In this document: in pieces, positions 1 to 64,000 of the stretch | Position numbering within the stretch: position 1 is the first letter of the stretch | How the letters are laid out: the number at the start of each line of letters is the position of its first letter | Source of the DNA: Pseudooceanicola nitratireducens | GTDB lineage: Bacteria; Pseudomonadota; Alphaproteobacteria; Rhodobacterales; Rhodobacteraceae | Direction of reading: 5' to 3' | Assembly: GCF_900109195.1 (NCBI RefSeq) | Contig: NZ_FNZG01000001.1 | Location: 682,001 to 746,000, forward strand | Length of the DNA stretch: 64,000 bases | The notes under the pieces: model-generated | Databases searched by the model: none | The model's input: only the letters and a program-made list of their open reading frames with translations | Told to the model about the DNA's origin: nothing | Translations under genes and position numbers: made by a program

Positions 1-657
1 ATCGCCAAGGCCGTCCTGCGCTATCCCGAAGGCGCAACGCAGCTGTTTCCGCCATCGGTTGGGGACTGGCATGACGCGAACCTGGCCCCGCTGGCCTACG
101 ACCCCGAGGCCGCCAGGGCGCTGCTGGCCGATCTGGGCTGGACCGCAGGCAGCGACGGCATCCTCACCCGGGATGGCGAACGCTTTGCCCTGACCCTGAC
201 CACCTATCCCGACCGCCCCGAACTGCCGCTGGTGGCATCTGTGCTGGAACAGCAGTTCCGCGCCATCGGGGTGGAGCTGACGATCAACACCACCAATTCC
301 TCCGAAATCAGCTCGGGCCATCAGGACGGATCGCTCGACCTGGGTCTGATCGCGCGGAACTTTGGCCTGATCCCGACCCCCGTCGGCACGGTGCTGTCCG
401 ACTATGCGCCGACCGGCGACTGGGGTGCCATGGGCTGGCAGAATGACGAGATCATCGCATTGGCCCGCAGCGTCGGTCGCGGCGACGGTGGTCTCGAGGC
501 CCAGAAACGCATCGCCGAGATCCTGCAAACCGAACTGCCGATCATCCCGATTGCCTGGTATCGCCAGACGCTGGCCGTGGCCAAGGGCGTCGAAGGCGCG
601 GTGATCGACCCGTGGGAACGGACCTTCGGCCTGCAAGATCTGAAGCTCGCACAATGA
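1..657 (+). CDS. ABC transporter substrate-binding protein, Opp/Nik family (C-terminal part)
   Basis: The reading frame is open from the first base, so the gene begins before the window and only the last 218 codons are seen. The fragment resembles the C-terminal lobe of family 5 (peptide/nickel/opine) periplasmic binding proteins: a YDPEAARALLADLGW stretch near the start, then ELTINTTNSSEI and the late segment ELPIIPIAWYRQ typical of SBP_bac_5. It would capture the ligand in the periplasm for the permeases that follow. Its stop codon overlaps the next start (ATGA), so the genes are translationally coupled. The ligand cannot be read from this part. The downstream zinc-type genes make a metal or metallophore a reasonable guess, but a peptide is equally possible. 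Confidence 0.88.
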   Translation: MAKAVLRYPEGATQLFPPSVGDWHDANLAPLAYDPEAARALLADLGWTAGSDGILTRDGERFALTLTTYPDRPELPLVASVLEQQFRAIGVELTINTTNSSEISSGHQDGSLDLGLIARNFGLIPTPVGTVLSDYAPTGDWGAMGWQNDEIIALARSVGRGDGGLEAQKRIAEILQTELPIIPIAWYRQTLAVAKGVEGAVIDPWERTFGLQDLKLAQ

Positions 658-1583
658 ACACGTTGATGACACGGGCCATTCAGGCCCTGATGGTGGCGGT
701 CCTGATCGGGGCCGCCACGTTTGCCATGATGCGCGCCCTGCCAGGCGATGCGGCCTATCGGATCGCCGCCGGGCGCTATGGCTACGACAATGTCGACACC
801 GCGGCCGCCGATGCGGTGCGCGATGAACTGGGGCTGGGCGGTCCGGCGCTGCCCGCTTTCCTGGGCTGGCTGGGCGATCTGTTGCGGCTGGATTTCGGCA
901 CGTCGCTGGTCACCGGCCAGCCGGTGATTGAAGAGATCGGGCATCAGCTGGGCGCGTCGATGGCGCTGGCCGGGGTCGCGGTGCTATTGTCGCTGATCCT
1001 TGGGCCGCCCCTGGGTATCCTTGCCGGGTTGCGACCCGGAGGCGTGCTTGACCGCGTGCTTCTGGTTGTCTCGACGGGGCTGAAGGCGGTGCCGCAGTTC
1101 CTGATGGCGCTGATCCTCATCCTGATCCTGTCGGTGCAGTTCCGCCTGCTGCCCGCCGCCGGGCATGGCGAGGCGCGGCACTTCATCCTGCCCGCCCTGG
1201 CGCTGGCGCTTGGGCTGGCCGCCGTCAACGCAAGGATCGCGCGGGACGCCATGGCGCGGATCGGCGCGATGCCCTTCTACAGCTTTGCCCAATGGATGGG
1301 GCTTAGCCCGCGTCAGACGCTGTGGCGGCACGGGCTGCGCAATGTCTCGGTCCCGCTGCTGACCTATCTCGGGCTGCAATTCGTCACGCTTGTCGAGGGC
1401 GTCGTGGTGGTCGAGGCCGTCTTTGGCTGGCCCGGCATCGGTCATGCGCTGGTGCACGCGATCTTCTCGCGCGATGTGCCGATGGTGCAGGGCACGGCGC
1501 TGTGCCTGGGGCTAAGCTTTGTGCTGATCAACACTCTCATCGACCTTGTCACGCAGCGCATCGATCCAAGGAGGGCCGCATGA
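654..1583 (+). CDS. ABC transporter permease, DppB/NikB type
   Basis: This is a 309-residue inner-membrane permease of the Opp/Dpp/Nik family. The N-terminus has one membrane helix followed by ALPGDAA, as in DppB proteins, then a periplasmic segment and about five further helices. The family EAA-type cytoplasmic loop is seen near residues 205-235 (ARIARDAMARIGAMPFYSFAQWMG), followed by VVVEAVFGWPGIGHAL. I take the ATG at 654 because it overlaps the stop of the binding protein (ATGA) and gives the expected N-terminus; an upstream in-frame start would only add residues lying inside the previous gene. It works with the next permease and the double ATPase. Confidence 0.93.
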   Translation: MNTLMTRAIQALMVAVLIGAATFAMMRALPGDAAYRIAAGRYGYDNVDTAAADAVRDELGLGGPALPAFLGWLGDLLRLDFGTSLVTGQPVIEEIGHQLGASMALAGVAVLLSLILGPPLGILAGLRPGGVLDRVLLVVSTGLKAVPQFLMALILILILSVQFRLLPAAGHGEARHFILPALALALGLAAVNARIARDAMARIGAMPFYSFAQWMGLSPRQTLWRHGLRNVSVPLLTYLGLQFVTLVEGVVVVEAVFGWPGIGHALVHAIFSRDVPMVQGTALCLGLSFVLINTLIDLVTQRIDPRRAA

Positions 1584-2392
1584 CCGACGTCGTGATGATC
1601 CCGCGCCCCGCGGGCCATGCCACACGCTGCACGGGGGGCGTTCTGGTCGCCGCCGTGCTGATCTTTTCCCTGATCGGGCCACTTGCCGTGCCGGGCGATC
1701 CCTTTGCGCAATCGCTGATGAAGGCGCTGTCGGGGGCTGAACCGGGGGCGCCGCTTGGCTATGACCACCTTGGCCGGTCGATCTTTCACCGGCTGGCCCA
1801 TGCCCTGCGCCTGTCGCCCGCCATCGCCATCGCGGCGGTGCTGACCGCCGGGCTTGGCGGGCTGGTCCTGGGCACCTGGGCGGCGGCGCGTGGCGGCTGG
1901 ACCGACCGCATCCTGACCACTCTGGCAGACGCATTGCTGGCGCTGCCGGGGCTGCTGCTTGTGCTGATCGTGCTGGCCATCGTGCCCGGCACGGCGCTTG
2001 GCTTCTGGGCCGGACTGTCGCTGGTGCTGTGGGTCGAGTTCTTCCGCCTGAGCCGTGCGGCAACGCATGAAGTCCTGGCATCGCCCGCCGTGCAGGCAAC
2101 GCGGCTGCTGGGCTTCGGACCTACCTACGTCTTCCGCACCCACATCTGGCCGGAAATCGCGCCCATGATGCTGACGGCCGCCGCCTTCGGCACCGCAACC
2201 GCGATCATGGTCATCGCCGCGCTTGGCTTCGTGCATGTGGGTATGCGGGCTCCGACACCGGAACTGGGCCTGATGATGGTCGAACTGCTGCCCTACTGGC
2301 GCGAGGCGCCGATGGCGCTGCTGTCGCCCGTGATCGCCACCTTCGCCCTGCTTCTGGGCCTGACCCTATTGGCGGGGAGCCGCGAGACATGA
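1580..2392 (+). CDS. ABC transporter permease, DppC/NikC type
   Basis: This is the second permease subunit, 270 residues. It has an N-terminal helix (GGVLVAAVLIFSLIGPLAV), the DppC-type motif GYDHLGRSIFHRLAHALR around residues 55-72, and the conserved cytoplasmic loop RAATHEVLASPAVQATRLLGFGP near residues 160-180. The ATG at 1580 overlaps the preceding stop and has a strong AAGGAGG ribosome site about 7 bases upstream. The C-terminus overlaps the ATPase start (ATGA). The protein is somewhat shorter than many DppC proteins (about 290-300) but shows no missing element. Confidence 0.93.
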   Translation: MTDVVMIPRPAGHATRCTGGVLVAAVLIFSLIGPLAVPGDPFAQSLMKALSGAEPGAPLGYDHLGRSIFHRLAHALRLSPAIAIAAVLTAGLGGLVLGTWAAARGGWTDRILTTLADALLALPGLLLVLIVLAIVPGTALGFWAGLSLVLWVEFFRLSRAATHEVLASPAVQATRLLGFGPTYVFRTHIWPEIAPMMLTAAAFGTATAIMVIAALGFVHVGMRAPTPELGLMMVELLPYWREAPMALLSPVIATFALLLGLTLLAGSRET

Positions 2393-3831
2393 GCCTTCTG
2401 AAAGCCGAAGATATCACCGTATCGCAGGGTGGCACGCCGATCCTGCACCCCGTATCGCTGCATCTGGAACCCGGAGAGCCGCTGGTCATCCTGGGCGAAA
2501 CCGGGTCTGGGAAATCGCTTCTGGCGCAGGCCATCATGGGCACCCTGCCGCGCGACCTGACGGCGCGGGGCAGGGTGGCTTTGGGCGATCACCTGTTGGA
2601 TGCGGCTCGGCCGGGTGGCTTCCGGCCACTCTGGGGGCGTCAGATCGCAGTCCTCCCGCAGGAGCCCTGGCTTTCGCTCGATCCGCTGATGCGGGCCGAA
2701 CGGCAGGTCACCGAGGCGCATCATCTGGTGCGTGGTCTGGGGGCGGCTGAGGCGCAGGCACAGGCGGCCAGCGACCTGAACCACCTTGGCCTGACCGGGG
2801 CAGGGCAGCGCTATCCGCACGAGCTCTCGGGAGGCATGGCGCAGCGCGTGGCCATTGCCGCCGCGCGGGCCGGGGGCGCGCGGATCGTCATCGCCGATGA
2901 ACCTACCAAGGGGCTGGACGCCGCGCGGCGGGATGAGGTGGCCGACCTGCTGCTTGCCGAACTGGCGCGGGGTGGCGGGCTGCTTGTCATCACCCATGAT
3001 CTGGCGCTGGCGCGGCGTATTGGCGGGCAGATGATCGTCCTGCGCGAAGGCCGCGTGGTTGAGGCCGGCGCGACCGCCTCCGTGATGAGCGCGCCGACGC
3101 AGGCCTATACCCGCGACCTGATCGCGGCCGATCCGGAAAACTGGGCCCCGCGAAAACCGGCGGCGGCGGGGCTGCCCATACTGACCGCGACGGGCCTGGC
3201 GGCCGAGCGGGGTGGAACGCGCCTGTTCTCGGACCTGTCCTTTGACCTGACCGAGGGTCGCATCCTGGGCATCACCGGACCGTCCGGCTGTGGCAAGTCC
3301 ACGCTTGGCGACGTGGTGCTGGGGCTGACCGGTGCTTCCGCGGGGCGTGTGGAGAAGGCCGCAGGTCTGACCGCCACGGCATTCCAGAAGCTCTATCAGG
3401 ATCCGGTCGCGGCCTTTCCCCGCCACCAGACCCTTGGCCGCACGCTTGCCGACGTCGCCCGCCGCCACGGCCAGCCCGAGACCCGGATCGACACGCTGAT
3501 GCCGCGCCTTGGGCTGGCCCCTGCGCTGCTGACCCGCAGACCCGGCGCCGTGTCGGGCGGAGAGTTGCAACGTCTGGCCCTGCTGCGCCTTCTGCTGGTC
3601 CGGCCCAAGGTCATCTTTGCGGATGAACCGACCTCTCGCCTCGATCCGATCACGCAGAAACAGGTGATCGACCTGCTTTGCGAAACCGCCACGGCCGAGG
3701 GCTGCGCCATCATGCTGGTCAGCCACGACCCGGCGCTGGTGGCGCGGACGGCGGACCATGTCCTGTCGCTAGGACCGGCTGCGGCAAACGCGGATGTGAC
3801 CGCCCCGCGTGTCGTCGGGGCGTTGCAATGA
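2389..3831 (+). CDS. Fused double ATP-binding protein of an Opp/Nik-type ABC transporter
   Basis: This 480-residue protein carries two complete ABC ATPase domains in tandem, equivalent to DppD and DppF joined. Domain 1 has Walker A GETGSGKS at 36-43, signature LSGGMAQR near 146 and Walker B IVIADEPT. Domain 2 has Walker A GPSGCGKS near 297, signature VSGGELQR near 387 and Walker B VIFADEPT. It powers the two permeases encoded directly upstream, and its start overlaps the stop of the second. Fused versions are common in alphaproteobacteria. The ABC transporter ends here, with only 41 bases before the DUF2796 gene, so the following metal-binding genes could be co-transcribed. Confidence 0.93.
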   Translation: MSLLKAEDITVSQGGTPILHPVSLHLEPGEPLVILGETGSGKSLLAQAIMGTLPRDLTARGRVALGDHLLDAARPGGFRPLWGRQIAVLPQEPWLSLDPLMRAERQVTEAHHLVRGLGAAEAQAQAASDLNHLGLTGAGQRYPHELSGGMAQRVAIAAARAGGARIVIADEPTKGLDAARRDEVADLLLAELARGGGLLVITHDLALARRIGGQMIVLREGRVVEAGATASVMSAPTQAYTRDLIAADPENWAPRKPAAAGLPILTATGLAAERGGTRLFSDLSFDLTEGRILGITGPSGCGKSTLGDVVLGLTGASAGRVEKAAGLTATAFQKLYQDPVAAFPRHQTLGRTLADVARRHGQPETRIDTLMPRLGLAPALLTRRPGAVSGGELQRLALLRLLLVRPKVIFADEPTSRLDPITQKQVIDLLCETATAEGCAIMLVSHDPALVARTADHVLSLGPAAANADVTAPRVVGALQ

Positions 3832-3872
3832 CGCCGACACTTCTTCAACACTCATCTTCAAAAGGACCTACC

Positions 3873-4532
3873 ATGAAACCGATCCTCCTGACGCTTGCCG
3901 CCGCGACCCTTGCCCTTCCTGCCGTTGCGCAGGACAGCCGTGAAATGGAGGCCCATGTGCATGGCGTGTCCAAGGCGGAAATCGCTGTCGAACACGGCGT
4001 GGTCGAAATCAACATCCACGCACCGGGCATGGACATCGTGGGCTTCGAATACGCGGCGGCGACCGCAAAGGACAAGGACGCCGTCGAGGCCGCCATCCGC
4101 ACCTTCCTGTCGCCCGATAACGTGGTGACCCTGCCGAAGGCCGCGGGCTGTCGCCTGACGGAAGTGCTGGCACATCTGCATGGCGGCGATCATGACCACG
4201 ATGACGCGCATATGGAGGGGGATCACGAAAAGCATGACCACGAAGAGCACGCCGGGGAAGGGCATGACCACGATCACGATCATGCCGAAGACCATGCCAA
4301 GGATGACCACGACCACGATGGGCATGACGATCACGCCGACGACGCCCAGCACAGCGAATTCCACGTCAGCTATGCCTTCGCCTGCGAGGACGAAGACGCG
4401 CTGACCACGATTGTCTTCCCGTTCTTCGACCGGTTCGGAAACGCGCAGGAGATCGAGGCGCAATTCGTCACCGAAACCGGTGCCGGTCAGGCCGAGGTCA
4501 CCCGTGATGCCCCCGAGCTGACGCTGGAGTGA
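3873..4532 (+). CDS. zrgA: DUF2796 periplasmic His-rich zinc-binding protein (ZrgA-like)
   Basis: This 219-residue exported protein has a signal peptide (MKPILLTLAAATLALPAVA, cleaved before QDS). The mature N-terminus EMEAHVHGVSKAEIAVE is typical of DUF2796. A low-complexity Asp/His/Glu segment at about residues 103-157 contains more than 20 histidines and is an obvious metal-binding arm. A C-terminal YAFACEDEDALTTIVFPFFDRF domain follows. ZrgA in Vibrio belongs to this family and works with an FtsX-type permease, a LolD-type ATPase and DUF3299 proteins, which is exactly what follows here. The ATG at 3873 has AAAAGGA upstream. The zinc role is inferred from family and neighbours. Control by Zur is plausible, but I see no operator in this short gap. 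Confidence 0.9.
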   Translation: MKPILLTLAAATLALPAVAQDSREMEAHVHGVSKAEIAVEHGVVEINIHAPGMDIVGFEYAAATAKDKDAVEAAIRTFLSPDNVVTLPKAAGCRLTEVLAHLHGGDHDHDDAHMEGDHEKHDHEEHAGEGHDHDHDHAEDHAKDDHDHDGHDDHADDAQHSEFHVSYAFACEDEDALTTIVFPFFDRFGNAQEIEAQFVTETGAGQAEVTRDAPELTLE

Positions 4533-4539
4533 TCCTGAC

Positions 4540-5232
4540 ATGACGGCAAGCCCGGCCCTGACTCTTAGCGACGTCCGCTTCCGCTGGCCGGGGCGGGCGT
4601 CCTTCGGTCTGTCGGTGCCGGGGTTCCGGATGGAGCAGGGCGAGAGCGTCCTGCTTCTGGGCGAAAGCGGGTCGGGGAAATCGACCCTGCTGTCGCTGAT
4701 CTGCGGGATCGTCACCGCCGATACCGGGCTGGTCGCGGTCGGCGGCACCGACCTCTCGACCCTGCGCGCCGGGGCGCGGGATCGGTTTCGCGCCGAACGG
4801 ATCGGCGTGATCTTCCAGCAGTTCAACCTGCTGCCCTATGCCAGCGTGTCGGACAACATCCTGCTGCCGCTGCGCTTTGCGCCCGAACGACGCAAGCGTG
4901 CGGTGCGGGACGAGGCCGCAACCCTATGCGCGGCGCTCGGCCTGCCCGAGGGGATCACCGGCATGACCGCCGGGCGTCTGTCGGTCGGTCAGCAGCAGCG
5001 GGTCGCCGTGGCCCGCGCCCTGATCGGGCAACCGCCGCTGATCGTCGCGGATGAACCGACCTCGGCCCTGGATGCGGCGACGCAGGACACGTTCCTTGGC
5101 CTGCTTTTTGACCGGATCGCCGCGACAGGATCGTCCCTGCTGATGGTCAGCCATGACGAGAGGCTGGGTGCCCGGTTTGATCGTGTCGTGCATCTGTCCG
5201 ACATCGCAAAGACTGAAAGGCTGGCCGCATGA
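4540..5232 (+). CDS. ABC transporter ATP-binding protein, LolD/MacB type
   Basis: This 230-residue ATPase has Walker A GESGSGKS near 43-50, Q-loop FQQFNLLPYASV, signature LSVGQQQR and Walker B LIVADEPTSALD. FQQFNLLP and the short length place it with ATPases that drive FtsX-type mechanotransmission permeases, and the next gene is such a permease, overlapping it by ATGA. The signature has Val instead of Gly (LSVGQ), a known tolerated variant. In the ZrgABCDE comparison it is the nucleotide-binding subunit. Its partner is interrupted in this strain, so its present activity is uncertain. Confidence 0.92.
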   Translation: MTASPALTLSDVRFRWPGRASFGLSVPGFRMEQGESVLLLGESGSGKSTLLSLICGIVTADTGLVAVGGTDLSTLRAGARDRFRAERIGVIFQQFNLLPYASVSDNILLPLRFAPERRKRAVRDEAATLCAALGLPEGITGMTAGRLSVGQQQRVAVARALIGQPPLIVADEPTSALDAATQDTFLGLLFDRIAATGSSLLMVSHDERLGARFDRVVHLSDIAKTERLAA

Positions 5233-6479
5233 TCCTGCGCCTTGCCTATCGCTCGCTGCTGGCGCGGGCGCTGACCGTGGGGATGACGATCCTTGCCATC
5301 GCCCTGTCCGTCGCGCTGTTCCTTGGCGTTGAAAAGGTGCGCACCGGCGCGCGGGCCAGCTTTGCCGACACGATTTCGGGCACCGACCTGATCGTCGGGG
5401 CGCGGTCGGGGTCGGTTCAGCTTTTGCTTTATTCCGTGTTTCGGATCGGCAACGCCACGAACAACGTGACATAGGAAAGCTATCAGGACATCGCCGCCCG
5501 GCCCGAGGTCGACTGGATCGTCCCGATCTCGCTTGGGGACAGCCACCGGCAGTTCCGGGTGATGGGCACGACGCAGGCCTTTTTCGACCACTACAAGTAT
5601 CGCGGCGGTCGGTCGCTTGTCGTAGGCCAGGGGCAGGGGCTGGATGACCTATACGATACGGTCATCGGGGCCGAGGTCGCGGCGACGCTTGGCTATAACG
5701 TCGGCGATCCGATCGTCGTGTCCCATGGGCTGGCCAGCTTCACCGAACACGACGATCAGCCCTTCCGCGTGGCCGGGATCATCGAGCGCACCGGCACCCC
5801 GGTCGATCGCACCGTGATCGTCAGCCTTGAGGCGATCGAGGCGATCCATGTCGACTGGAAATCCGGCGCACAGATCCCCGGTCAGACCACGCCGGTCGAC
5901 CGGATCCGGCAGATGGACCTGACGCCCTCGGCGGTGACGGCCGCGCTGGTTGGGGTGAAATCGCGCCTCCAGATCTTCGGCCTGCAACGGTCGATCAACG
6001 ACTACCCCGAAGAACCGCTTCTGGCGATCCTGCCAGGCGTCGCGCTTCAGGAGCTTTGGCAGATCGTCGGCGTGGCCGAAACCGCGCTGATCGGGGTCTC
6101 GGCCATGGTGGTGGTCACAGCGCTTCTGGGGATGATGGCGATGATCTTCTCGTCCCTGAACGAACGGCGGCGGGAAATGGCGATCTGGCGGGCAATGGGC
6201 GCGCGGCCCGCGACGATCCTGGGCCTGCTGGTACTGGAAGCAGCGCTGATGGCGGCCATCGGCGCGGTGCTTGGGCTGGCGCAGCTTTATGCCGGTCTGG
6301 CGATCGCACAGCCGCTGGTCGACAGCGCCTTCGGCCTCTGGCTGCCGATCGAGGCGCCGACAGCTGGGGAGCTGAGCGTTCTCGCAGGTGTGATCGCCGC
6401 GGCGGCGGTGGCGAGCCTTCTGCCCGCCCTCAGGGCCTATCGCCTGTCGCTTGCCGATGGCATGATGGTGAGGATATGA
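5229..6479 (+). pseudogene. FtsX-type ABC permease interrupted by an in-frame TAG codon
   Basis: The frame starting at ATG 5229 runs 81 codons, meets TAG at 5472-5474, then stays open in the same frame to TGA at 6479. Ignoring the TAG gives a normal ~416-residue MacB/FtsX permease: N-terminal helix (VGMTILAIALSVALFLGVEKVR), large periplasmic domain, three C-terminal helices with LNERRREMAIWRAMGARPATIL. The broken spot reads NNVT-stop-ESYQDIA, where relatives usually have a Trp, so a single TGG-to-TAG change explains it. No frameshift is needed. A reinitiation at ATG 5559 would give only the C-terminal part. It could be a recent nonsense mutation, a sequencing error, or suppressed. Confidence 0.85.
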
Positions 6480-6997
6480 CCCCGCATCCGTCCAGACGCG
6501 CCTTCATGGCCTTCGCTGCCGCGACCCTCGTTCCAAGCGCAATGCCGGGGCGCGCTCTGGCCAGTCCGTACCGCGAAATCACCTGGCAGGATCTGATCCC
6601 AAAGGGCGTACCCTACGGAGAGATTATCGGCCCCGGCCAGATCGACGCGGTGAATGACACCTGGGTTCCGGAATACGACGACAACGCCAGCAAGGTGAAC
6701 ACCCGGCTGGACGGCAAACCTGTGAAGCTGCCGGGCTACATCATCCCGTTTGATGTGACATCCGACGGCGTGACCAGCTTCATGTTGGTGCCTTATGTCG
6801 GAGCCTGCATCCACACGCCGCCGCCACCCCCCAATCAGCTGGTCTTCGTGACCACCGAAAAACCCTGGCCAAGCGAGTCCATGTGGGATGCTGTCTGGGT
6901 CTCGGGGCGGCTGTCGGCCAAGTCGATGTCGACGCAGATCGCGGACGTGGGCTATCAGATCGCCGCCGAAAAGATCGAGGTCTACAAATGGGACTGA
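6476..6997 (+). CDS. DUF3299 exported protein, first copy
   Basis: This 173-residue protein has a Tat-like signal (SRRAFMAFAAATLV...ALA). The mature part holds the DUF3299 core: ITWQDLIPKG, DGKPVKLPGYIIPFD, FMLVPYVGACIHTPPPPPNQLVFV and a C-terminal GYQIAAEKIEVY. The Cys-Ile-His followed by a proline run is the conserved heart of the family. The function is not established. In Vibrio, DUF3299 proteins are the last two members of the ZrgABCDE zinc locus. The start overlaps the permease stop (ATGA), and the end overlaps the second copy by 10 bases. Confidence 0.9.
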   Translation: MTPHPSRRAFMAFAAATLVPSAMPGRALASPYREITWQDLIPKGVPYGEIIGPGQIDAVNDTWVPEYDDNASKVNTRLDGKPVKLPGYIIPFDVTSDGVTSFMLVPYVGACIHTPPPPPNQLVFVTTEKPWPSESMWDAVWVSGRLSAKSMSTQIADVGYQIAAEKIEVYKWD

Positions 6998-7494
6998 TCC
7001 GACCTGACCGCCGTGCCGTCCTGTTGGGCCTGGCTGCAACCGGGCTGGCAGGTCGCGCCAGTGCCGAGGATGTGACCGACCTGGATTGGCGGGACCTTTT
7101 GCCCGCAGACGACCAGTCCCTGCCCGGCAGTCTTGCCGGCCTTTTGCCGCACGATGAAAGCAGCCTGGCCGCGCGGCAGCCGATGTCGACCGGGATGCGC
7201 ACCGACTGGAACGGTCAGATCGTCCGGCTGTCCGGGTTCATCGTTCCGATCGACTACAAGGGAACTGGCGTGACGGCCTTCATCCTTGTGCCCTACGTCG
7301 GCGCCTGCGTGCACGTCCCGCCGCCTCCGGCGAACCAGCTGGTCTTTGTCACAACGGGCACGCCCTATGAAAGCGCGGGCCTGTTCGAGGCGGTGACCGT
7401 GACCGGCATGTTCGGTACGGCCTCTACCTCGACCCAATTGGCCGAGATCGGATATGCGCTTTCGGCCGAGGATATCCGGCCTTACCGCGCGTAG
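6988..7494 (+). CDS. DUF3299 exported protein, second copy
   Basis: This 168-residue paralogue of the preceding protein shares LDWRDLLP, GQIVRLSGFIVPIDYKG, FILVPYVGACVHVPPPPANQLVFVTT and GYALSAEDIRPY. Its signal also looks Tat-type (PDRRAVLLGLAATGLAGRASA). The two copies are divergent enough to be an old duplication, presumably forming a pair. The conserved GAC(I/V)H next to a Pro-rich stretch could bind metal. It is the last gene of the zinc-type block; the next 265 bases hold only the promoter region of the fasciclin gene, with no ORF I trust. Confidence 0.9.
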   Translation: MGLIRPDRRAVLLGLAATGLAGRASAEDVTDLDWRDLLPADDQSLPGSLAGLLPHDESSLAARQPMSTGMRTDWNGQIVRLSGFIVPIDYKGTGVTAFILVPYVGACVHVPPPPANQLVFVTTGTPYESAGLFEAVTVTGMFGTASTSTQLAEIGYALSAEDIRPYRA

Positions 7495-7759
7495 CGCTCT
7501 GCCCCAAGCTTTCTGTCCGGCGCGGCCGAATGTGCGCAAAGGTCAAAGCGCGGTCATTCGCTGCGCAGCGCCAGATCGTCAGTTTCGGGCACCCGCCCAT
7601 CTGAGCTTTGGCTGTATCGGCCTGAAATTACACACTCCACAGCGCGCCGGGTCATCTATGACAAAAAAAATCGTGGCGTTTTGAAACTTTCCACCCGGAT
7701 CGACCCGTGTCTCCTGTATCGCAAGGCAAAGACGTCTTGCTTCACAAGGGAGACTGACC

Positions 7760-8311
7760 ATGACCTTCAAGACACTTTTTGCCGCTTCCACCGCAGCTAT
7801 CGCTTTGGCCACGGCGACTTTTGCCGCCAACCCGACCGTCGGCGGTGCGCCCATGCTGGAAGAGCGCAACATCATCGAAAATGCCGTGAACTCGCCCATC
7901 CACACCACGCTGGTTGCCGCCGTGCAGGCCGCAGAGCTGGTGGAAACGCTGCAGGGCGAGGGCCCGTTCACGGTGTTCGCGCCGGTCAACGACGCCTTTG
8001 CCGCCCTGCCGGCTGGAACGGTTGAAACCTTGCTGAAGCCCGAGAATAAGGCGATGCTGCAAAAGGTGCTGACTGCACATGTCGTTGCGGGGGATTGGTC
8101 GGCGGCTGATATCATTGCTGCGACCAAGAAAAGCCGCGACGGTTTCTACCATTTCAATGCCGTCTCAGGCGACGCTCTCTCGGCCAAGGTCGTGAAGGGC
8201 AACGTCTATATCTTCGACGAAAGCGGCAATGCCGCCAAGGTGACGGTGGCCGATGTGGATCAGTCGAACGGCGTGATCCACGTGGTCAATTCGGTCCTTG
8301 TGCCCAAGTAA
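7760..8311 (+). CDS. Exported fasciclin (FAS1) domain protein
   Basis: This 183-residue protein has a signal peptide (MTFKTLFAASTAAIALATATFA) and a single FAS1 domain. Recognisable pieces are NAVNSPIHTTLVAAVQAAELVETLQGEGPFTVFAPVNDAFAALP, then LLKPENKAMLQKVLTAHVVAGDW, and a final VADVDQSNGVIHVVNSVLVPK. FAS1 proteins of this size are secreted or periplasmic adhesion or stress proteins of poorly defined role. The ATG at 7760 is preceded by AAGGGAG. It is followed by a strong hairpin and then msrB, a pairing that suggests an envelope-stress theme but could be coincidental. Confidence 0.92.
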   Translation: MTFKTLFAASTAAIALATATFAANPTVGGAPMLEERNIIENAVNSPIHTTLVAAVQAAELVETLQGEGPFTVFAPVNDAFAALPAGTVETLLKPENKAMLQKVLTAHVVAGDWSAADIIAATKKSRDGFYHFNAVSGDALSAKVVKGNVYIFDESGNAAKVTVADVDQSNGVIHVVNSVLVPK

Positions 8312-8332
8312 CGTTTGCACAGGTTGACCAGC

Positions 8333-8358
8333 GCTCTCTCCGCCCCGGCGGAGAGAGC
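8333..8358 (+). terminator. Perfect 12-bp hairpin between the fasciclin gene and msrB
   Basis: GCTCTCTCCGCC is followed, after two bases, by its exact reverse complement GGCGGAGAGAGC. The T-tract is poor (ATCATCAC), so it may act as a partial terminator or mRNA-stabilising element rather than a full stop between the two genes. Confidence 0.6.
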
Positions 8359-8382
8359 ATCATCACAGCTACAGGAGGTCCC

Positions 8383-8838
8383 ATGAAACGCCGATCAATG
8401 ATGGCCGGACTGCTTGCCTGCACCGCATTCCCGCTTCGGGCCGCCGAAGGCCCGTTCGAGGTGACGCGCAGCCGCGCGGAATGGCGTGCGATGCTCTCGG
8501 ATGCCGAATACAAGGTCCTGCGTGAAGAGGGGACGGAACGTGCCTATTCCAGCCCGCTGGACAAGGAAAAACGCGCCGGCACCTATCACTGCAAGGGCTG
8601 CGAGTTGCCGCTTTATAGCTCGAAGCACAAGTATGACAGCGGCACCGGTTGGCCCAGCTTCTGGCAAAGCCTGCCGAACGCGGTCGGGACCAAAGCGGAC
8701 AACAGCCTTTTCGCCACCCGGACCGAGGTGCACTGCCGCCGCTGTGGCTCGCATTTGGGGCACATCTTCGACGACGGACCGCAGCCGACCGGAAAACGGC
8801 ATTGCCTCAACGGTATCAGTCTGGTCTTTCGGACCTGA
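8383..8838 (+). CDS. msrB: Peptide-methionine (R)-S-oxide reductase MsrB, exported
   Basis: This 151-residue MsrB reduces methionine-R-sulfoxide in oxidised proteins. The zinc cysteines are visible as CKGC and CRRC, the substrate region as YDSGTGWPSFW, and the catalytic cysteine in GKRHCLNGISL near the end. The N-terminus MKRRSMMAGLLACTAFPLRAAEG looks like an export signal, placing the enzyme in the periplasm. A good AGGAGGT ribosome site precedes ATG 8383. It shares orientation with the fasciclin gene across a hairpin. Confidence 0.95.
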   Translation: MKRRSMMAGLLACTAFPLRAAEGPFEVTRSRAEWRAMLSDAEYKVLREEGTERAYSSPLDKEKRAGTYHCKGCELPLYSSKHKYDSGTGWPSFWQSLPNAVGTKADNSLFATRTEVHCRRCGSHLGHIFDDGPQPTGKRHCLNGISLVFRT

Positions 8839-8909
8839 ACAAGGCGCCTGGCCGGACAGCGGCCATTCGCTGCGTGCTTGGCGAGCGTTGGCTTCGGCAG
8901 ATGAGAGTT

Positions 8910-9390
8910 GCGAGGCGTCACCCCCTTGCGCACAGGCAGTTTGCGGGAAGCCTTCATCTCTTTGAGCGACAGGTCGGAGCGGATACTGGTCACGCCAGGC
9001 AAGCATCGCAGTGTGCCGTTGACGATGGTGCCAAAGTCGCCCAGATCGCGTGCAACTACGGGTAGCGGGAAACGCCCTCGCCAATTGTGTCGAGGCAGGC
9101 AAAAATCTTGAACGTCGCCTTGCTTGTGCGTTGGAATTCGGCTGTGGCCGTCTGATCAGGCTCTGAGCAGTTTGATTGACCGAAGGCTATGACCCCGAGA
9201 CCCAAATTTCTACGATTGAGCCGGGCCTGATACCCCCCAATACCGCCAGCCCTTTCCGGTTTCCCGGGCCGCCGCCGATACGGTGTCTCTCTCACCTTCA
9301 GGCGCTCGGCGCATTTCGCGTTGGTCATACGCCCGTCGCGTTGATGCAGTGAAAGAATACGGGCGTCACCTGTGACGATACCGAAGACGG
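8910..9390 (-). pseudogene. Lrp/AsnC-family regulator, frameshifted remnant
   Basis: Read on the minus strand, the DNA encodes DARILSLHQRDGRMTNAKCAERL, then a degenerate PERAGGIGGYQARLNRRNLGLGVIAF, and ends that frame at a TAG near 9056. Shifting frame there gives VVARDLGDFGTIVNGTLRCLPGVTSIRSDLSLKEMKASRKLPV, the classic end of the Lrp ligand-binding domain. The order and spacing match a full ~150-residue Lrp protein, but at least one frameshift is needed, no clear start codon is seen, and the 3' end reads on past the usual C-terminus. I therefore call it a dead gene. Limits are approximate. It accounts for most of the 8839-9516 gap. Confidence 0.72.
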
Positions 9391-9516
9391 AGAGAGTCTT
9401 CGCAGCATCGTTGCAGGTGGCGGTGGCTGCTCAAAATTCTCACTTGAGGCGGCGGAAATGCCGTTCCGATCTTCAGCACACCGGGCGCAACAAGGAATTC
9501 CCGGCCTCAACAAAGT

Positions 9517-10164
9517 CTACCATTGGGTGGACAGGGCGATCCAGATGCCTGCAAACATCAGCGCCCCGCCGATGTTCACCCATTTGTGCCAGACGGCATA
9601 CCGGTAAGGCATGGATTTCCGGGCGTAGAACACCGTTCCGACAACATAGGCGGCGGACCCGGCCAGGATGCACCACAATGTCGCAACAGGCAGGTGGGTC
9701 AGGTCCGGCAGGGCGCTCAGCCCGATGGCACCCAGCCCAAGGTAGGATGCCGTTGACCAGCGTGATTTCACCGTCTCGTTCGTGATCTTGTTCCGGACCG
9801 CCAGGACCGTCAGCCCCCAGCAGATCCACAGCAGGGCCATGGTCCATGTCGTGCCTGCCAAAACGAAAAACGGTGTGAACGTGCCCGAAATGCTGGGGTA
9901 GATCGCGGCGTGATCAATGCGCCGCAACAGTTTGCGACGGTGGTGCCAGGTGGAAAAGTGATAGGCGAGGGATGCCAGGTTGGAGGCCAGCGCGCAAAGC
10001 ACGTAGACCAGGACGGCAAGAACCAGCATGGGGTCGAGGCCGAGGATCGACTTGTAAACAAGCAATCCTCCGGCCGTCAGGATCGCCACAAATCCGATTG
10101 CATGGACGGCAAGGTCGGCATGGCGGTGCGAATGGACCGGGCTTGGAAATGTCGTGTCTGTCAT
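9517..10164 (-). CDS. Hemolysin III / PAQR-family membrane protein
   Basis: This 215-residue protein has seven predicted membrane segments, beginning HADLAVHAIGFVAILTAG. Family marks are SLAYHF near the second helix, RRIDHAAIYPSISGTFTPF, and a C-terminal HKWVNIGGALMFAGIWIAL. These histidines correspond to the PAQR metal site. Bacterial relatives (TrhA/YqfA) affect membrane energy or fluidity homeostasis; the hemolysin name is historical. I chose the ATG at 10164, as the upstream in-frame extension adds 24 unusual residues. It stands alone between a pseudogene and the demethylase operon. Confidence 0.85.
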   Translation of the reverse strand: MTDTTFPSPVHSHRHADLAVHAIGFVAILTAGGLLVYKSILGLDPMLVLAVLVYVLCALASNLASLAYHFSTWHHRRKLLRRIDHAAIYPSISGTFTPFFVLAGTTWTMALLWICWGLTVLAVRNKITNETVKSRWSTASYLGLGAIGLSALPDLTHLPVATLWCILAGSAAYVVGTVFYARKSMPYRYAVWHKWVNIGGALMFAGIWIALSTQW

Positions 10165-10585
10165 CTTGGTTCCGGGGCAGAGTTTGACATGCGCTACACC
10201 CGGTCGCGCGGAATATCCATTGTTTCGACGCGTCACATCCTGGGGCTGAGACAGTTGACCGCGCTGTTCTGCGGGTTTGTCAGAACCTTTCTGCGCCCCG
10301 CCGTCTTGCGGGGCACGTGCACGTTAACAAAGCCCTGGGCAAGAGAGCAGTGACTTGGTTCCTTGACCCTGCAACCGGTGGGCAGGGCCCAGCTTGGCTG
10401 AAGGGCGGGGGCGTTGTCGAGGTCACCAAGGAAGTTGCAACCGGGCGCGCAGGTGCACGAAGGCGACAAGGCGTCAGCTGCGGAATGCCCCGCGCCTGGT
10501 CCAGTCGTTGGTGAAAAGCGGGCGGGCAGCGCACATGCCTGTGCTGCGCCCGCCTTGCCAGAGAGGCCACCGCGGACACAGCACC
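10165..10585. other. Non-coding gap between hemolysin III gene and demethylase operon
   Basis: I find no convincing gene here. The left part should hold the leftward promoter of the hemolysin III gene, though I see no clear -35/-10 pair. A 7-bp GCCCCGC/GCGGGGC hairpin lies near 10297-10316. The right part holds the terminator-like hairpin described separately. Confidence 0.5.
10511..10554 (-). terminator. Rho-independent terminator of the demethylase operon
   Basis: On the minus strand, GGCGGGCGCAGC and GCTGCCCGCC pair as a GC-rich stem with a two-base bulge and a 12-base loop. The stem is followed within a few bases by TTTT. It lies about 30 bases beyond the stop of the last gene of the leftward operon, a normal place for a terminator. 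Confidence 0.65.
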
Positions 10586-12640
10586 TTACATGGGGGCCAC
10601 CAGCCGCAGCGCGTCGTAGATCGCGGCATGCGTGTTCCGCGCCGATACCGCATCGCCGATGCGGAACAGCTGGAACCTGCCTTCGGGATTGCGAACCAGG
10701 GTCTGGGGGCGGATGTCGATGAACGCCGCCTGGTCGATCGCGCCGCCGTTCAGGGACGAAGGCCGCAGGTCATGATACAGGTCATCCAGCGGCATCGTGC
10801 CATAGTTCACGACGATCTGGTCATAATCCGCCTGAGTCAGCCGGTCCGAATAGTCGGTCCCAATCAGGGCGCGCAGGCGGTTGCCCTCTTTCTGCACGCC
10901 GCGCAGGCGTCGGGTGACGGTAAAGGTGACCTCATCGCGTTGCAGGCTGCGCATGTAGGGCACCAGGTTCATCGCCATGACCTCGGGCGCGAAGGTGCGG
11001 TCGGGGGTCATGATCTCGACGGTGCAGCCGGCGGCCACGGCCATCTCGGCGGCCTGCAGCCCGCTGTGATCGCCCGCCTCGTCGTAGATCAGCAGGGATC
11101 CGGCGGGTTTCACGTCACCCGACAGAATATCCCAGGCCGAAACGACGTGATCGGGCGTGTCGCCTTCGTACAGCGTGGTGTTGGCCATGCCGCCGGTCGC
11201 GATGATGACGACATCGGGGTTTTCGGCCAGTACGTCCGCTTCCTCGGCATAGAGGTTATAGCGCAGGTCGACGCCGGCGGCTTCGCATTGCGCGACCCGC
11301 CAGTCGATGATCTGCATCATCTCGGCCCGGCGTTTCGAACGCGCGGTCAGAAGGATCTGGCCGCCGGCGCGGTTGGCGGCCTCGAAGAGGGTAACGTCAT
11401 GGCCGCGCGCCCCCGCGACGCGGGCGGCCTCGAGCCCGGCGGGGCCGGCCCCGACCACGACGAACTTGCGGCGGTCGGGCGCGGGGGTGATGGCGTGGGG
11501 CAGCGCAAGTTCCCGGCCCGTGGCGGGGTTGTGGATGCACAGCGCCTCGCCCCCCTGGTAGATCCGGTCCAGGCAGTAATTGGCCCCCACGCAGGGGCGG
11601 ATGTCGTGTTCGCGGCCCTGCTGGATCTTTTGCACGATATGGGGGTCCGCCATATGGGCGCGGGTCATGCCGACCATGTCCAGTAGCCCCGAGGCGATGG
11701 CGTGCCGCGCGGTGGCGACATCCTGGATCTTGGCGGCGTGGAAGGTCGGCATGCCGGTCGCGCGCCGGACCTCTCCGGCGAAATCCAGATGCGGGGCCGA
11801 GGGCATGCCCTGGATCGGGATCACGTCCGTCATGGCGGGATCGGTATGGATCCGGCCGCGGATGACGTTCAGGAAATCGACCTGGCCCGTGTCGCGCAGC
11901 AGCTTGGAAATCGCGATGCCTTCTTCGGCGGTGATGCCGCCGGCCTGGGTTTCATCCGCAGTATAGCGGATGCCGACGATGAATTCGGGGCCGACCCGTT
12001 TGCGCACAGCGTCCAGCACATCGGTGGTGAACCGCAGCCGGTTTTCCAGCGTATCCGCGCCGTAAGGCCCGGCCAGCTTGTTGGAGAGGGGGGACCAGAA
12101 CTGGTCCATCAGGTGCCCGTAGGCCTGGATCTCGATCCCGTCCATGCCACCGGCCTGCATCCTTTCGGCGGCGGTGGCATAATCGTCGATCACCCGTTCG
12201 ATATCCCAGTCTTCCATCATCTTGGGAAAGGCGCGGTGTGCCGGTTCGCGGTCCGGCCCGGCCGAGATCGACGGCAGCCAGTCGCCCTTGTTCCAGTTGG
12301 TGCGACGGCCCAGGTGCGTCAGCTGGATCATCGCCGCGCAGCCGTGTTCGTGCAGCGCATCGGTCAGCTCGCGGATCCAGGGCACGACCTCGTCCCGGTA
12401 GGCGAGGATATTGTTGAAGACCGGCGGGCTGTCGCGGCTGACGGCGGCCGAGCCCGCGGTCATGGCCAGCGCCACGCCGCCCTTTGCGCGTTCCTCGTGA
12501 TAGCGGCGGTAGCGGGCCTTGGGCATCCCGTCCTCGGGGTAGGCGGGTTCGTGGCTGGTGGTCATCACCCGGTTCTTCAGCGTCAGGTGCTTGAGGGTAT
12601 AGGGCTGAAGCAGCGGGTCGGTGGTGGCAAAGTCTTTCAT
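10586..12640 (-). CDS. TMADH/DgcA-family FMN-FAD N-demethylase
   Basis: This 684-residue enzyme has an N-terminal old-yellow-enzyme TIM barrel (LLQPYTLKHLTLKNRVMTTSHEPAY, later GIEIQAYGHLMDQFWSPLSN) that binds FMN. A cysteine cluster (RPCVGANYC plus LC 12 residues later) and a C-terminal FAD/NAD domain (VVVGAGPAGLEAARVAGARGH) follow. Family members remove N-methyl groups from dimethylglycine (DgcA), N-methylproline or trimethylamine. The Fe-S motif lacks the second cysteine of TMADH (Ala instead). I take ATG 12640 over GTG 12649. As the last gene of the operon it probably acts on the product of the Rieske enzyme. No DgcB-like partner is present. Confidence 0.88.
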   Translation of the reverse strand: MKDFATTDPLLQPYTLKHLTLKNRVMTTSHEPAYPEDGMPKARYRRYHEERAKGGVALAMTAGSAAVSRDSPPVFNNILAYRDEVVPWIRELTDALHEHGCAAMIQLTHLGRRTNWNKGDWLPSISAGPDREPAHRAFPKMMEDWDIERVIDDYATAAERMQAGGMDGIEIQAYGHLMDQFWSPLSNKLAGPYGADTLENRLRFTTDVLDAVRKRVGPEFIVGIRYTADETQAGGITAEEGIAISKLLRDTGQVDFLNVIRGRIHTDPAMTDVIPIQGMPSAPHLDFAGEVRRATGMPTFHAAKIQDVATARHAIASGLLDMVGMTRAHMADPHIVQKIQQGREHDIRPCVGANYCLDRIYQGGEALCIHNPATGRELALPHAITPAPDRRKFVVVGAGPAGLEAARVAGARGHDVTLFEAANRAGGQILLTARSKRRAEMMQIIDWRVAQCEAAGVDLRYNLYAEEADVLAENPDVVIIATGGMANTTLYEGDTPDHVVSAWDILSGDVKPAGSLLIYDEAGDHSGLQAAEMAVAAGCTVEIMTPDRTFAPEVMAMNLVPYMRSLQRDEVTFTVTRRLRGVQKEGNRLRALIGTDYSDRLTQADYDQIVVNYGTMPLDDLYHDLRPSSLNGGAIDQAAFIDIRPQTLVRNPEGRFQLFRIGDAVSARNTHAAIYDALRLVAPM

Positions 12641-12664
12641 GGCGGGCACTTTCTTCGGCGCGGT

Positions 12665-13717
12665 TCAGCAATCAAGGATGATGTCGGTCAGCGGGCGGCT
12701 GACGCAAGGCAGGATGAAGCCGCGGTCGATCTCGCGCTGGCGGATGCCGCCTTCGTGGGCCATGACGACCTCTCCTGCGTGTTTGAACGTCTTGCAGGTG
12801 CCGCACATGCCGCGCGCGCAGGACGAGGGCAGGGGCAGCCCCGCCTGTTTCAGCGCCGCAAGGATCGTGGTGGTTTCCGCGCATTCGAACGACTTGCCCG
12901 TGCGCGCGAAGGTCACCGTGCGGATCACCGCGTCGCCGCCGGCCAGGGCCTCGGGCGGGGGGGCGGAGAAATCGAAGCTTTCCTCGCCATAGCTGTCGTC
13001 GGGCACGCCGGCGGCCTGCGCGGCGGCGCGCACCATCTCCATGAAGGGCTGCGGGCCGCAGCACAGCACCGTGCGCGCGGCAAGATCGGGGATGACGCGC
13101 ATCACCAGATCGGCATCGGGGCGCAGTCCGCCGGGGCCGCGCGTGATCGTGGGCAGATGCACGAAGCGCGGCAGGCGGCGGGCCAGCCCGTCAAGCTCGG
13201 CCAGGGCGACAAGGTCCTGCGGTGTCGAGACGACCTGCATCAGCACGACATCCAGATCCAGCCCCCGGTCGGCGGCCGTGCGCAGGATCGACAGCATGGG
13301 CGTCACGCCGCTTCCGGCCGCGATCAGCGCATAGGCCGACCCCTGCCAGGTGGCCGGGCCGAACCGCCCCGAGGGCCCCAGGGCTTCGATCTCGGCCCCC
13401 GGCACCAGCGTCTCGTGAAGCCGTTGCGCCCCCGCGCCCGCCTGGCGTTTCACCGTGATCTCGATCCCGCCGTCGCGCGCGGCCGAAGAGGCGATGGTAT
13501 AGCACCTTTCGACGCGGCCGTCGGGGGTGTCGATGCGGAAGGTCATGAACTGTCCGGGCGCATGTTCGATCCGGCTTCCGTCCTGCGGCACCAGGAAGAA
13601 GCTGCGCATCTCGGGTGTTTCGTCCCACGCCGCGCGGCAGATAAGCGTGCCCCATCGATCCGGGGCGAACCGCCGCCGCCGCCGTGCGCCCCAATCTGCA
13701 AGATCCACTTCGGTCAT
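12665..13717 (-). CDS. Ferredoxin-NAD(P)H reductase component of the Rieske oxygenase (GbcB/Stc3-like)
   Basis: This 350-residue reductase passes electrons from NAD(P)H through FAD and a plant-type 2Fe-2S centre to the oxygenase encoded just upstream. The order is FAD domain (APGQFMTFRIDTPDG, RCYTIASSA), NAD domain (ALIAAGSGVTPMLSILRTAADRG, CCGPQPFMEMV) and C-terminal ferredoxin domain with CARGMCGTC plus a later LPC. The ATG at 13717 overlaps the oxygenase stop (ATGA); an upstream reading would start inside that gene. Domain order and length match GbcB of glycine betaine monooxygenase and the stachydrine demethylase reductase. Confidence 0.93.
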   Translation of the reverse strand: MTEVDLADWGARRRRRFAPDRWGTLICRAAWDETPEMRSFFLVPQDGSRIEHAPGQFMTFRIDTPDGRVERCYTIASSAARDGGIEITVKRQAGAGAQRLHETLVPGAEIEALGPSGRFGPATWQGSAYALIAAGSGVTPMLSILRTAADRGLDLDVVLMQVVSTPQDLVALAELDGLARRLPRFVHLPTITRGPGGLRPDADLVMRVIPDLAARTVLCCGPQPFMEMVRAAAQAAGVPDDSYGEESFDFSAPPPEALAGGDAVIRTVTFARTGKSFECAETTTILAALKQAGLPLPSSCARGMCGTCKTFKHAGEVVMAHEGGIRQREIDRGFILPCVSRPLTDIILDC

Positions 13718-14985
13718 GTCGCGTATCCGTTTGCCTGCATCCGCGCGACGTACCAGCCGGCGAATTCGTCCAGCGCCCGTTCGGTGTAGGGCGAATAGGG
13801 GCCGGGCCGATACCCGGGCGACGATACCCCGCGATGCGCCAGCCCGACCAGGTGCGCGTCTTCGGCGTTGGTCGTCTTCCAGACCGTGGTCAGCGTTTCG
13901 AGGTCGTAATCCTCGCCCTCCACGGCTTCGGCATGGACCAGCCACTTGGTGCGGACCAGCGTGCGGTCCGGGGCCAGCGGAAAGGCCGTCACGATGACCG
14001 CGTGATCGGACATGACGTGGTTCCAGGAGTTGATCCCCCACAGGTGCACATCGCCCATCCAGGGCCGGTCGGCCCCCTGGCCCAGGGGGATCTGCACGGC
14101 GGCGCGGGTGTCGAGGGTCTGGCTTTCGCCCAGCCCCGCGATGATCAGCCGCTGCGTGCGGAAATTGGTGGGCCAGCCGACGGTATGTTCCACCGCCTCG
14201 AAGGGCAGCCCTTCGTCGCGCCAGTACGTTTCATAGCTGGCATAGGCATCCAGCAGGGCGTTGGCCTCGGCCTTTTCGGTTTCGGTCAGCCCCTCGGGGT
14301 CATAACCGAAATCGGCGGCATGGAAGGACAGGCTCAGCTGCGGATGGTTGGAGGCGCAATGATAACATTCGCGGTTGTTCTCCATCGTCAGCTTCCAGTT
14401 CCCCTCTTCGATCAGGTCCTGTTCAAAGGCGACCCGGGCGTTGCGCAGGTCATAGGGCGCCAGGCGCGGTTCCATGATGGTGGCCAGCTGGTCGATGTCC
14501 TCGGGCGGATCCTCGGCCAGGCAGGCGTAAAGGATCCCGCCGATGTCCCGCAGGGCCACGGGTTTCAGGTGATGCAGCGACCGGTCGAAATCCACGCCCA
14601 TGTGCGGGGCCAGCGCCAGCGCCCCGTCCAGGTCATAGGTCCACTGGTGATAGGGGCAGACCAGCTTGCCGACCACCGACCGGCCCGGCGGCACCAGGCG
14701 CGCGCCGCGATGCGCGCACACGTTGTGGAAGGCCCGCAGCCGGTCGTCGTCGTCGCGCAGGATCACGATCGACACCGGCCCGATGTCGATGGCCATGACA
14801 TCGCCTGCTTCGGGCACGTCGCAGGTCACGCCCACGGCGATCCAGTGCCGCCCGAAGATCGCGTCGCAATCCGCCTGCCAGACCGCCGGCGACGTGTAGA
14901 GCGCCGCGGGAAGGCTGTGGCCGGGACGGCGGGACGCCAGCAGCGTGGCGATGTCTTTGGTGTCGGCGGTACCATGATCCAGCAT
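13714..14985 (-). CDS. Rieske oxygenase, quaternary-amine N-demethylase (GbcA/Stc2-like)
   Basis: This 423-residue alpha-type oxygenase has a Rieske 2Fe-2S motif (CAHRG then CPYHQW, residues about 90-115) and a mononuclear iron site around WKLTMENNRECYHCASNHP. The N-terminus LLASRRPGHSLPAALYTSPAVWQADCDAIFGRHW is typical of the glycine betaine/stachydrine/carnitine branch, not aromatic dioxygenases. It should hydroxylate an N-methyl group and release formaldehyde. ATG 14985 has a perfect AAGGAGG. With its reductase and a DgcA-like enzyme it forms a stepwise demethylation route. The substrate (glycine betaine or stachydrine) is not decided by sequence; a betA at the window end slightly favours betaine. 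Confidence 0.9.
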   Translation of the reverse strand: MLDHGTADTKDIATLLASRRPGHSLPAALYTSPAVWQADCDAIFGRHWIAVGVTCDVPEAGDVMAIDIGPVSIVILRDDDDRLRAFHNVCAHRGARLVPPGRSVVGKLVCPYHQWTYDLDGALALAPHMGVDFDRSLHHLKPVALRDIGGILYACLAEDPPEDIDQLATIMEPRLAPYDLRNARVAFEQDLIEEGNWKLTMENNRECYHCASNHPQLSLSFHAADFGYDPEGLTETEKAEANALLDAYASYETYWRDEGLPFEAVEHTVGWPTNFRTQRLIIAGLGESQTLDTRAAVQIPLGQGADRPWMGDVHLWGINSWNHVMSDHAVIVTAFPLAPDRTLVRTKWLVHAEAVEGEDYDLETLTTVWKTTNAEDAHLVGLAHRGVSSPGYRPGPYSPYTERALDEFAGWYVARMQANGYAT

Positions 14986-15094
14986 TATGCCTCCTTGGCG
15001 TGCGGGCCGTCGTAGCGGGGGAGATCCTGGCGCGCATGCTGCGCTTGACAGGGAAAAGCGACAACCGCACAAATGAACCTCAATCCATACGCTC

Positions 15095-15115
15095 AGATTA
15101 TGTATCTGACGTCAG
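15095..15115. promoter_or_regulatory. Candidate LysR operator between Rieske gene and lysR
   Basis: Two overlapping palindromes sit in the 145-bp divergent region: AGATTATGTATCT (AGAT-N5-ATCT, 15095-15107) and CTGACGTCAG (15106-15115, perfect). Divergent LysR-target regions usually hold such sites, so this is a reasonable binding site for the regulator starting 16 bases downstream. Confidence 0.4.
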
Positions 15116-15130
15116 TAGCCCGGGGGTTCC

Positions 15131-16039
15131 TTGTCCCATCCCATCCGACGCAGCGTGCCATCCCTGACCGCGCTTGTGGCCTTCGAGGCGGCAGGCCGGC
15201 GCGAAAGCTTCACCCAGGCCGCGGCCGAGCTTGGGGTAAGCCAGGCCGCCGTCAGCCGTCAGATCGCCGCGCTCGAGGCGGACCTGGGGCTGGCGCTGTT
15301 CGAACGGGCAAACCGGCGGGTGCGTCTGACCGTCGGCGGCAAGGCGCTGCATGATGCGGTGAAGGGCGGGTTCGACGGCATCGCCGACACCATCGCCGAG
15401 CTGCGCACAACCCACATCGACCTGACCGTCAGCGTGTCGGTGGCCTTTGCGCATTTCCGTCTTCTGCCGATCCTGTCGTCGTTCCGGGCGACGGCCCCGC
15501 AGATCGGCGTGCGCGTCATTTCCGAAGATGACTGGCGCGCGCCGCTGGACCGGACGATCGACATGGCCATCCGCTATGGCCGGCCGCCCTTCGACGGCAT
15601 GACCATCGTCGGGTCGCTGAAGGAAACGATCGTGCCCGTCTGCGCGCCCGAGATCGCGTCGCGGCTGAAGGGCGTGTCGATTGATGAGCTGATCCGGCAG
15701 GCCGAGGTCGCGCTGATCGAAAGCGAAGCCCCGGAGCCCAGCTGGCTGAACTGGTCGCAATGGCTGTCGCAGATTGGCGCGGCCAAGCACGTGGTCCGCG
15801 CCGGGCTGAACTTTACCAGCTATTCGGACGCGGCCTATGCGGCGATGGCGGGGCAGGGCGTCATGCTGGGGTGGACCGGCCTGCTGGAACGCCCGCTTGC
15901 CGATGGCCGCCTGGTCGAGCTGGACCTGCCCCGCCTGGTCCCCGAGGAACGCCAGTATGCGGTCGTGCCCAAGCGGGGGCGCCCATCACATGCGGTGGAC
16001 GCCTTTGTGCGCTGGTTCAGCGAGGACGCGTTTCGATAG
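15131..16039 (+). CDS. LysR-family regulator, GcvA-like
   Basis: This 302-residue regulator has an N-terminal winged helix (LTALVAFEAAGRRESFTQAAAELGVSQAAVSRQIAALEADLGLALFER) and a periplasmic-binding-like effector domain. The opening RRSVPSLTALVAFEAA and the C-terminal AVDAFVRWF are GcvA-like. The start is taken as TTG 15131; GTG 15155 is an alternative eight codons in. It is transcribed away from the Rieske operon and very likely activates it in response to the methylated amine or a product. Confidence 0.9.
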   Translation: MSHPIRRSVPSLTALVAFEAAGRRESFTQAAAELGVSQAAVSRQIAALEADLGLALFERANRRVRLTVGGKALHDAVKGGFDGIADTIAELRTTHIDLTVSVSVAFAHFRLLPILSSFRATAPQIGVRVISEDDWRAPLDRTIDMAIRYGRPPFDGMTIVGSLKETIVPVCAPEIASRLKGVSIDELIRQAEVALIESEAPEPSWLNWSQWLSQIGAAKHVVRAGLNFTSYSDAAYAAMAGQGVMLGWTGLLERPLADGRLVELDLPRLVPEERQYAVVPKRGRPSHAVDAFVRWFSEDAFR

Positions 16040-16119
16040 GGTTGGCAGGTAATCGGTGGCCGTCAGCCCCCTTGGTCCCTTTCGTCAGCCCCTTGATAGG
16101 TCCCGTCAGGCACGGCCTC

Positions 16120-16881
16120 TCACCCCGCCGCGATCGCGGCCCGCAGCGCACGGACGCGGTCGGCGTTTGATGAAGCCAGGCTGCCGTCCGCATGCCACAG
16201 CGAATTTTCAAAGCCCACGCGCAGCTTGCCGCCGCGGCGGTGCGCCTCGACCAGGCAGTCGGTTTCGCCGGCACCGAAGGCGCAGACCATCCAGTCGGGC
16301 GTCAGCCCCGTGCCCGCCAGCCAGTCTGTGAAAGGATCCAGATCGGCGGGGAATGAATTCTGATCTTTGGCATAGCGCCCCAGCACAAAGATCAGCTGAA
16401 GCCCGGGATCCTCGATCAGCGGGCGGGGCAGCACCTGCATCAGCAGATCACAGTCCTCAAGGCCATAGAGGATATGCTGGATGGCGATGCCCCGGTCCGC
16501 GCAGGTCTGGTAGAAGGCGCGCGCGGTCTCGATCCCGTCGCGCGTCAGTTCCGCGACCGAGGCCGAGACCAGCGCAGCCCCGCTGTTCAACGCGATGTCG
16601 CGCTGCGTGGCGGCGTCATAGATCCCGACGGCCTCGGTCGTGATCTGGACCTGCATGTCCGGCAGGTCCTGCCGCAGCCGGTCCAGCGCGGCGCGATAGC
16701 CCGCCGCGTCCAGCAGGTGCCCGCCGCCGGCGTCGCGCAGGTGCAGGTGCAGCCCGTCGGCCCCGGCCTCGGCGCAGGCGCGGGCCTCGGTCACGATCTC
16801 GTCCAGGGTGATCGGCAGGGCGGGGTGGTCGGATTTCTGGCGGCGGGCCCCCGTGGGGGCGACCATGAGGTGGGGCAGCAT
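16120..16881 (-). CDS. Beta-keto acid cleavage enzyme (BKACE, DUF849)
   Basis: This 253-residue TIM-barrel protein belongs to a Zn-dependent family that condenses a beta-keto acid with acetyl-CoA, giving acetoacetate or its CoA ester plus a new acyl product. Visible marks are the zinc pair in GLHLHLRD, QITTEAVG, and the C-terminal RVGFENSLW. It is shorter than the best-studied members (about 275-310). The ATG at 16881 shares its first base with the stop of the aminotransferase gene (TGATG). The neighbour could supply the keto acid by transamination. The substrate is unknown. Confidence 0.9.
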   Translation of the reverse strand: MLPHLMVAPTGARRQKSDHPALPITLDEIVTEARACAEAGADGLHLHLRDAGGGHLLDAAGYRAALDRLRQDLPDMQVQITTEAVGIYDAATQRDIALNSGAALVSASVAELTRDGIETARAFYQTCADRGIAIQHILYGLEDCDLLMQVLPRPLIEDPGLQLIFVLGRYAKDQNSFPADLDPFTDWLAGTGLTPDWMVCAFGAGETDCLVEAHRRGGKLRVGFENSLWHADGSLASSNADRVRALRAAIAAG

Positions 16882-18215
16882 CAAAGAACCTGGTCCATGG
16901 CGGTGGAAAGCTTGTCGACCAGTTCGGCGATCTGGTCGTCGGTGATGATGAAGGGCGGGGCCAGCAGGATGTGATCGCCCAGCCGCCCGTCGATGGTGCC
17001 GCCCATGGGATAGCAGATCAACCCATTGGCAAAGGCCGCCTTCTTCAGCTTGGCCGCCACGCCGAGGTCGGGGTCAAAGGGGGCCTTGGTGTCGCGGTCG
17101 GCCACCAGTTCGATGCCCCGGAACATGCCGCGCCCGCGGATGTCACCGACGTTCGGATGATCCCCGAACCGATCCGCCAGCGCCTGTGCCAGCGCCGCAC
17201 CCATGCGGGCCGAACGGTCGACCAGCCCGCCCTCGGTCAGCTTGGTGACCACCACGTCGGCGGCGGCGCAGGCCGTGGGATGACCCACATAGGTGTGGCC
17301 GTGTTGGAAAAAGCCCGACCCGTCGCGCACCGCGTCATAGATCGCGCCCGAACACAGCATCGCGCCGATCGGCTGATAGCCTGCGCCCAGCCCCTTGGCG
17401 ATGGTGACGATGTCGGGGCTGATCCCGTCCTGTTCGCAGGCAAACAGCGTGCCGGTCCGGCCCATGCCGCACATGACCTCGTCCAGGATCAGCAGGATGC
17501 CGTATTGGTCGCAGATCTCGCGGATACGCTTGAAATAGCCCTGAACCGCTGGAAGCGCCCCGGCCGTGGCCCCCACGACCGGTTCGGCCAGGAAGCCGAT
17601 GACCGTTTCGGGGCCGACGCGCAGCAGTTCTTCCTCAAGCAGGTTGGCGGCGCGCAGGCCATATTCGGCCTCGCTTTCCCCCTCGGCGCGCAGGCGGTAG
17701 TCGTAGCAGGGGTCGATATGGCTGGCCGAGACCATGACCGGATCGAAGGGCGCACGCCGCCACATGTTGCCGCCCGTGCCAAGCGCGCCAAGCGTGTTGC
17801 CGTGATAGCTTTGCTTGCGGGCGATGAAACGGCTGCGGCCGGGCTGGCCGGTTTCGATCATGTACTGACGGGCAAGTTTCAGCGCCGATTCCACCGCCTC
17901 GGACCCGCCCGAGACCAGGTAGACCCGGTCAATCCCCGCGGGCGCATGGGCGATCAGCCGGTCGGCCAGCGATTCGGCAGGGCCAGAGGTAAAGAACCCG
18001 GTATGTGCAAAAGCGAGCGTGTCGACCTGGGCCTTGATCGCGGCAATCACATCCTGATCTGAATGGCCCAGGCAGGACACGGCGGCGCCACCGGAACCGT
18101 CCAGGTACTTTTTTCCTTCCCTGTCAAAAAGATATATGCCATTGCCCCGCTCCGCGATCGGGGGGTGGCTTGCGGTGTGTCTGGGAAAGACATGGGACAT
18201 GGGCTGATCTCGCAT
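16881..18215 (-). CDS. Class III PLP-dependent aminotransferase
   Basis: This 444-residue omega-type aminotransferase has FDREGKKYLDGSGGAAVSCLGH at the start, a cofactor site VSGGSEAVESALKLARQY and YHGNTLGALG, the LILDEVMCGMGRTG motif, and the PLP lysine in IVTIAKGLGAGYQPIGA. Family members move amino groups from beta-alanine, taurine, putrescine or 4-aminobutyrate to pyruvate. ATG 18200 (MSHVFPRH) is an alternative start. Coupling to the BKACE gene suggests the amine is converted to a beta-keto or semialdehyde intermediate. Confidence 0.92.
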   Translation of the reverse strand: MRDQPMSHVFPRHTASHPPIAERGNGIYLFDREGKKYLDGSGGAAVSCLGHSDQDVIAAIKAQVDTLAFAHTGFFTSGPAESLADRLIAHAPAGIDRVYLVSGGSEAVESALKLARQYMIETGQPGRSRFIARKQSYHGNTLGALGTGGNMWRRAPFDPVMVSASHIDPCYDYRLRAEGESEAEYGLRAANLLEEELLRVGPETVIGFLAEPVVGATAGALPAVQGYFKRIREICDQYGILLILDEVMCGMGRTGTLFACEQDGISPDIVTIAKGLGAGYQPIGAMLCSGAIYDAVRDGSGFFQHGHTYVGHPTACAAADVVVTKLTEGGLVDRSARMGAALAQALADRFGDHPNVGDIRGRGMFRGIELVADRDTKAPFDPDLGVAAKLKKAAFANGLICYPMGGTIDGRLGDHILLAPPFIITDDQIAELVDKLSTAMDQVL

Positions 18216-18325
18216 GGGTTGGACGCTGCAGTTTGGATGAAACAGATCGCACAGCGTTTGACAATGACTGAAACAAAGTGAACAGTCCTGTCAACTGGCA
18301 GCTGTCGAAAACAACGGGAGGCCGC

Positions 18326-19192
18326 GTGCCGACGAGCTTCGAGCAACGCCTGGCGGCGCAGTATGGAAATCTAAGCGTGGCCCTGCGACAGGCCGCGGAT
18401 TTCCTGCGTGCGAACCCGGTCGAGATCGCGACCCGTCCACTGCGCACCGTGTCCCGCGACAGCGGCGTGTCGCCGGCGGCCTTTTCACGGCTGGCCCGCG
18501 CACTGGATTACGACACCTTCGATGACCTGCGCGAGGAATTCCGCGCCCATCTGGGCAAGCGGGTCGGCAATTTCGCCGACCGGGCCGAACGCCTTCAAAA
18601 GGACCATGCCGAAGGCGAGGGCGATTTCTTTGCCGCCCATCTGGCCGCCAGCCGCGCCGGGCTGAGCGAGCTAGAAGCCAAGATCGACCGCGCCCGCCTG
18701 GGCGAGGTCGCCGACCGTCTGGCCGCGGCGCGCCGGGTGCTGCTGCAAGGTGCGCTCGGATCGACCGGGGTGGTCGAATACCTGGCATACATGGCCACAT
18801 TTCATAGCGATACATGGTCCCTGGCCAGCCGGATGGGCGCATCCCTGGGCAGCAGCCTGATCGGCCTGGATGCCCGCGACGCGCTGATCGTGGTGACCAT
18901 GCCCCCCTTTGCGACGCGGTCGATCAAGGCCGCGCAACTTGCCCATGAAAGGGGCGTCTTTGTCGTGGTCATCACCGACACGCCAAGCTGCCCGGCATTG
19001 CAATATGCGGCGGCGCGTTTCATCGTGCCTACAGAGTCGCCGCATTTCTACTCGTCCTACGTGGTGACGATGTTCCTCCTCGAAGCATTGATGGGGATGG
19101 TTGTTGCCAGGTCGGACAGTGCCTCCAAGACCCGGATTGCCGAGGTCGAGGCGGCAAACAAGAGCCTCTCGGAAGTGTGGGGCGACACGTGA
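18326..19192 (+). CDS. RpiR-family regulator (HTH plus SIS domain)
   Basis: This is a 288-residue regulator. The N-terminal HTH_6 domain covers [53 protein letters not shown]; the SIS domain at about 130-260 includes [22 protein letters not shown] and [27 protein letters not shown] prefer GTG 18326 with GGGAGG upstream. A GTG at 18278 is also in frame, but TTGACA at 18258 would then be too close to serve as its promoter. It is divergent from the aminotransferase-BKACE pair and immediately precedes the TAXI transporter, so it likely controls both. Confidence 0.88.
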
Positions 19193-19221
19193 CAATCATG
19201 AACAGACCAAGGGAGTTTAGG

Positions 19222-20190
19222 ATGTTCAACAATTTCAAATTCATTGCGACCGGGGCCGTGGCCGCCGTCATGATGGCTCCGGCTGCTTACGCAGAAGAGT
19301 TCATCACCATCGGCACCGGCGGTGTGACCGGCGTGTATTACCCGACCGGTGGCGCGATCTGCCGCCTGGTGAACAAGGGCCGCAAGGAACACGGCGTGCG
19401 CTGCTCGGTCGAGTCGACCGGCGGGTCCGTCTACAACATCGAAACCATCCGCGCAGGCGAGCTGGAGTTCGGTGTCGCCCAGTCCGACTGGCAGTACCAC
19501 GCCTACAACGGCACTTCGCGCTTTGAAGAAGCCGGTGCCTTCGAAGGCCTGCGCGCCGTCTTCTCGGTCCACCCCGAGCCCTTCACCGTCGTCGCCCGTG
19601 CCGACAGCGGCATCAAGACCTTCGAAGACCTCAAGGGCAAGCGCGTCAACATCGGCAACCCCGGTTCCGGTCAGCGCGGCACGATGGAAGTGCTGATGGC
19701 CGAAATGGGCTGGACCACCGACGACTTCGCGCTGGCGACCGAGCTGAAGGCGGCCGAACAATCCGCCGCGCTTTGCGACAACCAGATCGACGCGATGGTC
19801 TACACCGTCGGCCACCCCTCGGGTTCGATCCAGGAAGCCACCACCGCCTGTGATTCCGTCCTGGTGGAAGTGTCGGGCGACGCCGTGACCAAGCTGGTCG
19901 AGGAAAACCCCTTCTACCGGACCGCGACCATCCCGGGCGGCATGTACCGTGGCAATGACGCGGACACGATGACCTTCGGTGTCGGCGCAACCTTCGTGTC
20001 CTCGGCTGACGTGTCCGAAGATGCGGTCTATGCGGTTGTCTCCTCGGTCTTCGAGAACTTCGAAGACTTCAAGGGCCTGCACCCCGCCTTCGCGAACCTG
20101 AAGCCGGAAGAGATGATCTCGGCCGGTCTGTCGGCTCCGCTGCATGCCGGTGCCGTGAAGTACTACAAGGAAAAAGGCTGGATGGAGTAA
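19222..20190 (+). CDS. TAXI-family TRAP transporter solute-binding protein
   Basis: This 322-residue periplasmic protein has a signal peptide ([12 protein letters not shown], before EEF). It opens with [24 protein letters not shown], the standard TAXI start, and contains [30 protein letters not shown] and a C-terminal [14 protein letters not shown]. It delivers its ligand to the fused permease downstream. ATG 19222 follows GGGAG. Ligands of TAXI systems are poorly known (glutamate and other anions are reported); the neighbouring aminotransferase and BKACE suggest an amino or keto acid. Confidence 0.94.
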
Positions 20191-20208
20191 TCCATCCCCC
20201 CAAAACAC

Positions 20209-20235
20209 GGGCAGGGGCGCATGTCGCCCCTGTCC
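20209..20235 (+). terminator. Intercistronic hairpin after the TAXI binding-protein gene
   Basis: GGGCAGGGGCG and CGCCCCTGTCC form an 11-bp stem (one G-T pair) with loop CATGT. There is no T-run. Between a binding-protein gene and its permease such hairpins usually stabilise the upstream mRNA or cause partial termination, giving excess binding protein. Confidence 0.6.
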
Positions 20236-20336
20236 ACCAAGCGACGTGGGCCCTGTTCCAATAGGGCGGGGGCCTTCGTCACCCTCATAATAAGAAATGA
20301 ATTTATCAGGCCAACAGGGCCAGGGACGGAGGGGTG

Positions 20337-22946
20337 ATGTCCGTTAAGGAAAACAAAGCGCTCAGCGAAGCAGAGCTACAGGAACTGGTTGCGGCATCCG
20401 ACAGCGGTGCGCGGTCCGTTCCGGGCCGGCTGGGCCTGTTCATTGCGGGCATCGCGCTCGTCTGGTCGATCTTCCAGGTGCTTCTTGCATCGCCATGGGC
20501 CCCATACGTGCTGCCCTCGGATGCGATCAACAATTCGCGCCAGATCCACCTGGCCTTTGCAGTCTTCCTGTCCGCCATGGCCTATCCGCTGTTCAAGCGC
20601 GCGCCGACCGACCGGGTGCCATGGTATGACTGGCTGCTGGCCCTGGGCGGGGCCTTCTTTGCGCTTTACGGTTACTTCTTCTACGCCAAGATCGTGCAGA
20701 ACGGCGGGCTTGCGGACCAGACCGACGCCTATGCGGGTCTGATCGGCCTGGCGCTGCTGTTCATCGCCGCCTACCGGACCCTGGGCCCGGTCATGGTCAT
20801 CCTGGCGATCATCTTCCTTGGCTACGTCTTCTTCGGCTCGTCCGAGGTGGTGCCGGATCAGATCAGATGGGCCGGGGCGTCGCTGCGAAAGGCGATGTCG
20901 CATATGTGGATCACCTCGGAAGGGGTGTTCGGCATCGCCCTGGGCGTGTCGACCAAGTTCGTCTTCCTCTTCGTGCTGTTCGGCGCGCTGCTGGATAAGG
21001 CGGGCGCGGGCAACTACTTCATCAAGATGGCCTTCGGGGCGCTTGGCCACCTGCGCGGCGGTCCCGCAAAGGCCGCCGTGGTCGGGTCGGCCGCCACCGG
21101 CCTGATCTCGGGGTCGTCGATCGCCAACGTGGTCACCACGGGCACCTTCACCATCCCGCTGATGAAGCGCGTCGGCTTCTCGGCTGAAAAGGCCGGCTCG
21201 GTCGAGGTGGCATCCTCGGTCAATGGTCAGATCATGCCGCCCGTCATGGGGGCCGCGGCTTTCCTGATGGTGGAATACGTCGGCATTTCCTACGTCGAGG
21301 TCATCACCCACGCCTTCCTGCCCGCGATCATTTCCTACATCGCGCTGGTCTATATCGTTCACCTTGAAGCGGTGAAGAACAACATGCCGACCCTGGGCAA
21401 CAAGGTCGTGTCCATGGGCAAGACCATCGGCGGCATGTTCGCCTTCTTTGCTGGCTTCGCGGCGCTGTGTTACCTGACGCAGTTCCCTGTGCGGCTGATC
21501 ACCGACATGGTGCCGTCGGGTTCGGGCTGGGTGCTGTCGGTCCTGCTGGCGGCGATCTATGTCGGGCTGATCTACCTGGCGGCCTCGGTGCCGGACCTGG
21601 AACCCGACGATCCCAATGCCGAACAGGTCGAGCTGCCCGAGATCCCGAAGATCTACAAATCCGGGCTCTACTTCCTGCTGCCGATCATCGTGCTGGTCTA
21701 TTTCCTGATGATCGAACGCAAATCCCCCGGCCTATCGGCCTTCTGGGCGACCTTCCTGCTGTTCGGCATCCTGCTGACGCAGAAGACGCTGAAGGCCTTC
21801 TTCCGGGGTGAGGACAACGCACTGTCGAAGCTGAAGGACGGGGTCATCGACCTGATCCAGGGCATGATCGACGGGGCGCGCAACATGATCGGCATCGGCC
21901 TGGCCACGGCCACCGCAGGCATCATCGTCGGCACCGTGTCCCTGACCGGCATCGGCCAGGTGATGGCGGATTTCGTCGAATTCCTGTCGGGTGGCAACCT
22001 GATCCTGATGCTGATCTTCGTGGCGATCCTGTCGCTGATCCTCGGCATGGGGCTGCCGACCACGGCGAACTACATCGTGGTGTCGTCGCTGATGGTGGCC
22101 GTGGTGGTCGAACTGGGCGCGCAGTCGGGCCTGGTGGTGCCGCTGATCGCCGTGCACCTGTTTGTCTTCTACTTCGGGATCATGGCGGATGTGACGCCAC
22201 CCGTGGGCCTGGCCAGCTTCGCTGCCGCCGCCGTGTCGGGCGGGGATGCGATCCGCACCGGCTTCACCGCGTTCTTCTATTCGCTGCGCACCGTGGCGCT
22301 GCCCTTTGTCTTCATCTTCAACACCGACCTGCTGTTGATCGATGTGACCTGGGTGCAGGGGATCATCGTCTTCGTGGTCTCGACCATCGGTATCCTGGTC
22401 TTTACCGCCGGGACCATGGGCTGGTTCATGACCCGCTCGAAGATCTGGGAAACCGTGGCGCTTCTGGTCATTGCCTTTGCGCTGTTCCGGCCGGGCGTCT
22501 TCATGAACCAGATCCAGCCCCCGTATGAACAGTTCGAACCCGCCGCCTTCGCCCAGGTGCTGGAAGATGCGCGCCCGGGGTCCGAGCTTCGGACAACAAT
22601 CTCGGGGCCGGATTTCGACACGCTGGACATGAAGGACCTGACCGTGGTTCTGACCGTGCCCGAGGCCGAGGGCCTGGACGCGCGGCTGGACGAACTGGGC
22701 CTGATCCTTGTCCCCGAGGACGGCGTGATGCGCCTGGACGAGCCGATGTTCGGCACGGATCTGTCCGACAAACTGTCGAGCTTCGATTTCTACGCCGATG
22801 ATCCGGTTGCGATCACCAAGGTGCAGGGATCGGCCGATCAGCTTCCGAAAGAGCTGATCTTCATCCCCGCGCTGGCGTTGCTGGGCCTGGTGGCCTGGTT
22901 GCAGATCGGCCGGGCGCGCCGTCAGCCGGAAGGAGTAGCCGCATGA
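20337..22946 (+). CDS. TRAP transporter permease, fused 4TM/12TM subunits (TAXI type) with DUF3394 tail
   Basis: This 869-residue membrane protein joins the small DctQ-like and large DctM-like subunits. The DctM core shows GPAKAAVVGSAATGLISGSSIANVVTTGTFTIPLMKRVGF, NGQIMPPVMGAAAFLM and LILGMGLPTTANYIVVSSLM, the conserved transport motifs. After the last core helices there is a ~100-residue soluble segment (EQFEPAAFAQVLEDA to VQGSADQLPKEL) and a terminal helix, the DUF3394 tail of TAXI permeases. ATG 20337 follows GGAGGGGTG; the GTG one codon earlier is less likely. It overlaps the UspA gene by ATGA. Confidence 0.94.
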   Translation: MSVKENKALSEAELQELVAASDSGARSVPGRLGLFIAGIALVWSIFQVLLASPWAPYVLPSDAINNSRQIHLAFAVFLSAMAYPLFKRAPTDRVPWYDWLLALGGAFFALYGYFFYAKIVQNGGLADQTDAYAGLIGLALLFIAAYRTLGPVMVILAIIFLGYVFFGSSEVVPDQIRWAGASLRKAMSHMWITSEGVFGIALGVSTKFVFLFVLFGALLDKAGAGNYFIKMAFGALGHLRGGPAKAAVVGSAATGLISGSSIANVVTTGTFTIPLMKRVGFSAEKAGSVEVASSVNGQIMPPVMGAAAFLMVEYVGISYVEVITHAFLPAIISYIALVYIVHLEAVKNNMPTLGNKVVSMGKTIGGMFAFFAGFAALCYLTQFPVRLITDMVPSGSGWVLSVLLAAIYVGLIYLAASVPDLEPDDPNAEQVELPEIPKIYKSGLYFLLPIIVLVYFLMIERKSPGLSAFWATFLLFGILLTQKTLKAFFRGEDNALSKLKDGVIDLIQGMIDGARNMIGIGLATATAGIIVGTVSLTGIGQVMADFVEFLSGGNLILMLIFVAILSLILGMGLPTTANYIVVSSLMVAVVVELGAQSGLVVPLIAVHLFVFYFGIMADVTPPVGLASFAAAAVSGGDAIRTGFTAFFYSLRTVALPFVFIFNTDLLLIDVTWVQGIIVFVVSTIGILVFTAGTMGWFMTRSKIWETVALLVIAFALFRPGVFMNQIQPPYEQFEPAAFAQVLEDARPGSELRTTISGPDFDTLDMKDLTVVLTVPEAEGLDARLDELGLILVPEDGVMRLDEPMFGTDLSDKLSSFDFYADDPVAITKVQGSADQLPKELIFIPALALLGLVAWLQIGRARRQPEGVAA

Positions 22947-23377
22947 CCAAGACCGTTCTCTGTGCCGTCGACATCAACCGGCCCGTCGAGGAAAAGCCGG
23001 TGCTGGAAACCGCAGCTAAGCTGGCCGCGCTGGACGGTGCCCAGCTGGACATCCTGACCGTGGTGCCGGATTTCGGGTCCACCGTCGTGGGGGCCTATTT
23101 CCAGGATCACCACGTCGCGACTGCCAAGCAAGAGGCTGGGAAGCTGCTGCGCAACCTGTCCCGCACGACCCTGGGCGACGAGGTGGACATGAAGGTCCGC
23201 CACATCGTTGCGGTCGGCAAGGCCTATGAAGAGGTCCTGAAGGCCGCGACCCATGCCGGCACCGATCTGATCGTGATCGGCGCGCACAGCCCGGACCTGA
23301 AGGATTACCTTCTGGGCCCGAACGCCGCGCGCGTGGTGCGTCATGCCAAATGCTCGGTCTACGTGGTGCGCAGCTAA
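22943..23377 (+). CDS. Universal stress protein UspA family, coupled to the TRAP transporter
   Basis: This 144-residue UspA-domain protein starts MTKTVLCAVDINRPVEEKPVLETAAKLAAL and ends with the nucleotide-binding motif region VIGAHSPDLKDYLLGPNAARVVRHAKCSVYVVR. The G-2x-G-9x-G/S ATP motif is only partly kept (GAHS, LLGPNAARV), so ATP binding is possible but not certain. Overlap with the permease gene (ATGA) implies joint production. In Halomonas, TeaD, an ATP-binding UspA protein, regulates the TRAP transporter TeaABC, so a regulatory role is plausible. Confidence 0.92.
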   Translation: MTKTVLCAVDINRPVEEKPVLETAAKLAALDGAQLDILTVVPDFGSTVVGAYFQDHHVATAKQEAGKLLRNLSRTTLGDEVDMKVRHIVAVGKAYEEVLKAATHAGTDLIVIGAHSPDLKDYLLGPNAARVVRHAKCSVYVVRS

Positions 23378-23427
23378 GGCATCGCGGCGGCGGGGCAGGA
23401 CCCCGTGGCCAGACCGGAAAAACAGCA

Positions 23428-23457
23428 GGGGCGCGTTCGGACATCCGGGCGCGCCCC
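23428..23457 (+). terminator. Terminator-like hairpin after the TRAP-UspA operon
   Basis: GGGGCGCG and CGCGCCCC form a perfect 8-bp stem around a 14-base loop, followed by TTGCCTTTGC. It lies 50 bases past the UspA stop. The rest of 23378-23663 is the leader of the next transporter, with no gene I trust. Confidence 0.55.
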
Positions 23458-23663
23458 TTGCCTTTGCAATTGACCCGGCGTCGGGCTTTTCCCGGCAAAT
23501 CCAGGCGATTGCACGAATGAAATTTGCGCCTTTGCGCCCAGTGTCATGCCAGTTTCGTAATTTCAGAGAATAATGAACCTTCATGCGTCGGATAAAATTT
23601 GACCAATTGGTCCGCCCCGCGCATGCTGACGGGAATTACAGAACCAAACCAAAGGATATCCCC

Positions 23664-24725
23664 ATGACCAGAACCATTTTGCTGGCCAGCACCCTGCTGG
23701 CAGGTTTCGCAGCCCACGCGCAGGCCGACACGCTGCGTCTTCTGACCTGGGGCGGCTATGCGCCCGACGAGGTCGTGACCATGTTCGAGGAACAGACCGG
23801 CCACACCGTCGAAGTGACGAAATCCAACAACGAGGAAATGATCGCCAAGCTGCGCGCCACCAGCGGCGGCGGCTTTGACCTGGCGCAGCCTTCGCAGGAC
23901 CGTGTCATGGGCCCGCAGATGGAATTCGGCATCTACAAGCCGATCGACGTGTCGAAGCTGAACCAGGATCTCTTCATCCCTTCGATGCTGAAGGCGACCA
24001 TGGCCAACACCACCGTCAACGGTGACGTCTATGGCGTGCCGCATGTCTGGGGCACCTCGGGCCTGGTGATGAACACCGCCGAGGCGGGCGAGGTCGTGAA
24101 AGACTATGCCGATCTGTGCGACCCGGCGGTTGCGGGCAAGGTGTCCTACCGCCTGAAGCGTCCGACGCTGATCGGTTTCGCCTTCTCCCTGGGGGAAGAT
24201 CCCTTTGCCGCCTACGGTGACGAGGCAAAGTACAAGGAGATCATGGAAAAGGTCGAAGCCAAGCTGATCGAGTGCAAGGCCAACGTGAAGACCTACTGGG
24301 GCGGCGGCGATGAGCTGATGAACCTGGTCCGTTCGGGCGAAGTCACTGCCTCGATGGCCTGGGACACCGGCGGCTGGAAGCTGAACGACGACAACGCCGA
24401 CATCACCTTCGTGGCACCTGCCTCGGGTGCGCTTGGCTGGATCGACACCTTCGTGCTGCCCGCCAAGGGCCAGGCCGACGACGTGGCCTATGAATGGATC
24501 AACTTCGTGATGCAGCCGGAAGTCGCGGCCATGATCACCGCAGCGGCCGGCAACTTCACCGCCTCCGCCGGGGCCGACGAATTCGCCGAGGAAGGCCTGA
24601 AGGCCAAGTACCAGGCCAGCTTCCCGCAGGAAGCGATCGACAACATCAAGTGGTATCCGCCGGTTCCCGCGGGCCTCGAGTCGATCGAAGGCGAGGTTCT
24701 GGACCGCGTCCAGGCCGCCAACTGA
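23664..24725 (+). CDS. Spermidine/putrescine-type ABC substrate-binding protein
   Basis: This 353-residue exported protein has signal MTRTILLASTLLAGFAAHAQA. The mature start DTLRLLTWGGYAPDEVVTMFEEQTGHTVEVTKSNNEEMIAKLRA and later AWDTGGWKLN, GWIDTFVLPAKG and YEWINFVMQPEVAA are typical of the PotD/PotF family. ATG 23664 is used; earlier in-frame codons have no signal sequence. It feeds the PotABC-type complex that follows. Members of this family in Rhodobacteraceae bind polyamines, opines or other amino compounds, so the ligand is open. Confidence 0.93.
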   Translation: MTRTILLASTLLAGFAAHAQADTLRLLTWGGYAPDEVVTMFEEQTGHTVEVTKSNNEEMIAKLRATSGGGFDLAQPSQDRVMGPQMEFGIYKPIDVSKLNQDLFIPSMLKATMANTTVNGDVYGVPHVWGTSGLVMNTAEAGEVVKDYADLCDPAVAGKVSYRLKRPTLIGFAFSLGEDPFAAYGDEAKYKEIMEKVEAKLIECKANVKTYWGGGDELMNLVRSGEVTASMAWDTGGWKLNDDNADITFVAPASGALGWIDTFVLPAKGQADDVAYEWINFVMQPEVAAMITAAAGNFTASAGADEFAEEGLKAKYQASFPQEAIDNIKWYPPVPAGLESIEGEVLDRVQAAN

Positions 24726-24788
24726 TCCTGTCCTGACATTCAGGCGGCATCCGGTGACCGGGTGCCGCCATCTATCTGTGGAATTCTC

Positions 24789-25889
24789 ATGACCCCCGAT
24801 CTTGAATGCGTCGACCTGGTGAAGCGGTTCGGCGACACGACGGCCGTCGACAACGTGTCGTTCTCGGTGCCGCCGGGCAGCTTCTTTTCGATCCTCGGCC
24901 CCTCGGGCTGCGGCAAGACGACGATCATGCGCATGATCGCGGGGTTCCTGGATCCGACCACGGGCGATATCCGGATCAAGGGCGGGTCGGTCCTGGATAC
25001 GCCGCCGAACAAGCGCCCCGTGAACATGGTGTTCCAGCACCTGGCGCTGTTTCCCATGATGACGATCGCCGAGAACATCGGCTACGGGCTGCGCCGTCGT
25101 GGCATGTCCAAGCCCGAAATCGCCCGCAAGGTCGACGAGGCGCTTGAGCGGATCGGCCTTCCCGGCATCGGCGCACGCAAGGTCGACGAACTTTCCGGCG
25201 GACAGAAGCAGCGCGTGGCCATTGCCCGCTGCATGGTGCTTGAGCCGGACGTTCTGTTGCTGGACGAACCGCTTGGCGCGCTGGACCTGAAGCTGCGCGA
25301 ACACATGAAGGTGGAACTGAAGGCGCTTCAGGCCGCCTTTGACACCACCTTTGTCTATATCACCCACGACCAGTCCGAGGCGCTGGTGATGTCCGACCAA
25401 ATCGCCGTGATGAATGCCGGGCGGTTCGAACAGGTCGGCACCGGGCAGGATCTGTATTACCGTCCCGAAACCCCCTTCGTGGCCGGGTTCATCGGCGACA
25501 CCAACCGCTGGAGCGGCCGGATCGAGAAGGCGGAGGGCGGCACGCTGCAACTGCGCACCGAAAGCGGGCTGGCCATGCGCGCCAGCGGCGCGGGCCTGGC
25601 GCCGGGCGACATGGCCGAGATCTTCGTGCGCCCCGAAGCCATCCGCCTGGCCGCCACGGCCGAGGGGCTGGCAGGCTTCGACAACCACCTGTCCGGCACG
25701 GTGACCAGCATCCTGTTCAACGGCGCGGCCTCTCGCCTGCTGGTGCAGGACGCGGCGGGCGAGACGCTGGAAGTCACGCTGCCCCAGTCGGGCGAATTCG
25801 ACCGGCTGAAGCGCGGCGACATGGTGCACATCGGCTGGGGGGCAGGGCAGGCGACCTGCTTTGCCACCGGCGCGGCCGGAGCGCGGTGA
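24789..25889 (+). CDS. ABC transporter ATP-binding protein, PotA type
   Basis: This 366-residue protein has an ATPase domain with Walker A GPSGCGKT, Q-loop VFQHLALFPMMT, signature LSGGQKQR, Walker B VLLLDEPLGALD and H-loop THDQSEAL. A C-terminal TOBE domain (about 280-360, ending DMVHIGWGAGQATCFATG) follows, the usual PotA length. ATG 24789 gives the normal start MTPDLECVDLVKRFG. It energises the two permeases encoded next, with the stop overlapping the first permease start. Confidence 0.94.
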   Translation: MTPDLECVDLVKRFGDTTAVDNVSFSVPPGSFFSILGPSGCGKTTIMRMIAGFLDPTTGDIRIKGGSVLDTPPNKRPVNMVFQHLALFPMMTIAENIGYGLRRRGMSKPEIARKVDEALERIGLPGIGARKVDELSGGQKQRVAIARCMVLEPDVLLLDEPLGALDLKLREHMKVELKALQAAFDTTFVYITHDQSEALVMSDQIAVMNAGRFEQVGTGQDLYYRPETPFVAGFIGDTNRWSGRIEKAEGGTLQLRTESGLAMRASGAGLAPGDMAEIFVRPEAIRLAATAEGLAGFDNHLSGTVTSILFNGAASRLLVQDAAGETLEVTLPQSGEFDRLKRGDMVHIGWGAGQATCFATGAAGAR

Positions 25890-26746
25890 TGCGCAACCAG
25901 TCCCGCGTCGCCTTTTACCTTCTGCTGATGCCGCTGGTGCTGTGGCTGGGCCTGCTGATCATCATTCCGCATATCGACATGCTGTTGATTTCCCTGCGGG
26001 AACGCGTGTCCTTTGGCGTCTATGACCGCAGCCTTGCACAATATGAAAAGGCGCTGACCGAACCGCTGTACCTGCGCACCTTCGCGCGGACGGCGGTGAT
26101 GTCGGTGCTGGCCACGGCGATCACCCTGCTGATCGCCTTTCCGGTGGCCTATTACATCGCCAAGATGGCGCGCGGCCGGTTGCAGCAGGTGCTGTTCCTG
26201 CTGTGCCTTATCCCTTTCTATGTTTCGGAACTGGTGCGGACCTTCGGCTGGATGATCCTGCTGCGCGAAACCGGCATCGTGTCGAACCTGCTGCAATGGG
26301 CCGGGCTGGCCGATCAACCGGTCGAGATGCTGTACACCGACGCCACCATGATGGTGGGGCTGGTCTATACCTCGATGCTGTTCATGGTGGTGCCCCTGGT
26401 GACCACGCTGGAAAGCCTGGACGACAGCGTGATCGAGGCGGGCTATGATCTGGGCGGCAGCGGGCTTTCGGTGCTGCGCGAAATCATCATCCCCCATGCC
26501 ATGCCGGGCATCGTTTCGGGCTGCATCGTCGTCTTCATGCTGTCGCTCGGCAATTACCTGACGCCCACGATGCTGGGCGGCAAGGACAGCCTGTGGTTCA
26601 CGGAAATGATCTATAACCAGTTCATCGTCCGTTCGAACTGGGAACTGGGCGCGGCCTTCGGCTTCATGCTGCTGGTGCTGTCCTCGGTCATCGTCTGGGG
26701 CATGCTGCGCCTGACGGGCCGGACCCTGAAGGAGACCATGGGATGA
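25889..26746 (+). CDS. ABC transporter permease, PotB type
   Basis: This 285-residue inner-membrane protein has about six helices. It shows the PotB-type opening (FYLLLMPLVLWLGLLIIIPHIDML), the helix pair with ITLLIAFPVAYYIAKMARGR, and the EAA loop ESLDDSVIEAGYDLGGSGLSVLREIIIPHAMPGI, which contacts the ATPase. I use ATG 25889, which overlaps the PotA stop as TGATG; GTG 25886 is one codon earlier. Confidence 0.93.
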   Translation: MRNQSRVAFYLLLMPLVLWLGLLIIIPHIDMLLISLRERVSFGVYDRSLAQYEKALTEPLYLRTFARTAVMSVLATAITLLIAFPVAYYIAKMARGRLQQVLFLLCLIPFYVSELVRTFGWMILLRETGIVSNLLQWAGLADQPVEMLYTDATMMVGLVYTSMLFMVVPLVTTLESLDDSVIEAGYDLGGSGLSVLREIIIPHAMPGIVSGCIVVFMLSLGNYLTPTMLGGKDSLWFTEMIYNQFIVRSNWELGAAFGFMLLVLSSVIVWGMLRLTGRTLKETMG

Positions 26747-27594
26747 TCCCGACCATTCCCCAATCCCGCACGGTCCGCATCGTCTATGGCGGCTACGTGG
26801 CGCTGTTCTTCCTGTATCTCGCGCTGCCGCTGACGGTCGTGGCGGTCTTTGCCTTCAACGACAGCCAGTTCCCGTCCCTCCCGTGGGAGGGGTTCACCTG
26901 GAACTGGTTCTTCGGAGACACCCGCCCGCAGATCGGCGTCTTCCATGAACGGGGCATCCTGGGCGCGGTCGGAACCTCGGCCTTTGTGGCGGCCTGTGTC
27001 GCGGTGCTTTCCGTGGCGGTCGGCACCACCAATGCCTTCCTGTTCAACCGCTATGATTTCCGCGGCAAGGGGCTGCTTTACGTGCTGATGCTGCTGCCGC
27101 TGGTGATCCCCGGTATCGTTCTTGGCATCTCGATCCTGGTCTTTTCCTCGACGCTGGCGAACGGCATCTGGGACCTGGCGCAGATGGACATCCAAGCGCT
27201 GCGTCCCGGCCTGCTTCTGGTGATCCTGGGGCAGTTCAGTTTTATCACCACGATCGCCACGCTGGTGATCTCGGCCCGGCTGCAAAAGTTCGACCGCACC
27301 CTGGAAGAGGCCGCGCTGAACCTTGGCGCAGATCGGCTGACGGCGGTGCGCACGATCACCTTGCCCTTCCTCGCCCCCGCGATGATCGGGGCCGTGGTCG
27401 TCGCCTTCCTGATGAGCTTTGAGAACTTCAACACCACGCTGATGCTGGTCGGGTCCGACGCGCCGCTGACCATCGCGATGTTCGACCGGTTGAAAGAGGG
27501 CTCGACCCCGCTTCTGAACGCGGTGTCGCTGCTTTTGATGCTGGGATCCTCGCTGCTGGCGCTGATGATGATCCTGTTCCAGCGCCGGTCCTGA
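26743..27594 (+). CDS. ABC transporter permease, PotC type
   Basis: This 283-residue permease overlaps PotB by ATGA. It has the PotC pattern: VALFFLYLALPLTVVAVFAFNDSQFPSLPWEGFTWNWF, several helices, and the EAA loop RTLEEAALNLGADRLTAVRTITLPFLAPAMIG. It completes a binding protein-ATPase-PotB-PotC operon. A hairpin follows 27 bases after the stop. Confidence 0.93.
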   Translation: MIPTIPQSRTVRIVYGGYVALFFLYLALPLTVVAVFAFNDSQFPSLPWEGFTWNWFFGDTRPQIGVFHERGILGAVGTSAFVAACVAVLSVAVGTTNAFLFNRYDFRGKGLLYVLMLLPLVIPGIVLGISILVFSSTLANGIWDLAQMDIQALRPGLLLVILGQFSFITTIATLVISARLQKFDRTLEEAALNLGADRLTAVRTITLPFLAPAMIGAVVVAFLMSFENFNTTLMLVGSDAPLTIAMFDRLKEGSTPLLNAVSLLLMLGSSLLALMMILFQRRS

Positions 27595-27621
27595 TCCCGC
27601 CCGTCTGAACCACGCACCTGC

Positions 27622-27646
27622 GCACCCCCGCTTTTGGCGGGGGCGC
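27622..27646 (+). terminator. Hairpin ending the PotABC-type operon
   Basis: GCACCCCCGC and GCGGGGGCGC pair over a TTTTG loop with one A-C mismatch. The stem is strong, but no T-run follows. It separates the transporter operon from the arsenic operon. Confidence 0.5.
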
Positions 27647-27687
27647 TGTCATGGCAATGTCATCAAAAATTCACTTACATTCCGGCC

Positions 27688-27713
27688 CATATTTCATTAA
27701 TCCATGAAATATG
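27688..27713. promoter_or_regulatory. Perfect inverted repeat overlapping the arsR-arsC start codon (probable ArsR operator)
   Basis: CATATTTCAT and ATGAAATATG form a perfect 10-bp inverted repeat with a 6-bp spacer. The right arm includes the ATG of the arsR-arsC gene (27711-27713). A possible promoter (TGGCAA 27652, 18-bp gap, TACATT 27676) lies just upstream, so a bound ArsR dimer would block initiation. AT-rich palindromes of this kind are typical ArsR sites. Confidence 0.7.
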
Positions 27714-28547
27714 GAAAAAGAGATTCCCGATCAACTGACGGCCCTGGGCCATCCGCAGCGACTTGCGGTGTTTCGCCTGTTGATGCGGCGTCATCCCGAT
27801 GCCGTTCCGGCCGGTGAAATCGCCAATGCGCTGGCGGTGAAAGCCAGCACCATGTCCACCTATCTGGCCGCGCTGGTCAGGGCCGGGCTGGTGACGCAGA
27901 CCCGGTCGGGGACCTCTCTTCTTTATGCGGTCAATATGACCACCGCACGACAGATGTTCGATTACCTCTTCCTCGACTGCTGCCGCGGTCGCCCTGAAAT
28001 CTGCCTGCCTCAAAGCTCGGGATCCTCTGCCATGACCGACCACCGCACCTATTCCGTCCTGTTTATCTGTACCGGGAATTCCGCCCGGTCGATCTTTGCC
28101 GAAAGCCTGCTGCGCCAGATCGGCGGCAGCCGCTTCACCGTCTATTCCGCCGGCACCCGCCCGTCGTCCGAGCTCAACCCCTTTGCGCTTCAGGTGCTGA
28201 CGGACAAGGGGCACGACATCTCGGACTTGCGGGCCAAGAACGTGGCCGAGTTCAGCGGCCCCGACGCGCCCGATCTGGATTTCGTCTTCACGGTCTGCAA
28301 CCAGGCCGCGAACGAAGAATGCCCCGCCTGGGAAGGTCAGCCCATCAGCGGCCACTGGGGCATGGTCGACCCGGTGAAGGCCACCGGCACCGATGCCGAG
28401 AAAAGCCTGGCCTTCCAACAGGCCTATGGGGCGCTGAAACGCCGGATCGAGGCCTTTACGGCCCTGCCCGTGGAAAGCCTGGACCGGATCGCCCTGCAAT
28501 CCGCGGTCGATGACATCGCCCGCCTGACGAACGAGGAAACGCAATGA
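27711..28547 (+). CDS. ArsR-ArsC fusion: arsenic-responsive repressor plus arsenate reductase
   Basis: This 278-residue protein joins two domains. Residues 1-~100 are an ArsR winged helix ([36 protein letters not shown]) with a cysteine cluster C90, C91, C98 ([10 protein letters not shown]) suited to As(III) sensing; the older CVC motif is absent. Residues ~108-278 are a low-molecular-weight phosphatase-like ArsC with C120 in CTGNSAR and redox partners C196 and C204, as in thioredoxin-coupled ArsC. No ribosome site is seen and an operator overlaps the ATG, so the message may be leaderless. The next gene overlaps by ATGA. Confidence 0.93.
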
Positions 28548-29542
28548 CCAACTATGCCGTGAACGGCCTTGGCCGCATGGGCAAGCTTGCCCTGAAACCC
28601 CTGATCGAACGGGGCGCAAGGATTGCCTGGATCAACGATGCCGTGGGCGATGCGGCGATGCATGCCCATCTGCTGGAATTCGACACGGTGCATGGCCGCT
28701 GGCAGGCGGATTTCGCCCATGACGACAGTGCCGTGATCATCGACGGCACGCGCATCCCCTTTGTTGGCACCAAGGCGATCGAGGATCTGCCCCTGGACGG
28801 TGTCGACGTGGTCATCGACTGCACCGGCGTCTTCAAGACTGAGGCCAAGCTGGCCCCTTATTTCGCCGCCGGGGTGAAGAAGGTTGTCGTCTCGGCCCCC
28901 GTTAAAGACGGACCCACGGCGAATATCGTCATGGGCGTGAACGACGACAGCTTTGACCCGGCACAGCATCGGATCGTCACCGCCGCCTCCTGCACGACGA
29001 ACTGCCTGGCCCCGGTGGTCAAGGTCGTGCACGAGACCTTCGGGATCAAGCACGGGTCCATGACCACGATCCACGACGTGACCAACACCCAGACCATCGT
29101 CGACCGCCCCGCCAAGGACCTGCGCCGCGCCCGGTCCGCGCTGAATTCGCTGATCCCCACGACCACCGGTTCGGCCACCGCGATCACGCTGATCTACCCC
29201 GAGCTCAAGGGCCGGCTGAACGGCCACGCGGTACGGGTGCCGCTGCTCAATGCCTCGCTGACCGACTGCGTCTTCGAACTTGACCGCGCCACGACGGTGG
29301 ATGAGGTCAACGCCGCCTTCGAGGCCGCCGCCAACGGCCCCCTGAAGGGCATCCTGGGCTATGAGACCCGGCCGCTGGTTTCGACAGATTACACCAATGA
29401 TCCGCGGTCCTCGATCATCGACGCGCCTTCGACCATGGTGGTGAACGGCACGCAGCTGAAGGTCTATGCCTGGTACGACAACGAATGGGGCTATGCGCAG
29501 CGCCTGGCCGATGTCGCCTTGATGGTCGGGGCCTCGCTGTGA
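28544..29542 (+). CDS. Glyceraldehyde-3-phosphate dehydrogenase of the ArsJ pathway
   Basis: This 332-residue type I GAPDH has an NAD-binding start ([18 protein letters not shown]), catalytic [11 protein letters not shown], and [16 protein letters not shown] at the end. In ars operons such a GAPDH uses arsenate in place of phosphate and makes the unstable 1-arseno-3-phosphoglycerate, which ArsJ exports. Overlaps on both sides (ATGA, then GTGA) tie it to the repressor-reductase and to arsJ. The first glycine motif reads GLGRMG, slightly unlike the usual GFGRIG of the glycolytic enzyme. Confidence 0.93.
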
Positions 29543-30840
29543 CCCAGCAGGCCCCCGGCACCCAGGCGGCCAGGCCCGAGAAACCAAAAAGACCCGAGGG
29601 CCTGTCCGCCTATATCGCCGTCACCGCGGCCTATTGGGCCTTCATGCTGACCGATGGCGCGCTGCGGATGCTGGTGCTGCTGCACTTTCACACGCTTGGC
29701 TTCAGCCCGGTGCAGCTGGCCTATCTGTTCATCCTCTATGAGATCGCCGGGATGGTCACCAACCTGGCCGCCGGCTGGATCGCGGCGCGCTTCGGCCTGA
29801 CCTCGACGCTTTATGCCGGGCTGGGAATACAGGTGGTGGCGCTGCTGGCGCTGTCGCAGCTGGATCCCTCCTGGACCGTGGCCGTCTCGGTCGCCTTCGT
29901 GATGTGCGTTCAGGGGCTGTCGGGCGTGGCCAAGGACCTGGCCAAGATGTCGTCGAAATCGGCGGTCAAGCTGCTGGCCCCCAAGGGCGAGGGCGGGTTG
30001 TTCCGTTGGGTCGCCCTGCTGACCGGATCGAAGAACGCGGTCAAAGGGCTGGGCTTCCTGCTCGGCTCGGCTTTGCTGGCTGTGCTGGGCTTCACCGGCG
30101 CGGTGCTGGGCATGGCAGGCGTCCTGGCGGTGATCCTTGCAGCGGTGGTGATCTTAATGCCGCCGGGTCTGCCCCGGGGCCGCAAGGGCGCCAAGTTCAC
30201 CGAGGTCTTTTCGAAATCCGCCAATGTGAACTGGCTGTCGGCGGCGCGGGTGTTTCTGTTCGGGGCGCGCGACGTCTGGTTCGTTGTCGGCATCCCGATC
30301 TATTTCTACGCCGTCCTCTCGGACGGGAGCGAGGCGGGCAACCGCGCCGCCTTCTTCCTGATCGGCACCTTCATGGCGGGATGGATCATCCTTTACGGTT
30401 TTGTCCAGGCCAGCGCGCCGCGCCTTCTGAAGGCCGCCACCCGGGGTGAGGATGCGCTGATCCGCGCCGCACGCGGCTGGGCCTGGGCGCTCTTCGTGGT
30501 GCCCCTGGTGCTGAGTGGCGCGGTGCTGGCCGCACCGGGGCCGCAGGACTGGCTGACGGCAGTTCTGGTGGCGGGTCTGCTGGCCTTTGGCGCGATCTTC
30601 GCGGTGAACTCGGCGCTGCATTCCTACCTGATCCTGGCGTTTTCGAAATCCGAACGGGTGACCATGGATGTGGGGTTCTACTACATGGCGAACGCGGGCG
30701 GGCGGCTTCTGGGCACGCTGCTGTCGGGGCTGACCTATCAGATCGGCGGGCTGCCCCTGGTCATGGGGGCGACGGCCGCACTGGTGGCATTGGCGGCGCT
30801 GACCTCGGGTCGGTTGGACGACCGGGTCGCCCTGGACTGA
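29539..30840 (+). CDS. arsJ: ArsJ, MFS exporter of 1-arseno-3-phosphoglycerate
   Basis: This 433-residue transporter has about 12 membrane segments. It starts at GTG 29539 (overlapping the GAPDH stop) with a 25-residue Pro/Lys-rich head before [43 protein letters not shown]. ArsJ-type marks are [38 protein letters not shown] and [25 protein letters not shown]. Export plus spontaneous hydrolysis outside the cell releases arsenate, a cycle powered by glycolytic intermediates. It is the last gene of a three-gene operon. Confidence 0.94.
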
Positions 30841-30987
30841 GCCGGGACTGACTTCGGGACTGACCTCAAGGCAGGGGCCAGACCGGTCGCTGCCCCAAAT
30901 TCACATCCGTGTATTGCAGCCCCCGCCCGTTGACGCCGGCGCAGACCGCGCGCTTTGATTGACGCCACATCAGGGGGAGGACTGGCC

Positions 30988-31764
30988 ATGTCTTGGCTGA
31001 AACTGCAGGGCCGTGTGGCCGTCATCACCGGCGCAAGCGGCGGCATCGGCCGCGCCATCGCCCAGGCTTTCGTGGACGAAGGTGTGCGGGTCGCGATGCT
31101 GGACCTGCCTTCGGACGCGCTGAACGCGGCGGCAGAGGATATCGGCGGCATCCCCGTGCCCTGCGACGTCAGCGACGGTGCGGCGGTGGCCCAGGCGGCG
31201 GCATCCGTGGACAAGGCGCTTGGCCCAGTCGACATCCTGGTGAACAACGCCGCCCGGTCGATCCCCGGCGGGCTGGACCGCGTGTCAATTGCCGACTGGC
31301 AGAAGATGCTGGACGTGAACCTGACCGGATACCTGCGCTGCGCCCAGACCTTCGGCATTCCGATGCTGGAAAGGGGCCGGGGCGCGCTGGTGCACGTCAG
31401 TTCCATCGCCGCGCTGCATGCCACGCCACAGGGCAACGCCTATGCCTCGGGCAAGGCGGCGGTGTCGATGTTGTCCAAACAGCTGGCGGTGGAATGGGGC
31501 CCGCGCGGGGTACGCTCGAACACCGTCGCCCCCGGCCTGATCCGCACGCCTTTGTCCGAGGCCTTCTATGCCGACCCCAGGGACCTGGCCGCACGCGAGT
31601 CCGTCGTGCCCCTGCGCCGCATCGGCCGCCCCGAGGATATCGCAGACGCGGTGCTGTACCTGTCGTCCGACCGGGCGTCTTACGTCACCGGGGACGAGCT
31701 GACCGTGGACGGCGCCTTCACCCGTGGTCTGATGAGCCATATTCCCCGCCCGGGCTACGACTGA
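30988..31764 (+). CDS. Short-chain dehydrogenase/reductase
   Basis: This 258-residue SDR has cofactor motif TGASGGIGRAIAQAF, NNAAR, catalytic Ser in HVSSIAALHATPQGN and Tyr-Lys in YASGKAAV. The C-terminus GDELTVDGAFTRGLMSH is close to the usual end. Asp at the end of beta 2 (VAMLDLPSD) favours NAD(H). ATG 30988 follows GGGGGAGG. The last 47 bases overlap the end of the convergent AraC gene. The substrate is unknown. Confidence 0.92.
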   Translation: MSWLKLQGRVAVITGASGGIGRAIAQAFVDEGVRVAMLDLPSDALNAAAEDIGGIPVPCDVSDGAAVAQAAASVDKALGPVDILVNNAARSIPGGLDRVSIADWQKMLDVNLTGYLRCAQTFGIPMLERGRGALVHVSSIAALHATPQGNAYASGKAAVSMLSKQLAVEWGPRGVRSNTVAPGLIRTPLSEAFYADPRDLAARESVVPLRRIGRPEDIADAVLYLSSDRASYVTGDELTVDGAFTRGLMSHIPRPGYD

Positions 31765-32797
31765 CCCCTGGCCCTGAGTCCGTCTTGCCCCGGCGGTGCG
31801 CCCCGGGCGTGTCCCCGGTCCAGCGCAGAAAGGCGCGGTGGAAATTCGCCGCCGAGGAAAACCCGAGATCCTGAGAGATCTCCTCGATACTGGCCGCGCT
31901 GCCGGACAGCGCGCGGATGGCCAGGTCGCGGCGCAGGGCATCGCGGATCTCGCGGAAGGCGGTGCCTTCCTCGGCCAGGCGGCGCATGCAGGTGCGCGGC
32001 GTCATGCCAAAGGCGCGGGCGACGGGGGCCAGCTGTGCGCAGCTCCAGTCGGTTTGGAACAGATGCGCCCGGATGCGCAGGGACAGGCTGTGGTCGCGGT
32101 GGCGGGTGAACAGCCAGTCGCGCGGGGCGCGGCGCACGAACGCCACCAGCTCTGCCTTGCTGCGCGACAGCGGCCTTGTGCCATCGGCTGCAAAGGTGAT
32201 TGCCGAGGCAGGCGCGTCAAAGCTCAGCGGGGCGGGGAAGATCACCGGGTAATCGGCGGCGAAGCCCGGCCGGGCAAAGGCGAAATCCACCGCCCGCACC
32301 GCGACCTCGCGCCCCGCCAGCCAGGACAGCAGCCCATGCGCGAGCTTCAGGATCAGCATGTGGCCAAAGCGCTGCGCCGGGGCATCGCCGGTCAGCTGCA
32401 GCGACAGCACCATCCGGGCGTCGCGCAGGTCCAGCGTGAAACAGGCATCGTCCAGAAGCAGGTTCCAGAAGGTCGAAAACCTGAACAGCGCGGCCGCAAG
32501 GCTGTCGGCTGCGCTGACGCTGGTCAGAAGGTGTTGCAGCGCCCGGGCACGGATCGGCCGGGACCACAGGCCCATCATCTCGTCCCCGCTTTGCGTCGCG
32601 GCCACCTGATACAGCAGCACGATCTGATCGAGCGTCACCCGGGCGTCAGGCCGCCCCGCGTCTGCCGCCAGCCCCGCATGGCGCAGGAAGCCGTTGGTCC
32701 GGTCAGGACCGAACCGCAGGCGCATGGCGCTGATCCAATCCTCGATCAGGGCGCGCGACAGGGTCGGCAGGTCACCGGGTTCGGAACGAAAGGTCAT
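31718..32797 (-). CDS. AraC-family regulator
   Basis: This 359-residue regulator has an N-terminal ligand domain of the Arabinose_bd type (about 15-200) and a C-terminal double HTH (LAPVARAFGMTPRTCMRRLAEEGTAFREIRDALRRDLAIRAL, then ISQDLGFSSAANFHRAFLRWTGDTPGAHR). The family normally stops soon after PGAHRRG; here about 20 more residues run on and overlap the 3' end of the SDR on the other strand. It is divergent from the crotonase gene, so it may control that gene or the convergent SDR. Confidence 0.9.
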   Translation of the reverse strand: MTFRSEPGDLPTLSRALIEDWISAMRLRFGPDRTNGFLRHAGLAADAGRPDARVTLDQIVLLYQVAATQSGDEMMGLWSRPIRARALQHLLTSVSAADSLAAALFRFSTFWNLLLDDACFTLDLRDARMVLSLQLTGDAPAQRFGHMLILKLAHGLLSWLAGREVAVRAVDFAFARPGFAADYPVIFPAPLSFDAPASAITFAADGTRPLSRSKAELVAFVRRAPRDWLFTRHRDHSLSLRIRAHLFQTDWSCAQLAPVARAFGMTPRTCMRRLAEEGTAFREIRDALRRDLAIRALSGSAASIEEISQDLGFSSAANFHRAFLRWTGDTPGAHRRGKTDSGPGVSRSPGGEYGSSDHG

Positions 32798-32926
32798 GGG
32801 GCAGGGCTACGTGATTTTGTCACTTTGGGGAAGTCTGCTGTCACCCAGGGCCATTGAGGGCAGGGTGGCGCAGCAAATATTGTCGCTTCCGAACATATCG
32901 CATGACATCCCCGAAAGGATTGAAAG

Positions 32927-33721
32927 ATGGCCCGTGACAGCTTTGACAACCTCCTGATCGAAACCCGCGACAGCGGCGTCGACATCGTGACCCTGAACCG
33001 CGCCGCCAAGCGCAACGCGCTGGATGTGGCCACGGTGGACGAACTGGTCGACTACTTTGGCACCGCGCATCGCCGGGGCGTCCGCGCCGTGGTGCTGGCG
33101 GGATCGGGCGATCATTTCTGCGCCGGTCTGGATCTGGTCGAACATTGGAAGGCCGACCGCAGCCCGGACGAATTCATGCATGTCTGCCTGCGCTGGCACG
33201 AGGCTTTCAACAAGATGGAATATGGCGGTGTCCCGGTGATCGCGGCGCTTCAGGGTGCGGTCGTGGGGGGCGGGCTTGAACTCGCCTCGGCGGCGCAAAT
33301 CCGGGTGATGGACCAGACCACCTATTTCGCCCTGCCCGAGGGCCAGCGCGGCATCTTCACCGGCGGCGGCGCGACGATCCGGGTCAGTGACCTGATCGGC
33401 AAGTCGCGGATGATCGACATGGTTCTGACCGGCCGCGTCTATCAGGGGCAGGAGGCCGTGGACCTCGGGCTCGCGCAATACCTGGTCGAGGGATCCAGCT
33501 TTGACCGCGCGCTTGAGCTGGCCGAGAAGACCGCTGCCAACCTGCCGTTGACCAACTTCGCCATCTGCTCGGCGGTCAGCCACCTGAACAACATGTCGGC
33601 GCTGGACGCGGCCTATGCGGAATCGGTGGTGGCCGGGATGGTGAACACCCAGCCCGCCGCCCGCGAACGGCTGGAGGCCTTCGCCAACAAATCCGACGCG
33701 CGCATCCGTCCGAACGGGTGA
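32927..33721 (+). CDS. Enoyl-CoA hydratase/crotonase family protein
   Basis: This 264-residue crotonase has oxyanion-hole [16 protein letters not shown] and [18 protein letters not shown], and the second glutamate in [14 protein letters not shown]. Both catalytic glutamates of true hydratases are present ([14 protein letters not shown]). The Arg/Gly-rich [12 protein letters not shown] loop is somewhat unlike FadB-type enzymes. ATG 32927 follows an AAAGGATTG site. It is divergent from araC, with no other beta-oxidation gene beside it. Confidence 0.9.
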
Positions 33722-33812
33722 GGGGCGGGGGGCTGCGGTCCTACCCCAGAGGTGGCTTCAGCATGAACCTGTCAGCCAGAGCCCTTTGCGCACAGCCTAA
33801 GATATAGGTCCC

Positions 33813-33832
33813 GCCCGGCGTTTGCGCCGGGC
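33813..33832. terminator. 8-bp hairpin downstream of the crotonase gene
   Basis: GCCCGGCG and CGCCGGGC form a perfect stem over TTTG. A second GC-rich stem (CCGCCCC/GGGGCGG) follows at about 33842-33858. Neither has a T-run, so termination is possible but unproven. Confidence 0.4.
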
Positions 33833-33871
33833 AGCGCCGTCCCGCCCCCCTGGGGCGGCGCTATTGCGCCA

Positions 33872-33895
33872 CCCCGCGGGCCGGACGCTGCCCTT
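33872..33895 (+). repeat. 24-bp direct repeat, copy 1
   Basis: The 24 bases starting CCCCGCGGGCCGG and ending GCTGCCCTT are identical to those at 34042-34065, 170 bp away in the same orientation. The first half contains the palindrome CCCGCGGG. Confidence 0.85.
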
Positions 33896-34001
33896 GGCTT
33901 TAAGATCAACGGATGCTCTGTATGGTGACCCTTGCCATATGGCTGGTGAGAAATCAGACCGAGCGGCGTCGTCGCGCCTCTGGGCTCCGCCCGAGATCAG
34001 G

Positions 34002-34027
34002 CGAAATCGTCCACTGGACGATTTTCG
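34002..34027. repeat. Near-perfect palindrome between the two 24-bp repeats
   Basis: CGAAATCGTCC, then ACT, then GGACGATTTTCG: an 11-bp inverted repeat with one extra T in the right arm. It could be a transcription terminator, a protein site or a copy of a dispersed intergenic repeat. Confidence 0.6.
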
Positions 34028-34041
34028 AGAAGCCTGATCAC

Positions 34042-34065
34042 CCCCGCGGGCCGGACGCTGCCCTT
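34042..34065 (+). repeat. 24-bp direct repeat, copy 2
   Basis: Second identical copy of the 24-bp sequence at 33872-33895, lying 105 bases before the IMPACT-family gene. Confidence 0.85.
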
Positions 34066-34169
34066 ACCAAAGACCTATGAAGCTTGCGCACAGGTTTCAG
34101 AGGGCCTTCGCCCTCCGAACACAGACCACAAACCTTGCCGCCCTCAGGCCCAACCCCTAAACCGGGGCC

Positions 34170-34526
34170 ATGCGCATTCTCGATAACATCATCAGCGACC
34201 GGGGTTCGAAATACGCGGTCTCTGGCGGGCCTTGCCGCAACGAGGACGAGGCGAAGGACTTCATAAAGACGCTCTGCCGCAAGAAGAAATTCGCCAAGGC
34301 CACGCATAACACCTGGGGGCTTCTGGCCGGCGACACGCCGGTCAAGAACGACGACGGGGAATCCGGCGCGGGCATGGTGATCCTGCGGATGCTGGAACGC
34401 GAAGGGCTGCGCGATCACATCGTCGTCGTGACCCGCTGGTACGGCGGCAAGCACCTGGGCGGCGACCGGTTCCGCCATGTGCGGGACGCGGTGCAGCTGT
34501 ATCTCGACACGCTGCGGTCGGGTTAA
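34170..34526 (+). CDS. IMPACT/YigZ (UPF0029) N-terminal domain protein
   Basis: This 118-residue protein consists of just the UPF0029 domain: SDRGSKYAVSGGPCRNEDEAKDFIKTL, a GESGAGMVILRMLEREGLRDHIVVVTRWYGGKHLGGDRFRHV core, and a short end. YigZ proteins are about 200 residues with an extra C-terminal domain; this one lacks it, so it is a single-domain family member. The function is unclear (ribosome- or RNA-linked roles are proposed for eukaryotic IMPACT). Its stop overlaps the stop of the convergent isomerase gene. Confidence 0.85.
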   Translation: MRILDNIISDRGSKYAVSGGPCRNEDEAKDFIKTLCRKKKFAKATHNTWGLLAGDTPVKNDDGESGAGMVILRMLEREGLRDHIVVVTRWYGGKHLGGDRFRHVRDAVQLYLDTLRSG

Positions 34527-35350
34527 GTCCCGATTTCGTCCTGCCCGATCCTGGCCAGAAACGCCCGCGTCCGGCGCATCACATGGGCCACCGTGGCCTC
34601 GGGCCCATGGGCGGCGGTATGGGCGGTCATGGGCACCTCGAGCGCGAGGGGAAGATCGGCGGGCAGGGCGCGGACATAGGCCGACAGGTCGATCCCGCCG
34701 TCACCGGGGGGCAGGCGCTCGGCCCGGCCGGCGTGCAGCAGATCCTCGGTCGAATAGGGTGGATGCACCGGCGCGTCGCACAGATGGGCGAACCGCAGAC
34801 GTTCGGGGGGCAGGGCTTGCAGCGTCGACAAAAGGCTGTCCGAGCGGTCGAAATGCAGGCTGTCGGGCAGGATGCCGATCGCGGGGCCGGCCTGTTCCAC
34901 CACCGCAAGCGCGGCGCTCAGGGACGGCACGTTGGTCCAGGGAAAGAACTCCAATGACACCCCCAGCCCGCGATCCGCCGCCAGCTGACCCAAGCGCCCC
35001 AGGGTCGCGGCCAGTCGCGACAGGTCAGGGTCGTAGGGCGCAGTGATGACCTCTTTGGCACCCAGCTCGGCCCCGGCATCAAGGAAGGGGATCAGATCCT
35101 CGGCCCGCGTTTCGGGCGTGATCTTGACGAATTCGATGTCATGCACGGTGACGCCGGTCTCCCGCAGGGCCGTGCGGCTGGCGCGCATCAGCGCGGCGTC
35201 CTGCATCAAGGGATAGCCGGGAGAGGTCTCGGTCACCCGGATCAGCCGCAGCCCGACCGCGTCGAACCCCGCCCGGGCCGCCGCATGGATCAGCGCGGGC
35301 GGGGGCAGGTCGATGGCCGTCAGATGCGCAAGCGAGAGAAGGCGGCTCAT
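34523..35350 (-). CDS. Sugar phosphate isomerase/epimerase-like TIM-barrel protein
   Basis: This 275-residue protein belongs to the AP-endonuclease-2/xylose-isomerase-like fold. Visible elements are HAAARAGFDAVGLRLIRV, TVHDIEFVKI, LGVSLEFFPWTNV with a metal Glu, GILPDSLHFDRS with Asp and His, and LALEVPMT with the last Glu. The fold includes isomerases, inosose dehydratases and 3-dehydroshikimate dehydratases. Its start overlaps the end of the FAD dehydrogenase gene (ATGA), so it belongs to that leftward operon. The reaction is not known. Confidence 0.9.
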   Translation of the reverse strand: MSRLLSLAHLTAIDLPPPALIHAAARAGFDAVGLRLIRVTETSPGYPLMQDAALMRASRTALRETGVTVHDIEFVKITPETRAEDLIPFLDAGAELGAKEVITAPYDPDLSRLAATLGRLGQLAADRGLGVSLEFFPWTNVPSLSAALAVVEQAGPAIGILPDSLHFDRSDSLLSTLQALPPERLRFAHLCDAPVHPPYSTEDLLHAGRAERLPPGDGGIDLSAYVRALPADLPLALEVPMTAHTAAHGPEATVAHVMRRTRAFLARIGQDEIGT

Positions 35351-37071
35351 CCCCGCGCCCCCGCCGCATGGCGCCCGGCGATATAGCCAAAGGTCAGCGC
35401 CGGCCCCAGGTTGATGCCGCCCGCCGGGTAATGCCCGCCCATGACGCTGCGCATGTCGGTCCCTGCGGCGTAAAGCCCGGGGATCGGCGCGCCGCCTGCG
35501 TCCAGCACCCGCGCCGCACCATCGGTCTGCAGCCCGGCGAAGGTGCCGAAGCTGCCGGGGATGACCTTGACCGCGTAGAAGGGGCCGCGTTCGATCGGGG
35601 CGAGGCAGGGGTTGGGCGTGACCTCTGGATCGCCCTGAAGCCGCATGTAGGGGGTGGTACCGCGGTGGAACGCCGGGTCTTCGCCCCGCCGGGCGTGGTC
35701 ATTGAACTGCGTGACGGTTGCGGCAAGGCCTTGCGCGTCGATCCCGCAGGCCTGCGCCAGGGCCTCGATACTGCGCCCGGTCTTCAGATAGCCCGAGGCG
35801 ATCCAGGGCCGCAGCGGCAGGGGCGCGGGCCGCACGATTCCCAGCCCATAACGGCGGATAAACCGGTGATCGCAGACCAGCCAGGAGGCGACCTCCTGCC
35901 CCTCGGGGATAGCGTCGAAAAGCGCCTGGACGTAATCGTAATAGCCCAGGCCTTCGTTGCAGAACCGCCGGCCATCGGCCAGCACGCCGATCACGCCGGG
36001 TTTGCCGCGTTCGATGATATGGGGAAAGACGCCGGTGCTGCCGTCGGGCCAGTCCACGCGCGACACCGGGCACCAGGCCCCCGGCGCGGCCAGGTTTGCC
36101 GCCTGATAGCCGCCTGCTGCCTCTCCCAACCGCAGGCCATCGCCCGAGGCCTCGGGGACCGCCAGGGTGGCGTGCTGATCGGGGCGGGGAAAACTCGCCG
36201 CGCGGCGGGGCAGATCCTGGGGATAGCCGCCACAGGCCAGCACCACGCCCCGCCGGGCGCGGATGCGGCGCGGGCCCTGGGCGGTGTCCAGAACGGCTCC
36301 GGTTACGCCACCATCGCCGATCAGCTGCGCCACACCCTGGCCGGTTCGGACGACAACCCCCGCATCCAGCGCCGCGCGTAGCAGCCGTGCCACCAAAGCG
36401 TTGCCATTGCGAAGCTCCATCCCCCGTCCATGACGGGCCAGCGACCACAGGTGCCGCGCCATCCGGCGGGTCACATGCAGGGCCGAGGCGACGGATCGCG
36501 TGGCGGTCATGAAGGCGCGCAGATCCGCGCCGGCCTGAATGGTCATGCCCCAGAATGACGTCTCGCGCAGGGGGCGGCGCAGCAGCGCGATGTCCCGGCC
36601 AAGCGCCTGACCGGGATAGGGCGCGGCGATCACCGACCGGCCGCCAGTGCCCGCGCCGGGCAGATGGCCATAGGTGTCGGGGATCCGCGCGCCGCATTCA
36701 AAGGCCAGCCCCCGGTCTTCCAGAAACCCGATCATCTGCGGCGCGGCCTGCAGGAAGGCATCGACCAGCGCGGGGTCGAAGGCATTGCCCTGCACGGCCT
36801 TCAGATACTGGCGCGGGCCGGAACTGTCTTCGTCAAAGCCATGGCGACGGGCGACGGGGTTGCAGGGGGCCCAGATCCAGCCGCCGGACCAGGCGGTGGT
36901 GCCGCCGATGACGTCGGATTTCTCGGCCAGGATGACCTTCAGCCCGCCCGCAGCGGCCGCCAAAGCCGCTGCAAGCCCGGCCGCGCCCGATCCTGCCACC
37001 AGCAGGTCGCAGTGGTCGTCCCATGCCGCATCCTGCGTTGCCTGTTGAGAAAATTCCCCGGACTTGGTCAT
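35347..37071 (-). CDS. FAD-dependent dehydrogenase, FAD_binding_2 (3-ketosteroid dehydrogenase-like)
   Basis: This 574-residue flavoprotein has DLLVAGSGAAGLAAALAAAAGG at the start, GGTTAWSGGWIWAP, and the end motif GLYAAGTDMRSVMGGHYPAGGINLGPALTFGYIAGRHA. The architecture matches FAD_binding_2 proteins such as 3-oxosteroid 1-dehydrogenase and fumarate reductase-like enzymes. It catalyses C=C formation or reduction in a ring or acid. It heads the leftward operon whose promoter region carries module A of the LysR regulon, so it very likely acts in the same pathway as the TctCBA-QuiC arm. No steroid genes are close, so a steroid role is not supported. Confidence 0.9.
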   Translation of the reverse strand: MTKSGEFSQQATQDAAWDDHCDLLVAGSGAAGLAAALAAAAGGLKVILAEKSDVIGGTTAWSGGWIWAPCNPVARRHGFDEDSSGPRQYLKAVQGNAFDPALVDAFLQAAPQMIGFLEDRGLAFECGARIPDTYGHLPGAGTGGRSVIAAPYPGQALGRDIALLRRPLRETSFWGMTIQAGADLRAFMTATRSVASALHVTRRMARHLWSLARHGRGMELRNGNALVARLLRAALDAGVVVRTGQGVAQLIGDGGVTGAVLDTAQGPRRIRARRGVVLACGGYPQDLPRRAASFPRPDQHATLAVPEASGDGLRLGEAAGGYQAANLAAPGAWCPVSRVDWPDGSTGVFPHIIERGKPGVIGVLADGRRFCNEGLGYYDYVQALFDAIPEGQEVASWLVCDHRFIRRYGLGIVRPAPLPLRPWIASGYLKTGRSIEALAQACGIDAQGLAATVTQFNDHARRGEDPAFHRGTTPYMRLQGDPEVTPNPCLAPIERGPFYAVKVIPGSFGTFAGLQTDGAARVLDAGGAPIPGLYAAGTDMRSVMGGHYPAGGINLGPALTFGYIAGRHAAGARG

Positions 37072-37126
37072 CGGCCCCTCCGCGTCTGGCCCCCTCTCCT
37101 GCGGGGAAGTGTCCGGTTGCGAGGCG

Positions 37127-37172
37127 TAACGTCAAATGCTTGTTTGCGGCTTTCGGTAACATCAGGTTAATC
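37127..37172 (-). promoter_or_regulatory. Regulatory module A of the LysR regulon
   Basis: On the minus strand (towards the FAD dehydrogenase gene) there are 17 bases containing TAACCTGATGTTA (a T-N11-A LysR box with TAAC/GTTA arms), an 18-base spacer, and ATTTGACGTTA, which includes a -35-like TTGACG. The same arrangement occurs at 38114-38159. The module ends 21 bases before the lysR start, so it should also control lysR itself. Confidence 0.8.
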
Positions 37173-37193
37173 TTGCCCAAAGGGGAGGGCCGC

Positions 37194-38102
37194 ATGAAGG
37201 AAATCACCCTGCGCCAGGTCGAGGTCATCCGAGCAGTCATGCTGCGGGGCACGATCAATGGCGCGGCCGAACTGCTGGGGGTCTCGGCCCCCGGGATCTC
37301 TCGGCTTGTGAAACATACCGAGGAAACCCTGGGCCTGCGGCTTTTCGAACGGCGCGCGGGGCTGTTTGTGCCCTCGGTCGAGGCGGGCAAGGTCTTTGAC
37401 CAGATCCGCGAGGTCTACAAGGGCGTCGAGAACCTGCAATCGGCCATCGACTCGCTTAAAAAGGGCGAAGAGGTGCAGCTGTCCTTCGCCAGCGCGCCCT
37501 CGGTCGCGCAGTTCATCGCCGCCCGCGCCCTGCGCACGATCCGCAAACGCTATCCCGACCTCTATATCGACCTGAACATCCTGAAGATCGAAGAGACGGC
37601 GGATTACCTGCTGCTGGAGCGCGGAGAGTTCGTGATCATGAGCTCTGCCGTGCACAACCCGGGCATCCAAAGCGAAAAGCTGGCCCATGGCCGCGTCGTC
37701 GCCATCTTGCCCGAAGGCCATCCCCTGGCCGCCCAAGAGGTGATTTCCGTACACGACCTGGCCAAAGAAGAAATGGTGGGCATCGACCCTTCGGACCCCT
37801 ACGGGCGCATCATCTCGCGCCCCTTCCGCGAGGCGGGGATCGACCTGCGCCACACCATGCGCGGCCGCTTTGCCCAGACCATCGTCAGCCTGGTGCGTCA
37901 CGGCATGGGCGTGGCGCTGATCGACGAATTCTCGGTGGCCGAGGTCTATATGCCCGGTGTCGTGCGCCGCCCGATTGTCGAAGAGACCTTCATCGACATC
38001 TACGCGGTGACCAAGAAGGACAGGGTGCTGTCGAACTTCGCCGAATACAGCATTGCGCAGTTCCGAAAGGAGCTGAACGAGGCCGGCAAGAACTGGGCCT
38101 GA
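37194..38102 (+). CDS. LysR-family regulator of the Tct/quinate-type block
   Basis: This 302-residue regulator has an N-terminal HTH (LRQVEVIRAVMLRGTINGAAELLGVSAPGISRLVKHTEETLGLRLFERR) and an effector domain (LSFASAPSVAQFIAARALRTI, VSLVRHGMGVALIDEF). ATG 37194 follows AGGGGAGGG. It lies between two operons reading away from it, and identical DNA modules sit on both sides. It is therefore the likely activator of both, with an inducer such as quinate, shikimate or a related ring acid. Confidence 0.93.
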   Translation: MKEITLRQVEVIRAVMLRGTINGAAELLGVSAPGISRLVKHTEETLGLRLFERRAGLFVPSVEAGKVFDQIREVYKGVENLQSAIDSLKKGEEVQLSFASAPSVAQFIAARALRTIRKRYPDLYIDLNILKIEETADYLLLERGEFVIMSSAVHNPGIQSEKLAHGRVVAILPEGHPLAAQEVISVHDLAKEEMVGIDPSDPYGRIISRPFREAGIDLRHTMRGRFAQTIVSLVRHGMGVALIDEFSVAEVYMPGVVRRPIVEETFIDIYAVTKKDRVLSNFAEYSIAQFRKELNEAGKNWA

Positions 38103-38113
38103 GCGGCTGACGC

Positions 38114-38159
38114 GATTAACCTGATGTTACGGTATGCGAAAAAGCGGTATTTGACGTTA
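38114..38159 (+). promoter_or_regulatory. Regulatory module B of the LysR regulon (tctC promoter)
   Basis: The 17 bases from 38114 include TAACCTGATGTTA (38117-38129). After an 18-base spacer comes ATTTGACGTTA (38149-38159). Both blocks and the spacer length are identical to module A; the spacer sequence is not. It lies 77 bases before the tctC start and in the orientation expected for activating tctC. Confidence 0.82.
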
Positions 38160-38236
38160 ATCTTCTGATCGTCGAAAACTTCCCGCCATGGGACGCACGG
38201 AGGATCGCGTCCAATAGCTTTAACGGGAGGAACCTC

Positions 38237-39235
38237 ATGAAGCGTTTCGTAATTGGTGCCGTTTCGGCGCTTGTCCTGGGTGCATCCGCTGCCGGTGCGG
38301 CCGACTATCCGTCCAAGGAAATCCAGGGCGTCATCCAGTGGGGGGCCGGTGGCTCTACCGATACGGTGATGCGGTCTGTCACGCCCCATGCCGAAGAGGC
38401 CCTGGGCGGCACGGTCGTCATGCAGAACATGACCGGCGGTGTCGGTGCGATCGCGCTGAACCATGTCGCGGGCCAGGCGGCCGACGGCTACACCCTGCTG
38501 ATGGGCGCGGAAAACCCGCTGCTCTACAAGGTGATGGGCCTGGGCGACAAGGACTACTCGGACTTCACGCCGATCTCGATCCTGGCACGCGGCACCCCGA
38601 TCCTGGTGGCCAACCCCGATGCCCCCTTCGACGATTATGCCGGCATGATGGCCTATATCAACGACAACCCCGGTGAACTGCGCATGGGCGCAACCGGCCC
38701 CGGCGGCCTGCCGTCGGTCGTGACCGCGATGATCAACACCGTTGAAGGCAAAATGGACGTGATTTCCGTGCCCTACGACGGCGACGGCCCGGCGCTGACC
38801 GCGCTGCAGGGTGGCGCGATCGACGTCATGCCCGCGGTTCTGGGTGCGGCCATCGAAGGCATCCGTGCCGGCAAGATGAAGCCGCTGGCGATCTTCGACG
38901 TGGCGGCCAACGACAAGCTGCCCGAGGTCCCGCCGGTCACCGACTTCAACGACGCCTACAACACTTACCTGCCCTGGGGCCCGTTCTTCGGTGTCTTCGT
39001 CAAGAAGGGCACGCCGGATGACGTGGTCGCCAAGCTGGCCGACGCCTATGCCAAGGGTGCCGAGAACCCCGCCTTTGTCGAGCTGATGGACAACCGCGGC
39101 TTCTCGATGATGGGCATTTCCGGTGCCGAGGCCGAGGCCTTCCTGTCGAAGTGGCAGCAGGGCACCACCTGGCTGCTGCAGGACGCAGGCCTGACCAAGG
39201 CATCGCCGGAAGACTTCGGCATCGCCCGCCCGTAA
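38237..39235 (+). CDS. tctC: Tripartite tricarboxylate transporter binding protein TctC
   Basis: This 332-residue exported protein has signal peptide VIGAVSALVLGASAAGA. The mature protein starts ADYPSKEIQGVIQWGAGGSTDTVMRSVTPHAEEALGG, followed by NMTGGVGAIALNHVAGQAADGYTLLMG and FGVFVKKGTPDDVVAKLADAY, all standard TctC/Bug family features. ATG 38237 follows GGGAGGA. It binds an organic acid for TctAB. The ligand is probably a ring acid used by the downstream dehydrogenase and dehydratase, not citrate. Confidence 0.94.
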   Translation: MKRFVIGAVSALVLGASAAGAADYPSKEIQGVIQWGAGGSTDTVMRSVTPHAEEALGGTVVMQNMTGGVGAIALNHVAGQAADGYTLLMGAENPLLYKVMGLGDKDYSDFTPISILARGTPILVANPDAPFDDYAGMMAYINDNPGELRMGATGPGGLPSVVTAMINTVEGKMDVISVPYDGDGPALTALQGGAIDVMPAVLGAAIEGIRAGKMKPLAIFDVAANDKLPEVPPVTDFNDAYNTYLPWGPFFGVFVKKGTPDDVVAKLADAYAKGAENPAFVELMDNRGFSMMGISGAEAEAFLSKWQQGTTWLLQDAGLTKASPEDFGIARP

Positions 39236-39321
39236 GGCGCGCAGGTCAAGGCTAAGGCACAGGTCCGGCAGCCTGCCGGACATCGGAAAAGACCGGCGCC
39301 TGACGCCACCTGAAACCAGTC

Positions 39322-39354
39322 GGCGCCGCACTTCGCACCTTGAAGTGCGGCGCC
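39322..39354 (+). terminator. Strong 13-bp hairpin between tctC and tctB
   Basis: GGCGCCGCACTTC and GAAGTGCGGCGCC are perfectly paired around a 7-base loop, followed by TTTCAG. It is the strongest hairpin in the window. Placed after the binding-protein gene, it should partially terminate or protect the tctC message. Confidence 0.75.
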
Positions 39355-39430
39355 TTTCAGTTCCGCAGCCCGGCCGCCCGATGGCGACAGGCCGATGGCG
39401 GGACCTGCGGACAACAGGGGGAGGGAACCC

Positions 39431-40000
39431 ATGAAGATCGAAACGGAACACCACGACGGCACGTCCGACGCGACGCCCGGCGGCTACGAGGGCCAGCGCC
39501 GCCCCGGAGAGCTGATCTTTGGCGCGGTCATGTTCCTGGGCAGCCTCTTCCTGGTCTTCTCGGCCTGGGGGATCGAAAACACCTTCGGGCCCAATGGCCT
39601 GTCCTCGCCCCGGGCGATCCCGCTGGCCACGACGATCGTCATGGCGATTGCCGCCGGGGTGATCCTGTTCAAGGACGCGCGCCTGCCGCGTGTCACGGGC
39701 GAGACCGTGATGAAGGACATCCTGCCGGTCAATGTCATCATCCTTGCGGTGATGCTGGTGGCCTATGGCGTGGCGCTGAAACCGATCGGGTTCCTGCCCA
39801 CCTCGGCCGTGTTCCTGATCATCGCGATCAAGCTGCTGGCCCGGCGTGGCTGGGGCTGGACGCTTCTTGTCTCTCTCGGAAGCCTCATCCTGATCTGGAT
39901 CGTCTTCCGCATCGTCTTCACCGTCCTCATCCCGGCCGGCATCGTCCCCGAGGCCGAGGTCATCCAGATGTTCCGCAGCCTCTTCCAGGGAGCCCCGTGA
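39431..40000 (+). CDS. tctB: Tripartite tricarboxylate transporter small subunit TctB
   Basis: This 189-residue membrane protein has four helices: GELIFGAVMFLGSLFLVFSAWGIE, SSPRAIPLATTIVMAIAAGVIL, ILPVNVIILAVMLVAYGVAL and a long final pair (TSAVFLIIAIKLLARRGWGWTLLVSLGSLILIWIVFRIVFTV). ATG 39431 follows GGGGGAGGGAA. The size and position between tctC and tctA confirm the call even though TctB is weakly conserved. Confidence 0.92.
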   Translation: MKIETEHHDGTSDATPGGYEGQRRPGELIFGAVMFLGSLFLVFSAWGIENTFGPNGLSSPRAIPLATTIVMAIAAGVILFKDARLPRVTGETVMKDILPVNVIILAVMLVAYGVALKPIGFLPTSAVFLIIAIKLLARRGWGWTLLVSLGSLILIWIVFRIVFTVLIPAGIVPEAEVIQMFRSLFQGAP

Positions 40001-41520
40001 TGGACGCCGTTCTTGCCTTTCTGACCGTCTTCACCCAGCCCGAGCTTCTGCTGCTTGTGGGCCTGGGCACCTTTGCCGGGGTCTACGTCGGCGCGATTCC
40101 GGGACTTTCGGTGACCATGGCGGTCTCGATCCTAATTTCCTTCACCTTTTCCTGGGATGTCTACCCGGCGATCTCGCTGATGATCGGGATCTACATGGGC
40201 GGGGTCTATGGCGGGTCGCGCACCGCGATCCTGCTGAACATCCCCGGCGCGCCCTCGGCCATTGCCACGGCGCTGGACGGCTATCCGCTGGCCAAGCGGG
40301 GCGAGGCCGGGACCGCCATCGGCGTCACCACGGTGATGTCCTTCATCGGCGGCTTCATCGGCATCGGCGTGCTGGCCGTGGCCGCGCCCTTCGTGTCGGA
40401 TTTCGCGCTGAAGTTCCAGCCGCGCGACTACATGCTGCTGGCGGTTCTGGGCATCCTTCTGGTCGGATCGCTTTCGTCCGGCAGCCTGATCAAGGGCATC
40501 TTTGCCGGTGCGCTTGGCATCGCCATCGGGGCCGTGGGCCGTGACCCGCTGACCTTTACCGAACGCTTCACCTTTGACCTGCCGCTGATGCAGGGCGGGA
40601 TCAGCTTTATCGCGGTGATGATCGGCATGTTCGGCGTCTCCGAGGCGCTGATGCAGCTGCACCACGTCAACAAGGATGCCGTGCGTCAGAAGATCAGCCG
40701 CATCGTGCCCTCGCTGAGCACCGTGAAGAAGCACCTGCCGCTGTCGCTGCAGACCTCGACCATCGGGGTGGTGATCGGCGCGCTTCCGGGCACCGGCGGG
40801 GACATCGCGGCGCTGATGGCCTATGACCACGCCAAGCGCGTGACCAAGAACCCCGAACGCCCCTTTGGCGATGGCGCCATGGAGGGCCTTGTCGCCCCGG
40901 AGACCGCCAACAATTCGGCCGTGGGCGGGGCCTTCATTCCGATGATGACCCTGGGCATTCCGGGCGATGCGGTGACCGCGATCATGATCGGCGCGCTGTT
41001 CATCCACGGGCTGAACCCCGGCCCGATGCTGATGGTCGATCAGCCCGATATGTTCTGGTTCATCGTCGGCGCGCTGGTCATGGCCAATGTCTTCATGCTG
41101 ATCTTCGGCCTGACTGGCATCAAGCTGTTCACCAAGATCGTGGAAATGCCGCGCGCCGTGCTGATCCCGCTGATCATGCTGCTGTCGATCGTGGGTGCCT
41201 ATGCGGTCAACAACTCGCTTTCGGACGTCTACTGGATGCTGGGCTTTGGCTTCTTTGGCTATTTCATGCGGCACTACGGCTATCCGCTTGGCCCCGTGAT
41301 CCTGGGCGTGATCCTGTCGCGGCTGCTGGATGACAACTGGCGCCGGGCGATCATTTCCGAACGCGAAGACCTGGGCCGGTTCTTTGGCGGCATCTTCTCC
41401 AGCCCGCTGTCGACCGTGCTGCTGATCGCCGTGATCCTGATCTTCGTGTCGCAGACGCCGCTTTGGACCCGCGCCAAGGCGCACATCCTGAAGCCGCGTA
41501 ACCAAGGGGTGCAGGGATGA
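40000..41520 (+). CDS. tctA: Tripartite tricarboxylate transporter large subunit TctA
   Basis: This 506-residue membrane protein carries the typical TctA motifs: GTFAGVYVGAIPGLSVTMAVSILISFTF, YMGGVYGGSRTAILLNIPGAPSAIATALDGYPLAKRGEAG, IGALPGTGGDIAALMAYDHAKR and VAPETANNSAVGGAFIPMMTLGIPGDAVTA. It begins at ATG 40000, sharing its first base with the tctB stop (TGATG), and ends overlapping the dehydrogenase gene (ATGA). The catabolic genes are therefore in the same message as the transporter. Confidence 0.95.
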   Translation: MDAVLAFLTVFTQPELLLLVGLGTFAGVYVGAIPGLSVTMAVSILISFTFSWDVYPAISLMIGIYMGGVYGGSRTAILLNIPGAPSAIATALDGYPLAKRGEAGTAIGVTTVMSFIGGFIGIGVLAVAAPFVSDFALKFQPRDYMLLAVLGILLVGSLSSGSLIKGIFAGALGIAIGAVGRDPLTFTERFTFDLPLMQGGISFIAVMIGMFGVSEALMQLHHVNKDAVRQKISRIVPSLSTVKKHLPLSLQTSTIGVVIGALPGTGGDIAALMAYDHAKRVTKNPERPFGDGAMEGLVAPETANNSAVGGAFIPMMTLGIPGDAVTAIMIGALFIHGLNPGPMLMVDQPDMFWFIVGALVMANVFMLIFGLTGIKLFTKIVEMPRAVLIPLIMLLSIVGAYAVNNSLSDVYWMLGFGFFGYFMRHYGYPLGPVILGVILSRLLDDNWRRAIISEREDLGRFFGGIFSSPLSTVLLIAVILIFVSQTPLWTRAKAHILKPRNQGVQG

Positions 41521-42362
41521 GCAAAGCGCTGAAACTGGGCCTGATCGGCGACAATATCGCCCGGTCCCGCGCCAATGTCCTGCACGGGCTGGCGGGGGAT
41601 CAGAACGGCGTCGCCGTGACCTATGACAGGCTGGTGCCGAAGATGATGGAAAAGGACTTTGACGGGGTCTTCGACCACTGCATCGCCACCGGCTTTGACG
41701 GCATCAACGTGACCTATCCCTACAAGGAAAAGGCCGCGCTGCGTGTCACGGTGGACGATCCCCTTGTCCGGGCCATTGGCGCGGTGAACACGGTGATCTT
41801 CCACAAGGACGGCCCCAAGGGGTTCAACACCGATCACTCGGGCTTCATGGCGGCCTATCGTGCCGTCCGGCAGGAACAGCCCACAGGCCCGGTGCTGATG
41901 ATCGGCACCGGCGGCGTCGGCAAGGCGGTGGCCTTCGGGCTGGCGGGGCTGGGCACACGCACCCTGCGCCTGGTCGACCGCGACGTCGCCAAGGCCGAGG
42001 CACTGGCCGCCGCCCTGATCGCCGTGGCCCCGGACATGGACATCTCGATCTGGATCAGCGCCGAAAAGGCGGCCGAGGGCTGCGCCGGGCTGATCAACTG
42101 CACCCCCGTCGGCATGGTCGGATACGAGGGCACGCCGCTGGATCCCGCCGCCATGGCCGGGGCCGAATGGGCCTTTGACGCGGTCTATACGCCGGTCGAC
42201 ACCCAGTTCCTTCAGGACGCCCAGGCGGCGGGCCTGTCGATCATTTCCGGGTGGGAGCTGTTCTTCTACCAGGGCGTCCACGCCTGGACGCTGTTCTCAG
42301 GTCTTTCGCTGGACGAGGCGCAGCTGCGCTCCAGCCTGCAACAAGAGGTCGCGCCCGCATGA
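41517..42362 (+). CDS. Shikimate/quinate 5-dehydrogenase (AroE-like, probably NAD-dependent)
   Basis: This 281-residue enzyme has the catalytic Lys in INVTYPYKEKA, Asp in GFNTDHSGF, NAD site GTGGVGKAVAFGLAGLG and LINCTPVGM. After the second beta strand it has LVDRD, where biosynthetic NADP enzymes have NRT; the acidic residue favours NAD and hence a catabolic quinate/shikimate dehydrogenase. It lies between tctA and the 3-dehydroshikimate dehydratase gene, overlapping both (ATGA each side). That agrees with oxidation of shikimate or a related substrate to the dehydro acid. Confidence 0.9.
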   Translation: MSKALKLGLIGDNIARSRANVLHGLAGDQNGVAVTYDRLVPKMMEKDFDGVFDHCIATGFDGINVTYPYKEKAALRVTVDDPLVRAIGAVNTVIFHKDGPKGFNTDHSGFMAAYRAVRQEQPTGPVLMIGTGGVGKAVAFGLAGLGTRTLRLVDRDVAKAEALAAALIAVAPDMDISIWISAEKAAEGCAGLINCTPVGMVGYEGTPLDPAAMAGAEWAFDAVYTPVDTQFLQDAQAAGLSIISGWELFFYQGVHAWTLFSGLSLDEAQLRSSLQQEVAPA

Positions 42363-44236
42363 AAACCGCCATCGCCACTGTCTCGATCTCAGGCACGCTG
42401 ACCGAAAAGCTGGACGCCATCGCCGAGGCCGGCTTCGACGGCATCGAGATTTTCGAACAGGATTTCGTCACCGACACCGGCAGCGCCCGCGACGTGGGCA
42501 ACCGGATCCGCGACAAGGGGCTCGAGGTCAGCCTGTTCCAGCCCTTCCGCGACTTTGAAGGTCTGCCCGAGCCCTATCGCACCAAGGCCTTCGACCGGGC
42601 CGAACGCAAGTTCGACCTGATGCAGGACCTGGGCACCGACCTGATCCTGGTCTGTTCGTCGCTGCATCCGCGTGCCCTGGGCGGCATCGACCGGGCGGCG
42701 GACGATCTGCGTGCCCTGGGCGAACGCGCCGCCGCGCGCGGGCTGCGCATCGGGTATGAGGCCCTGGCCTGGGGCCGCTATGTGAACGACCACCGCGACG
42801 CCTGGGAAATCGTGCGCCGGGCGGATCATCCGAACGTCGGGCTGATCGTCGACAGTTTCCACACCCTTGGGCGCGGGCTGGACCCGGAAACCATCCGGCG
42901 CATCCCCGGCGACAAGATCTTCTTCGTGCAGATGGCGGATGCGCCCAAGATCGACATGGATCTGCTGTATTGGTCGCGCCACTTCCGCAACATGCCGGGC
43001 GAGGGCGATCTGCCCGTCACCGACTTCATGCGCGCGGTGCTGGCGGCGGGCTATACCGGCCCCGTCAGTCTTGAGATCTTCAACGACCAGTTCCGGGGCG
43101 GCAGCCCGCGCACCATCGCGCGCGATGGCTATCGGTCGCTGATCACCCTGCTGGACGACGTGCGCCGGGCCGAGCCCGAGATCGACGTGCAATTGCCGCC
43201 GATCCCCGCCCGCCAGGACGTTCAGGGCACCGCCTTTGTCGAATTCGCCACCCGCGGGACCGAGGCCGAGACGCTGAAATCCCAGCTGACCGCCCTGGGC
43301 TTTGCCGAAACCGGCCGCCACCTGGCCAAGGCGGTCACCCTTTGGCAGCAGGGCGACATCCGCATCGTACTGAACGAGGAACAGGGCGATTTTGCCGGCA
43401 CCGCCTATAACACGCATGGCACCTCGATCTGCGATATCGGGCTGACCGTGTCGGACGCGGGCGACACGGTGGCGCGGGCCGCCGCCCTTGGCGCGAAACG
43501 CTTCAGCCAGAACCCGGCCGTCGGCCAGCTGGAAATCCCGGCGATCCGGGGCCTGGGCGGCAGCCTGCTGCACTTGCTGGACCACCGTCACGCCGACGTC
43601 TGGAAAACCGAATTCGGCGCCGGGACCGAAGGCCCCGAAGGCGCAGGCCTGCGCCGGATCGACCATATCGCCCAGACCATGACCTATGACGAAATGCTGT
43701 CCTGGTCGCTGTTCTACGGATCGCTGTTCAAGATGCACAAGGCCCCCATGGTCGACGTGATCGACCCCGACGGGCTGGTGCGGTCGCAGGCACTTGGCAC
43801 CGAAGACGGGGCCTTCCGCATCACTCTGAACGGGGCCGAGACGCACCGCACCCTGGCCGGATCCTTCCTGGCGCAAAGCTTTGGCGCGCCGGTGCAGCAC
43901 CTGGCGCTGAGCAGCGACGACATCTTTGCCAGCGCCGCGAAACTGACCGCCGCCGGGTTCGAGGCCCTGCCGATCCCCGACAACTATTATGACGACCTGG
44001 CCAGCCGTTTTGACATCGCGCCCGACATTCTGGCGGCGATGAAACGCCATCAGATCCTCTATGATGCGGACGATCACGGCACCTTCTTCCAGATGTATGG
44101 TCGTCCCGTGGTCAGCGGTTTCTTCTTCGAGATCATCCAGCGCGACGGATATCGCGGCTATGGCGCGCCGAACGCGCCCTTCCGCATCGCCGCCCAGAAA
44201 CGCCTGGGCCGCACGCGGGGGATGCCGGCGGACTGA
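42359..44236 (+). CDS. quiC: 3-Dehydroshikimate dehydratase, two-domain QuiC1 type
   Basis: This 625-residue protein has an N-terminal TIM barrel (1-~280; IATVSISGTLTEKLDAIAEAGFDGIEIFEQDF, LILVCSSLHPRAL, VGLIVDSFHTLGRG, VQMADAPK, VSLEIFNDQFRGG), the dehydratase that makes protocatechuate. A C-terminal glyoxalase/HPPD-like half follows (~300-610; RIDHIAQTM, DHGTFFQMYGRPVVSGFFFEIIQRDGY). This fusion is known for QuiC1 of pseudomonads. The start overlaps the dehydrogenase stop. No protocatechuate dioxygenase genes are in the window. Confidence 0.92.
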   Translation: MKTAIATVSISGTLTEKLDAIAEAGFDGIEIFEQDFVTDTGSARDVGNRIRDKGLEVSLFQPFRDFEGLPEPYRTKAFDRAERKFDLMQDLGTDLILVCSSLHPRALGGIDRAADDLRALGERAAARGLRIGYEALAWGRYVNDHRDAWEIVRRADHPNVGLIVDSFHTLGRGLDPETIRRIPGDKIFFVQMADAPKIDMDLLYWSRHFRNMPGEGDLPVTDFMRAVLAAGYTGPVSLEIFNDQFRGGSPRTIARDGYRSLITLLDDVRRAEPEIDVQLPPIPARQDVQGTAFVEFATRGTEAETLKSQLTALGFAETGRHLAKAVTLWQQGDIRIVLNEEQGDFAGTAYNTHGTSICDIGLTVSDAGDTVARAAALGAKRFSQNPAVGQLEIPAIRGLGGSLLHLLDHRHADVWKTEFGAGTEGPEGAGLRRIDHIAQTMTYDEMLSWSLFYGSLFKMHKAPMVDVIDPDGLVRSQALGTEDGAFRITLNGAETHRTLAGSFLAQSFGAPVQHLALSSDDIFASAAKLTAAGFEALPIPDNYYDDLASRFDIAPDILAAMKRHQILYDADDHGTFFQMYGRPVVSGFFFEIIQRDGYRGYGAPNAPFRIAAQKRLGRTRGMPAD

Positions 44237-44312
44237 CTGGACTGACGGGCCGCGACGGGCCGCGACGGGGAAGGGCGGGACCAGCGGAGGGGCAGGGGAG
44301 AGCTTGGGGGGA

Positions 44313-45092
44313 TCAGACCTCGATCTGCACCGGCGTCTCGAATTCGTCCTCGGGGCTCAGCGCCTGCACCGCGCTGCGCAGCGCCCCGAGGTATTTGTCG
44401 AAATTCTTGCGGAACCGGTAGACCGCGCCGCCGATGGCCAGCGTCGCGGGCTGGCCCTGCACCTTCAGCGGCAGCAGCACCGCAATCGTCGCGCCGCCCT
44501 CGAAGGGCAGATCCTCGACCGAGGCATAGCCCTGCTGGCGGATCTTCTCGATCTCGCGCAGGACCACGTCCAGCTTCATGCGTTCCGACGGATTGCTGGT
44601 CGCGATATTGGCGCGGCGCACCATGTTCTCGATCTTGGAATCCGGCAGCGTCGACAGAAGGACCCAGCCCGCTGCCGACCGCGTGATCGGCCGCACCGTG
44701 CCTTCGTCGATGTGGAATCGCAGCGCATGCAGCGAATCCTTGGTCTTGAGGTATTGCAGGTAGACGTCGTTCTTGGTGCCGATGAAGGTGCCTTCGCGGG
44801 TGATCGCATGCACGTCGTTGATCGCATCCAGGATCCGCCCCGACCCGAACAGCGCGCGGGGGATCCAGTCGCCAAGCGTCGTCACCTTGGAGGTCGGGAA
44901 ATAGACCCGCCGCGCCCGGTCGTAGTTCAGATATCCCATCTTCACCAAGGTCTTGAGAAGCACGGTGGTCGAGGACTGCGGATAGCCCAGGTCCGCCGCC
45001 AGTTCCGACATCGACCGTTCCTGCTGGCTTAGCTTGAAATGTTCCAGGACCTCGAAGGCCCGCATGGCGGACTTCACCTGTGCTTCGGACAT
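44313..45092 (-). CDS. IclR-family regulator
   Basis: This 259-residue regulator has the N-terminal winged helix (AMRAFEVLEHFKLSQQERSMSELAADLGYPQSSTTVLLKTLVKMGYL) and the C-terminal IclR effector domain (about 80-245; RPITRSAAGWVLLSTLPDSKIENMV, GATIAVLLPLKVQGQPATLAIGG). It is divergent from the SDR gene. A 16-bp palindrome 21 bases upstream of its ATG is repeated before the ligase operon, so both flanking operons are its likely targets. Confidence 0.93.
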   Translation of the reverse strand: MSEAQVKSAMRAFEVLEHFKLSQQERSMSELAADLGYPQSSTTVLLKTLVKMGYLNYDRARRVYFPTSKVTTLGDWIPRALFGSGRILDAINDVHAITREGTFIGTKNDVYLQYLKTKDSLHALRFHIDEGTVRPITRSAAGWVLLSTLPDSKIENMVRRANIATSNPSERMKLDVVLREIEKIRQQGYASVEDLPFEGGATIAVLLPLKVQGQPATLAIGGAVYRFRKNFDKYLGALRSAVQALSPEDEFETPVQIEV

Positions 45093-45112
45093 GGTCTTTC
45101 CTCCCTCTCGAA

Positions 45113-45128
45113 TTTCACAAGTGTGAAA
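45113..45128. promoter_or_regulatory. IclR operator, copy 1
   Basis: TTTCACAAGTGTGAAA is a perfect palindrome (TTTCACA, AG, TGTGAAA). It lies 21 bases before iclR and about 160 before the SDR gene. The same 16 bases, inverted, occur at 51630-51645, so a common protein, most simply the IclR regulator, should bind both. Confidence 0.8.
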
Positions 45129-45286
45129 CTCGACCTCACATATGGATTATTTCTAGGCATGTCCGGGGGCGCGTGACAACCTTTCCACAAGGCTGGCACA
45201 GGGTGAGGAGACCCGAGGCCCGGCGTCAGGGATCCCGATTGCGGACCCTGGCGCAGGGGTGCCGGCGCAAAGGGAAGGGGGCTGTC

Positions 45287-46057
45287 GTGACAACCATCGT
45301 CAAGGACAGATTTGCAGGGCGTGTCGCCCTGGTGACCGGCGGCGGTCAGGGCATCGGCCGGGCCATCGCGGAACATCTGGCAGCAGAGGGCGCGCGCGTC
45401 GGCGTGCTGGACCTGAACGCCGAGCTGGCGGAAACCACCGCCCAGGCGCTGCGCGACAAGGGGGGCGAGGCCATCGCCCTGACCGCCAACGCCGGCAAGC
45501 GGGACGAGGTCTTTGCCGCCGTGCAAAAACTGCGCGAGGCCTTCGGGCCGGTGACCGTCCTGATCAACAACGCCATGTTCAACCGCTATGGCCCGCTGGA
45601 GGACCAGACCGAGAAGACCATCAGCCTGATGATCGACGTCGGCCTGAAGGGCGTGATCTGGGGCTATCAGGCAGTGCTGGCCGACATGCGTGGCGCGGGC
45701 GGCGGGTCGATCGTGAACATCGCCTCTCCGGCGGCGGTGATCGCGATGAAACATGGTATCATGTACTCGGCCGTAAAGGCCGCCGTGGCGGCCGCAACCC
45801 GGTCGGGCGCGGCGGAATTCGGCCCCGACAACATCCGCGTCAATGCCGTGGCCCCGGGGCCGACCCAGACCGACGGGGCCAACCTTGTCGTGACGGAAGA
45901 GGCCTGGGAACGCCGCCGACAGCGCGTGCCGATCGGCCGCCTTGGCCAACCCCAGGATTCGGCGGCCGCCGCCGTGTTTCTTGCGTCGGAAGACGCGTCC
46001 TTCATCACGGGCGACATGCTGTTCGTGGATGGGGGCATCACTTACGCGTTCTCTTGA
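45287..46057 (+). CDS. Short-chain dehydrogenase/reductase (first gene of IclR operon 1)
   Basis: This 256-residue SDR has TGGGQGIGRAIAEHLAAEG, LINNAMFNRYG, Ser in IVNIASPAAVIAMKHG, and the Tyr-Lys pair in MYSAVKAAV. It ends with FITGDMLFVDGGITYAFS. Asp in VGVLDLNAE favours NAD(H). GTG 45287 follows AAGGGAAGGGGG. It probably interconverts an alcohol and a ketone at the head of the pathway that also has a Baeyer-Villiger enzyme. The next gene is the ABC binding protein. Confidence 0.92.
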   Translation: MTTIVKDRFAGRVALVTGGGQGIGRAIAEHLAAEGARVGVLDLNAELAETTAQALRDKGGEAIALTANAGKRDEVFAAVQKLREAFGPVTVLINNAMFNRYGPLEDQTEKTISLMIDVGLKGVIWGYQAVLADMRGAGGGSIVNIASPAAVIAMKHGIMYSAVKAAVAAATRSGAAEFGPDNIRVNAVAPGPTQTDGANLVVTEEAWERRRQRVPIGRLGQPQDSAAAAVFLASEDASFITGDMLFVDGGITYAFS

Positions 46058-46110
46058 TCGCGTTTGCATACCGGCGGGAGGACGCCGGTTCTTTTCTCAG
46101 GGAGGAAGAC

Positions 46111-47334
46111 ATGAACTATCAGAAAAAACTAAAGGGAATGGCCATCCTGCTGGCCGGTACAGCCCTGGTCGCAACGCCGGCCGCCGCCGAATTTTCCGAT
46201 GACGTCATCCGGATCGGCATCATGAACGACCAGTCCGGCCCCTATGCGGACAACTGCGGCACCGGTTCCGTCACCTCGGCCAAGCTTGCGGTCGAAGACC
46301 ACGGCGGCGCCATCAACGGCACCCCGATCGAGATCGTCATCGCCGACGACCAGAACAAGCCCGACATCGGTGTCAGCCAGGCCCTGAAGTGGGTCGAGGA
46401 AGACGGCGTGGACGCGATCATCGGCTGTTCGGCCTCGTCCATCGCGCTGGCCGTGGCGGACATCATGGGCGACAAGAACGTGCCCTACCTGGTGGCCGGC
46501 AGCGCGACCACCGAGACGACGAACTCCAAGTGCAACGCCATGACCACCAACTGGGCCTACAACACCTATACGCTGGCCAAAGGGTCGGTTCAGGCGCAGC
46601 TCGATAAGGGGCTGGACAAGTGGTACTTCATCACCGTCGACTACACGTTCGGCAAGGCCTGGCAGGAAGACGCCACCCGCTTCATCGAAGCCGCCGGAGG
46701 CGAGGTCGTCGGATCCACCCTGCACCCGCTTGGGGCCACCGACTTCTCGTCCCAGCTGCTGCAGGCCCAGGCCTCGGGCGCGACGGTGATCGGCATTGCC
46801 AACGCCGGTGCCGACCTTGCCAACGTGCTGAAACAGGCGCGGGAATTCGGCATCATGGACGCCGGTCAGACGCTGGCCCCGCTTGGCCTTCAGGTGAACA
46901 ACGTGCATGCCATCGGCCTTGAGGCCACCGGCGGCCTGGTTGTGTCCGCCCCCGCCTACTGGGCGATGAACGACGAAACCAAGGCCTTCACCGCACGCTA
47001 CGGTGCGGCCTTCGACGACCGCACGCCGAACGAAAGCCAGCTGGTGACCTATTCCGCAGTCAACCACCTGCTGAAGGCGATGGAAGCCTCGGGCACCGAC
47101 GGCGGCGAAGCGGTCATGGCCTCGATGCGGGAACTGCCGATCACCGACATGATCTCGGACAACGTGATGATCCGCGAAGACGGCGTCATCAACCGTCCGA
47201 TGCTGAAGGTGCAGGTGAAATCCGCCGACGCCACCTCGGGCGGCTGGGACTATTACGACGTCCAGGGCTGGATCGATGCGGGCGACGTCTGGCCGCCGCT
47301 GGCCGACAGCGTCTGCCCCATGGTCAAGATGTGA
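46111..47334 (+). CDS. ABC transporter substrate-binding protein, branched-chain amino acid (Liv) family
   Basis: This 407-residue periplasmic protein has signal MAILLAGTALVATPAAA. It begins DVIRIGIMNDQSGPYADNCGTGSVTSAKLAVEDHGGAINGTPIEIVIADDQNKPDIG and includes DYTFGKAWQEDATRFIEAAGGEVV and PNESQLVTYSAVNHLLKAM. These are Peripla_BP_6 features used for many hydrophobic or aromatic ligands, not only amino acids. ATG 46111 follows AGGGAGGAAG. No livGFHM lies beside it, but a complete set without its own binding protein is at 56678-59990. Confidence 0.93.
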   Translation: MNYQKKLKGMAILLAGTALVATPAAAEFSDDVIRIGIMNDQSGPYADNCGTGSVTSAKLAVEDHGGAINGTPIEIVIADDQNKPDIGVSQALKWVEEDGVDAIIGCSASSIALAVADIMGDKNVPYLVAGSATTETTNSKCNAMTTNWAYNTYTLAKGSVQAQLDKGLDKWYFITVDYTFGKAWQEDATRFIEAAGGEVVGSTLHPLGATDFSSQLLQAQASGATVIGIANAGADLANVLKQAREFGIMDAGQTLAPLGLQVNNVHAIGLEATGGLVVSAPAYWAMNDETKAFTARYGAAFDDRTPNESQLVTYSAVNHLLKAMEASGTDGGEAVMASMRELPITDMISDNVMIREDGVINRPMLKVQVKSADATSGGWDYYDVQGWIDAGDVWPPLADSVCPMVKM

Positions 47335-47348
47335 TCTGAATTCACGAC

Positions 47349-47376
47349 GGGGCGGCCTCTTTTGGGGGGCCGTCCC
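47349..47376 (+). terminator. Intercistronic hairpin after the Liv-type binding-protein gene
   Basis: GGGGCGGCCTC and GGGGCCGTCCC can pair with two G-T wobbles around a T-rich loop. It is the third hairpin in the window directly after a binding-protein gene (also 20209 and 39322), consistent with differential expression of the binding protein. Confidence 0.55.
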
Positions 47377-47416
47377 AGCCAGGCCCGCAAGGGCCGACTG
47401 CGATCAGGGGGGCGCG

Positions 47417-48307
47417 ATGACCAAGCATATCAAGACCGTGACGGCCAGCCGCATTTCCGAGGCACCGGACCTTCTGGGCGAAAGCCCGGTCTGGGACGAT
47501 CAGCTGGGGCGGCTGTACTGGGTCGACAGCATGTCGAAGAAGATCCGGTACTATCATCCCGCCGATCACAGCCACGGCGACATCGACGTGCCGCAGATCA
47601 TCGGATCGGTTGGCCTTGGTGCGCCGGGCACGCTGGTCGCCGGCCTGGCCGACGGCATCTATTCCATCGAGATCGAGACGGGCGCCGCCACGCCGCTCTA
47701 CCGGTTGGATCCGCCCAATGACCGCGTGCGCTTCAACGATGGCAAGGTCGACCGCCAGGGCCGCTTTGTCTGTGGCGGCATGGGCATCTATGCCGAACCC
47801 GTGGGTGAGGTCCTGCGCGTCGCCCCCGATGGCACCGCCGAGGTTCTGGCCAACGGGCTGCGGATCACCAATTCCATCTGTTTCAGCCCCGATGGCGACA
47901 CCTTCTACATGGCCGACAGCCTGGACAAGCTGGTGCGCGCCTACAGCTATGGCACCGGGGAAGAGGCATTGTCGGAACCGCGCATGCTGGTCGACACGAA
48001 ACCCTATGCCTCGGGCCCCGATGGCGCGACCGTGGACAGCGAAGGCTGCATCTGGATCGCCCTGGTGCAGACCGGCCAGATCGCCCGCTTCACCCCGGAC
48101 GGGGACCTGGACGCGCTGATCGAGGCCCCGACCGACATGCCGACCTGCATGTGTTTCGGCGGGCCGGATCTGAAGACCCTCTATGTCACCTCGATCAAGG
48201 ACAGCGGCTCGGGCCGGGCGATTTCGCGTCACCCGCTTGGCGGCCACCTGTTTGCCATCGAAGGCCTGGGCGTCACCGGATTGCCCGAACCGCGATTTGC
48301 CAGCTGA
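47417..48307 (+). CDS. SMP-30/gluconolactonase family protein (lactone hydrolase candidate)
   Basis: This 296-residue six-bladed propeller protein has LLGESPVWDDQLGRLYWVDSMSKKIRYY (metal Glu in GESP), RVRFNDGKVDRQGRFVCGGM, GLRITNSICFSPDGDTFYMADS (metal Asn) and GPDGATVDSEGCIWIAL (catalytic Asp). All key residues of the lactonase family are present. In an operon regulated together with a Baeyer-Villiger monooxygenase, it is the natural candidate to open the lactone. ATG 47417 follows AGGGGGGCG. Confidence 0.92.
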   Translation: MTKHIKTVTASRISEAPDLLGESPVWDDQLGRLYWVDSMSKKIRYYHPADHSHGDIDVPQIIGSVGLGAPGTLVAGLADGIYSIEIETGAATPLYRLDPPNDRVRFNDGKVDRQGRFVCGGMGIYAEPVGEVLRVAPDGTAEVLANGLRITNSICFSPDGDTFYMADSLDKLVRAYSYGTGEEALSEPRMLVDTKPYASGPDGATVDSEGCIWIALVQTGQIARFTPDGDLDALIEAPTDMPTCMCFGGPDLKTLYVTSIKDSGSGRAISRHPLGGHLFAIEGLGVTGLPEPRFAS

Positions 48308-48431
48308 TCTGCCTGGTTGATCGGGCCGCCGCCCGCCCAGGCCCACCCCGTTGCGATGGCCCGGACAGCGGCCATCCAGAAACCCCCAAAGGCCCCGGGT
48401 CCGCTGGCCCTGGCCGTGAAGGATTGCCGTG

Positions 48432-50549
48432 ATGACCCGCACCCTCTCTGCACTTCTGGCCCCCTCCAGCCTGGCGCTTGTCGGGGCGTCGGACGATGCC
48501 ACCCGCATCGGCGGCCGTCCGCTGCGCTACCTGCGCGAGGCCGGGTTTGCGGGCCGGATCTATCCGGTGAACCCCAAGCGCGACAGCGTGCAGGGCTTGC
48601 CCGCCTATGCCGATATCGCCGCACTCCCCGAGGTGCCCGACACCGCGATCCTTGCCCTTCCGGCCTCGGCCACGCTTTCCGCGGTTCAGGCCTGTGCCGA
48701 CCGGGGCGTGCCCACGGCGACAATCTTTTCCGCCGGTTTCGCCGAAATGGGCGAGGAGGGGCGCGCGCTTCAGTCCCGCATCCTTGCCACCGCGCGCGAA
48801 GCCGGGCTGCGCCTGCTGGGGCCGAACTGCCTGGGCGTCTTCAACCCGGCGGCGCAGTATTACGGCACCTTCTCGGTGATCCTGGACGGACAGCTGATGC
48901 AGCCCGGCCCGGTCGGCGTGGTGTCGCAAAGCGGGGCCTATGGATCGCACCTGGCGCATCTGGCACGCAAGCGCGGGCTGGGGATCTCGAAATGGGTGAC
49001 CACCGGGAACGAGGCCGACATCGACTTGTCCGAGGCGCTGTCCTGGCTGGTCGAGGACCCGCAGACCCGGGTCATCATGGCCTATGCCGAAGGCGTGCAG
49101 GACCGCGACCGGTTCATCGCCGCGCTGGAAGGTGCGCGCCAGGCGGGCAAGCCAGTGGTCTTCATGAAGACCGGGCGGTCCAGCGTCGGGGCCGAGGCCG
49201 CGGCCAGCCATACCGCGGCCCTCGCCGGGTCGGACGCCGTGTTCGACGCGGTGCTGCGTCAGTACGGGGCCTATCGCGCCGCCACCACCGCCGAACAGAT
49301 CGACGTCGCCTATGCCTGCGCCCGGTCCATCGACAGCGCCGGCGGCCTGCCATCGGGCAACCGCATCGGCATCTTCACCATGTCCGGCGGCTTTGGCATT
49401 CAGCTGGCCGATGACAGCGAAGCGGCGGGGCTGGATGTCTCGCCCATGCCCGAACCCGCCCAGGCCGAGCTGCTGAAGGCGTTGCCCTTTGCCGCCCCGC
49501 GCAACCCCGTTGACGCCACCGCCCAGGCGGTTACCGACATGGGCCTGCTGACCCAATCCGTGCGCGCCATGCTGGAACAGGGGGGCTATGACATCTTTAC
49601 CGCCATCTTGGGCACCGGACCGGGCAGCCCGACATTCTCGGCCAAGCTGCGCGCCGCACTTCAGGCCGCGCAACCAGAGCAGGGCAGCAAGATCCTGCGC
49701 GCCCTCACCATGTCCGCCCCGGATGACGCCGTGCGCGCCTATGAAGACGACGGGTTCCTCGTCTACGAAGACGGCAGCGCCCTGGCCAATGCCTTGGGCG
49801 CGTTGGTGCAATTCTCGTCTGCCTTTGGGCGGCCCGCGACGGATCCCGCCACGCTGAGCATGGACCAACAGGACCTGCCCCAAGGCCCCGTCAGCGAAGC
49901 GGGGGCCAAACGCCTGCTGGCCCGTGCCGGCATTCCCTTCCCGCCGGAACATCTGGTCACCGATGCCGCCGGGGCCGCGCAGGCCGCCCGCGACCTGGGC
50001 GGGCCGGTGGTGATCAAGATCGCCTCGCCCGACATCGCGCACAAGACCGAGGTCGGCGGCGTCGCGGTCAATATCCCCGCCGATCAGGCCGAGGCTCGCG
50101 CCGCCCGCATGCTGGCCGACATCGCACAGGCCGCGCCCAAGGCCCGGATCGAAGGGCTGCTGGTCGCCCCCATGGCCCCCGAGGGCGTCGAGACCATCAT
50201 CGGCGTCAGCCGCGATCCGGTACTGGGCCCGGTGGTGATGTTCGGCCTGGGCGGCGTCTTCGTCGAGGTGCTGCGCGACGTGACCTTCCGTGCCGCCCCC
50301 TTCGACCGCGCCGAGGCGCACCGCATGATCCGCGACATCCGCGGCTATCCCATGCTGGAAGGCGTCCGGGGCGCAGGGCGCGCGGATGTCGAGGCGCTGG
50401 CCCAGCTGCTGTCGGACCTGTCGCGCTTTGCCTTTGCGCATCGCGATCAGGTGGCGGGCATCGACCTGAACCCCGTGCGCGTCCTGCCCGAAGGGCAGGG
50501 GGTGCTGGCGCTGGACGCGCTGATCGACTTCGGAAAGGACCCCGCATGA
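48432..50549 (+). CDS. Acyl-CoA synthetase, NDP-forming (ACD family)
   Basis: This 705-residue protein has an N-terminal CoA-binding domain (PSSLALVGASDDATRIGGRPLRYL, LRLLGPNCLGVFNPAAQYYGTF), a middle succinyl-CoA ligase-like part (VVSQSGAYGSHLAHLARKRG, SHTAALAGSDAVFDAVLRQYG) and a C-terminal ATP-grasp domain (LLARAGIPFPPEHLV, VVIKIASPDIAHKTEVGGVAVNI, GIDLNPVRVLPEG). It interconverts acyl-CoA + ADP + Pi and acid + CoA + ATP, and could activate an acid or recover ATP. ATG 48432 is used; a GTG one codon earlier is possible. It overlaps the SnoaL gene by ATGA. Confidence 0.92.
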   Translation: MTRTLSALLAPSSLALVGASDDATRIGGRPLRYLREAGFAGRIYPVNPKRDSVQGLPAYADIAALPEVPDTAILALPASATLSAVQACADRGVPTATIFSAGFAEMGEEGRALQSRILATAREAGLRLLGPNCLGVFNPAAQYYGTFSVILDGQLMQPGPVGVVSQSGAYGSHLAHLARKRGLGISKWVTTGNEADIDLSEALSWLVEDPQTRVIMAYAEGVQDRDRFIAALEGARQAGKPVVFMKTGRSSVGAEAAASHTAALAGSDAVFDAVLRQYGAYRAATTAEQIDVAYACARSIDSAGGLPSGNRIGIFTMSGGFGIQLADDSEAAGLDVSPMPEPAQAELLKALPFAAPRNPVDATAQAVTDMGLLTQSVRAMLEQGGYDIFTAILGTGPGSPTFSAKLRAALQAAQPEQGSKILRALTMSAPDDAVRAYEDDGFLVYEDGSALANALGALVQFSSAFGRPATDPATLSMDQQDLPQGPVSEAGAKRLLARAGIPFPPEHLVTDAAGAAQAARDLGGPVVIKIASPDIAHKTEVGGVAVNIPADQAEARAARMLADIAQAAPKARIEGLLVAPMAPEGVETIIGVSRDPVLGPVVMFGLGGVFVEVLRDVTFRAAPFDRAEAHRMIRDIRGYPMLEGVRGAGRADVEALAQLLSDLSRFAFAHRDQVAGIDLNPVRVLPEGQGVLALDALIDFGKDPA

Positions 50550-51097
50550 CCCAAGCCGTTGACATCACGATCGACACCCTGCTGGATCGCGAAAAGATCC
50601 GTGACTGCCTGTATCGCTACGCCCGGGGCGTCGACCGCGCGGACGAAGCGGCGCTGAGATCCGCCTATTGGCCCGACGCCAACGATTGCCACGGGTCCTA
50701 CAACGGCCCGATCGACGGGTTCGTCGACTGGGCGCGCAAGGTCTGGGCGGCCAAGGCGCGCAACGTGCACCTGATCAGCAATATCCTGATCGAATTCGAC
50801 GGCTCCGCCCCGCAGCCGGTGCTGGCGCAGGTGGAAAGCTATTTCCTGGCCCTGCAACGCGGCCCCGCCCCCACGGGCGGTGAGGCGCAGGTCCTGCTGG
50901 CGGGCCGCTATTGCGACCGGTTCGAAAAGCGCGGCACCGAATGGCGCATCGCCGACCGGGTGGTGATCTACGACTGGATGGATCCGCAGACCGCGCCTGA
51001 CCAGGACGAGGCCACGCGCTTTGGCCCCCGCCAGCCGATCGGCGCGGCCTTTCCCGACGACGTGATTTACCGCTGGACACAAGGGGGACCTGCATGA
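50546..51097 (+). CDS. SnoaL-like (NTF2-fold) protein
   Basis: This 183-residue protein has the SnoaL_4 start LLDREKIRDCLYRYARGVDRADEAALRSAYWPDANDCHG. The conserved Asp in GVDRAD and a His two turns later, plus HLISNILIEFDG and LLAGRYCDRFEKRGTEWRIADRVVIYDWMD, fit a small enzyme fold used for dehydratase, isomerase, dehydrochlorinase or hydroxylase-like steps. It overlaps both neighbours (ATGA each side), so it is part of the pathway. The reaction is not known. Confidence 0.9.
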   Translation: MTQAVDITIDTLLDREKIRDCLYRYARGVDRADEAALRSAYWPDANDCHGSYNGPIDGFVDWARKVWAAKARNVHLISNILIEFDGSAPQPVLAQVESYFLALQRGPAPTGGEAQVLLAGRYCDRFEKRGTEWRIADRVVIYDWMDPQTAPDQDEATRFGPRQPIGAAFPDDVIYRWTQGGPA

Positions 51098-51618
51098 CCG
51101 ACACAACGATCAGCATCGCGGCCCCGTCGCCCGCCTCGCAGCGCTTTGTCGATGAATACAAGACCGCCATGCGGCATGTCGCGTCGCAGGTCGCGATTGT
51201 GACCTATGGCCGGGGCGAGGATCGGGGCGGCATCACCTGCACCGCGATCTGTTCCGCCTCGACCGAGCCGCCGGCGCTGGTGGTCTGCATCAACCGCAGC
51301 TCTCCGGCGCGCGACGGCATCGCCCGCGCCGGGGCCTTTGCCGTGAACCACCTGACCGACGAGCAGTCCGAGATCGCCCGCGCCTTTTCGCAATCCTCGC
51401 AGGTCGCCGCCCCCTTCGATCTGGGCCAGTGGTCCACCGGATCCGAGGGCGCGCCGATCCTGGCCCAGGCGACGGCGAATTTCGAATGCCGGATCGATCA
51501 GTGCATCGAGATCGGCGGCCACACGATGTTCATCGGCTGGGTCGTGGCGGTTCAGACGGCTCCGGGCAGCACGTTGCTGTATCGGGACGGGTTTTTCAGA
51601 CGGCTGGCGCAGGAGTGA
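51094..51618 (+). CDS. Flavin reductase, HpaC-like
   Basis: This 174-residue flavin reductase domain starts YKTAMRHVASQVAIVTYGRGEDRGGITCTAICSASTEPPALVVCINRSSPARDGIARAGAFAVNHL and ends MFIGWVVAVQTAPGSTLLYRDGFFRRL. Such proteins use NAD(P)H to supply reduced FMN/FAD to a two-component monooxygenase. No such oxygenase is visible nearby; the Baeyer-Villiger enzyme at 60018 is self-sufficient. The partner is therefore elsewhere, or the protein does something else. It is the last gene of IclR operon 1. Confidence 0.9.
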   Translation: MTDTTISIAAPSPASQRFVDEYKTAMRHVASQVAIVTYGRGEDRGGITCTAICSASTEPPALVVCINRSSPARDGIARAGAFAVNHLTDEQSEIARAFSQSSQVAAPFDLGQWSTGSEGAPILAQATANFECRIDQCIEIGGHTMFIGWVVAVQTAPGSTLLYRDGFFRRLAQE

Positions 51619-51629
51619 CCTCCCGGGTT

Positions 51630-51645
51630 TTTCACACTTGTGAAA
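51630..51645. promoter_or_regulatory. IclR operator, copy 2
   Basis: TTTCACACTTGTGAAA is the exact reverse complement of the site beside iclR. It lies 95 bases before the acyl-CoA ligase start and 11 bases after the flavin reductase stop, splitting the rightward genes into two operons under the same regulator. Confidence 0.8.
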
Positions 51646-51740
51646 GTAAACATCAGCCGGTCGAAAAACCTTTGTAACAAGGCCCGGATGGGCGAGAATT
51701 TGACAGACGTTCGGATCCAACCCCGAACGAGGGAGGACAC

Positions 51741-53372
51741 ATGTTGGGATTGATGCAGGACAGGCAATTGCTTGTCTCGGGGCTGCTGCGGCATGCCGAA
51801 AGCTACCACCCCGATGTCGAAATCATTTCGAAGACCTGCGAAGGGGCTGTCGTGCGGTCATCCTACCGCCAGCTGGGCGCGCGGGTGCGTCGTCTGGCCC
51901 GGGCGCTTGAGGCGCTTGGCGTCAAGCCCGGCGACCGGGTTGCCACCCTGGCCTGGAACACGCACCGCCACCTGGAGCTGTATTTCGCCGTCTCGGGCAT
52001 CGGGGCCGTTCTGCACACGGTGAACCCCCGTCTTTTCCCCGAGCAGATCGACTATATCGTCAACCACGGCGGCGCGAAGTGCGTCTTCTTCGACATCACC
52101 TTCGGGGATCTCGTGGCCACGCAGCGCGCCGGATTCACCGAGGTCGAAACCCTGGTCGCAATGACCGACGCCGACCACATGGGTGACATGCCCGACGGCG
52201 CACTTGCCTACGAGGACCTGCTGGCCGATCAGACCGACGCGCCCTACGACTGGCCCGAGTTCGATGAGCGCACGGCCTCGGCCCTGTGCTATACCTCCGG
52301 CACCACGGGCAATCCCAAGGGCGTGCTCTATTCGCACCGCTCGACCCTGCTGCATTCCTTCGTGGTGACGCAGGCCGACGGGCTGCAGCTTAGCAATGCC
52401 GACAGCACGCTTTTGGCCGTGCCGCTGTTCCATGTGAACGCCTGGGGGGTGCCCTATGCCTCGGCCATGGTGGGGGCGAAACTGGTGCTGCCCGGCCCGC
52501 AGCTGGACGGCAAAAGCCTGTACGACCTGGCCCGGGACGAGGGCTGCACCTTCTCGCTTGGGGTGCCGACGGTCTGGCTGGGCCTGTTCCAGCATCTGGA
52601 CCGCGACCCTGCGGCCGACGCCGGGGCCTTGATGCTGAACCGCGTGGTGATCGGCGGATCCGCCGCGCCCCGCGCCATCATCCAGCGCTTCCGCGATATC
52701 GGTGTCACCGCCATTCAGGCCTGGGGGATGAGCGAGACCGGCCCCGTCGCCGCGATCTGCACCCTTCTGGCCCGTCAGCGCGATCTGCCCGAAAACGAAC
52801 AGGTCGACATCCAAACCCTGCAGGGGCGCGGCATCTACGGCGTCGAACTGCGCGTCGTCGATGACGAAGGCAACATCCTGCCGCACGATGGAAAATCCGC
52901 CGGCGATCTTCAGGTGCGGGGCCCCTGGGTCACCTCGGGCTATTTCCGGGGCGAGGGCGGCGATGTGCTGGACGGGGACGGCTGGTTCTCGACCGGAGAT
53001 GTGGCCAACATCAACCCCGACGGCTTTGTCCGGCTGACAGACCGATCGAAGGACGTGATCAAGTCGGGCGGTGAATGGATCAGCTCGATCGACCTGGAAA
53101 ACGCGGCCATGTCCCATCCGGCGGTCGAGGAGGCCGCGGTGATCGGACGCCCGCATCCCAAGTGGCAGGAGCGCCCGATGCTGATCGTGGTGCGCAAACC
53201 GGGGGCCGAGGTCACCCCCGAGGAACTGACCACACATCTGGAGGGGCTGGTGGCCAAGTGGTGGCTGCCGGACGCAACCGAATTCGTCGACGAACTGCCG
53301 CATACGGCAACCGGCAAGCTTCAGAAGATGAAGCTGCGCGAACAATTCGCGGACTACCAGCTGCCCGCCTGA
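51741..53372 (+). CDS. AMP-forming acyl-CoA synthetase (medium/long-chain type)
   Basis: This 543-residue ligase has the P-loop [71 protein letters not shown] and the C-terminal lysine in [15 protein letters not shown]. It adenylates an acid and forms its CoA thioester, probably the ring-opened acid from the upstream steps. ATG 51741 follows GAGGGAGGA. It opens IclR operon 2. A GNRA-loop hairpin lies between it and the next gene. Confidence 0.93.
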
Positions 53373-53395
53373 GGCGGGGCTGCGGGACCAAGGGG

Positions 53396-53417
53396 CTGTC
53401 CGCCGCAAGGCGGGCAG
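53396..53417 (+). terminator. Intercistronic hairpin with GCAA tetraloop
   Basis: CTGTCCGCC and GGCGGGCAG pair (one G-T) around a GCAA tetraloop, 24 bases after the ligase stop. A second GC-rich stem follows near 53440-53460. No T-run is present, so RNA stability or processing is more likely than termination. Confidence 0.5.
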
Positions 53418-53517
53418 GGAGGAACAGGAAGGCCATCCAGCGCCCCCCGAAGCGGGGCGGCGGGGGCCGGTAAAACGGCCTTCTGCCCGCAAAGGGCCGA
53501 AAGGGGAGGACCAAGAC

Positions 53518-54669
53518 ATGCCCAAGATCATCCTGGATGACCCGGATCAGACGCTTTCGATGCTGCGCGAGTCGGTCGAGACGCTGGCGACCCGCGTCGA
53601 CGGTGCCGCCCGCCTGCGCCGCCGCCGTGCCGACGGGGGCGACCTGGACCGCGACCTCTGGTCCGAGATGGCCGCCGCCGGTTGGCTGGGGCTTCTGCTG
53701 CCCGAGGATATGGGCGGATCGGCCCTTGGTCCCGCGGAACTGGCCGTCCTGGCCGAGGGGCTGGGGCGGAACCTGCTGACCGAACCCTTTGCCGCGCTGG
53801 CCGTGCTGCCCGGGCAGATCCTCTCCGCAATAGGCACGCCCGCTGCCGCCACGATCGCGCAGGGGCTGGCCGACGGATCCCGCATCACGCCGCTGCTTTG
53901 GCAGGACGCGCAGGGGGCACGTGCGCCCCTGACGCTTGCCGGAAACGGCGAGGCGATGACCCTGAGCGGCACGGCGCATTTCGTCACTGCCGCGGCCTCG
54001 GCCACTGATCTGCTGGTGCTGTCCGAACGGGACGGCGTGCCGGCGCTTGTTGTCCTCCCTGCCCGAAACGGGCCTGCCGGGTCCGGGGGGATCACCGTAT
54101 CCTCCCGACCCGGATTGGACGGGGCGACGATCGGGCAGGTCACACTGTCGGATGTCGCGGTGGCGCAAGATCAGATCCTGGCCCAGGGCACCGCGGTCGA
54201 GACCGCGCTGCAGGCCGCCATTCAGATCACCCGCTTTGCCCTGGCCGCTGAACTGGCGGGCGTTGGCGCAAAGGCGCTGGAAGACACCGTGGCCTATACC
54301 CGCGACCGGGTGCAATTCGGCCAGTCCATCGCCAGCTTCCAGGTCATCCAGCACCGGCTGGTGGACATGTGGTCGGACGCGGAATTCGCCTGTTCGGCCG
54401 TCACCAACGCGGTCGAGATGCTGACCGAGGACACCCCCGCCGCCGCCGCCCAGGCCGTGCTAGCCGCCAAGGCTCGCGCCGGCGACAGCGCCGTGACGAT
54501 CACCCGCCGGGCGATCCACCTGCACGGGGCCATGGGTTTTACCGATGAATGCAACATCGGCCTGTTCAACAAACGGGCCATCACCCTGAACGCCATGCTG
54601 GGCCAGTCCGAAGACCTGCGGCTGGAATTCCTGGCGCAGGAGATGGCGACCAAATCCACCGCCGCCTGA
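53518..54669 (+). CDS. Acyl-CoA dehydrogenase, smaller divergent subunit
   Basis: This 383-residue protein has the acyl-CoA dehydrogenase fold but a weakly conserved N-terminal half (LWSEMAAAGWLGLLLPEDMGGSALGPAELAVLAEGLG). The C-terminal domain is clear: AELAGVGAKALEDTVAYTRDRVQFGQSIASFQVIQHRLVDMW, AIHLHGAMGFTDECNIGLFNKRAITL. The pattern resembles the non-catalytic or FAD-sharing partner in heteromeric dehydrogenases such as the FadE26-27/28-29 types. The second dehydrogenase two genes later would be the other partner. ATG 53518 follows AAAGGGGAGG. Confidence 0.9.
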   Translation: MPKIILDDPDQTLSMLRESVETLATRVDGAARLRRRRADGGDLDRDLWSEMAAAGWLGLLLPEDMGGSALGPAELAVLAEGLGRNLLTEPFAALAVLPGQILSAIGTPAAATIAQGLADGSRITPLLWQDAQGARAPLTLAGNGEAMTLSGTAHFVTAAASATDLLVLSERDGVPALVVLPARNGPAGSGGITVSSRPGLDGATIGQVTLSDVAVAQDQILAQGTAVETALQAAIQITRFALAAELAGVGAKALEDTVAYTRDRVQFGQSIASFQVIQHRLVDMWSDAEFACSAVTNAVEMLTEDTPAAAAQAVLAAKARAGDSAVTITRRAIHLHGAMGFTDECNIGLFNKRAITLNAMLGQSEDLRLEFLAQEMATKSTAA

Positions 54670-54705
54670 GCGCCGCACCCCCGATTTCACAAAGGACATG
54701 ATCCC

Positions 54706-55491
54706 ATGCGCAACGAATTGATCAAGACCACCATCGAAGACCATGTCGCGGTCGTCACGCTGGACAATCCGCCGGTGAACGCCCAGTCCCGCGAAACCAT
54801 GGAAGAGCTGATCGAGGTCTTCGATGAGCTGAATGAAACCAAGGGCGTGCGCTGCATCGTGCTCACCGCCACCGGCAAGGTCTTCAGCGCCGGGGCCGAT
54901 ATCAAGGGCCGCGCCAAGATGGCGCAAGAGGCCCAGGCCGGCGACACCTACCGCCACCTGCGCCGCGCGCGCGAGGTCGGTTTTGTCATCATGGAATCCA
55001 ACATCCCGGTGATCGCGGCCGTCAACGGCCCCGCGCTTGGGGCGGGCATGGGGCTGGCGATCATGTCGGATTTCATCGTCGCCTCGACCAAGGCCAGCTT
55101 TGGTCTGCCGGAAATCGACGTGGGCCTGATGGGCGGCGTGCGCCACACGATGCGCGTCTTCCCGATCGGCCTGACCCGCCGCATGGTGCTGACCGGCTGG
55201 CGCGTCCCGGCCGAGGAACTGTACCGCCGCGGCCTGATCGAAGCCTGTGTCGAGCCGGAGGAACTGATGGACACGGCGATGGAATTCGCCCGCAACATCG
55301 CCTCGAAAAGCCCGACGGCCACCCGCAAGGCCAAGCGCGCGCTGAACACGGTCGAGACCATGGGCCTGAAGGACGGCTACCGGTTCGAACAGAACCTGAC
55401 GGTCGAGATGACCCAGCATGAAGACAGCCGCGAAGCGATGCGTGCCTTCATCGAAAAACGCCCGCCCGTCTTCTCGGACGAAGTATCATGA
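54706..55491 (+). CDS. Enoyl-CoA hydratase/isomerase family protein lacking one catalytic Glu
   Basis: This 261-residue crotonase has VVTLDNPPVNAQSRETMEELIEVF, TGKVFSAGADIKGRA and AAVNGPALGAGMGLAIMSDFIVASTKASFGLPEIDVGLMGG. The first catalytic glutamate (usually GGGxELA) is replaced in GAGMGLA, while the second (LPEI) is kept. This points to an isomerase, hydrolase or other crotonase reaction, not simple hydration. It lies between the two acyl-CoA dehydrogenase genes and overlaps the second by ATGA. Confidence 0.92.
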   Translation: MRNELIKTTIEDHVAVVTLDNPPVNAQSRETMEELIEVFDELNETKGVRCIVLTATGKVFSAGADIKGRAKMAQEAQAGDTYRHLRRAREVGFVIMESNIPVIAAVNGPALGAGMGLAIMSDFIVASTKASFGLPEIDVGLMGGVRHTMRVFPIGLTRRMVLTGWRVPAEELYRRGLIEACVEPEELMDTAMEFARNIASKSPTATRKAKRALNTVETMGLKDGYRFEQNLTVEMTQHEDSREAMRAFIEKRPPVFSDEVS

Positions 55492-56657
55492 GCACACACC
55501 CCGACTACAACGCGATGAGTGACGCGGAATTTCGCAAGATCTTCCGCGACTGGGTCGATGTCAATTGCCCGCAGCACCTGCGCTTCATGCGCAAGCAGCG
55601 CCCCACCTTTGACGAGGTGGCCGACTGGTATCACGCGCTGAACGACAAGGGCTGGCTGTCGCCGGTCTGGCCGGTGGACTACGGCGGCATGGGGCTCGAT
55701 GCGGCGAAACACATCGTCTATGTCGAGGAATGGGCGCGCCTTGGCTGCCCGCGCATCCCCGACCACGGCATCGGGCTGACCGGGCCTCTGCTGATCGAAC
55801 ACGGCTCCGACGAACAGAAGGCCGAATTCCTGCCCAAGATCCTGACCGGCGAACATGTCTGGTGTCAGGGCTATTCCGAACCGGGCGCGGGGTCGGACCT
55901 TGCGTCGCTGCGCACCCAGGCGGTGCGCGACGGCGATGATTTCATCGTCAACGGGCAGAAGATCTGGACCACGCTGGCCCATTGCGCCAACTGGATCCTG
56001 CTGCTGGTGCGCACGACGAAATCCGACAAGCGCCAGCATGGCATCACCGTGCTGCTGGTGGAACTGTCCTCGCCCGGGGTGCTGGTCCGCCCGATCAAGA
56101 ACCTGCGCGAAGAGGAAGACTTCTGCGAGGTCTTCTTTGAAAACGTCCGCGTCCCCGCCCGCAATGTGGTCGGAGAGGTCGACGTGGGCTGGGCGCTGGC
56201 GAAATCGGTTCTGGGTCACGAACGCATCTTCCTGGGCGCGCCCTCGCGGCCCGAATATGCGCTGACCCGGCTGGAGATTCTGGCCCGCGATCGCGGGGCC
56301 TTTGAAGATGCCGCCTTCCGGTCGCGCTATGCCAGGCTGCGGCTGGATCTTTACGACCTCGGCTCGGCCTTTGAACGCTTTGCCAAGGTGCTGCGCGAAG
56401 GTGGCACGCTTGGGGCGGATGTCTCGGTGCTGAAGATCTTCTGCAGCGAGCTGTACCAGCGCATCACCGAAGAAATGCTGACCGTCGCGGGCGAAGAGGC
56501 CCGGTACTACGACGATCTGCCCGTGGGCGACGCGGGCGGGGCGATCGACGTCATGAACCTGTACCTCGATAGCCGGGCCCCGGCGATCTTTGGCGGGTCT
56601 AACGAAATCCAGCGCGGCATCCTTGCAAAAGCGGTGCTGGGCTTGCCGTCCAGGTAA
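55488..56657 (+). CDS. Acyl-CoA dehydrogenase, larger catalytic-type subunit
   Basis: This 389-residue acyl-CoA dehydrogenase has WYHALNDKGWLSPVWPVDYGGMGLDAAKHIVYVEEWAR, GYSEPGAGSDLASLRTQAVRDGDDFIVNGQKIWTTLAHCANW, and the C-terminal SRAPAIFGGSNEIQRGILAKAVLGLP. The FGGSNEIQ end is typical of FadE17/26/29-like enzymes, which act on bulky acyl-CoAs and often pair with a second dehydrogenase. It should introduce the alpha-beta double bond in the CoA ester. It is followed after 20 bases by livG. Confidence 0.93.
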   Translation: MSTHPDYNAMSDAEFRKIFRDWVDVNCPQHLRFMRKQRPTFDEVADWYHALNDKGWLSPVWPVDYGGMGLDAAKHIVYVEEWARLGCPRIPDHGIGLTGPLLIEHGSDEQKAEFLPKILTGEHVWCQGYSEPGAGSDLASLRTQAVRDGDDFIVNGQKIWTTLAHCANWILLLVRTTKSDKRQHGITVLLVELSSPGVLVRPIKNLREEEDFCEVFFENVRVPARNVVGEVDVGWALAKSVLGHERIFLGAPSRPEYALTRLEILARDRGAFEDAAFRSRYARLRLDLYDLGSAFERFAKVLREGGTLGADVSVLKIFCSELYQRITEEMLTVAGEEARYYDDLPVGDAGGAIDVMNLYLDSRAPAIFGGSNEIQRGILAKAVLGLPSR

Positions 56658-56677
56658 GGACGCGAAAGGGGGGAGAG

Positions 56678-57454
56678 GTGGAGAACTCGACTGCAACTGC
56701 CGGCGACTACGCGCTTGAGGCGCGGGGGCTGAGCAAATCCTTCGGATCGTTCTATGCGGTGAAGGATGTGGACCTGAAGGTCAGGCGGGGCACGATCCAC
56801 GCGCTGATCGGTCCGAACGGGGCGGGCAAGACCACCTGCTTCAACCTGTTGACCAAGACCCTGACACCGACCGCCGGTCAGGTGATCTATGAAGGGCGCG
56901 ACATCACCGGGCTGCGCACCGCGCAGGTCGCCAAGCTGGGGCTGGTGCGCAGCTTCCAGATCTCGGCCACCTTCCCGCATCTGACCTGCCTGGAAAACGT
57001 CCGGGTGGCGCTGCAGTCGAACCATGGCAAGTCGTTCCGCTTCTGGTCGCCGCTTTCGGCGATCCGGTCGCTGGACCCGCGCGCGGTGGAGCTGCTGGAG
57101 CAGGTCGGCCTGGCCGATGCCGCGCATCTTCAGGCGACGGAACTGTCCTACGGCAAGAAACGTGCGCTGGAAATTGCCACCACCCTGGCGCTGGATCCCA
57201 AGGTCATGCTTCTGGACGAACCCACGGCCGGCATGGGCCACGAGGATCTGGAACCGATCACCGAACTGATCCGCCAGGTCTCGGCCGGGCGCACGATCCT
57301 GATCGTCGAACACAACCTCTCGGTCGTGTCGAGCCTGTGCGAAAGGATCACCGTCCTGCAACACGGAGAGCTTCTGACCGAAGGCACCTATGACGAGGTG
57401 TCCAACAACGAAGACGTCATCACGGCCTACATGGGAGGTGTCGATGCCCTCTGA
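56678..57454 (+). CDS. livG: Liv-type ABC transporter ATP-binding protein LivG
   Basis: This 258-residue ATPase has LSKSFGSFYAVKDVDLKVRRGTIHALIGPNGAGKTTCFNLLTKTL (Walker A GPNGAGKT), LSYGKKRALEIATTLALDPKVMLLDEPTAGMGHEDL and the LivG-type C-terminus GTYDEVSNNEDVITAYMG. It starts at GTG 56678 with GGGGGGAGAG upstream. It overlaps livF by 11 bases. It works with LivF, LivH, LivM and the binding protein of operon 1. Confidence 0.94.
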   Translation: MENSTATAGDYALEARGLSKSFGSFYAVKDVDLKVRRGTIHALIGPNGAGKTTCFNLLTKTLTPTAGQVIYEGRDITGLRTAQVAKLGLVRSFQISATFPHLTCLENVRVALQSNHGKSFRFWSPLSAIRSLDPRAVELLEQVGLADAAHLQATELSYGKKRALEIATTLALDPKVMLLDEPTAGMGHEDLEPITELIRQVSAGRTILIVEHNLSVVSSLCERITVLQHGELLTEGTYDEVSNNEDVITAYMGGVDAL

Positions 57455-58157
57455 TCCGCAACCCATCCTGAAGGTCGAGAACCTCGAAGCCTGGTACGGC
57501 GAAAGCAAGGCCCTGCACGGCATGAATTTCGACGTCCGCGAGGGCGAGCTGGTGACCCTGATCGGGCGCAACGGGGCGGGCAAGACCTCGACCCTGCGGT
57601 CGATCATGGGGATCGTCGGCAATCGCACCGGGTCGATCCAGTTCCGCGGCAAGGAACTGATCCGCAAGCGCACCTATCAGATCGCGCAGGAGGGCATCGC
57701 CTATTGCCCCGAAGAGCGGGCGATCTTTGCCAGCCTCTCGGTTGCCGAGAACATGACCCTGCCGCCGGTGCTGCGCCCCGGGGGCCTGTCCGACAAGGAC
57801 CTGTTCGAGGCCTTCCCCAACCTGCACGCCCGCCGCAAAAGCGGCGGCAGCAAGCTGTCGGGCGGGGAACAGCAGATGCTGGCCATTGCCCGCATCCTGC
57901 GCACCGGATCGCGTTTCATCCTGCTGGACGAACCAAGCGAGGGCCTGGCCCCCGTGATCGTCAAGCAGATCGGAACCCAGATCCTGCGCCTGAAGGAACA
58001 GGGGTTCACCATCGTGCTGGTGGAACAGAACCTGCAATTCGCCCGCCTTGTCGCCGACCGCCATGTGGTCGTCGAGAACGGTCAAGTCGTCGACACGCTG
58101 ACGCCCGAGGATCTCTCGGCCGATCTGGACCGTGTCAAAACCTATCTGGGGGTGTGA
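57444..58157 (+). CDS. livF: Liv-type ABC transporter ATP-binding protein LivF
   Basis: This 237-residue ATPase has LKVENLEAWYGESKALHGMNFDVREGELVTLIGRNGAGKTSTLRSIMG, YCPEERAIFASLSVAENM and LSGGEQQMLAIARILRTGSRFILLDEPSEGLAPVIV. It ends with DRVKTYLGV. ATG 57444 follows GGGAGGTG. These are the standard LivF marks, with the usual length. Confidence 0.94.
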   Translation: MPSDPQPILKVENLEAWYGESKALHGMNFDVREGELVTLIGRNGAGKTSTLRSIMGIVGNRTGSIQFRGKELIRKRTYQIAQEGIAYCPEERAIFASLSVAENMTLPPVLRPGGLSDKDLFEAFPNLHARRKSGGSKLSGGEQQMLAIARILRTGSRFILLDEPSEGLAPVIVKQIGTQILRLKEQGFTIVLVEQNLQFARLVADRHVVVENGQVVDTLTPEDLSADLDRVKTYLGV

Positions 58158-58161
58158 GCCC

Positions 58162-59046
58162 ATGTTTGACGGAATCTCGACCCAACTACTGTTCGGCCAG
58201 GTGCTGATCGGCCTGATCAACGGGTCCTTCTACGCGATGCTGTCGCTTGGCCTGGCGATCATCTTCGGCCTGATGTCGGTGGTGAACTTCGCCCATGGCG
58301 CGCAATACATGCTGGGGGCCTTCATCGCCTGGGGGCTGCTGAACTACCTTGGCGTGCCCTACTGGGGGGCGCTGTTCATCGCGCCGGTGGTCGTCGGGGC
58401 CTTTGGCCTGGTGATGGAGCGGCTGATCCTGAGGCCGATCCAGAACCTCGACCACCTCTATTCCCTGCTGGCCACCTTTGCCGCCGTGCTGATCATCGAA
58501 GGGCTGGTGCGGCAGGAATTCGGATCCACCGGTCTGCCCTACAACTCGCCCCTGCCGGGCGGGGTGAACCTGGGCTTCATGTTCATGCCCTGGTACCGGC
58601 TCTGGGTGGTGGTCTTCTCGATCGTGGTCTGCTTCGGGACCTATATCCTGATCGAACACACCAAGCTGGGTGCCTATCTGCGCGCCGCCAATGAACGCCC
58701 CGAGATCGTCGAGAGCTTTGGCATCAACGTGCCGCGCATGATCAGCCTGACCTATGCCTTCGGCGTCGGCCTGGCGGGGCTGGGCGGCGTGCTGGCGGCA
58801 CCGATCTATCAGGTCTCGCCCTCGATGGGATCGAACCTGATGATCGTCATCTTCGCCGTGGTCGTGATCGGCGGCATGGGGTCGATCCTGGGGGCCATCC
58901 TGACCGGCTATCTCATCGGCATCGTCGAGGGGCTGACCAAGGTCTTCTACCCCGAGGCCGCGAACCTGGTGATCTTCGTCATCATGATCTTCGCCCTGAT
59001 CCTGCGACCGAACGGCCTGTTCTCGGGCAAGGAGGGATACAAATGA
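58162..59046 (+). CDS. livH: Liv-type ABC transporter permease LivH
   Basis: This 294-residue membrane protein has LLFGQVLIGLINGSFYAMLSLGLAIIFGLMSVVNFAHGAQYMLGAF at the start, typical of LivH, and the conserved loop LGAYLRAANERPEIVESFGINVPRMISLTYAFGVGLAGLGGVLAAP. About eight membrane segments are visible. ATG 58162 lies 4 bases after the livF stop, and the end overlaps livM (ATGA). Confidence 0.94.
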   Translation: MFDGISTQLLFGQVLIGLINGSFYAMLSLGLAIIFGLMSVVNFAHGAQYMLGAFIAWGLLNYLGVPYWGALFIAPVVVGAFGLVMERLILRPIQNLDHLYSLLATFAAVLIIEGLVRQEFGSTGLPYNSPLPGGVNLGFMFMPWYRLWVVVFSIVVCFGTYILIEHTKLGAYLRAANERPEIVESFGINVPRMISLTYAFGVGLAGLGGVLAAPIYQVSPSMGSNLMIVIFAVVVIGGMGSILGAILTGYLIGIVEGLTKVFYPEAANLVIFVIMIFALILRPNGLFSGKEGYK

Positions 59047-59990
59047 CCCGCACTCTCTGGCTTGGCCTGCTTCTGGTCGCGCTGATTGCCGCGCCCCTGG
59101 CCATCTACCCTGTGCTGCTGATGTCGATCCTGTGTTTCGTCATCTTCGCGTCCTCGTTCAACCTGCTGCTGGGCTATGCCGGGCTGCTGTGCTTCGGCCA
59201 TGCGATGTTCTTCGGCACGGCCGCCTATGTGGCGGGCTACCTGCTGAAGACCTACGGCGTCTCGGTCGAGGTCGCGCTGATCGCGGGCACCCTGCTGTCG
59301 GCCGCGATGGGATATGTCGTCGGCATCATCTCGGTCCGGCGGTCGGGCATCCAGTTCGCCATGATCACCCTGGCGATTTCGCAGTTCGTCTACTTCCTGT
59401 TGCTGCAGGCCGAGTTCACGGGCGGCGAGGACGGCATGCAGCGCATCCCGCGCTCGACCCTCTTCGGGATCTTCGACGTCAGCGACCATATGGCGTTCTA
59501 CTACGTGACGCTTACCGTTGCCGTGCTGGCCGTGGCCTTCTTCTACCGGGTGGTGCATTCGCCCTTCGGGGAAATCCTGCGCGCCATCCGCGACAACGAA
59601 CCCCGCGTGGAATCCCTGGGCTTCCGGCCCGAACGCTACAAGATCCTGGCGATGACCCTGTCCGCGGGTCTGGCGGGGCTGGCGGGCGCACTGAAGGCCA
59701 TGGTCTTCCAGTTCGCCACGCTGACGGATGTCTCCTGGCCAATCTCGGCCGAGGTGATCCTGATGACCCTGCTGGGCGGCCTTGGCACCCTGACCGGCCC
59801 TATGCTGGGCGCGGGCATCGTCATCCTGATGAACGACGAACTGGCACAGTTCGGGGAATGGGCGCTGATTGCCCAGGGCGTGATCCTGCTGCTTGTCATC
59901 ATCTTTTTCCGGCGTGGTGTCGTCGGTGAACTTTCCGCGCTGTGGCGTCGTCTGCGCCCCAGCCCTGACCAAAATCAGGATCGGGGCTGA
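59043..59990 (+). CDS. livM: Liv-type ABC transporter permease LivM
   Basis: This 315-residue permease has IFASSFNLLLGYAGLLCFGHAMFFGTAAYVAGYLLKTYG and the family loop SPFGEILRAIRDNEPRVESLGFRPERYKILAMTLSAGLAGLAGALKA, then EVILMTLLGGLGTLTGPMLGAGIVILMNDEL. It completes the uptake complex. Placing a transporter between beta-oxidation genes and the Baeyer-Villiger gene argues that it imports the pathway substrate, not leucine. Confidence 0.94.
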   Translation: MTRTLWLGLLLVALIAAPLAIYPVLLMSILCFVIFASSFNLLLGYAGLLCFGHAMFFGTAAYVAGYLLKTYGVSVEVALIAGTLLSAAMGYVVGIISVRRSGIQFAMITLAISQFVYFLLLQAEFTGGEDGMQRIPRSTLFGIFDVSDHMAFYYVTLTVAVLAVAFFYRVVHSPFGEILRAIRDNEPRVESLGFRPERYKILAMTLSAGLAGLAGALKAMVFQFATLTDVSWPISAEVILMTLLGGLGTLTGPMLGAGIVILMNDELAQFGEWALIAQGVILLLVIIFFRRGVVGELSALWRRLRPSPDQNQDRG

Positions 59991-60017
59991 CCCGGTCGAC
60001 ACATGAGGGAGGAACCC

Positions 60018-61649
60018 ATGTCGAAATCCAACTCCACCCAGGCCGAACGGGTCGACGTCTTGGTCGTCGGTGCCGGCTTCGGCGGCATGTACGCCGTCTA
60101 CAAGTTCCGCGAGATGGGCAAGAAGGTCGTCGGGATCGAGGCCGGCAGCAACGTCGGCGGCGTCTGGTACTGGAACCGCTATCCCGGGGCCCGTTGCGAC
60201 CTGATGAGCGTCGATTACAGTTACGGCTTCTCGCCCGAGATCGAACAGGAATGGACCTGGTCGGAACAATTCGCCGCCCAGCCGGAAATCCTGGCCTATG
60301 CGAATTTCGTGGCCGACCGGCTGGATCTGCGCAAGGACTTCCGCTTTGACACCCGCGTGACCTCGGCCATCTGGGACGAAGAGGCCAAGCTGTGGCGCGC
60401 CACCACCGATACGGGCGCGGTGCTGGAAGCCCCCTATGCCATCATGTCCACCGGCCCGCTGTCGATCCCCAAGGATCCCGACATCCCCGGCATCGACCGC
60501 TTCAAGGGTGAACTTTATCGCGCCCAGAAATGGCCGCACCATGACGTGGATTTCGCCGGCAAGCGGGTTGGTGTGATCGGCACTGGATCCACCGGCATCC
60601 AGATCATCCAGGAGGTCGGGCGCAAGGCCGGAGAGCTGTTCGTCTTCCAGCGCACCCCCAGCTTCACCCTGCCGATGCGCAACCGCGAGATCACGCCGGA
60701 CTATGCCGCCGAGATGAAGAAACACTATCGCCAGATGCGCGCGGCGATGAAGATGAACCCTACGGGCGGCACGCGGCCCGTGACCTCTCGGCCCTATTTC
60801 TCGCTTCCGCCGGATCAGCGGATCGAGGCGATGGAACAGGCCTGGATCAACGGCGGCCATACCTTCCTGGGCACCTTCGCGGACCTCATGGTCAACGAAG
60901 AGGCGAACGAGGCCGTGGCGGATTTCGTCCGCGACAAGATCGGCCAGATCGTCGAAGACCCGGTGGCGGCCGAGGCGCTGAAGCCGCGCGGCTACCCGAT
61001 CTTCGCCCGCCGTCCCTGCCTGGATACGGAGTATTACGAGACCTACAACCTGCCGAACGTGCATCTGGTCGACTGCAAGAAGGACGCCATCGTCGAGATC
61101 ACCGAAAAGGGCATCCGCACCGAAAGCGGCGAGACCGAACTGGACATGCTGATCTTTGCCACCGGCTATGACGCGCTGACCGGCGCGCTGCTGGCCTTTG
61201 ACGTGGTGGGCCGCAACGGGCTGCGCCTGAAGGACAAGTGGAAGGACGGCCCGGTTTCGCATCTTGGCATCACCATGACGGGCTTTCCCAACCTCTTTGC
61301 CACCACCGGCCCGAACGGCCCGGCGGCATTGGCCAATATCATCACCATCAGTGAAAACGACGTCGACTGGATCGCCGATCTGATCACCCATATGGAGGCC
61401 AAGGGCCTGAGCGCGGTGGAACCCACTCAAGAGACCGAGGATGCCTGGATGACCCGCGTGGCCGAACTGGCCGCGCCCTCGCTGATCCGCAAGGCCAACA
61501 CCTGGTGGGTCGGATCCAACGTCAAGGGCAAGCCGACCGGGTTGACGATGTTCGTGGGCGGCTTTGCCAAGTACCGCGAAGCCTGCGAGGCCGTCGCGGC
61601 ATCAGGTTACGAAGGCTATGCCTTCGACCGGGTCAGCGAACCCGCCTGA
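60018..61649 (+). CDS. Baeyer-Villiger-type flavin monooxygenase
   Basis: This 543-residue class B flavoprotein has VLVVGAGFGGMYAVYKFREMGKKVVGIEAGSNVGGVWYWNRYPGARCD (FAD) and RVGVIGTGSTGIQIIQEVG (NADPH). The fingerprint, usually FxGxxxHxxxWP, reads FKGELYRAQKWP at 162-173, with Arg in place of His. The active-site Arg of the FARRPCLD segment, LVDCKKDAI and FATGYDALTGALLAFDV are kept. It inserts oxygen next to a ketone to make an ester or lactone, using NADPH. ATG 60018 follows AGGGAGGAA. Confidence 0.92.
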   Translation: MSKSNSTQAERVDVLVVGAGFGGMYAVYKFREMGKKVVGIEAGSNVGGVWYWNRYPGARCDLMSVDYSYGFSPEIEQEWTWSEQFAAQPEILAYANFVADRLDLRKDFRFDTRVTSAIWDEEAKLWRATTDTGAVLEAPYAIMSTGPLSIPKDPDIPGIDRFKGELYRAQKWPHHDVDFAGKRVGVIGTGSTGIQIIQEVGRKAGELFVFQRTPSFTLPMRNREITPDYAAEMKKHYRQMRAAMKMNPTGGTRPVTSRPYFSLPPDQRIEAMEQAWINGGHTFLGTFADLMVNEEANEAVADFVRDKIGQIVEDPVAAEALKPRGYPIFARRPCLDTEYYETYNLPNVHLVDCKKDAIVEITEKGIRTESGETELDMLIFATGYDALTGALLAFDVVGRNGLRLKDKWKDGPVSHLGITMTGFPNLFATTGPNGPAALANIITISENDVDWIADLITHMEAKGLSAVEPTQETEDAWMTRVAELAAPSLIRKANTWWVGSNVKGKPTGLTMFVGGFAKYREACEAVAASGYEGYAFDRVSEPA

Positions 61650-61719
61650 ATCCGCAGCCAGGACCGGACCCGGCCCGCGCAGGGCCGGGTCCCCCATCAG
61701 ACCCAACCCGGGGGTGCCC

Positions 61720-62925
61720 ATGGCCGATCTTTTCACTCCGCTGGTGCTGGGCGGGATCACCTGTCCCAACCGCATCCAGGTCTCGCCCATGTGCCAGTAT
61801 TCCGCCGTGGACGGCATCGCGCAGGATTGGCACCTGATCCATCTGGGCGGGCTGATGATGTCCGGGGCCGGGCTTGTGGTGGCCGAGGCCACGGGCGTCG
61901 AAGCCGCAGGCCGGATCTCTCATGGCTGCCTGGTGTTGGAGACGGACGCACAGGAACAGGCGCTGGCCGATCTGGTCGCGCGGCTGCGCCCGCTGTCGGA
62001 CGCAGGCATCGGCATCCAGCTGGGCCATGCGGGGCGGCGCGCCTCGGCCCGGTCGATCCGGGATCGCGGCAAGGGCGAAAGCCTACCGCCCGAGGAAGGG
62101 GCCTGGCAGACCTACGCCCCCTCGGCGCTGCCCTATAACGACCAATGGGCCACCCCCGCCGAGATGACCGAGGACGACATCATCCGCATCACCCGGGCCT
62201 TTGCCCAGGCCACACGGCGGGCGGTGCGCGCGGGCTTCGACCTGGTGGAATGCCACGCCGCCCATGGCTATCTGCTGCATCAGTTCCTGTCGCCCCGCAC
62301 CAACCGGCGCAATGACGCCTGGGGCGGTACGCTGGAGAACCGCATGCGCTTTCCCCTGGCGGTGGTGCAGGCGATGCGCGACGCGCTGCCCGCCGACCGG
62401 GCCCTGGGCGTGCGCGTCAACAGCACCGACTGGCACCCTCAGGGCGCAACGCTGGACGACGCGGTCCCCTTCGTGCGCGCGCTGAAGGACCTGGGTGTGG
62501 ATTACGTCACCCTGTCGGCCGGGAACCTGGTGCCCGACGCGGTGATCCCCAAGGCCACGCCGGGCCATCAGGTCGGCTTTGCCGAACGGATCCGGCAAGA
62601 GACGGGGATGACCGTGGTGGCGGTCGGCATGATCTCGGACCCCGTGCAGGCCGATGCGGTGGTGCGCGAGGGGCGGGCCGACATGGTGGCGATCGGCCGG
62701 GCAATGCTGGACAACCCCAGATGGGGCTGGCACGCGGCGGCGCGGCTGGGGCACGATGTGCCATATCCGCCGCAATACCTGCGCGCGCGGCCCAACAACT
62801 GGACGGATTTTCAACGCATCCATCCCGGGGCACAGCCGGTTGTGTCCACGCAGCAGGCGGATCGCCCGTCAGGATCGACCTGGGATCGGCCCGAGACTGA
62901 CAAGCCCGCCGCCCAGCCCAGCTGA
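61720..62925 (+). CDS. NADH:flavin oxidoreductase / ene-reductase, YqjM-like OYE
   Basis: This 401-residue old yellow enzyme starts LFTPLVLGGITCPNRIQVSPMCQYSAVDGIAQDWHLIHLGGL, with the Cys in SPMCQYS that marks the YqjM class. GIQLGHAGRRAS, ECHAAHGYLLHQFLSPRTNRRNDAWGGTLENR (His-x-x-His substrate pair) and GMISDPVQADAVVREGRADMVAIGRAMLDNPRW follow. It should reduce the C=C bond of alpha,beta-unsaturated ketones. A ~45-residue C-terminal extension (from RIHPGAQPV) is rich in Pro, Ser and Gln and looks disordered. It is the last gene of IclR operon 2. Confidence 0.93.
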   Translation: MADLFTPLVLGGITCPNRIQVSPMCQYSAVDGIAQDWHLIHLGGLMMSGAGLVVAEATGVEAAGRISHGCLVLETDAQEQALADLVARLRPLSDAGIGIQLGHAGRRASARSIRDRGKGESLPPEEGAWQTYAPSALPYNDQWATPAEMTEDDIIRITRAFAQATRRAVRAGFDLVECHAAHGYLLHQFLSPRTNRRNDAWGGTLENRMRFPLAVVQAMRDALPADRALGVRVNSTDWHPQGATLDDAVPFVRALKDLGVDYVTLSAGNLVPDAVIPKATPGHQVGFAERIRQETGMTVVAVGMISDPVQADAVVREGRADMVAIGRAMLDNPRWGWHAAARLGHDVPYPPQYLRARPNNWTDFQRIHPGAQPVVSTQQADRPSGSTWDRPETDKPAAQPS

Positions 62926-62976
62926 TCAAAGCGATCAGGCCCCGCGGAGGGAGGGACACCGCCGGACCTGGCCCCC

Positions 62977-64000
62977 TTACCGCTGAGCCGTCTGCCAGTC
63001 CGGATGCATCCAGGGCTGGGCATTCTCGCGGGGCAGGGGGCTGCGGCCCAGGATGTGATCGGCGGCCTTTTCGCCGGTCAGGATCGAGGGGCCGTTCAGG
63101 TTGCCATTGGTGATCTGCGGAAAGATCGAACTGTCCGCGACCCGCAGCCCGTCGACCCCGATCACCCGGCATTCCGGATCGACCACGGCCAGCGGATCGT
63201 CGGCCGCGCCCATGCGACAGGTGCCACAGGGGTGATAGGCGCTTTCGGCATGCTCGCGGATGAAGGCGTCCAGCTCATCATCGCTTTGCACCGCGGCACC
63301 CGGCTGGATTTCATGGCCGCGATAGGGGGCAAAGGCCTCTTGCGCGAAGATTTCCCGGGTCAGGCGGATACAGGTGCGGAAATCCAGCCAATCGTCCGGA
63401 TGGGACATGTAGTTGAAGACGATCTTCGGATCATCCGCCGGATCCGAGGATCGCAGCGTGACCGCCCCGCGCGACTTCGACCGCATCGGCCCCACATGGG
63501 CCTGGAAACCATGGCCCTCGGCCGCGGCCTGACCGTCATAACGCACGGCAATGGGCAGGAAATGGAACTGGATGTCGGGATACTCCACGCCCGCGCGCGA
63601 CCGGATGAAGGCGGTGCTTTCAAACTGGTTCGACGCCCCGACACCCGTGCGGGTGAACAGCCACTGCGCCCCGACTAGCGCCTTGCCGAAGAGGTTCCAG
63701 TACTTGAACAGCGACACCGGCTGGGTCGCGGCCTGCTGGATGTACAGCTCCAGGTGGTCCTGAAGGTTCTGGCCCACCCCGGCGCGATCCGCGACGACCG
63801 GGATCCCGTGCTCTTTCAGATGCGCAGCGGGGCCGATCCCCGACAGCATCAGCAGCTTGGGCGAGTTGATGGACGAGGCCGCCAGGATCACCTCTTGCCC
63901 TGCGCGCAGCACTTCGGTGCGGCCCTTCCGCTCGACCTCGACGCCCGTGGCGCGGCCGTCTTCCATCACCACCCGGCGGGCCAGACCGCGCACCAGCGTG
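62977..64000 (-). CDS. betA: Choline dehydrogenase BetA (C-terminal part, runs off the window)
   Basis: The minus-strand frame is open to the window end, so the N-terminal FAD motif is missing. The 341 codons seen match BetA closely: [116 protein letters not shown] with catalytic His, and [23 protein letters not shown]. It oxidises choline to betaine aldehyde at the membrane. A betB or betI is expected next to it. It is convergent with the IclR operon. Confidence 0.93.

What the first reader, a model, noticed from the sequence alone, without database searches (positions are those of the whole stretch)
45113..62925. IclR-controlled two-operon locus with a probable new cyclic ketone or terpenoid-like catabolic pathway
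Thirteen enzyme and transport genes in two adjacent operons combine a Liv-type uptake system, SDR, YqjM-like ene-reductase, Baeyer-Villiger monooxygenase, SMP-30 lactonase, AMP- and NDP-forming CoA ligases, two acyl-CoA dehydrogenases, a crotonase without the first Glu, an SnoaL protein and a flavin reductase. Seen: gene families and order. Known: OYE plus BVMO plus lactonase chemistry turns an enone into a hydroxy acid. Inferred: the set imports and degrades a bulky cyclic enone, ketone or terpenoid, ending in beta-oxidation. I cannot match the whole set to a described pathway.
Basis: partly seen in the sequence, partly recalled or inferred. Interest (0 to 1): 0.85.

Follow-up and report, generated by a model that had tools for sequence, protein, structure and literature searches.

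The report
Uncharacterised cyclic-ketone degradation regulon in marine bacterium
A marine bacterium carries a two-operon set of uptake and breakdown genes, apparently switched together by one repressor and found in varying form in other soil, plant and sea bacteria, that probably imports a ring-shaped acid or ketone and cuts its ring open; the compound is still unknown.

Summary
In detail: iclR and two same-strand operons with 16 (not 13) uptake and catabolic genes. New here: (1) The palindrome TTTCACA-NN-TGTGAAA occurs without mismatch only twice in the 4.06 Mb genome, once before each operon. (2) In 51 loci with a BVMO of at least 60% identity, 35 of 36 such sites (up to 2 mismatches) lie upstream of BVMO, ligase, SDR/IclR, OYE or other members; 198 shuffled palindromes averaged 0.14. 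BVMO and OYE thus probably belong to one IclR regulon in Alphaproteobacteria. (3) At least 4 partners stand near 38 of 51 BVMOs, against 0 of 24 paralogue loci. (4) The BVMO keeps D66/R337/W501 but has Arg for the fingerprint His in 41 of 52. (5) The binding protein lacks the LivK Glu226 equivalent, as do all 23 relatives aligned. (6) The genome holds a parallel module with a luciferase-like monooxygenase and TTT transporter. The chemistry (ketone to lactone to hydroxy acid to beta-oxidation) is inferred; the substrate is unknown. A charged alicyclic oxo-acid is favoured over a neutral terpenoid. No paper listed in my searches describes the set.

The parts
44313..45092 (-). IclR-family regulator, divergent from operon 1
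   Evidence: HTH_IclR and IclR_C over cut-off; best NCBIfam PcaR/PcaU family, 66 bits, cut-off 285
45113..45128 (.). operator 1, TTTCACAAGTGTGAAA, perfect 7-2-7 palindrome between iclR and SDR
   Evidence: mismatch-free only here and at operator 2 in the whole genome
45287..46057 (+). SDR oxidoreductase (operon 1)
   Evidence: adh_short_C2; PRK07231 subfamily 233 bits over cut-off 215
46111..47334 (+). ABC substrate-binding protein, Liv type, lacking the LivK Glu226 equivalent
   Evidence: Peripla_BP_6 326 bits; alignment with E. coli LivK/LivJ; model pLDDT 87.9, nearest folds 3i09, 3n0w
47417..48307 (+). SMP-30 family protein, predicted lactonase
   Evidence: SGL 262 bits; E22, N107, N152, D202 conserved
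48432..50549 (+). NDP-forming acyl-CoA ligase, alpha-beta fusion
   Evidence: CoA_binding_2, Succ_CoA_lig, ATP-grasp_5
50546..51097 (+). SnoaL_4 / NTF2-like protein with conserved D30 and H75
   Evidence: SnoaL_4; aligned to LinA; D30 and H75 among positions conserved in at least 90% of 14 relatives
51094..51618 (+). flavin reductase, end of operon 1; no obvious partner monooxygenase in the operon
   Evidence: Flavin_Reduct
51630..51645 (.). operator 2, TTTCACACTTGTGAAA, before operon 2
   Evidence: centre about 103 bp before the ligase start, and 106-114 bp at 8 of the 10 ligase-associated sites in relatives
51741..53372 (+). AMP-forming acyl-CoA ligase, DmdB-like
   Evidence: AMP-binding; PRK07008 768 bits, cut-off 822; PDB 6ihk 592 bits
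53518..54669 (+). acyl-CoA dehydrogenase, small-subunit type
   Evidence: PimD model 142 bits, cut-off 653; PDB 6wy8_A 96 bits
54706..55491 (+). crotonase with only the second catalytic Glu (E136)
   Evidence: PRK06495 398 bits over cut-off 296
55488..56657 (+). acyl-CoA dehydrogenase, large-subunit type, putative base E245
   Evidence: PimC model 280 bits, cut-off 624; aligned with 4x28 chain A, position 247; E245 in 19 of 19 relatives
56678..57454 (+). ABC ATPase, LivG type
57444..58157 (+). ABC ATPase, LivF type
58162..59046 (+). ABC permease, LivH type
59043..59990 (+). ABC permease, LivM type
60003..61649 (+). type I Baeyer-Villiger monooxygenase, PAMO/STMO-like, fingerprint FKGELYRAQKWP (Arg173 for His)
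   Evidence: PDB 1w4x 582 bits; residues; supported 52-row clade
61720..62925 (+). OYE / YqjM-XenA class ene-reductase, last gene of operon 2
   Evidence: Oxidored_FMN 216 bits; PDB 8pun 362 bits; C25 in 10 of 11, H179 and H182 in 11 of 11 relatives

Best explanation
This is one catabolic regulon, controlled by the divergent IclR protein through a 7-2-7 palindromic operator in front of each operon. Most likely mechanism: the SBP and LivHMGF import a polar, probably carboxylated, ring compound; the DmdB-like ligase makes its CoA ester; the paired acyl-CoA dehydrogenase, the single-Glu crotonase and SDRs shorten or oxidise the acyl part; the OYE, where present, saturates a ring enone; the type I BVMO turns the ring ketone into a lactone; the SMP-30 protein opens the lactone; the NDP-forming ligase activates the new carboxylate, and a dicarboxylyl-CoA-type product enters beta-oxidation. 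Shown here: gene content, operator sequences, conserved co-occurrence, conserved catalytic residues. Inferred: every reaction, their order, repression by IclR, and the substrate class (oxo-alicyclic acid such as a jasmonate/oxylipin-like or terpenoid-derived acid about 0.4; aryl-ketone plant phenolic about 0.2; neutral terpenoid ketone about 0.15; other about 0.25).
For: Operator without mismatch only twice in the genome, one before each operon. In 51 relatives 35 of 36 sites lie within 350 bp upstream of BVMO (17), AMP ligase (10), IclR (7), SDR (6), OYE (5), ACADs (2) or SnoaL (1), a site between divergent genes counting for both; 198 shuffled palindromes gave mean 0.14 and maximum 3. At least 4 partners near 38 of 51 BVMOs, 0 of 24 controls. 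D66, R337, W501 in the window and 51 of 51 relatives; SMP-30 E22/N107/N152/D202 conserved; ACADl E245 in 19 of 19 relatives. SBP without the amino-binding Glu in the window and 23 of 23 relatives, with hydroxybenzoate- and coumarate-bound SBPs among its fold neighbours. On a Sulfitobacter plasmid the parallel module stands with genes annotated 3-oxoadipyl-CoA thiolase, CoA transferase and 3-hydroxyacyl-CoA dehydrogenase, which fits a dicarboxylyl-CoA product.
Against: No biochemical or expression data. OYE is near only 11 of 51 BVMOs, IclR near 16 and flavin reductase near 6 (many contigs are short). The palindrome (up to 2 mismatches) was found in 21 of 51 loci and in none of the 20 I class as betaproteobacterial by record title; a crude search for another shared operator there gave nothing usable. 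No sigma-70-like promoter was seen in the region. SMP-30 proteins hydrolyse several lactone types (recalled), so the link to the BVMO product is by context only. Arg for His in the BVMO fingerprint could mean altered activity. Amino-acid-binding proteins 3td9 (rank 6) and 4xfk (rank 12) are among the SBP's fold neighbours. The flavin reductase has no obvious partner in the window.
Confidence: 0.68

Rival explanations
1. The regulon degrades an aromatic ketone or plant phenolic (for example an aryl alkyl ketone or chromanone): the PAMO-like BVMO makes an aryl ester or benzo-lactone, the SMP-30 protein hydrolyses it, and the CoA enzymes treat an arylpropanoid side chain.
For: Closest solved BVMO is phenylacetone monooxygenase; hydroxybenzoate- and coumarate-binding SBPs are among the fold neighbours of the SBP; several carriers belong to plant-associated genera (association recalled).
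Against: None of the 17 genes is a ring-cleaving or ring-hydroxylating dioxygenase; the large ACAD resembles the pimeloyl-CoA and 4x28 subunits, which fits aliphatic or alicyclic acyl-CoAs; PAMO accepts many ketones (recalled).
Confidence: 0.2
2. Neutral monoterpenoid route like that described for carveol/dihydrocarvone or menthol (SDR, ene-reductase, BVMO, lactonase, CoA ligase), with the ABC system importing something unrelated.
For: Same predicted enzyme types as recalled for that pathway; all present in one regulon.
Against: The ABC transporter genes lie inside the operons and recur beside the BVMO in 19 to 23 of 51 loci (SBP 23, LivG 22, LivH 22, LivF 21, LivM 19); neutral terpenoids should need no such importer; OYE was not found near 40 of 51 BVMOs.
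Confidence: 0.12
3. Two unrelated functions lie side by side: a fatty/branched acid uptake and beta-oxidation operon (operon 2 without BVMO/OYE) and a broad detoxification set (BVMO, OYE, SDR).
For: BVMO and OYE are the last genes of operon 2; in several relatives they stand apart from the Liv/ACAD operon.
Against: Where BVMO or OYE stands apart it often carries the same operator (17 sites before BVMO, 5 before OYE).
Confidence: 0.08

Closest known systems
Phenylacetone / steroid monooxygenase (type I BVMO)
   Same: 582 and 542 bits to 1w4x and 4ap3; first fingerprint and residues D66, R337, W501 kept
   Different: second fingerprint has Arg for His in 41 of 52 clade members including the window (His 6, Leu 4, Tyr 1); lies in a conserved catabolic regulon
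Carveol/dihydrocarvone and cyclohexanol/cyclopentanol pathways (recalled, not tested)
   Same: alcohol dehydrogenase, ene-reductase (carveol only), BVMO, lactonase, then acid activation
   Different: lactonase is of the SMP-30 type, two CoA ligases, paired ACAD, ABC importer, SnoaL protein, no aldehyde dehydrogenase among the 17 genes
9,10-anthraquinone pathway of Sphingobium sp. AntQ-1 (PMC9836352, passages seen)
   Same: a luciferase-like BVMO and a type I BVMO near each other on one replicon, each with a hydrolase
   Different: the main text never uses acyl-CoA dehydrogenase, enoyl-CoA or SMP-30 (term counts zero); aromatic substrate
Isoflavone ifc cluster of Variovorax (PMC11069340, outline and passages seen)
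   Same: catabolic cluster shared by Variovorax, Bradyrhizobium and other Proteobacteria
   Different: the passages name a group A flavin monooxygenase and cupins, not a BVMO
Pimeloyl-CoA dehydrogenase PimCD and ChsE4-ChsE5-type paired ACADs (the name ChsE4 for 4x28 is recalled)
   Same: large/small subunit pair; E245 aligns with position 247 of 4x28 chain A
   Different: below the PimC and PimD cut-offs

Membership tests
Type I Baeyer-Villiger monooxygenase | fingerprint [A/G]GxWxxxx[F/Y]P[G/M]xxxD | tested here: met
   present in window and all 51 relatives
Type I Baeyer-Villiger monooxygenase | fingerprint FxGxxxHxxxW[P/D] | tested here: not met
   window reads FKGELYRAQKWP; Arg in 40 of 51 relatives, His in 6; motif as given in PMC9836352 and PMC10682829 (passages)
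Type I Baeyer-Villiger monooxygenase | catalytic Asp66, Arg337, Trp501 (PAMO numbering; roles recalled) | tested here: met
   window and 51 of 51 relatives
Type I Baeyer-Villiger monooxygenase | converts a ketone to an ester or lactone | not testable with these tools
   needs enzyme assay
Branched-chain amino acid (Liv) uptake system | SBP, two permeases, two ATPases | tested here: met
   SBP is in operon 1, the rest in operon 2
Branched-chain amino acid (Liv) uptake system | amino-binding Glu226 of LivK (role recalled) | tested here: not met
   Leu in window, Leu 13 or Phe 10 in 23 relatives; PRK15404 model 69 bits, cut-off 477
PimCD pimeloyl-CoA dehydrogenase | NCBIfam PimC and PimD cut-offs | tested here: not met
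   280 of 624 and 142 of 653 bits
DmdB 3-(methylthio)propionyl-CoA ligase | PRK07008 cut-off | tested here: not met
   768 of 822 bits
SMP-30 lactonase | metal/substrate residues E, N, N, D (recalled from human SMP30) | tested here: met
   N107, N152, D202 in 19 of 19 relatives; E22 in 18, gap in one
YqjM/XenA class ene-reductase | Cys25-type residue and H-x-x-H (recalled) | tested here: met
   C25 in 10 of 11, H179 and H182 in 11 of 11 relatives
IclR regulon | operator-like site shared by both transcription units | tested here: met
   binding itself not tested
Carveol/dihydrocarvone degradation | growth on carveol and its alpha/beta-hydrolase lactonase (recalled) | not tested
   no growth test possible; none of the 17 genes matched an alpha/beta hydrolase in the families listed

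The most novel reading that the evidence does not exclude
The window locus (module A, type I BVMO, ABC importer) and a second locus in the same genome (module B, luciferase-like monooxygenase, TTT importer) are two halves or twin versions of one undescribed ring-cleavage system. Both share SMP-30, NDP-ligase, ACAD pair, single-Glu crotonase, SDR, SnoaL and flavin reductase, and the FAD-type BVMO and the luciferase-like enzyme replace each other. In rhizobia the SnoaL - double SDR - luciferase-like core was recruited beside nif genes on symbiotic plasmids, where it would act on a plant ring compound, perhaps a hormone or terpenoid, in nodules.
Probability: 0.22. Interest if true: 0.8.

Novelty: new variant of a known kind. 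Interest (0 to 1): 0.57.

Why it matters
It would give a defined, portable regulon for an unknown ring compound used by both sea and plant-root bacteria, with a testable repressor, a testable binding protein, and a BVMO clade most of whose members break the printed fingerprint, so that a strict motif search would miss them. The link to genes beside nif on rhizobial symbiotic plasmids offers a way into the function of those genes.

Tried and rejected
Isoflavone ifc cluster: rejected, its passages name a group A flavin monooxygenase and cupins. Jasmonate catabolism: no fitting title among those listed (15 of 381 shown, 8 of 8, none found); kept only as a candidate substrate. Searches for a paper on the gene set found none by title and abstract start (20 of 29 shown, 15 of 58, none found, 1 of 1, 9 of 9); the library lacks most subscription journals, and unlisted papers were not seen. 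Betaproteobacterial operator: a crude palindrome search gave only GC-rich noise. A terminator after the BVMO: an 11-bp hairpin is there, without a T run and not unusual for its composition (z -1.24). Promoter scan: no sigma-70-like site; terminator-like sites 12 against 10.3 expected. The pNGR234a stretch 455000-500000 did not contain the nif-side operon I looked for; gene names y4v... are recalled and a search for them found no relevant paper on them apart from one that names CYP127A (4 papers). Co-occurrence of modules A and B by genome profile: all 3 BVMO carriers among 198 family genomes also have the luciferase-like enzyme, which 5 of 198 have, but two of the three (own genome and G006) share a genus; within the genus 3 of 5 BVMO carriers have it, against 5 of 22 genomes, so the link is suggestive only. 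In the class sample 5 of 367 genomes passed the BVMO threshold, but the 4 other than the window's own are 47-49% identical, and only the own genome had the luciferase-like enzyme.


Full report
CHECK OF THE OBSERVATION. The set is 16 genes in two same-strand operons plus the divergent iclR: SDR, SBP, SMP-30, NDP-forming ligase, SnoaL_4, flavin reductase; then AMP ligase, small ACAD, crotonase, large ACAD, LivG, LivF, LivH, LivM, BVMO, OYE. 'Operon' here means same-strand, closely spaced genes; no transcript was seen. Base composition is unremarkable for the window. The genome has 4.06 Mb in 32 contigs. One genome of the same genus, G007, has a contig of the same length (143,479) with the BVMO at the same place as the record of Pseudooceanicola nanhaiensis DSM 18065, so I infer that the window comes from that genus in the sense of the collection.

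ONE REGULON. A perfect palindrome TTTCACA-NN-TGTGAAA stands between iclR and the SDR (45113-45128) and before the AMP ligase (51630-51645). In the whole genome it occurs without mismatch only at these two places; two further places have two mismatches, and the backward control pattern has none. I then took the 75 loci, split them by BVMO identity into 51 (60% or more) and 24 (less), and searched the 51 for the palindrome with up to 2 mismatches. There are 36 sites; 35 lie within 350 bp upstream of a homologue (45% identity or more) of a window gene: BVMO 17, AMP ligase 10, IclR 7, SDR 6, OYE 5, small ACAD 2, SnoaL 1 (a site between divergent genes counts for both). For 198 shuffled palindromes the mean was 0.57 sites in all and 0.14 near such genes; the maximum near such genes was 3. 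The 35 sites fall in 21 of the 51 loci; by record title I class 31 of the 51 as Alphaproteobacteria and 20 as Betaproteobacteria, and all 21 are alpha. Several loci are close relatives, so these are not independent events.

CONSERVED COMPANY. Within about 10 kb of the 51 BVMOs (many contigs are shorter) the partners found, at 40% identity or more (35% for small ACAD and flavin reductase), are: SDR 31, crotonase 25, AMP ligase 24, SMP-30 24, SBP 23, LivG 22, LivH 22, large ACAD 21, LivF 21, SnoaL 19, LivM 19, NDP-ligase 17, IclR 16, small ACAD 16, OYE 11, flavin reductase 6, of 51. In the 24 control loci all are 0 except one SDR; control loci are somewhat shorter (mean 16.3 against 19.9 kb). 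At least 4 partners: 38 of 51 against 0 of 24; 4 of the 51 have none. BVMO carriers include Maritimibacter, Pseudooceanicola, Zhengella, Bradyrhizobium, Microvirga, Mesorhizobium, Rhizobium, Variovorax, Acidovorax, Comamonas, with differing gene order and content. Versions of the set are also on a plasmid of Pseudosulfitobacter pseudonitzschiae and of Variovorax sp. PBL-E5 (identities). It is patchy: 3 of 198 genomes of the family sample and 5 of 22 of the genus have a BVMO at E <= 1e-175; one of the five, G011, shows no run of partner genes in the stretches fetched. This points to horizontal spread.

THE ENZYMES. The BVMO is nearest to phenylacetone and steroid monooxygenase and forms a supported clade of 52 rows (100/100) apart from 19 other BVMO rows; 5 short rows were left out of the tree. 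D66, R337 and W501 (PAMO numbers, roles recalled) are invariant in the window and 51 relatives, while the second fingerprint has Arg173 in the window and 40 of 51 relatives (His 6, Leu 4, Tyr 1); of the 19 rows outside the clade 16 have His. So it would fail the printed motif FxGxxxHxxxW[P/D]. The crotonase lacks the first Glu and keeps the second in all 13 relatives; the large ACAD keeps E245, aligned with position 247 of 4x28 chain A, in 19 of 19; the SMP-30 residues and the OYE His pair are kept. SnoaL aligns with LinA with D30 and H75 at LinA's catalytic Asp and His (roles recalled), both conserved.

THE BINDING PROTEIN. Aligned with E. coli LivK and LivJ (sequence), the window SBP and 23 SBP homologues from the BVMO loci all have Leu or Phe where LivK has Glu226, and Ala, Ser, Gly or Thr where it has Tyr202; Ser79 is kept in all, Thr102 in none (residue roles recalled). 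The model (pLDDT 87.9) is nearest to 3i09 and 3n0w, whose titles name no ligand. Urea- and aromatic-acid-binding proteins rank above E. coli leucine-binding protein (rank 33), but other amino-acid-binding proteins rank high too (3td9 at 6, 4xfk at 12). I read this as a binder of a carboxylate or other polar compound rather than of leucine; it was not measured.

A SECOND, PARALLEL MODULE. Beside module A in P. nanhaiensis, in another genome of the genus (G006) and on the Pseudosulfitobacter plasmid lies module B: luciferase-like monooxygenase with flavin reductase, TetR, SDRs, TctC, crotonase, NDP-ligase, ACADs, TctB, TctA. In the window's own genome it is present about 0.41 Mb away (C19:301-318 kb), with a SnoaL 60% identical to the window's and an SMP-30 gene; it has no site of the IclR type within 2 mismatches. 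The luciferase-like enzyme is in 5 of 198 family genomes, among them all 3 with the BVMO, but the two modules are separable. In Sulfitobacter sp. W074 module B stands with genes annotated CoA transferase, 3-hydroxyacyl-CoA dehydrogenase, ACAD and 3-oxoadipyl-CoA thiolase, which fits a dicarboxylyl-CoA end product. A luciferase-like enzyme has been proposed as a type II BVMO in anthraquinone breakdown (PMC9836352, passages); the enzyme of module B itself matches no curated NCBIfam model over cut-off.

A LINK TO SYMBIOTIC PLASMIDS. The luciferase-like protein has relatives in 109 plasmid records, 102 of them Rhizobium, Sinorhizobium or Mesorhizobium. In the three rhizobial records opened (R. tropici CIAT 899, R. 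gallicum, M. huakuii) the genes are SnoaL (59-62% identical to the window's), a double SDR (54-64% identical to the double SDRs of two BVMO loci, L048 and L053) and the luciferase-like enzyme, close to nif genes, with a cytochrome P450 and ferredoxin in two of the three. In Bradyrhizobium L048 that double SDR lies between SnoaL and BVMO; in Rhizobium L053 it lies between flavin reductase and BVMO. So the place of the FAD-type BVMO is taken by the luciferase-like enzyme in the rhizobial plasmids. Whether that P450 is a CYP127 is not tested; PMC8197338 (passages) lists testosterone hydroxylation for CYP127A3.

HOW IT MOST LIKELY WORKS. Import, CoA activation, partial beta-oxidation, optional enone reduction, Baeyer-Villiger ring expansion, lactone opening, second CoA activation, and beta-oxidation of a diacid-type CoA ester. 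The order is not shown. I favour a charged alicyclic oxo-acid over a neutral terpenoid because the importer is part of the regulon. The exact substrate cannot be had from sequence.

NOVELTY. Each enzyme family is known; the regulon, its operator, the Arg-type BVMO clade and the twin module were not seen in the papers listed by my searches (gene set; jasmonate: 29, 44, 53; BVMO motif: 54; rhizobial gene names: 90; open-access library only, long lists cut). PMC8222616, PMC12239570 and PMC5395668 were seen in listings only.

Noticed in passing
G000:C19:301000-318000 (L134, L135), outside the window: A parallel catabolic module with luciferase-like monooxygenase, flavin reductase, SnoaL, NDP-ligase, ACAD pair, crotonase, SDRs, TTT transporter and SMP-30 in the same genome.
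   Followed up: partly
L137:12570-16056, L138:7717-13089, L140:7470-13053: SnoaL - double SDR - luciferase-like enzyme genes (with P450 and ferredoxin in two of three) close to nif genes on rhizobial plasmids, homologous to parts of the window regulon and its twin.
   Followed up: partly
window 61650-61720: GC-rich hairpin (11 bp stem) between BVMO and OYE without a T run; not unusual for its composition (z -1.24), but it might lower OYE expression or stabilise the transcript.
   Followed up: partly
window 41517-44236: Shikimate dehydrogenase-like gene followed by a 3-dehydroshikimate dehydratase QuiC-like fusion (652 bits, cut-off 1200): perhaps a quinate/shikimate route next door, no evidence that it belongs to the regulon.
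   Followed up: no
window 62977-63993 and on: GMC oxidoreductase of the choline dehydrogenase type on the other strand, cut by the window end.
   Followed up: no
G000:C13:16001-34134 (L124): A second BVMO (42-43% identity) in the same genome near a gene 79% identical to the 3-oxoadipyl-CoA thiolase beside module B in Sulfitobacter W074.
   Followed up: partly
L041:4809-6122, L056:11675-12967, L061:8520-9797: A family of about 430 residues (I recall DUF1254/DUF1214) recurs near the BVMO in three loci.
   Followed up: no
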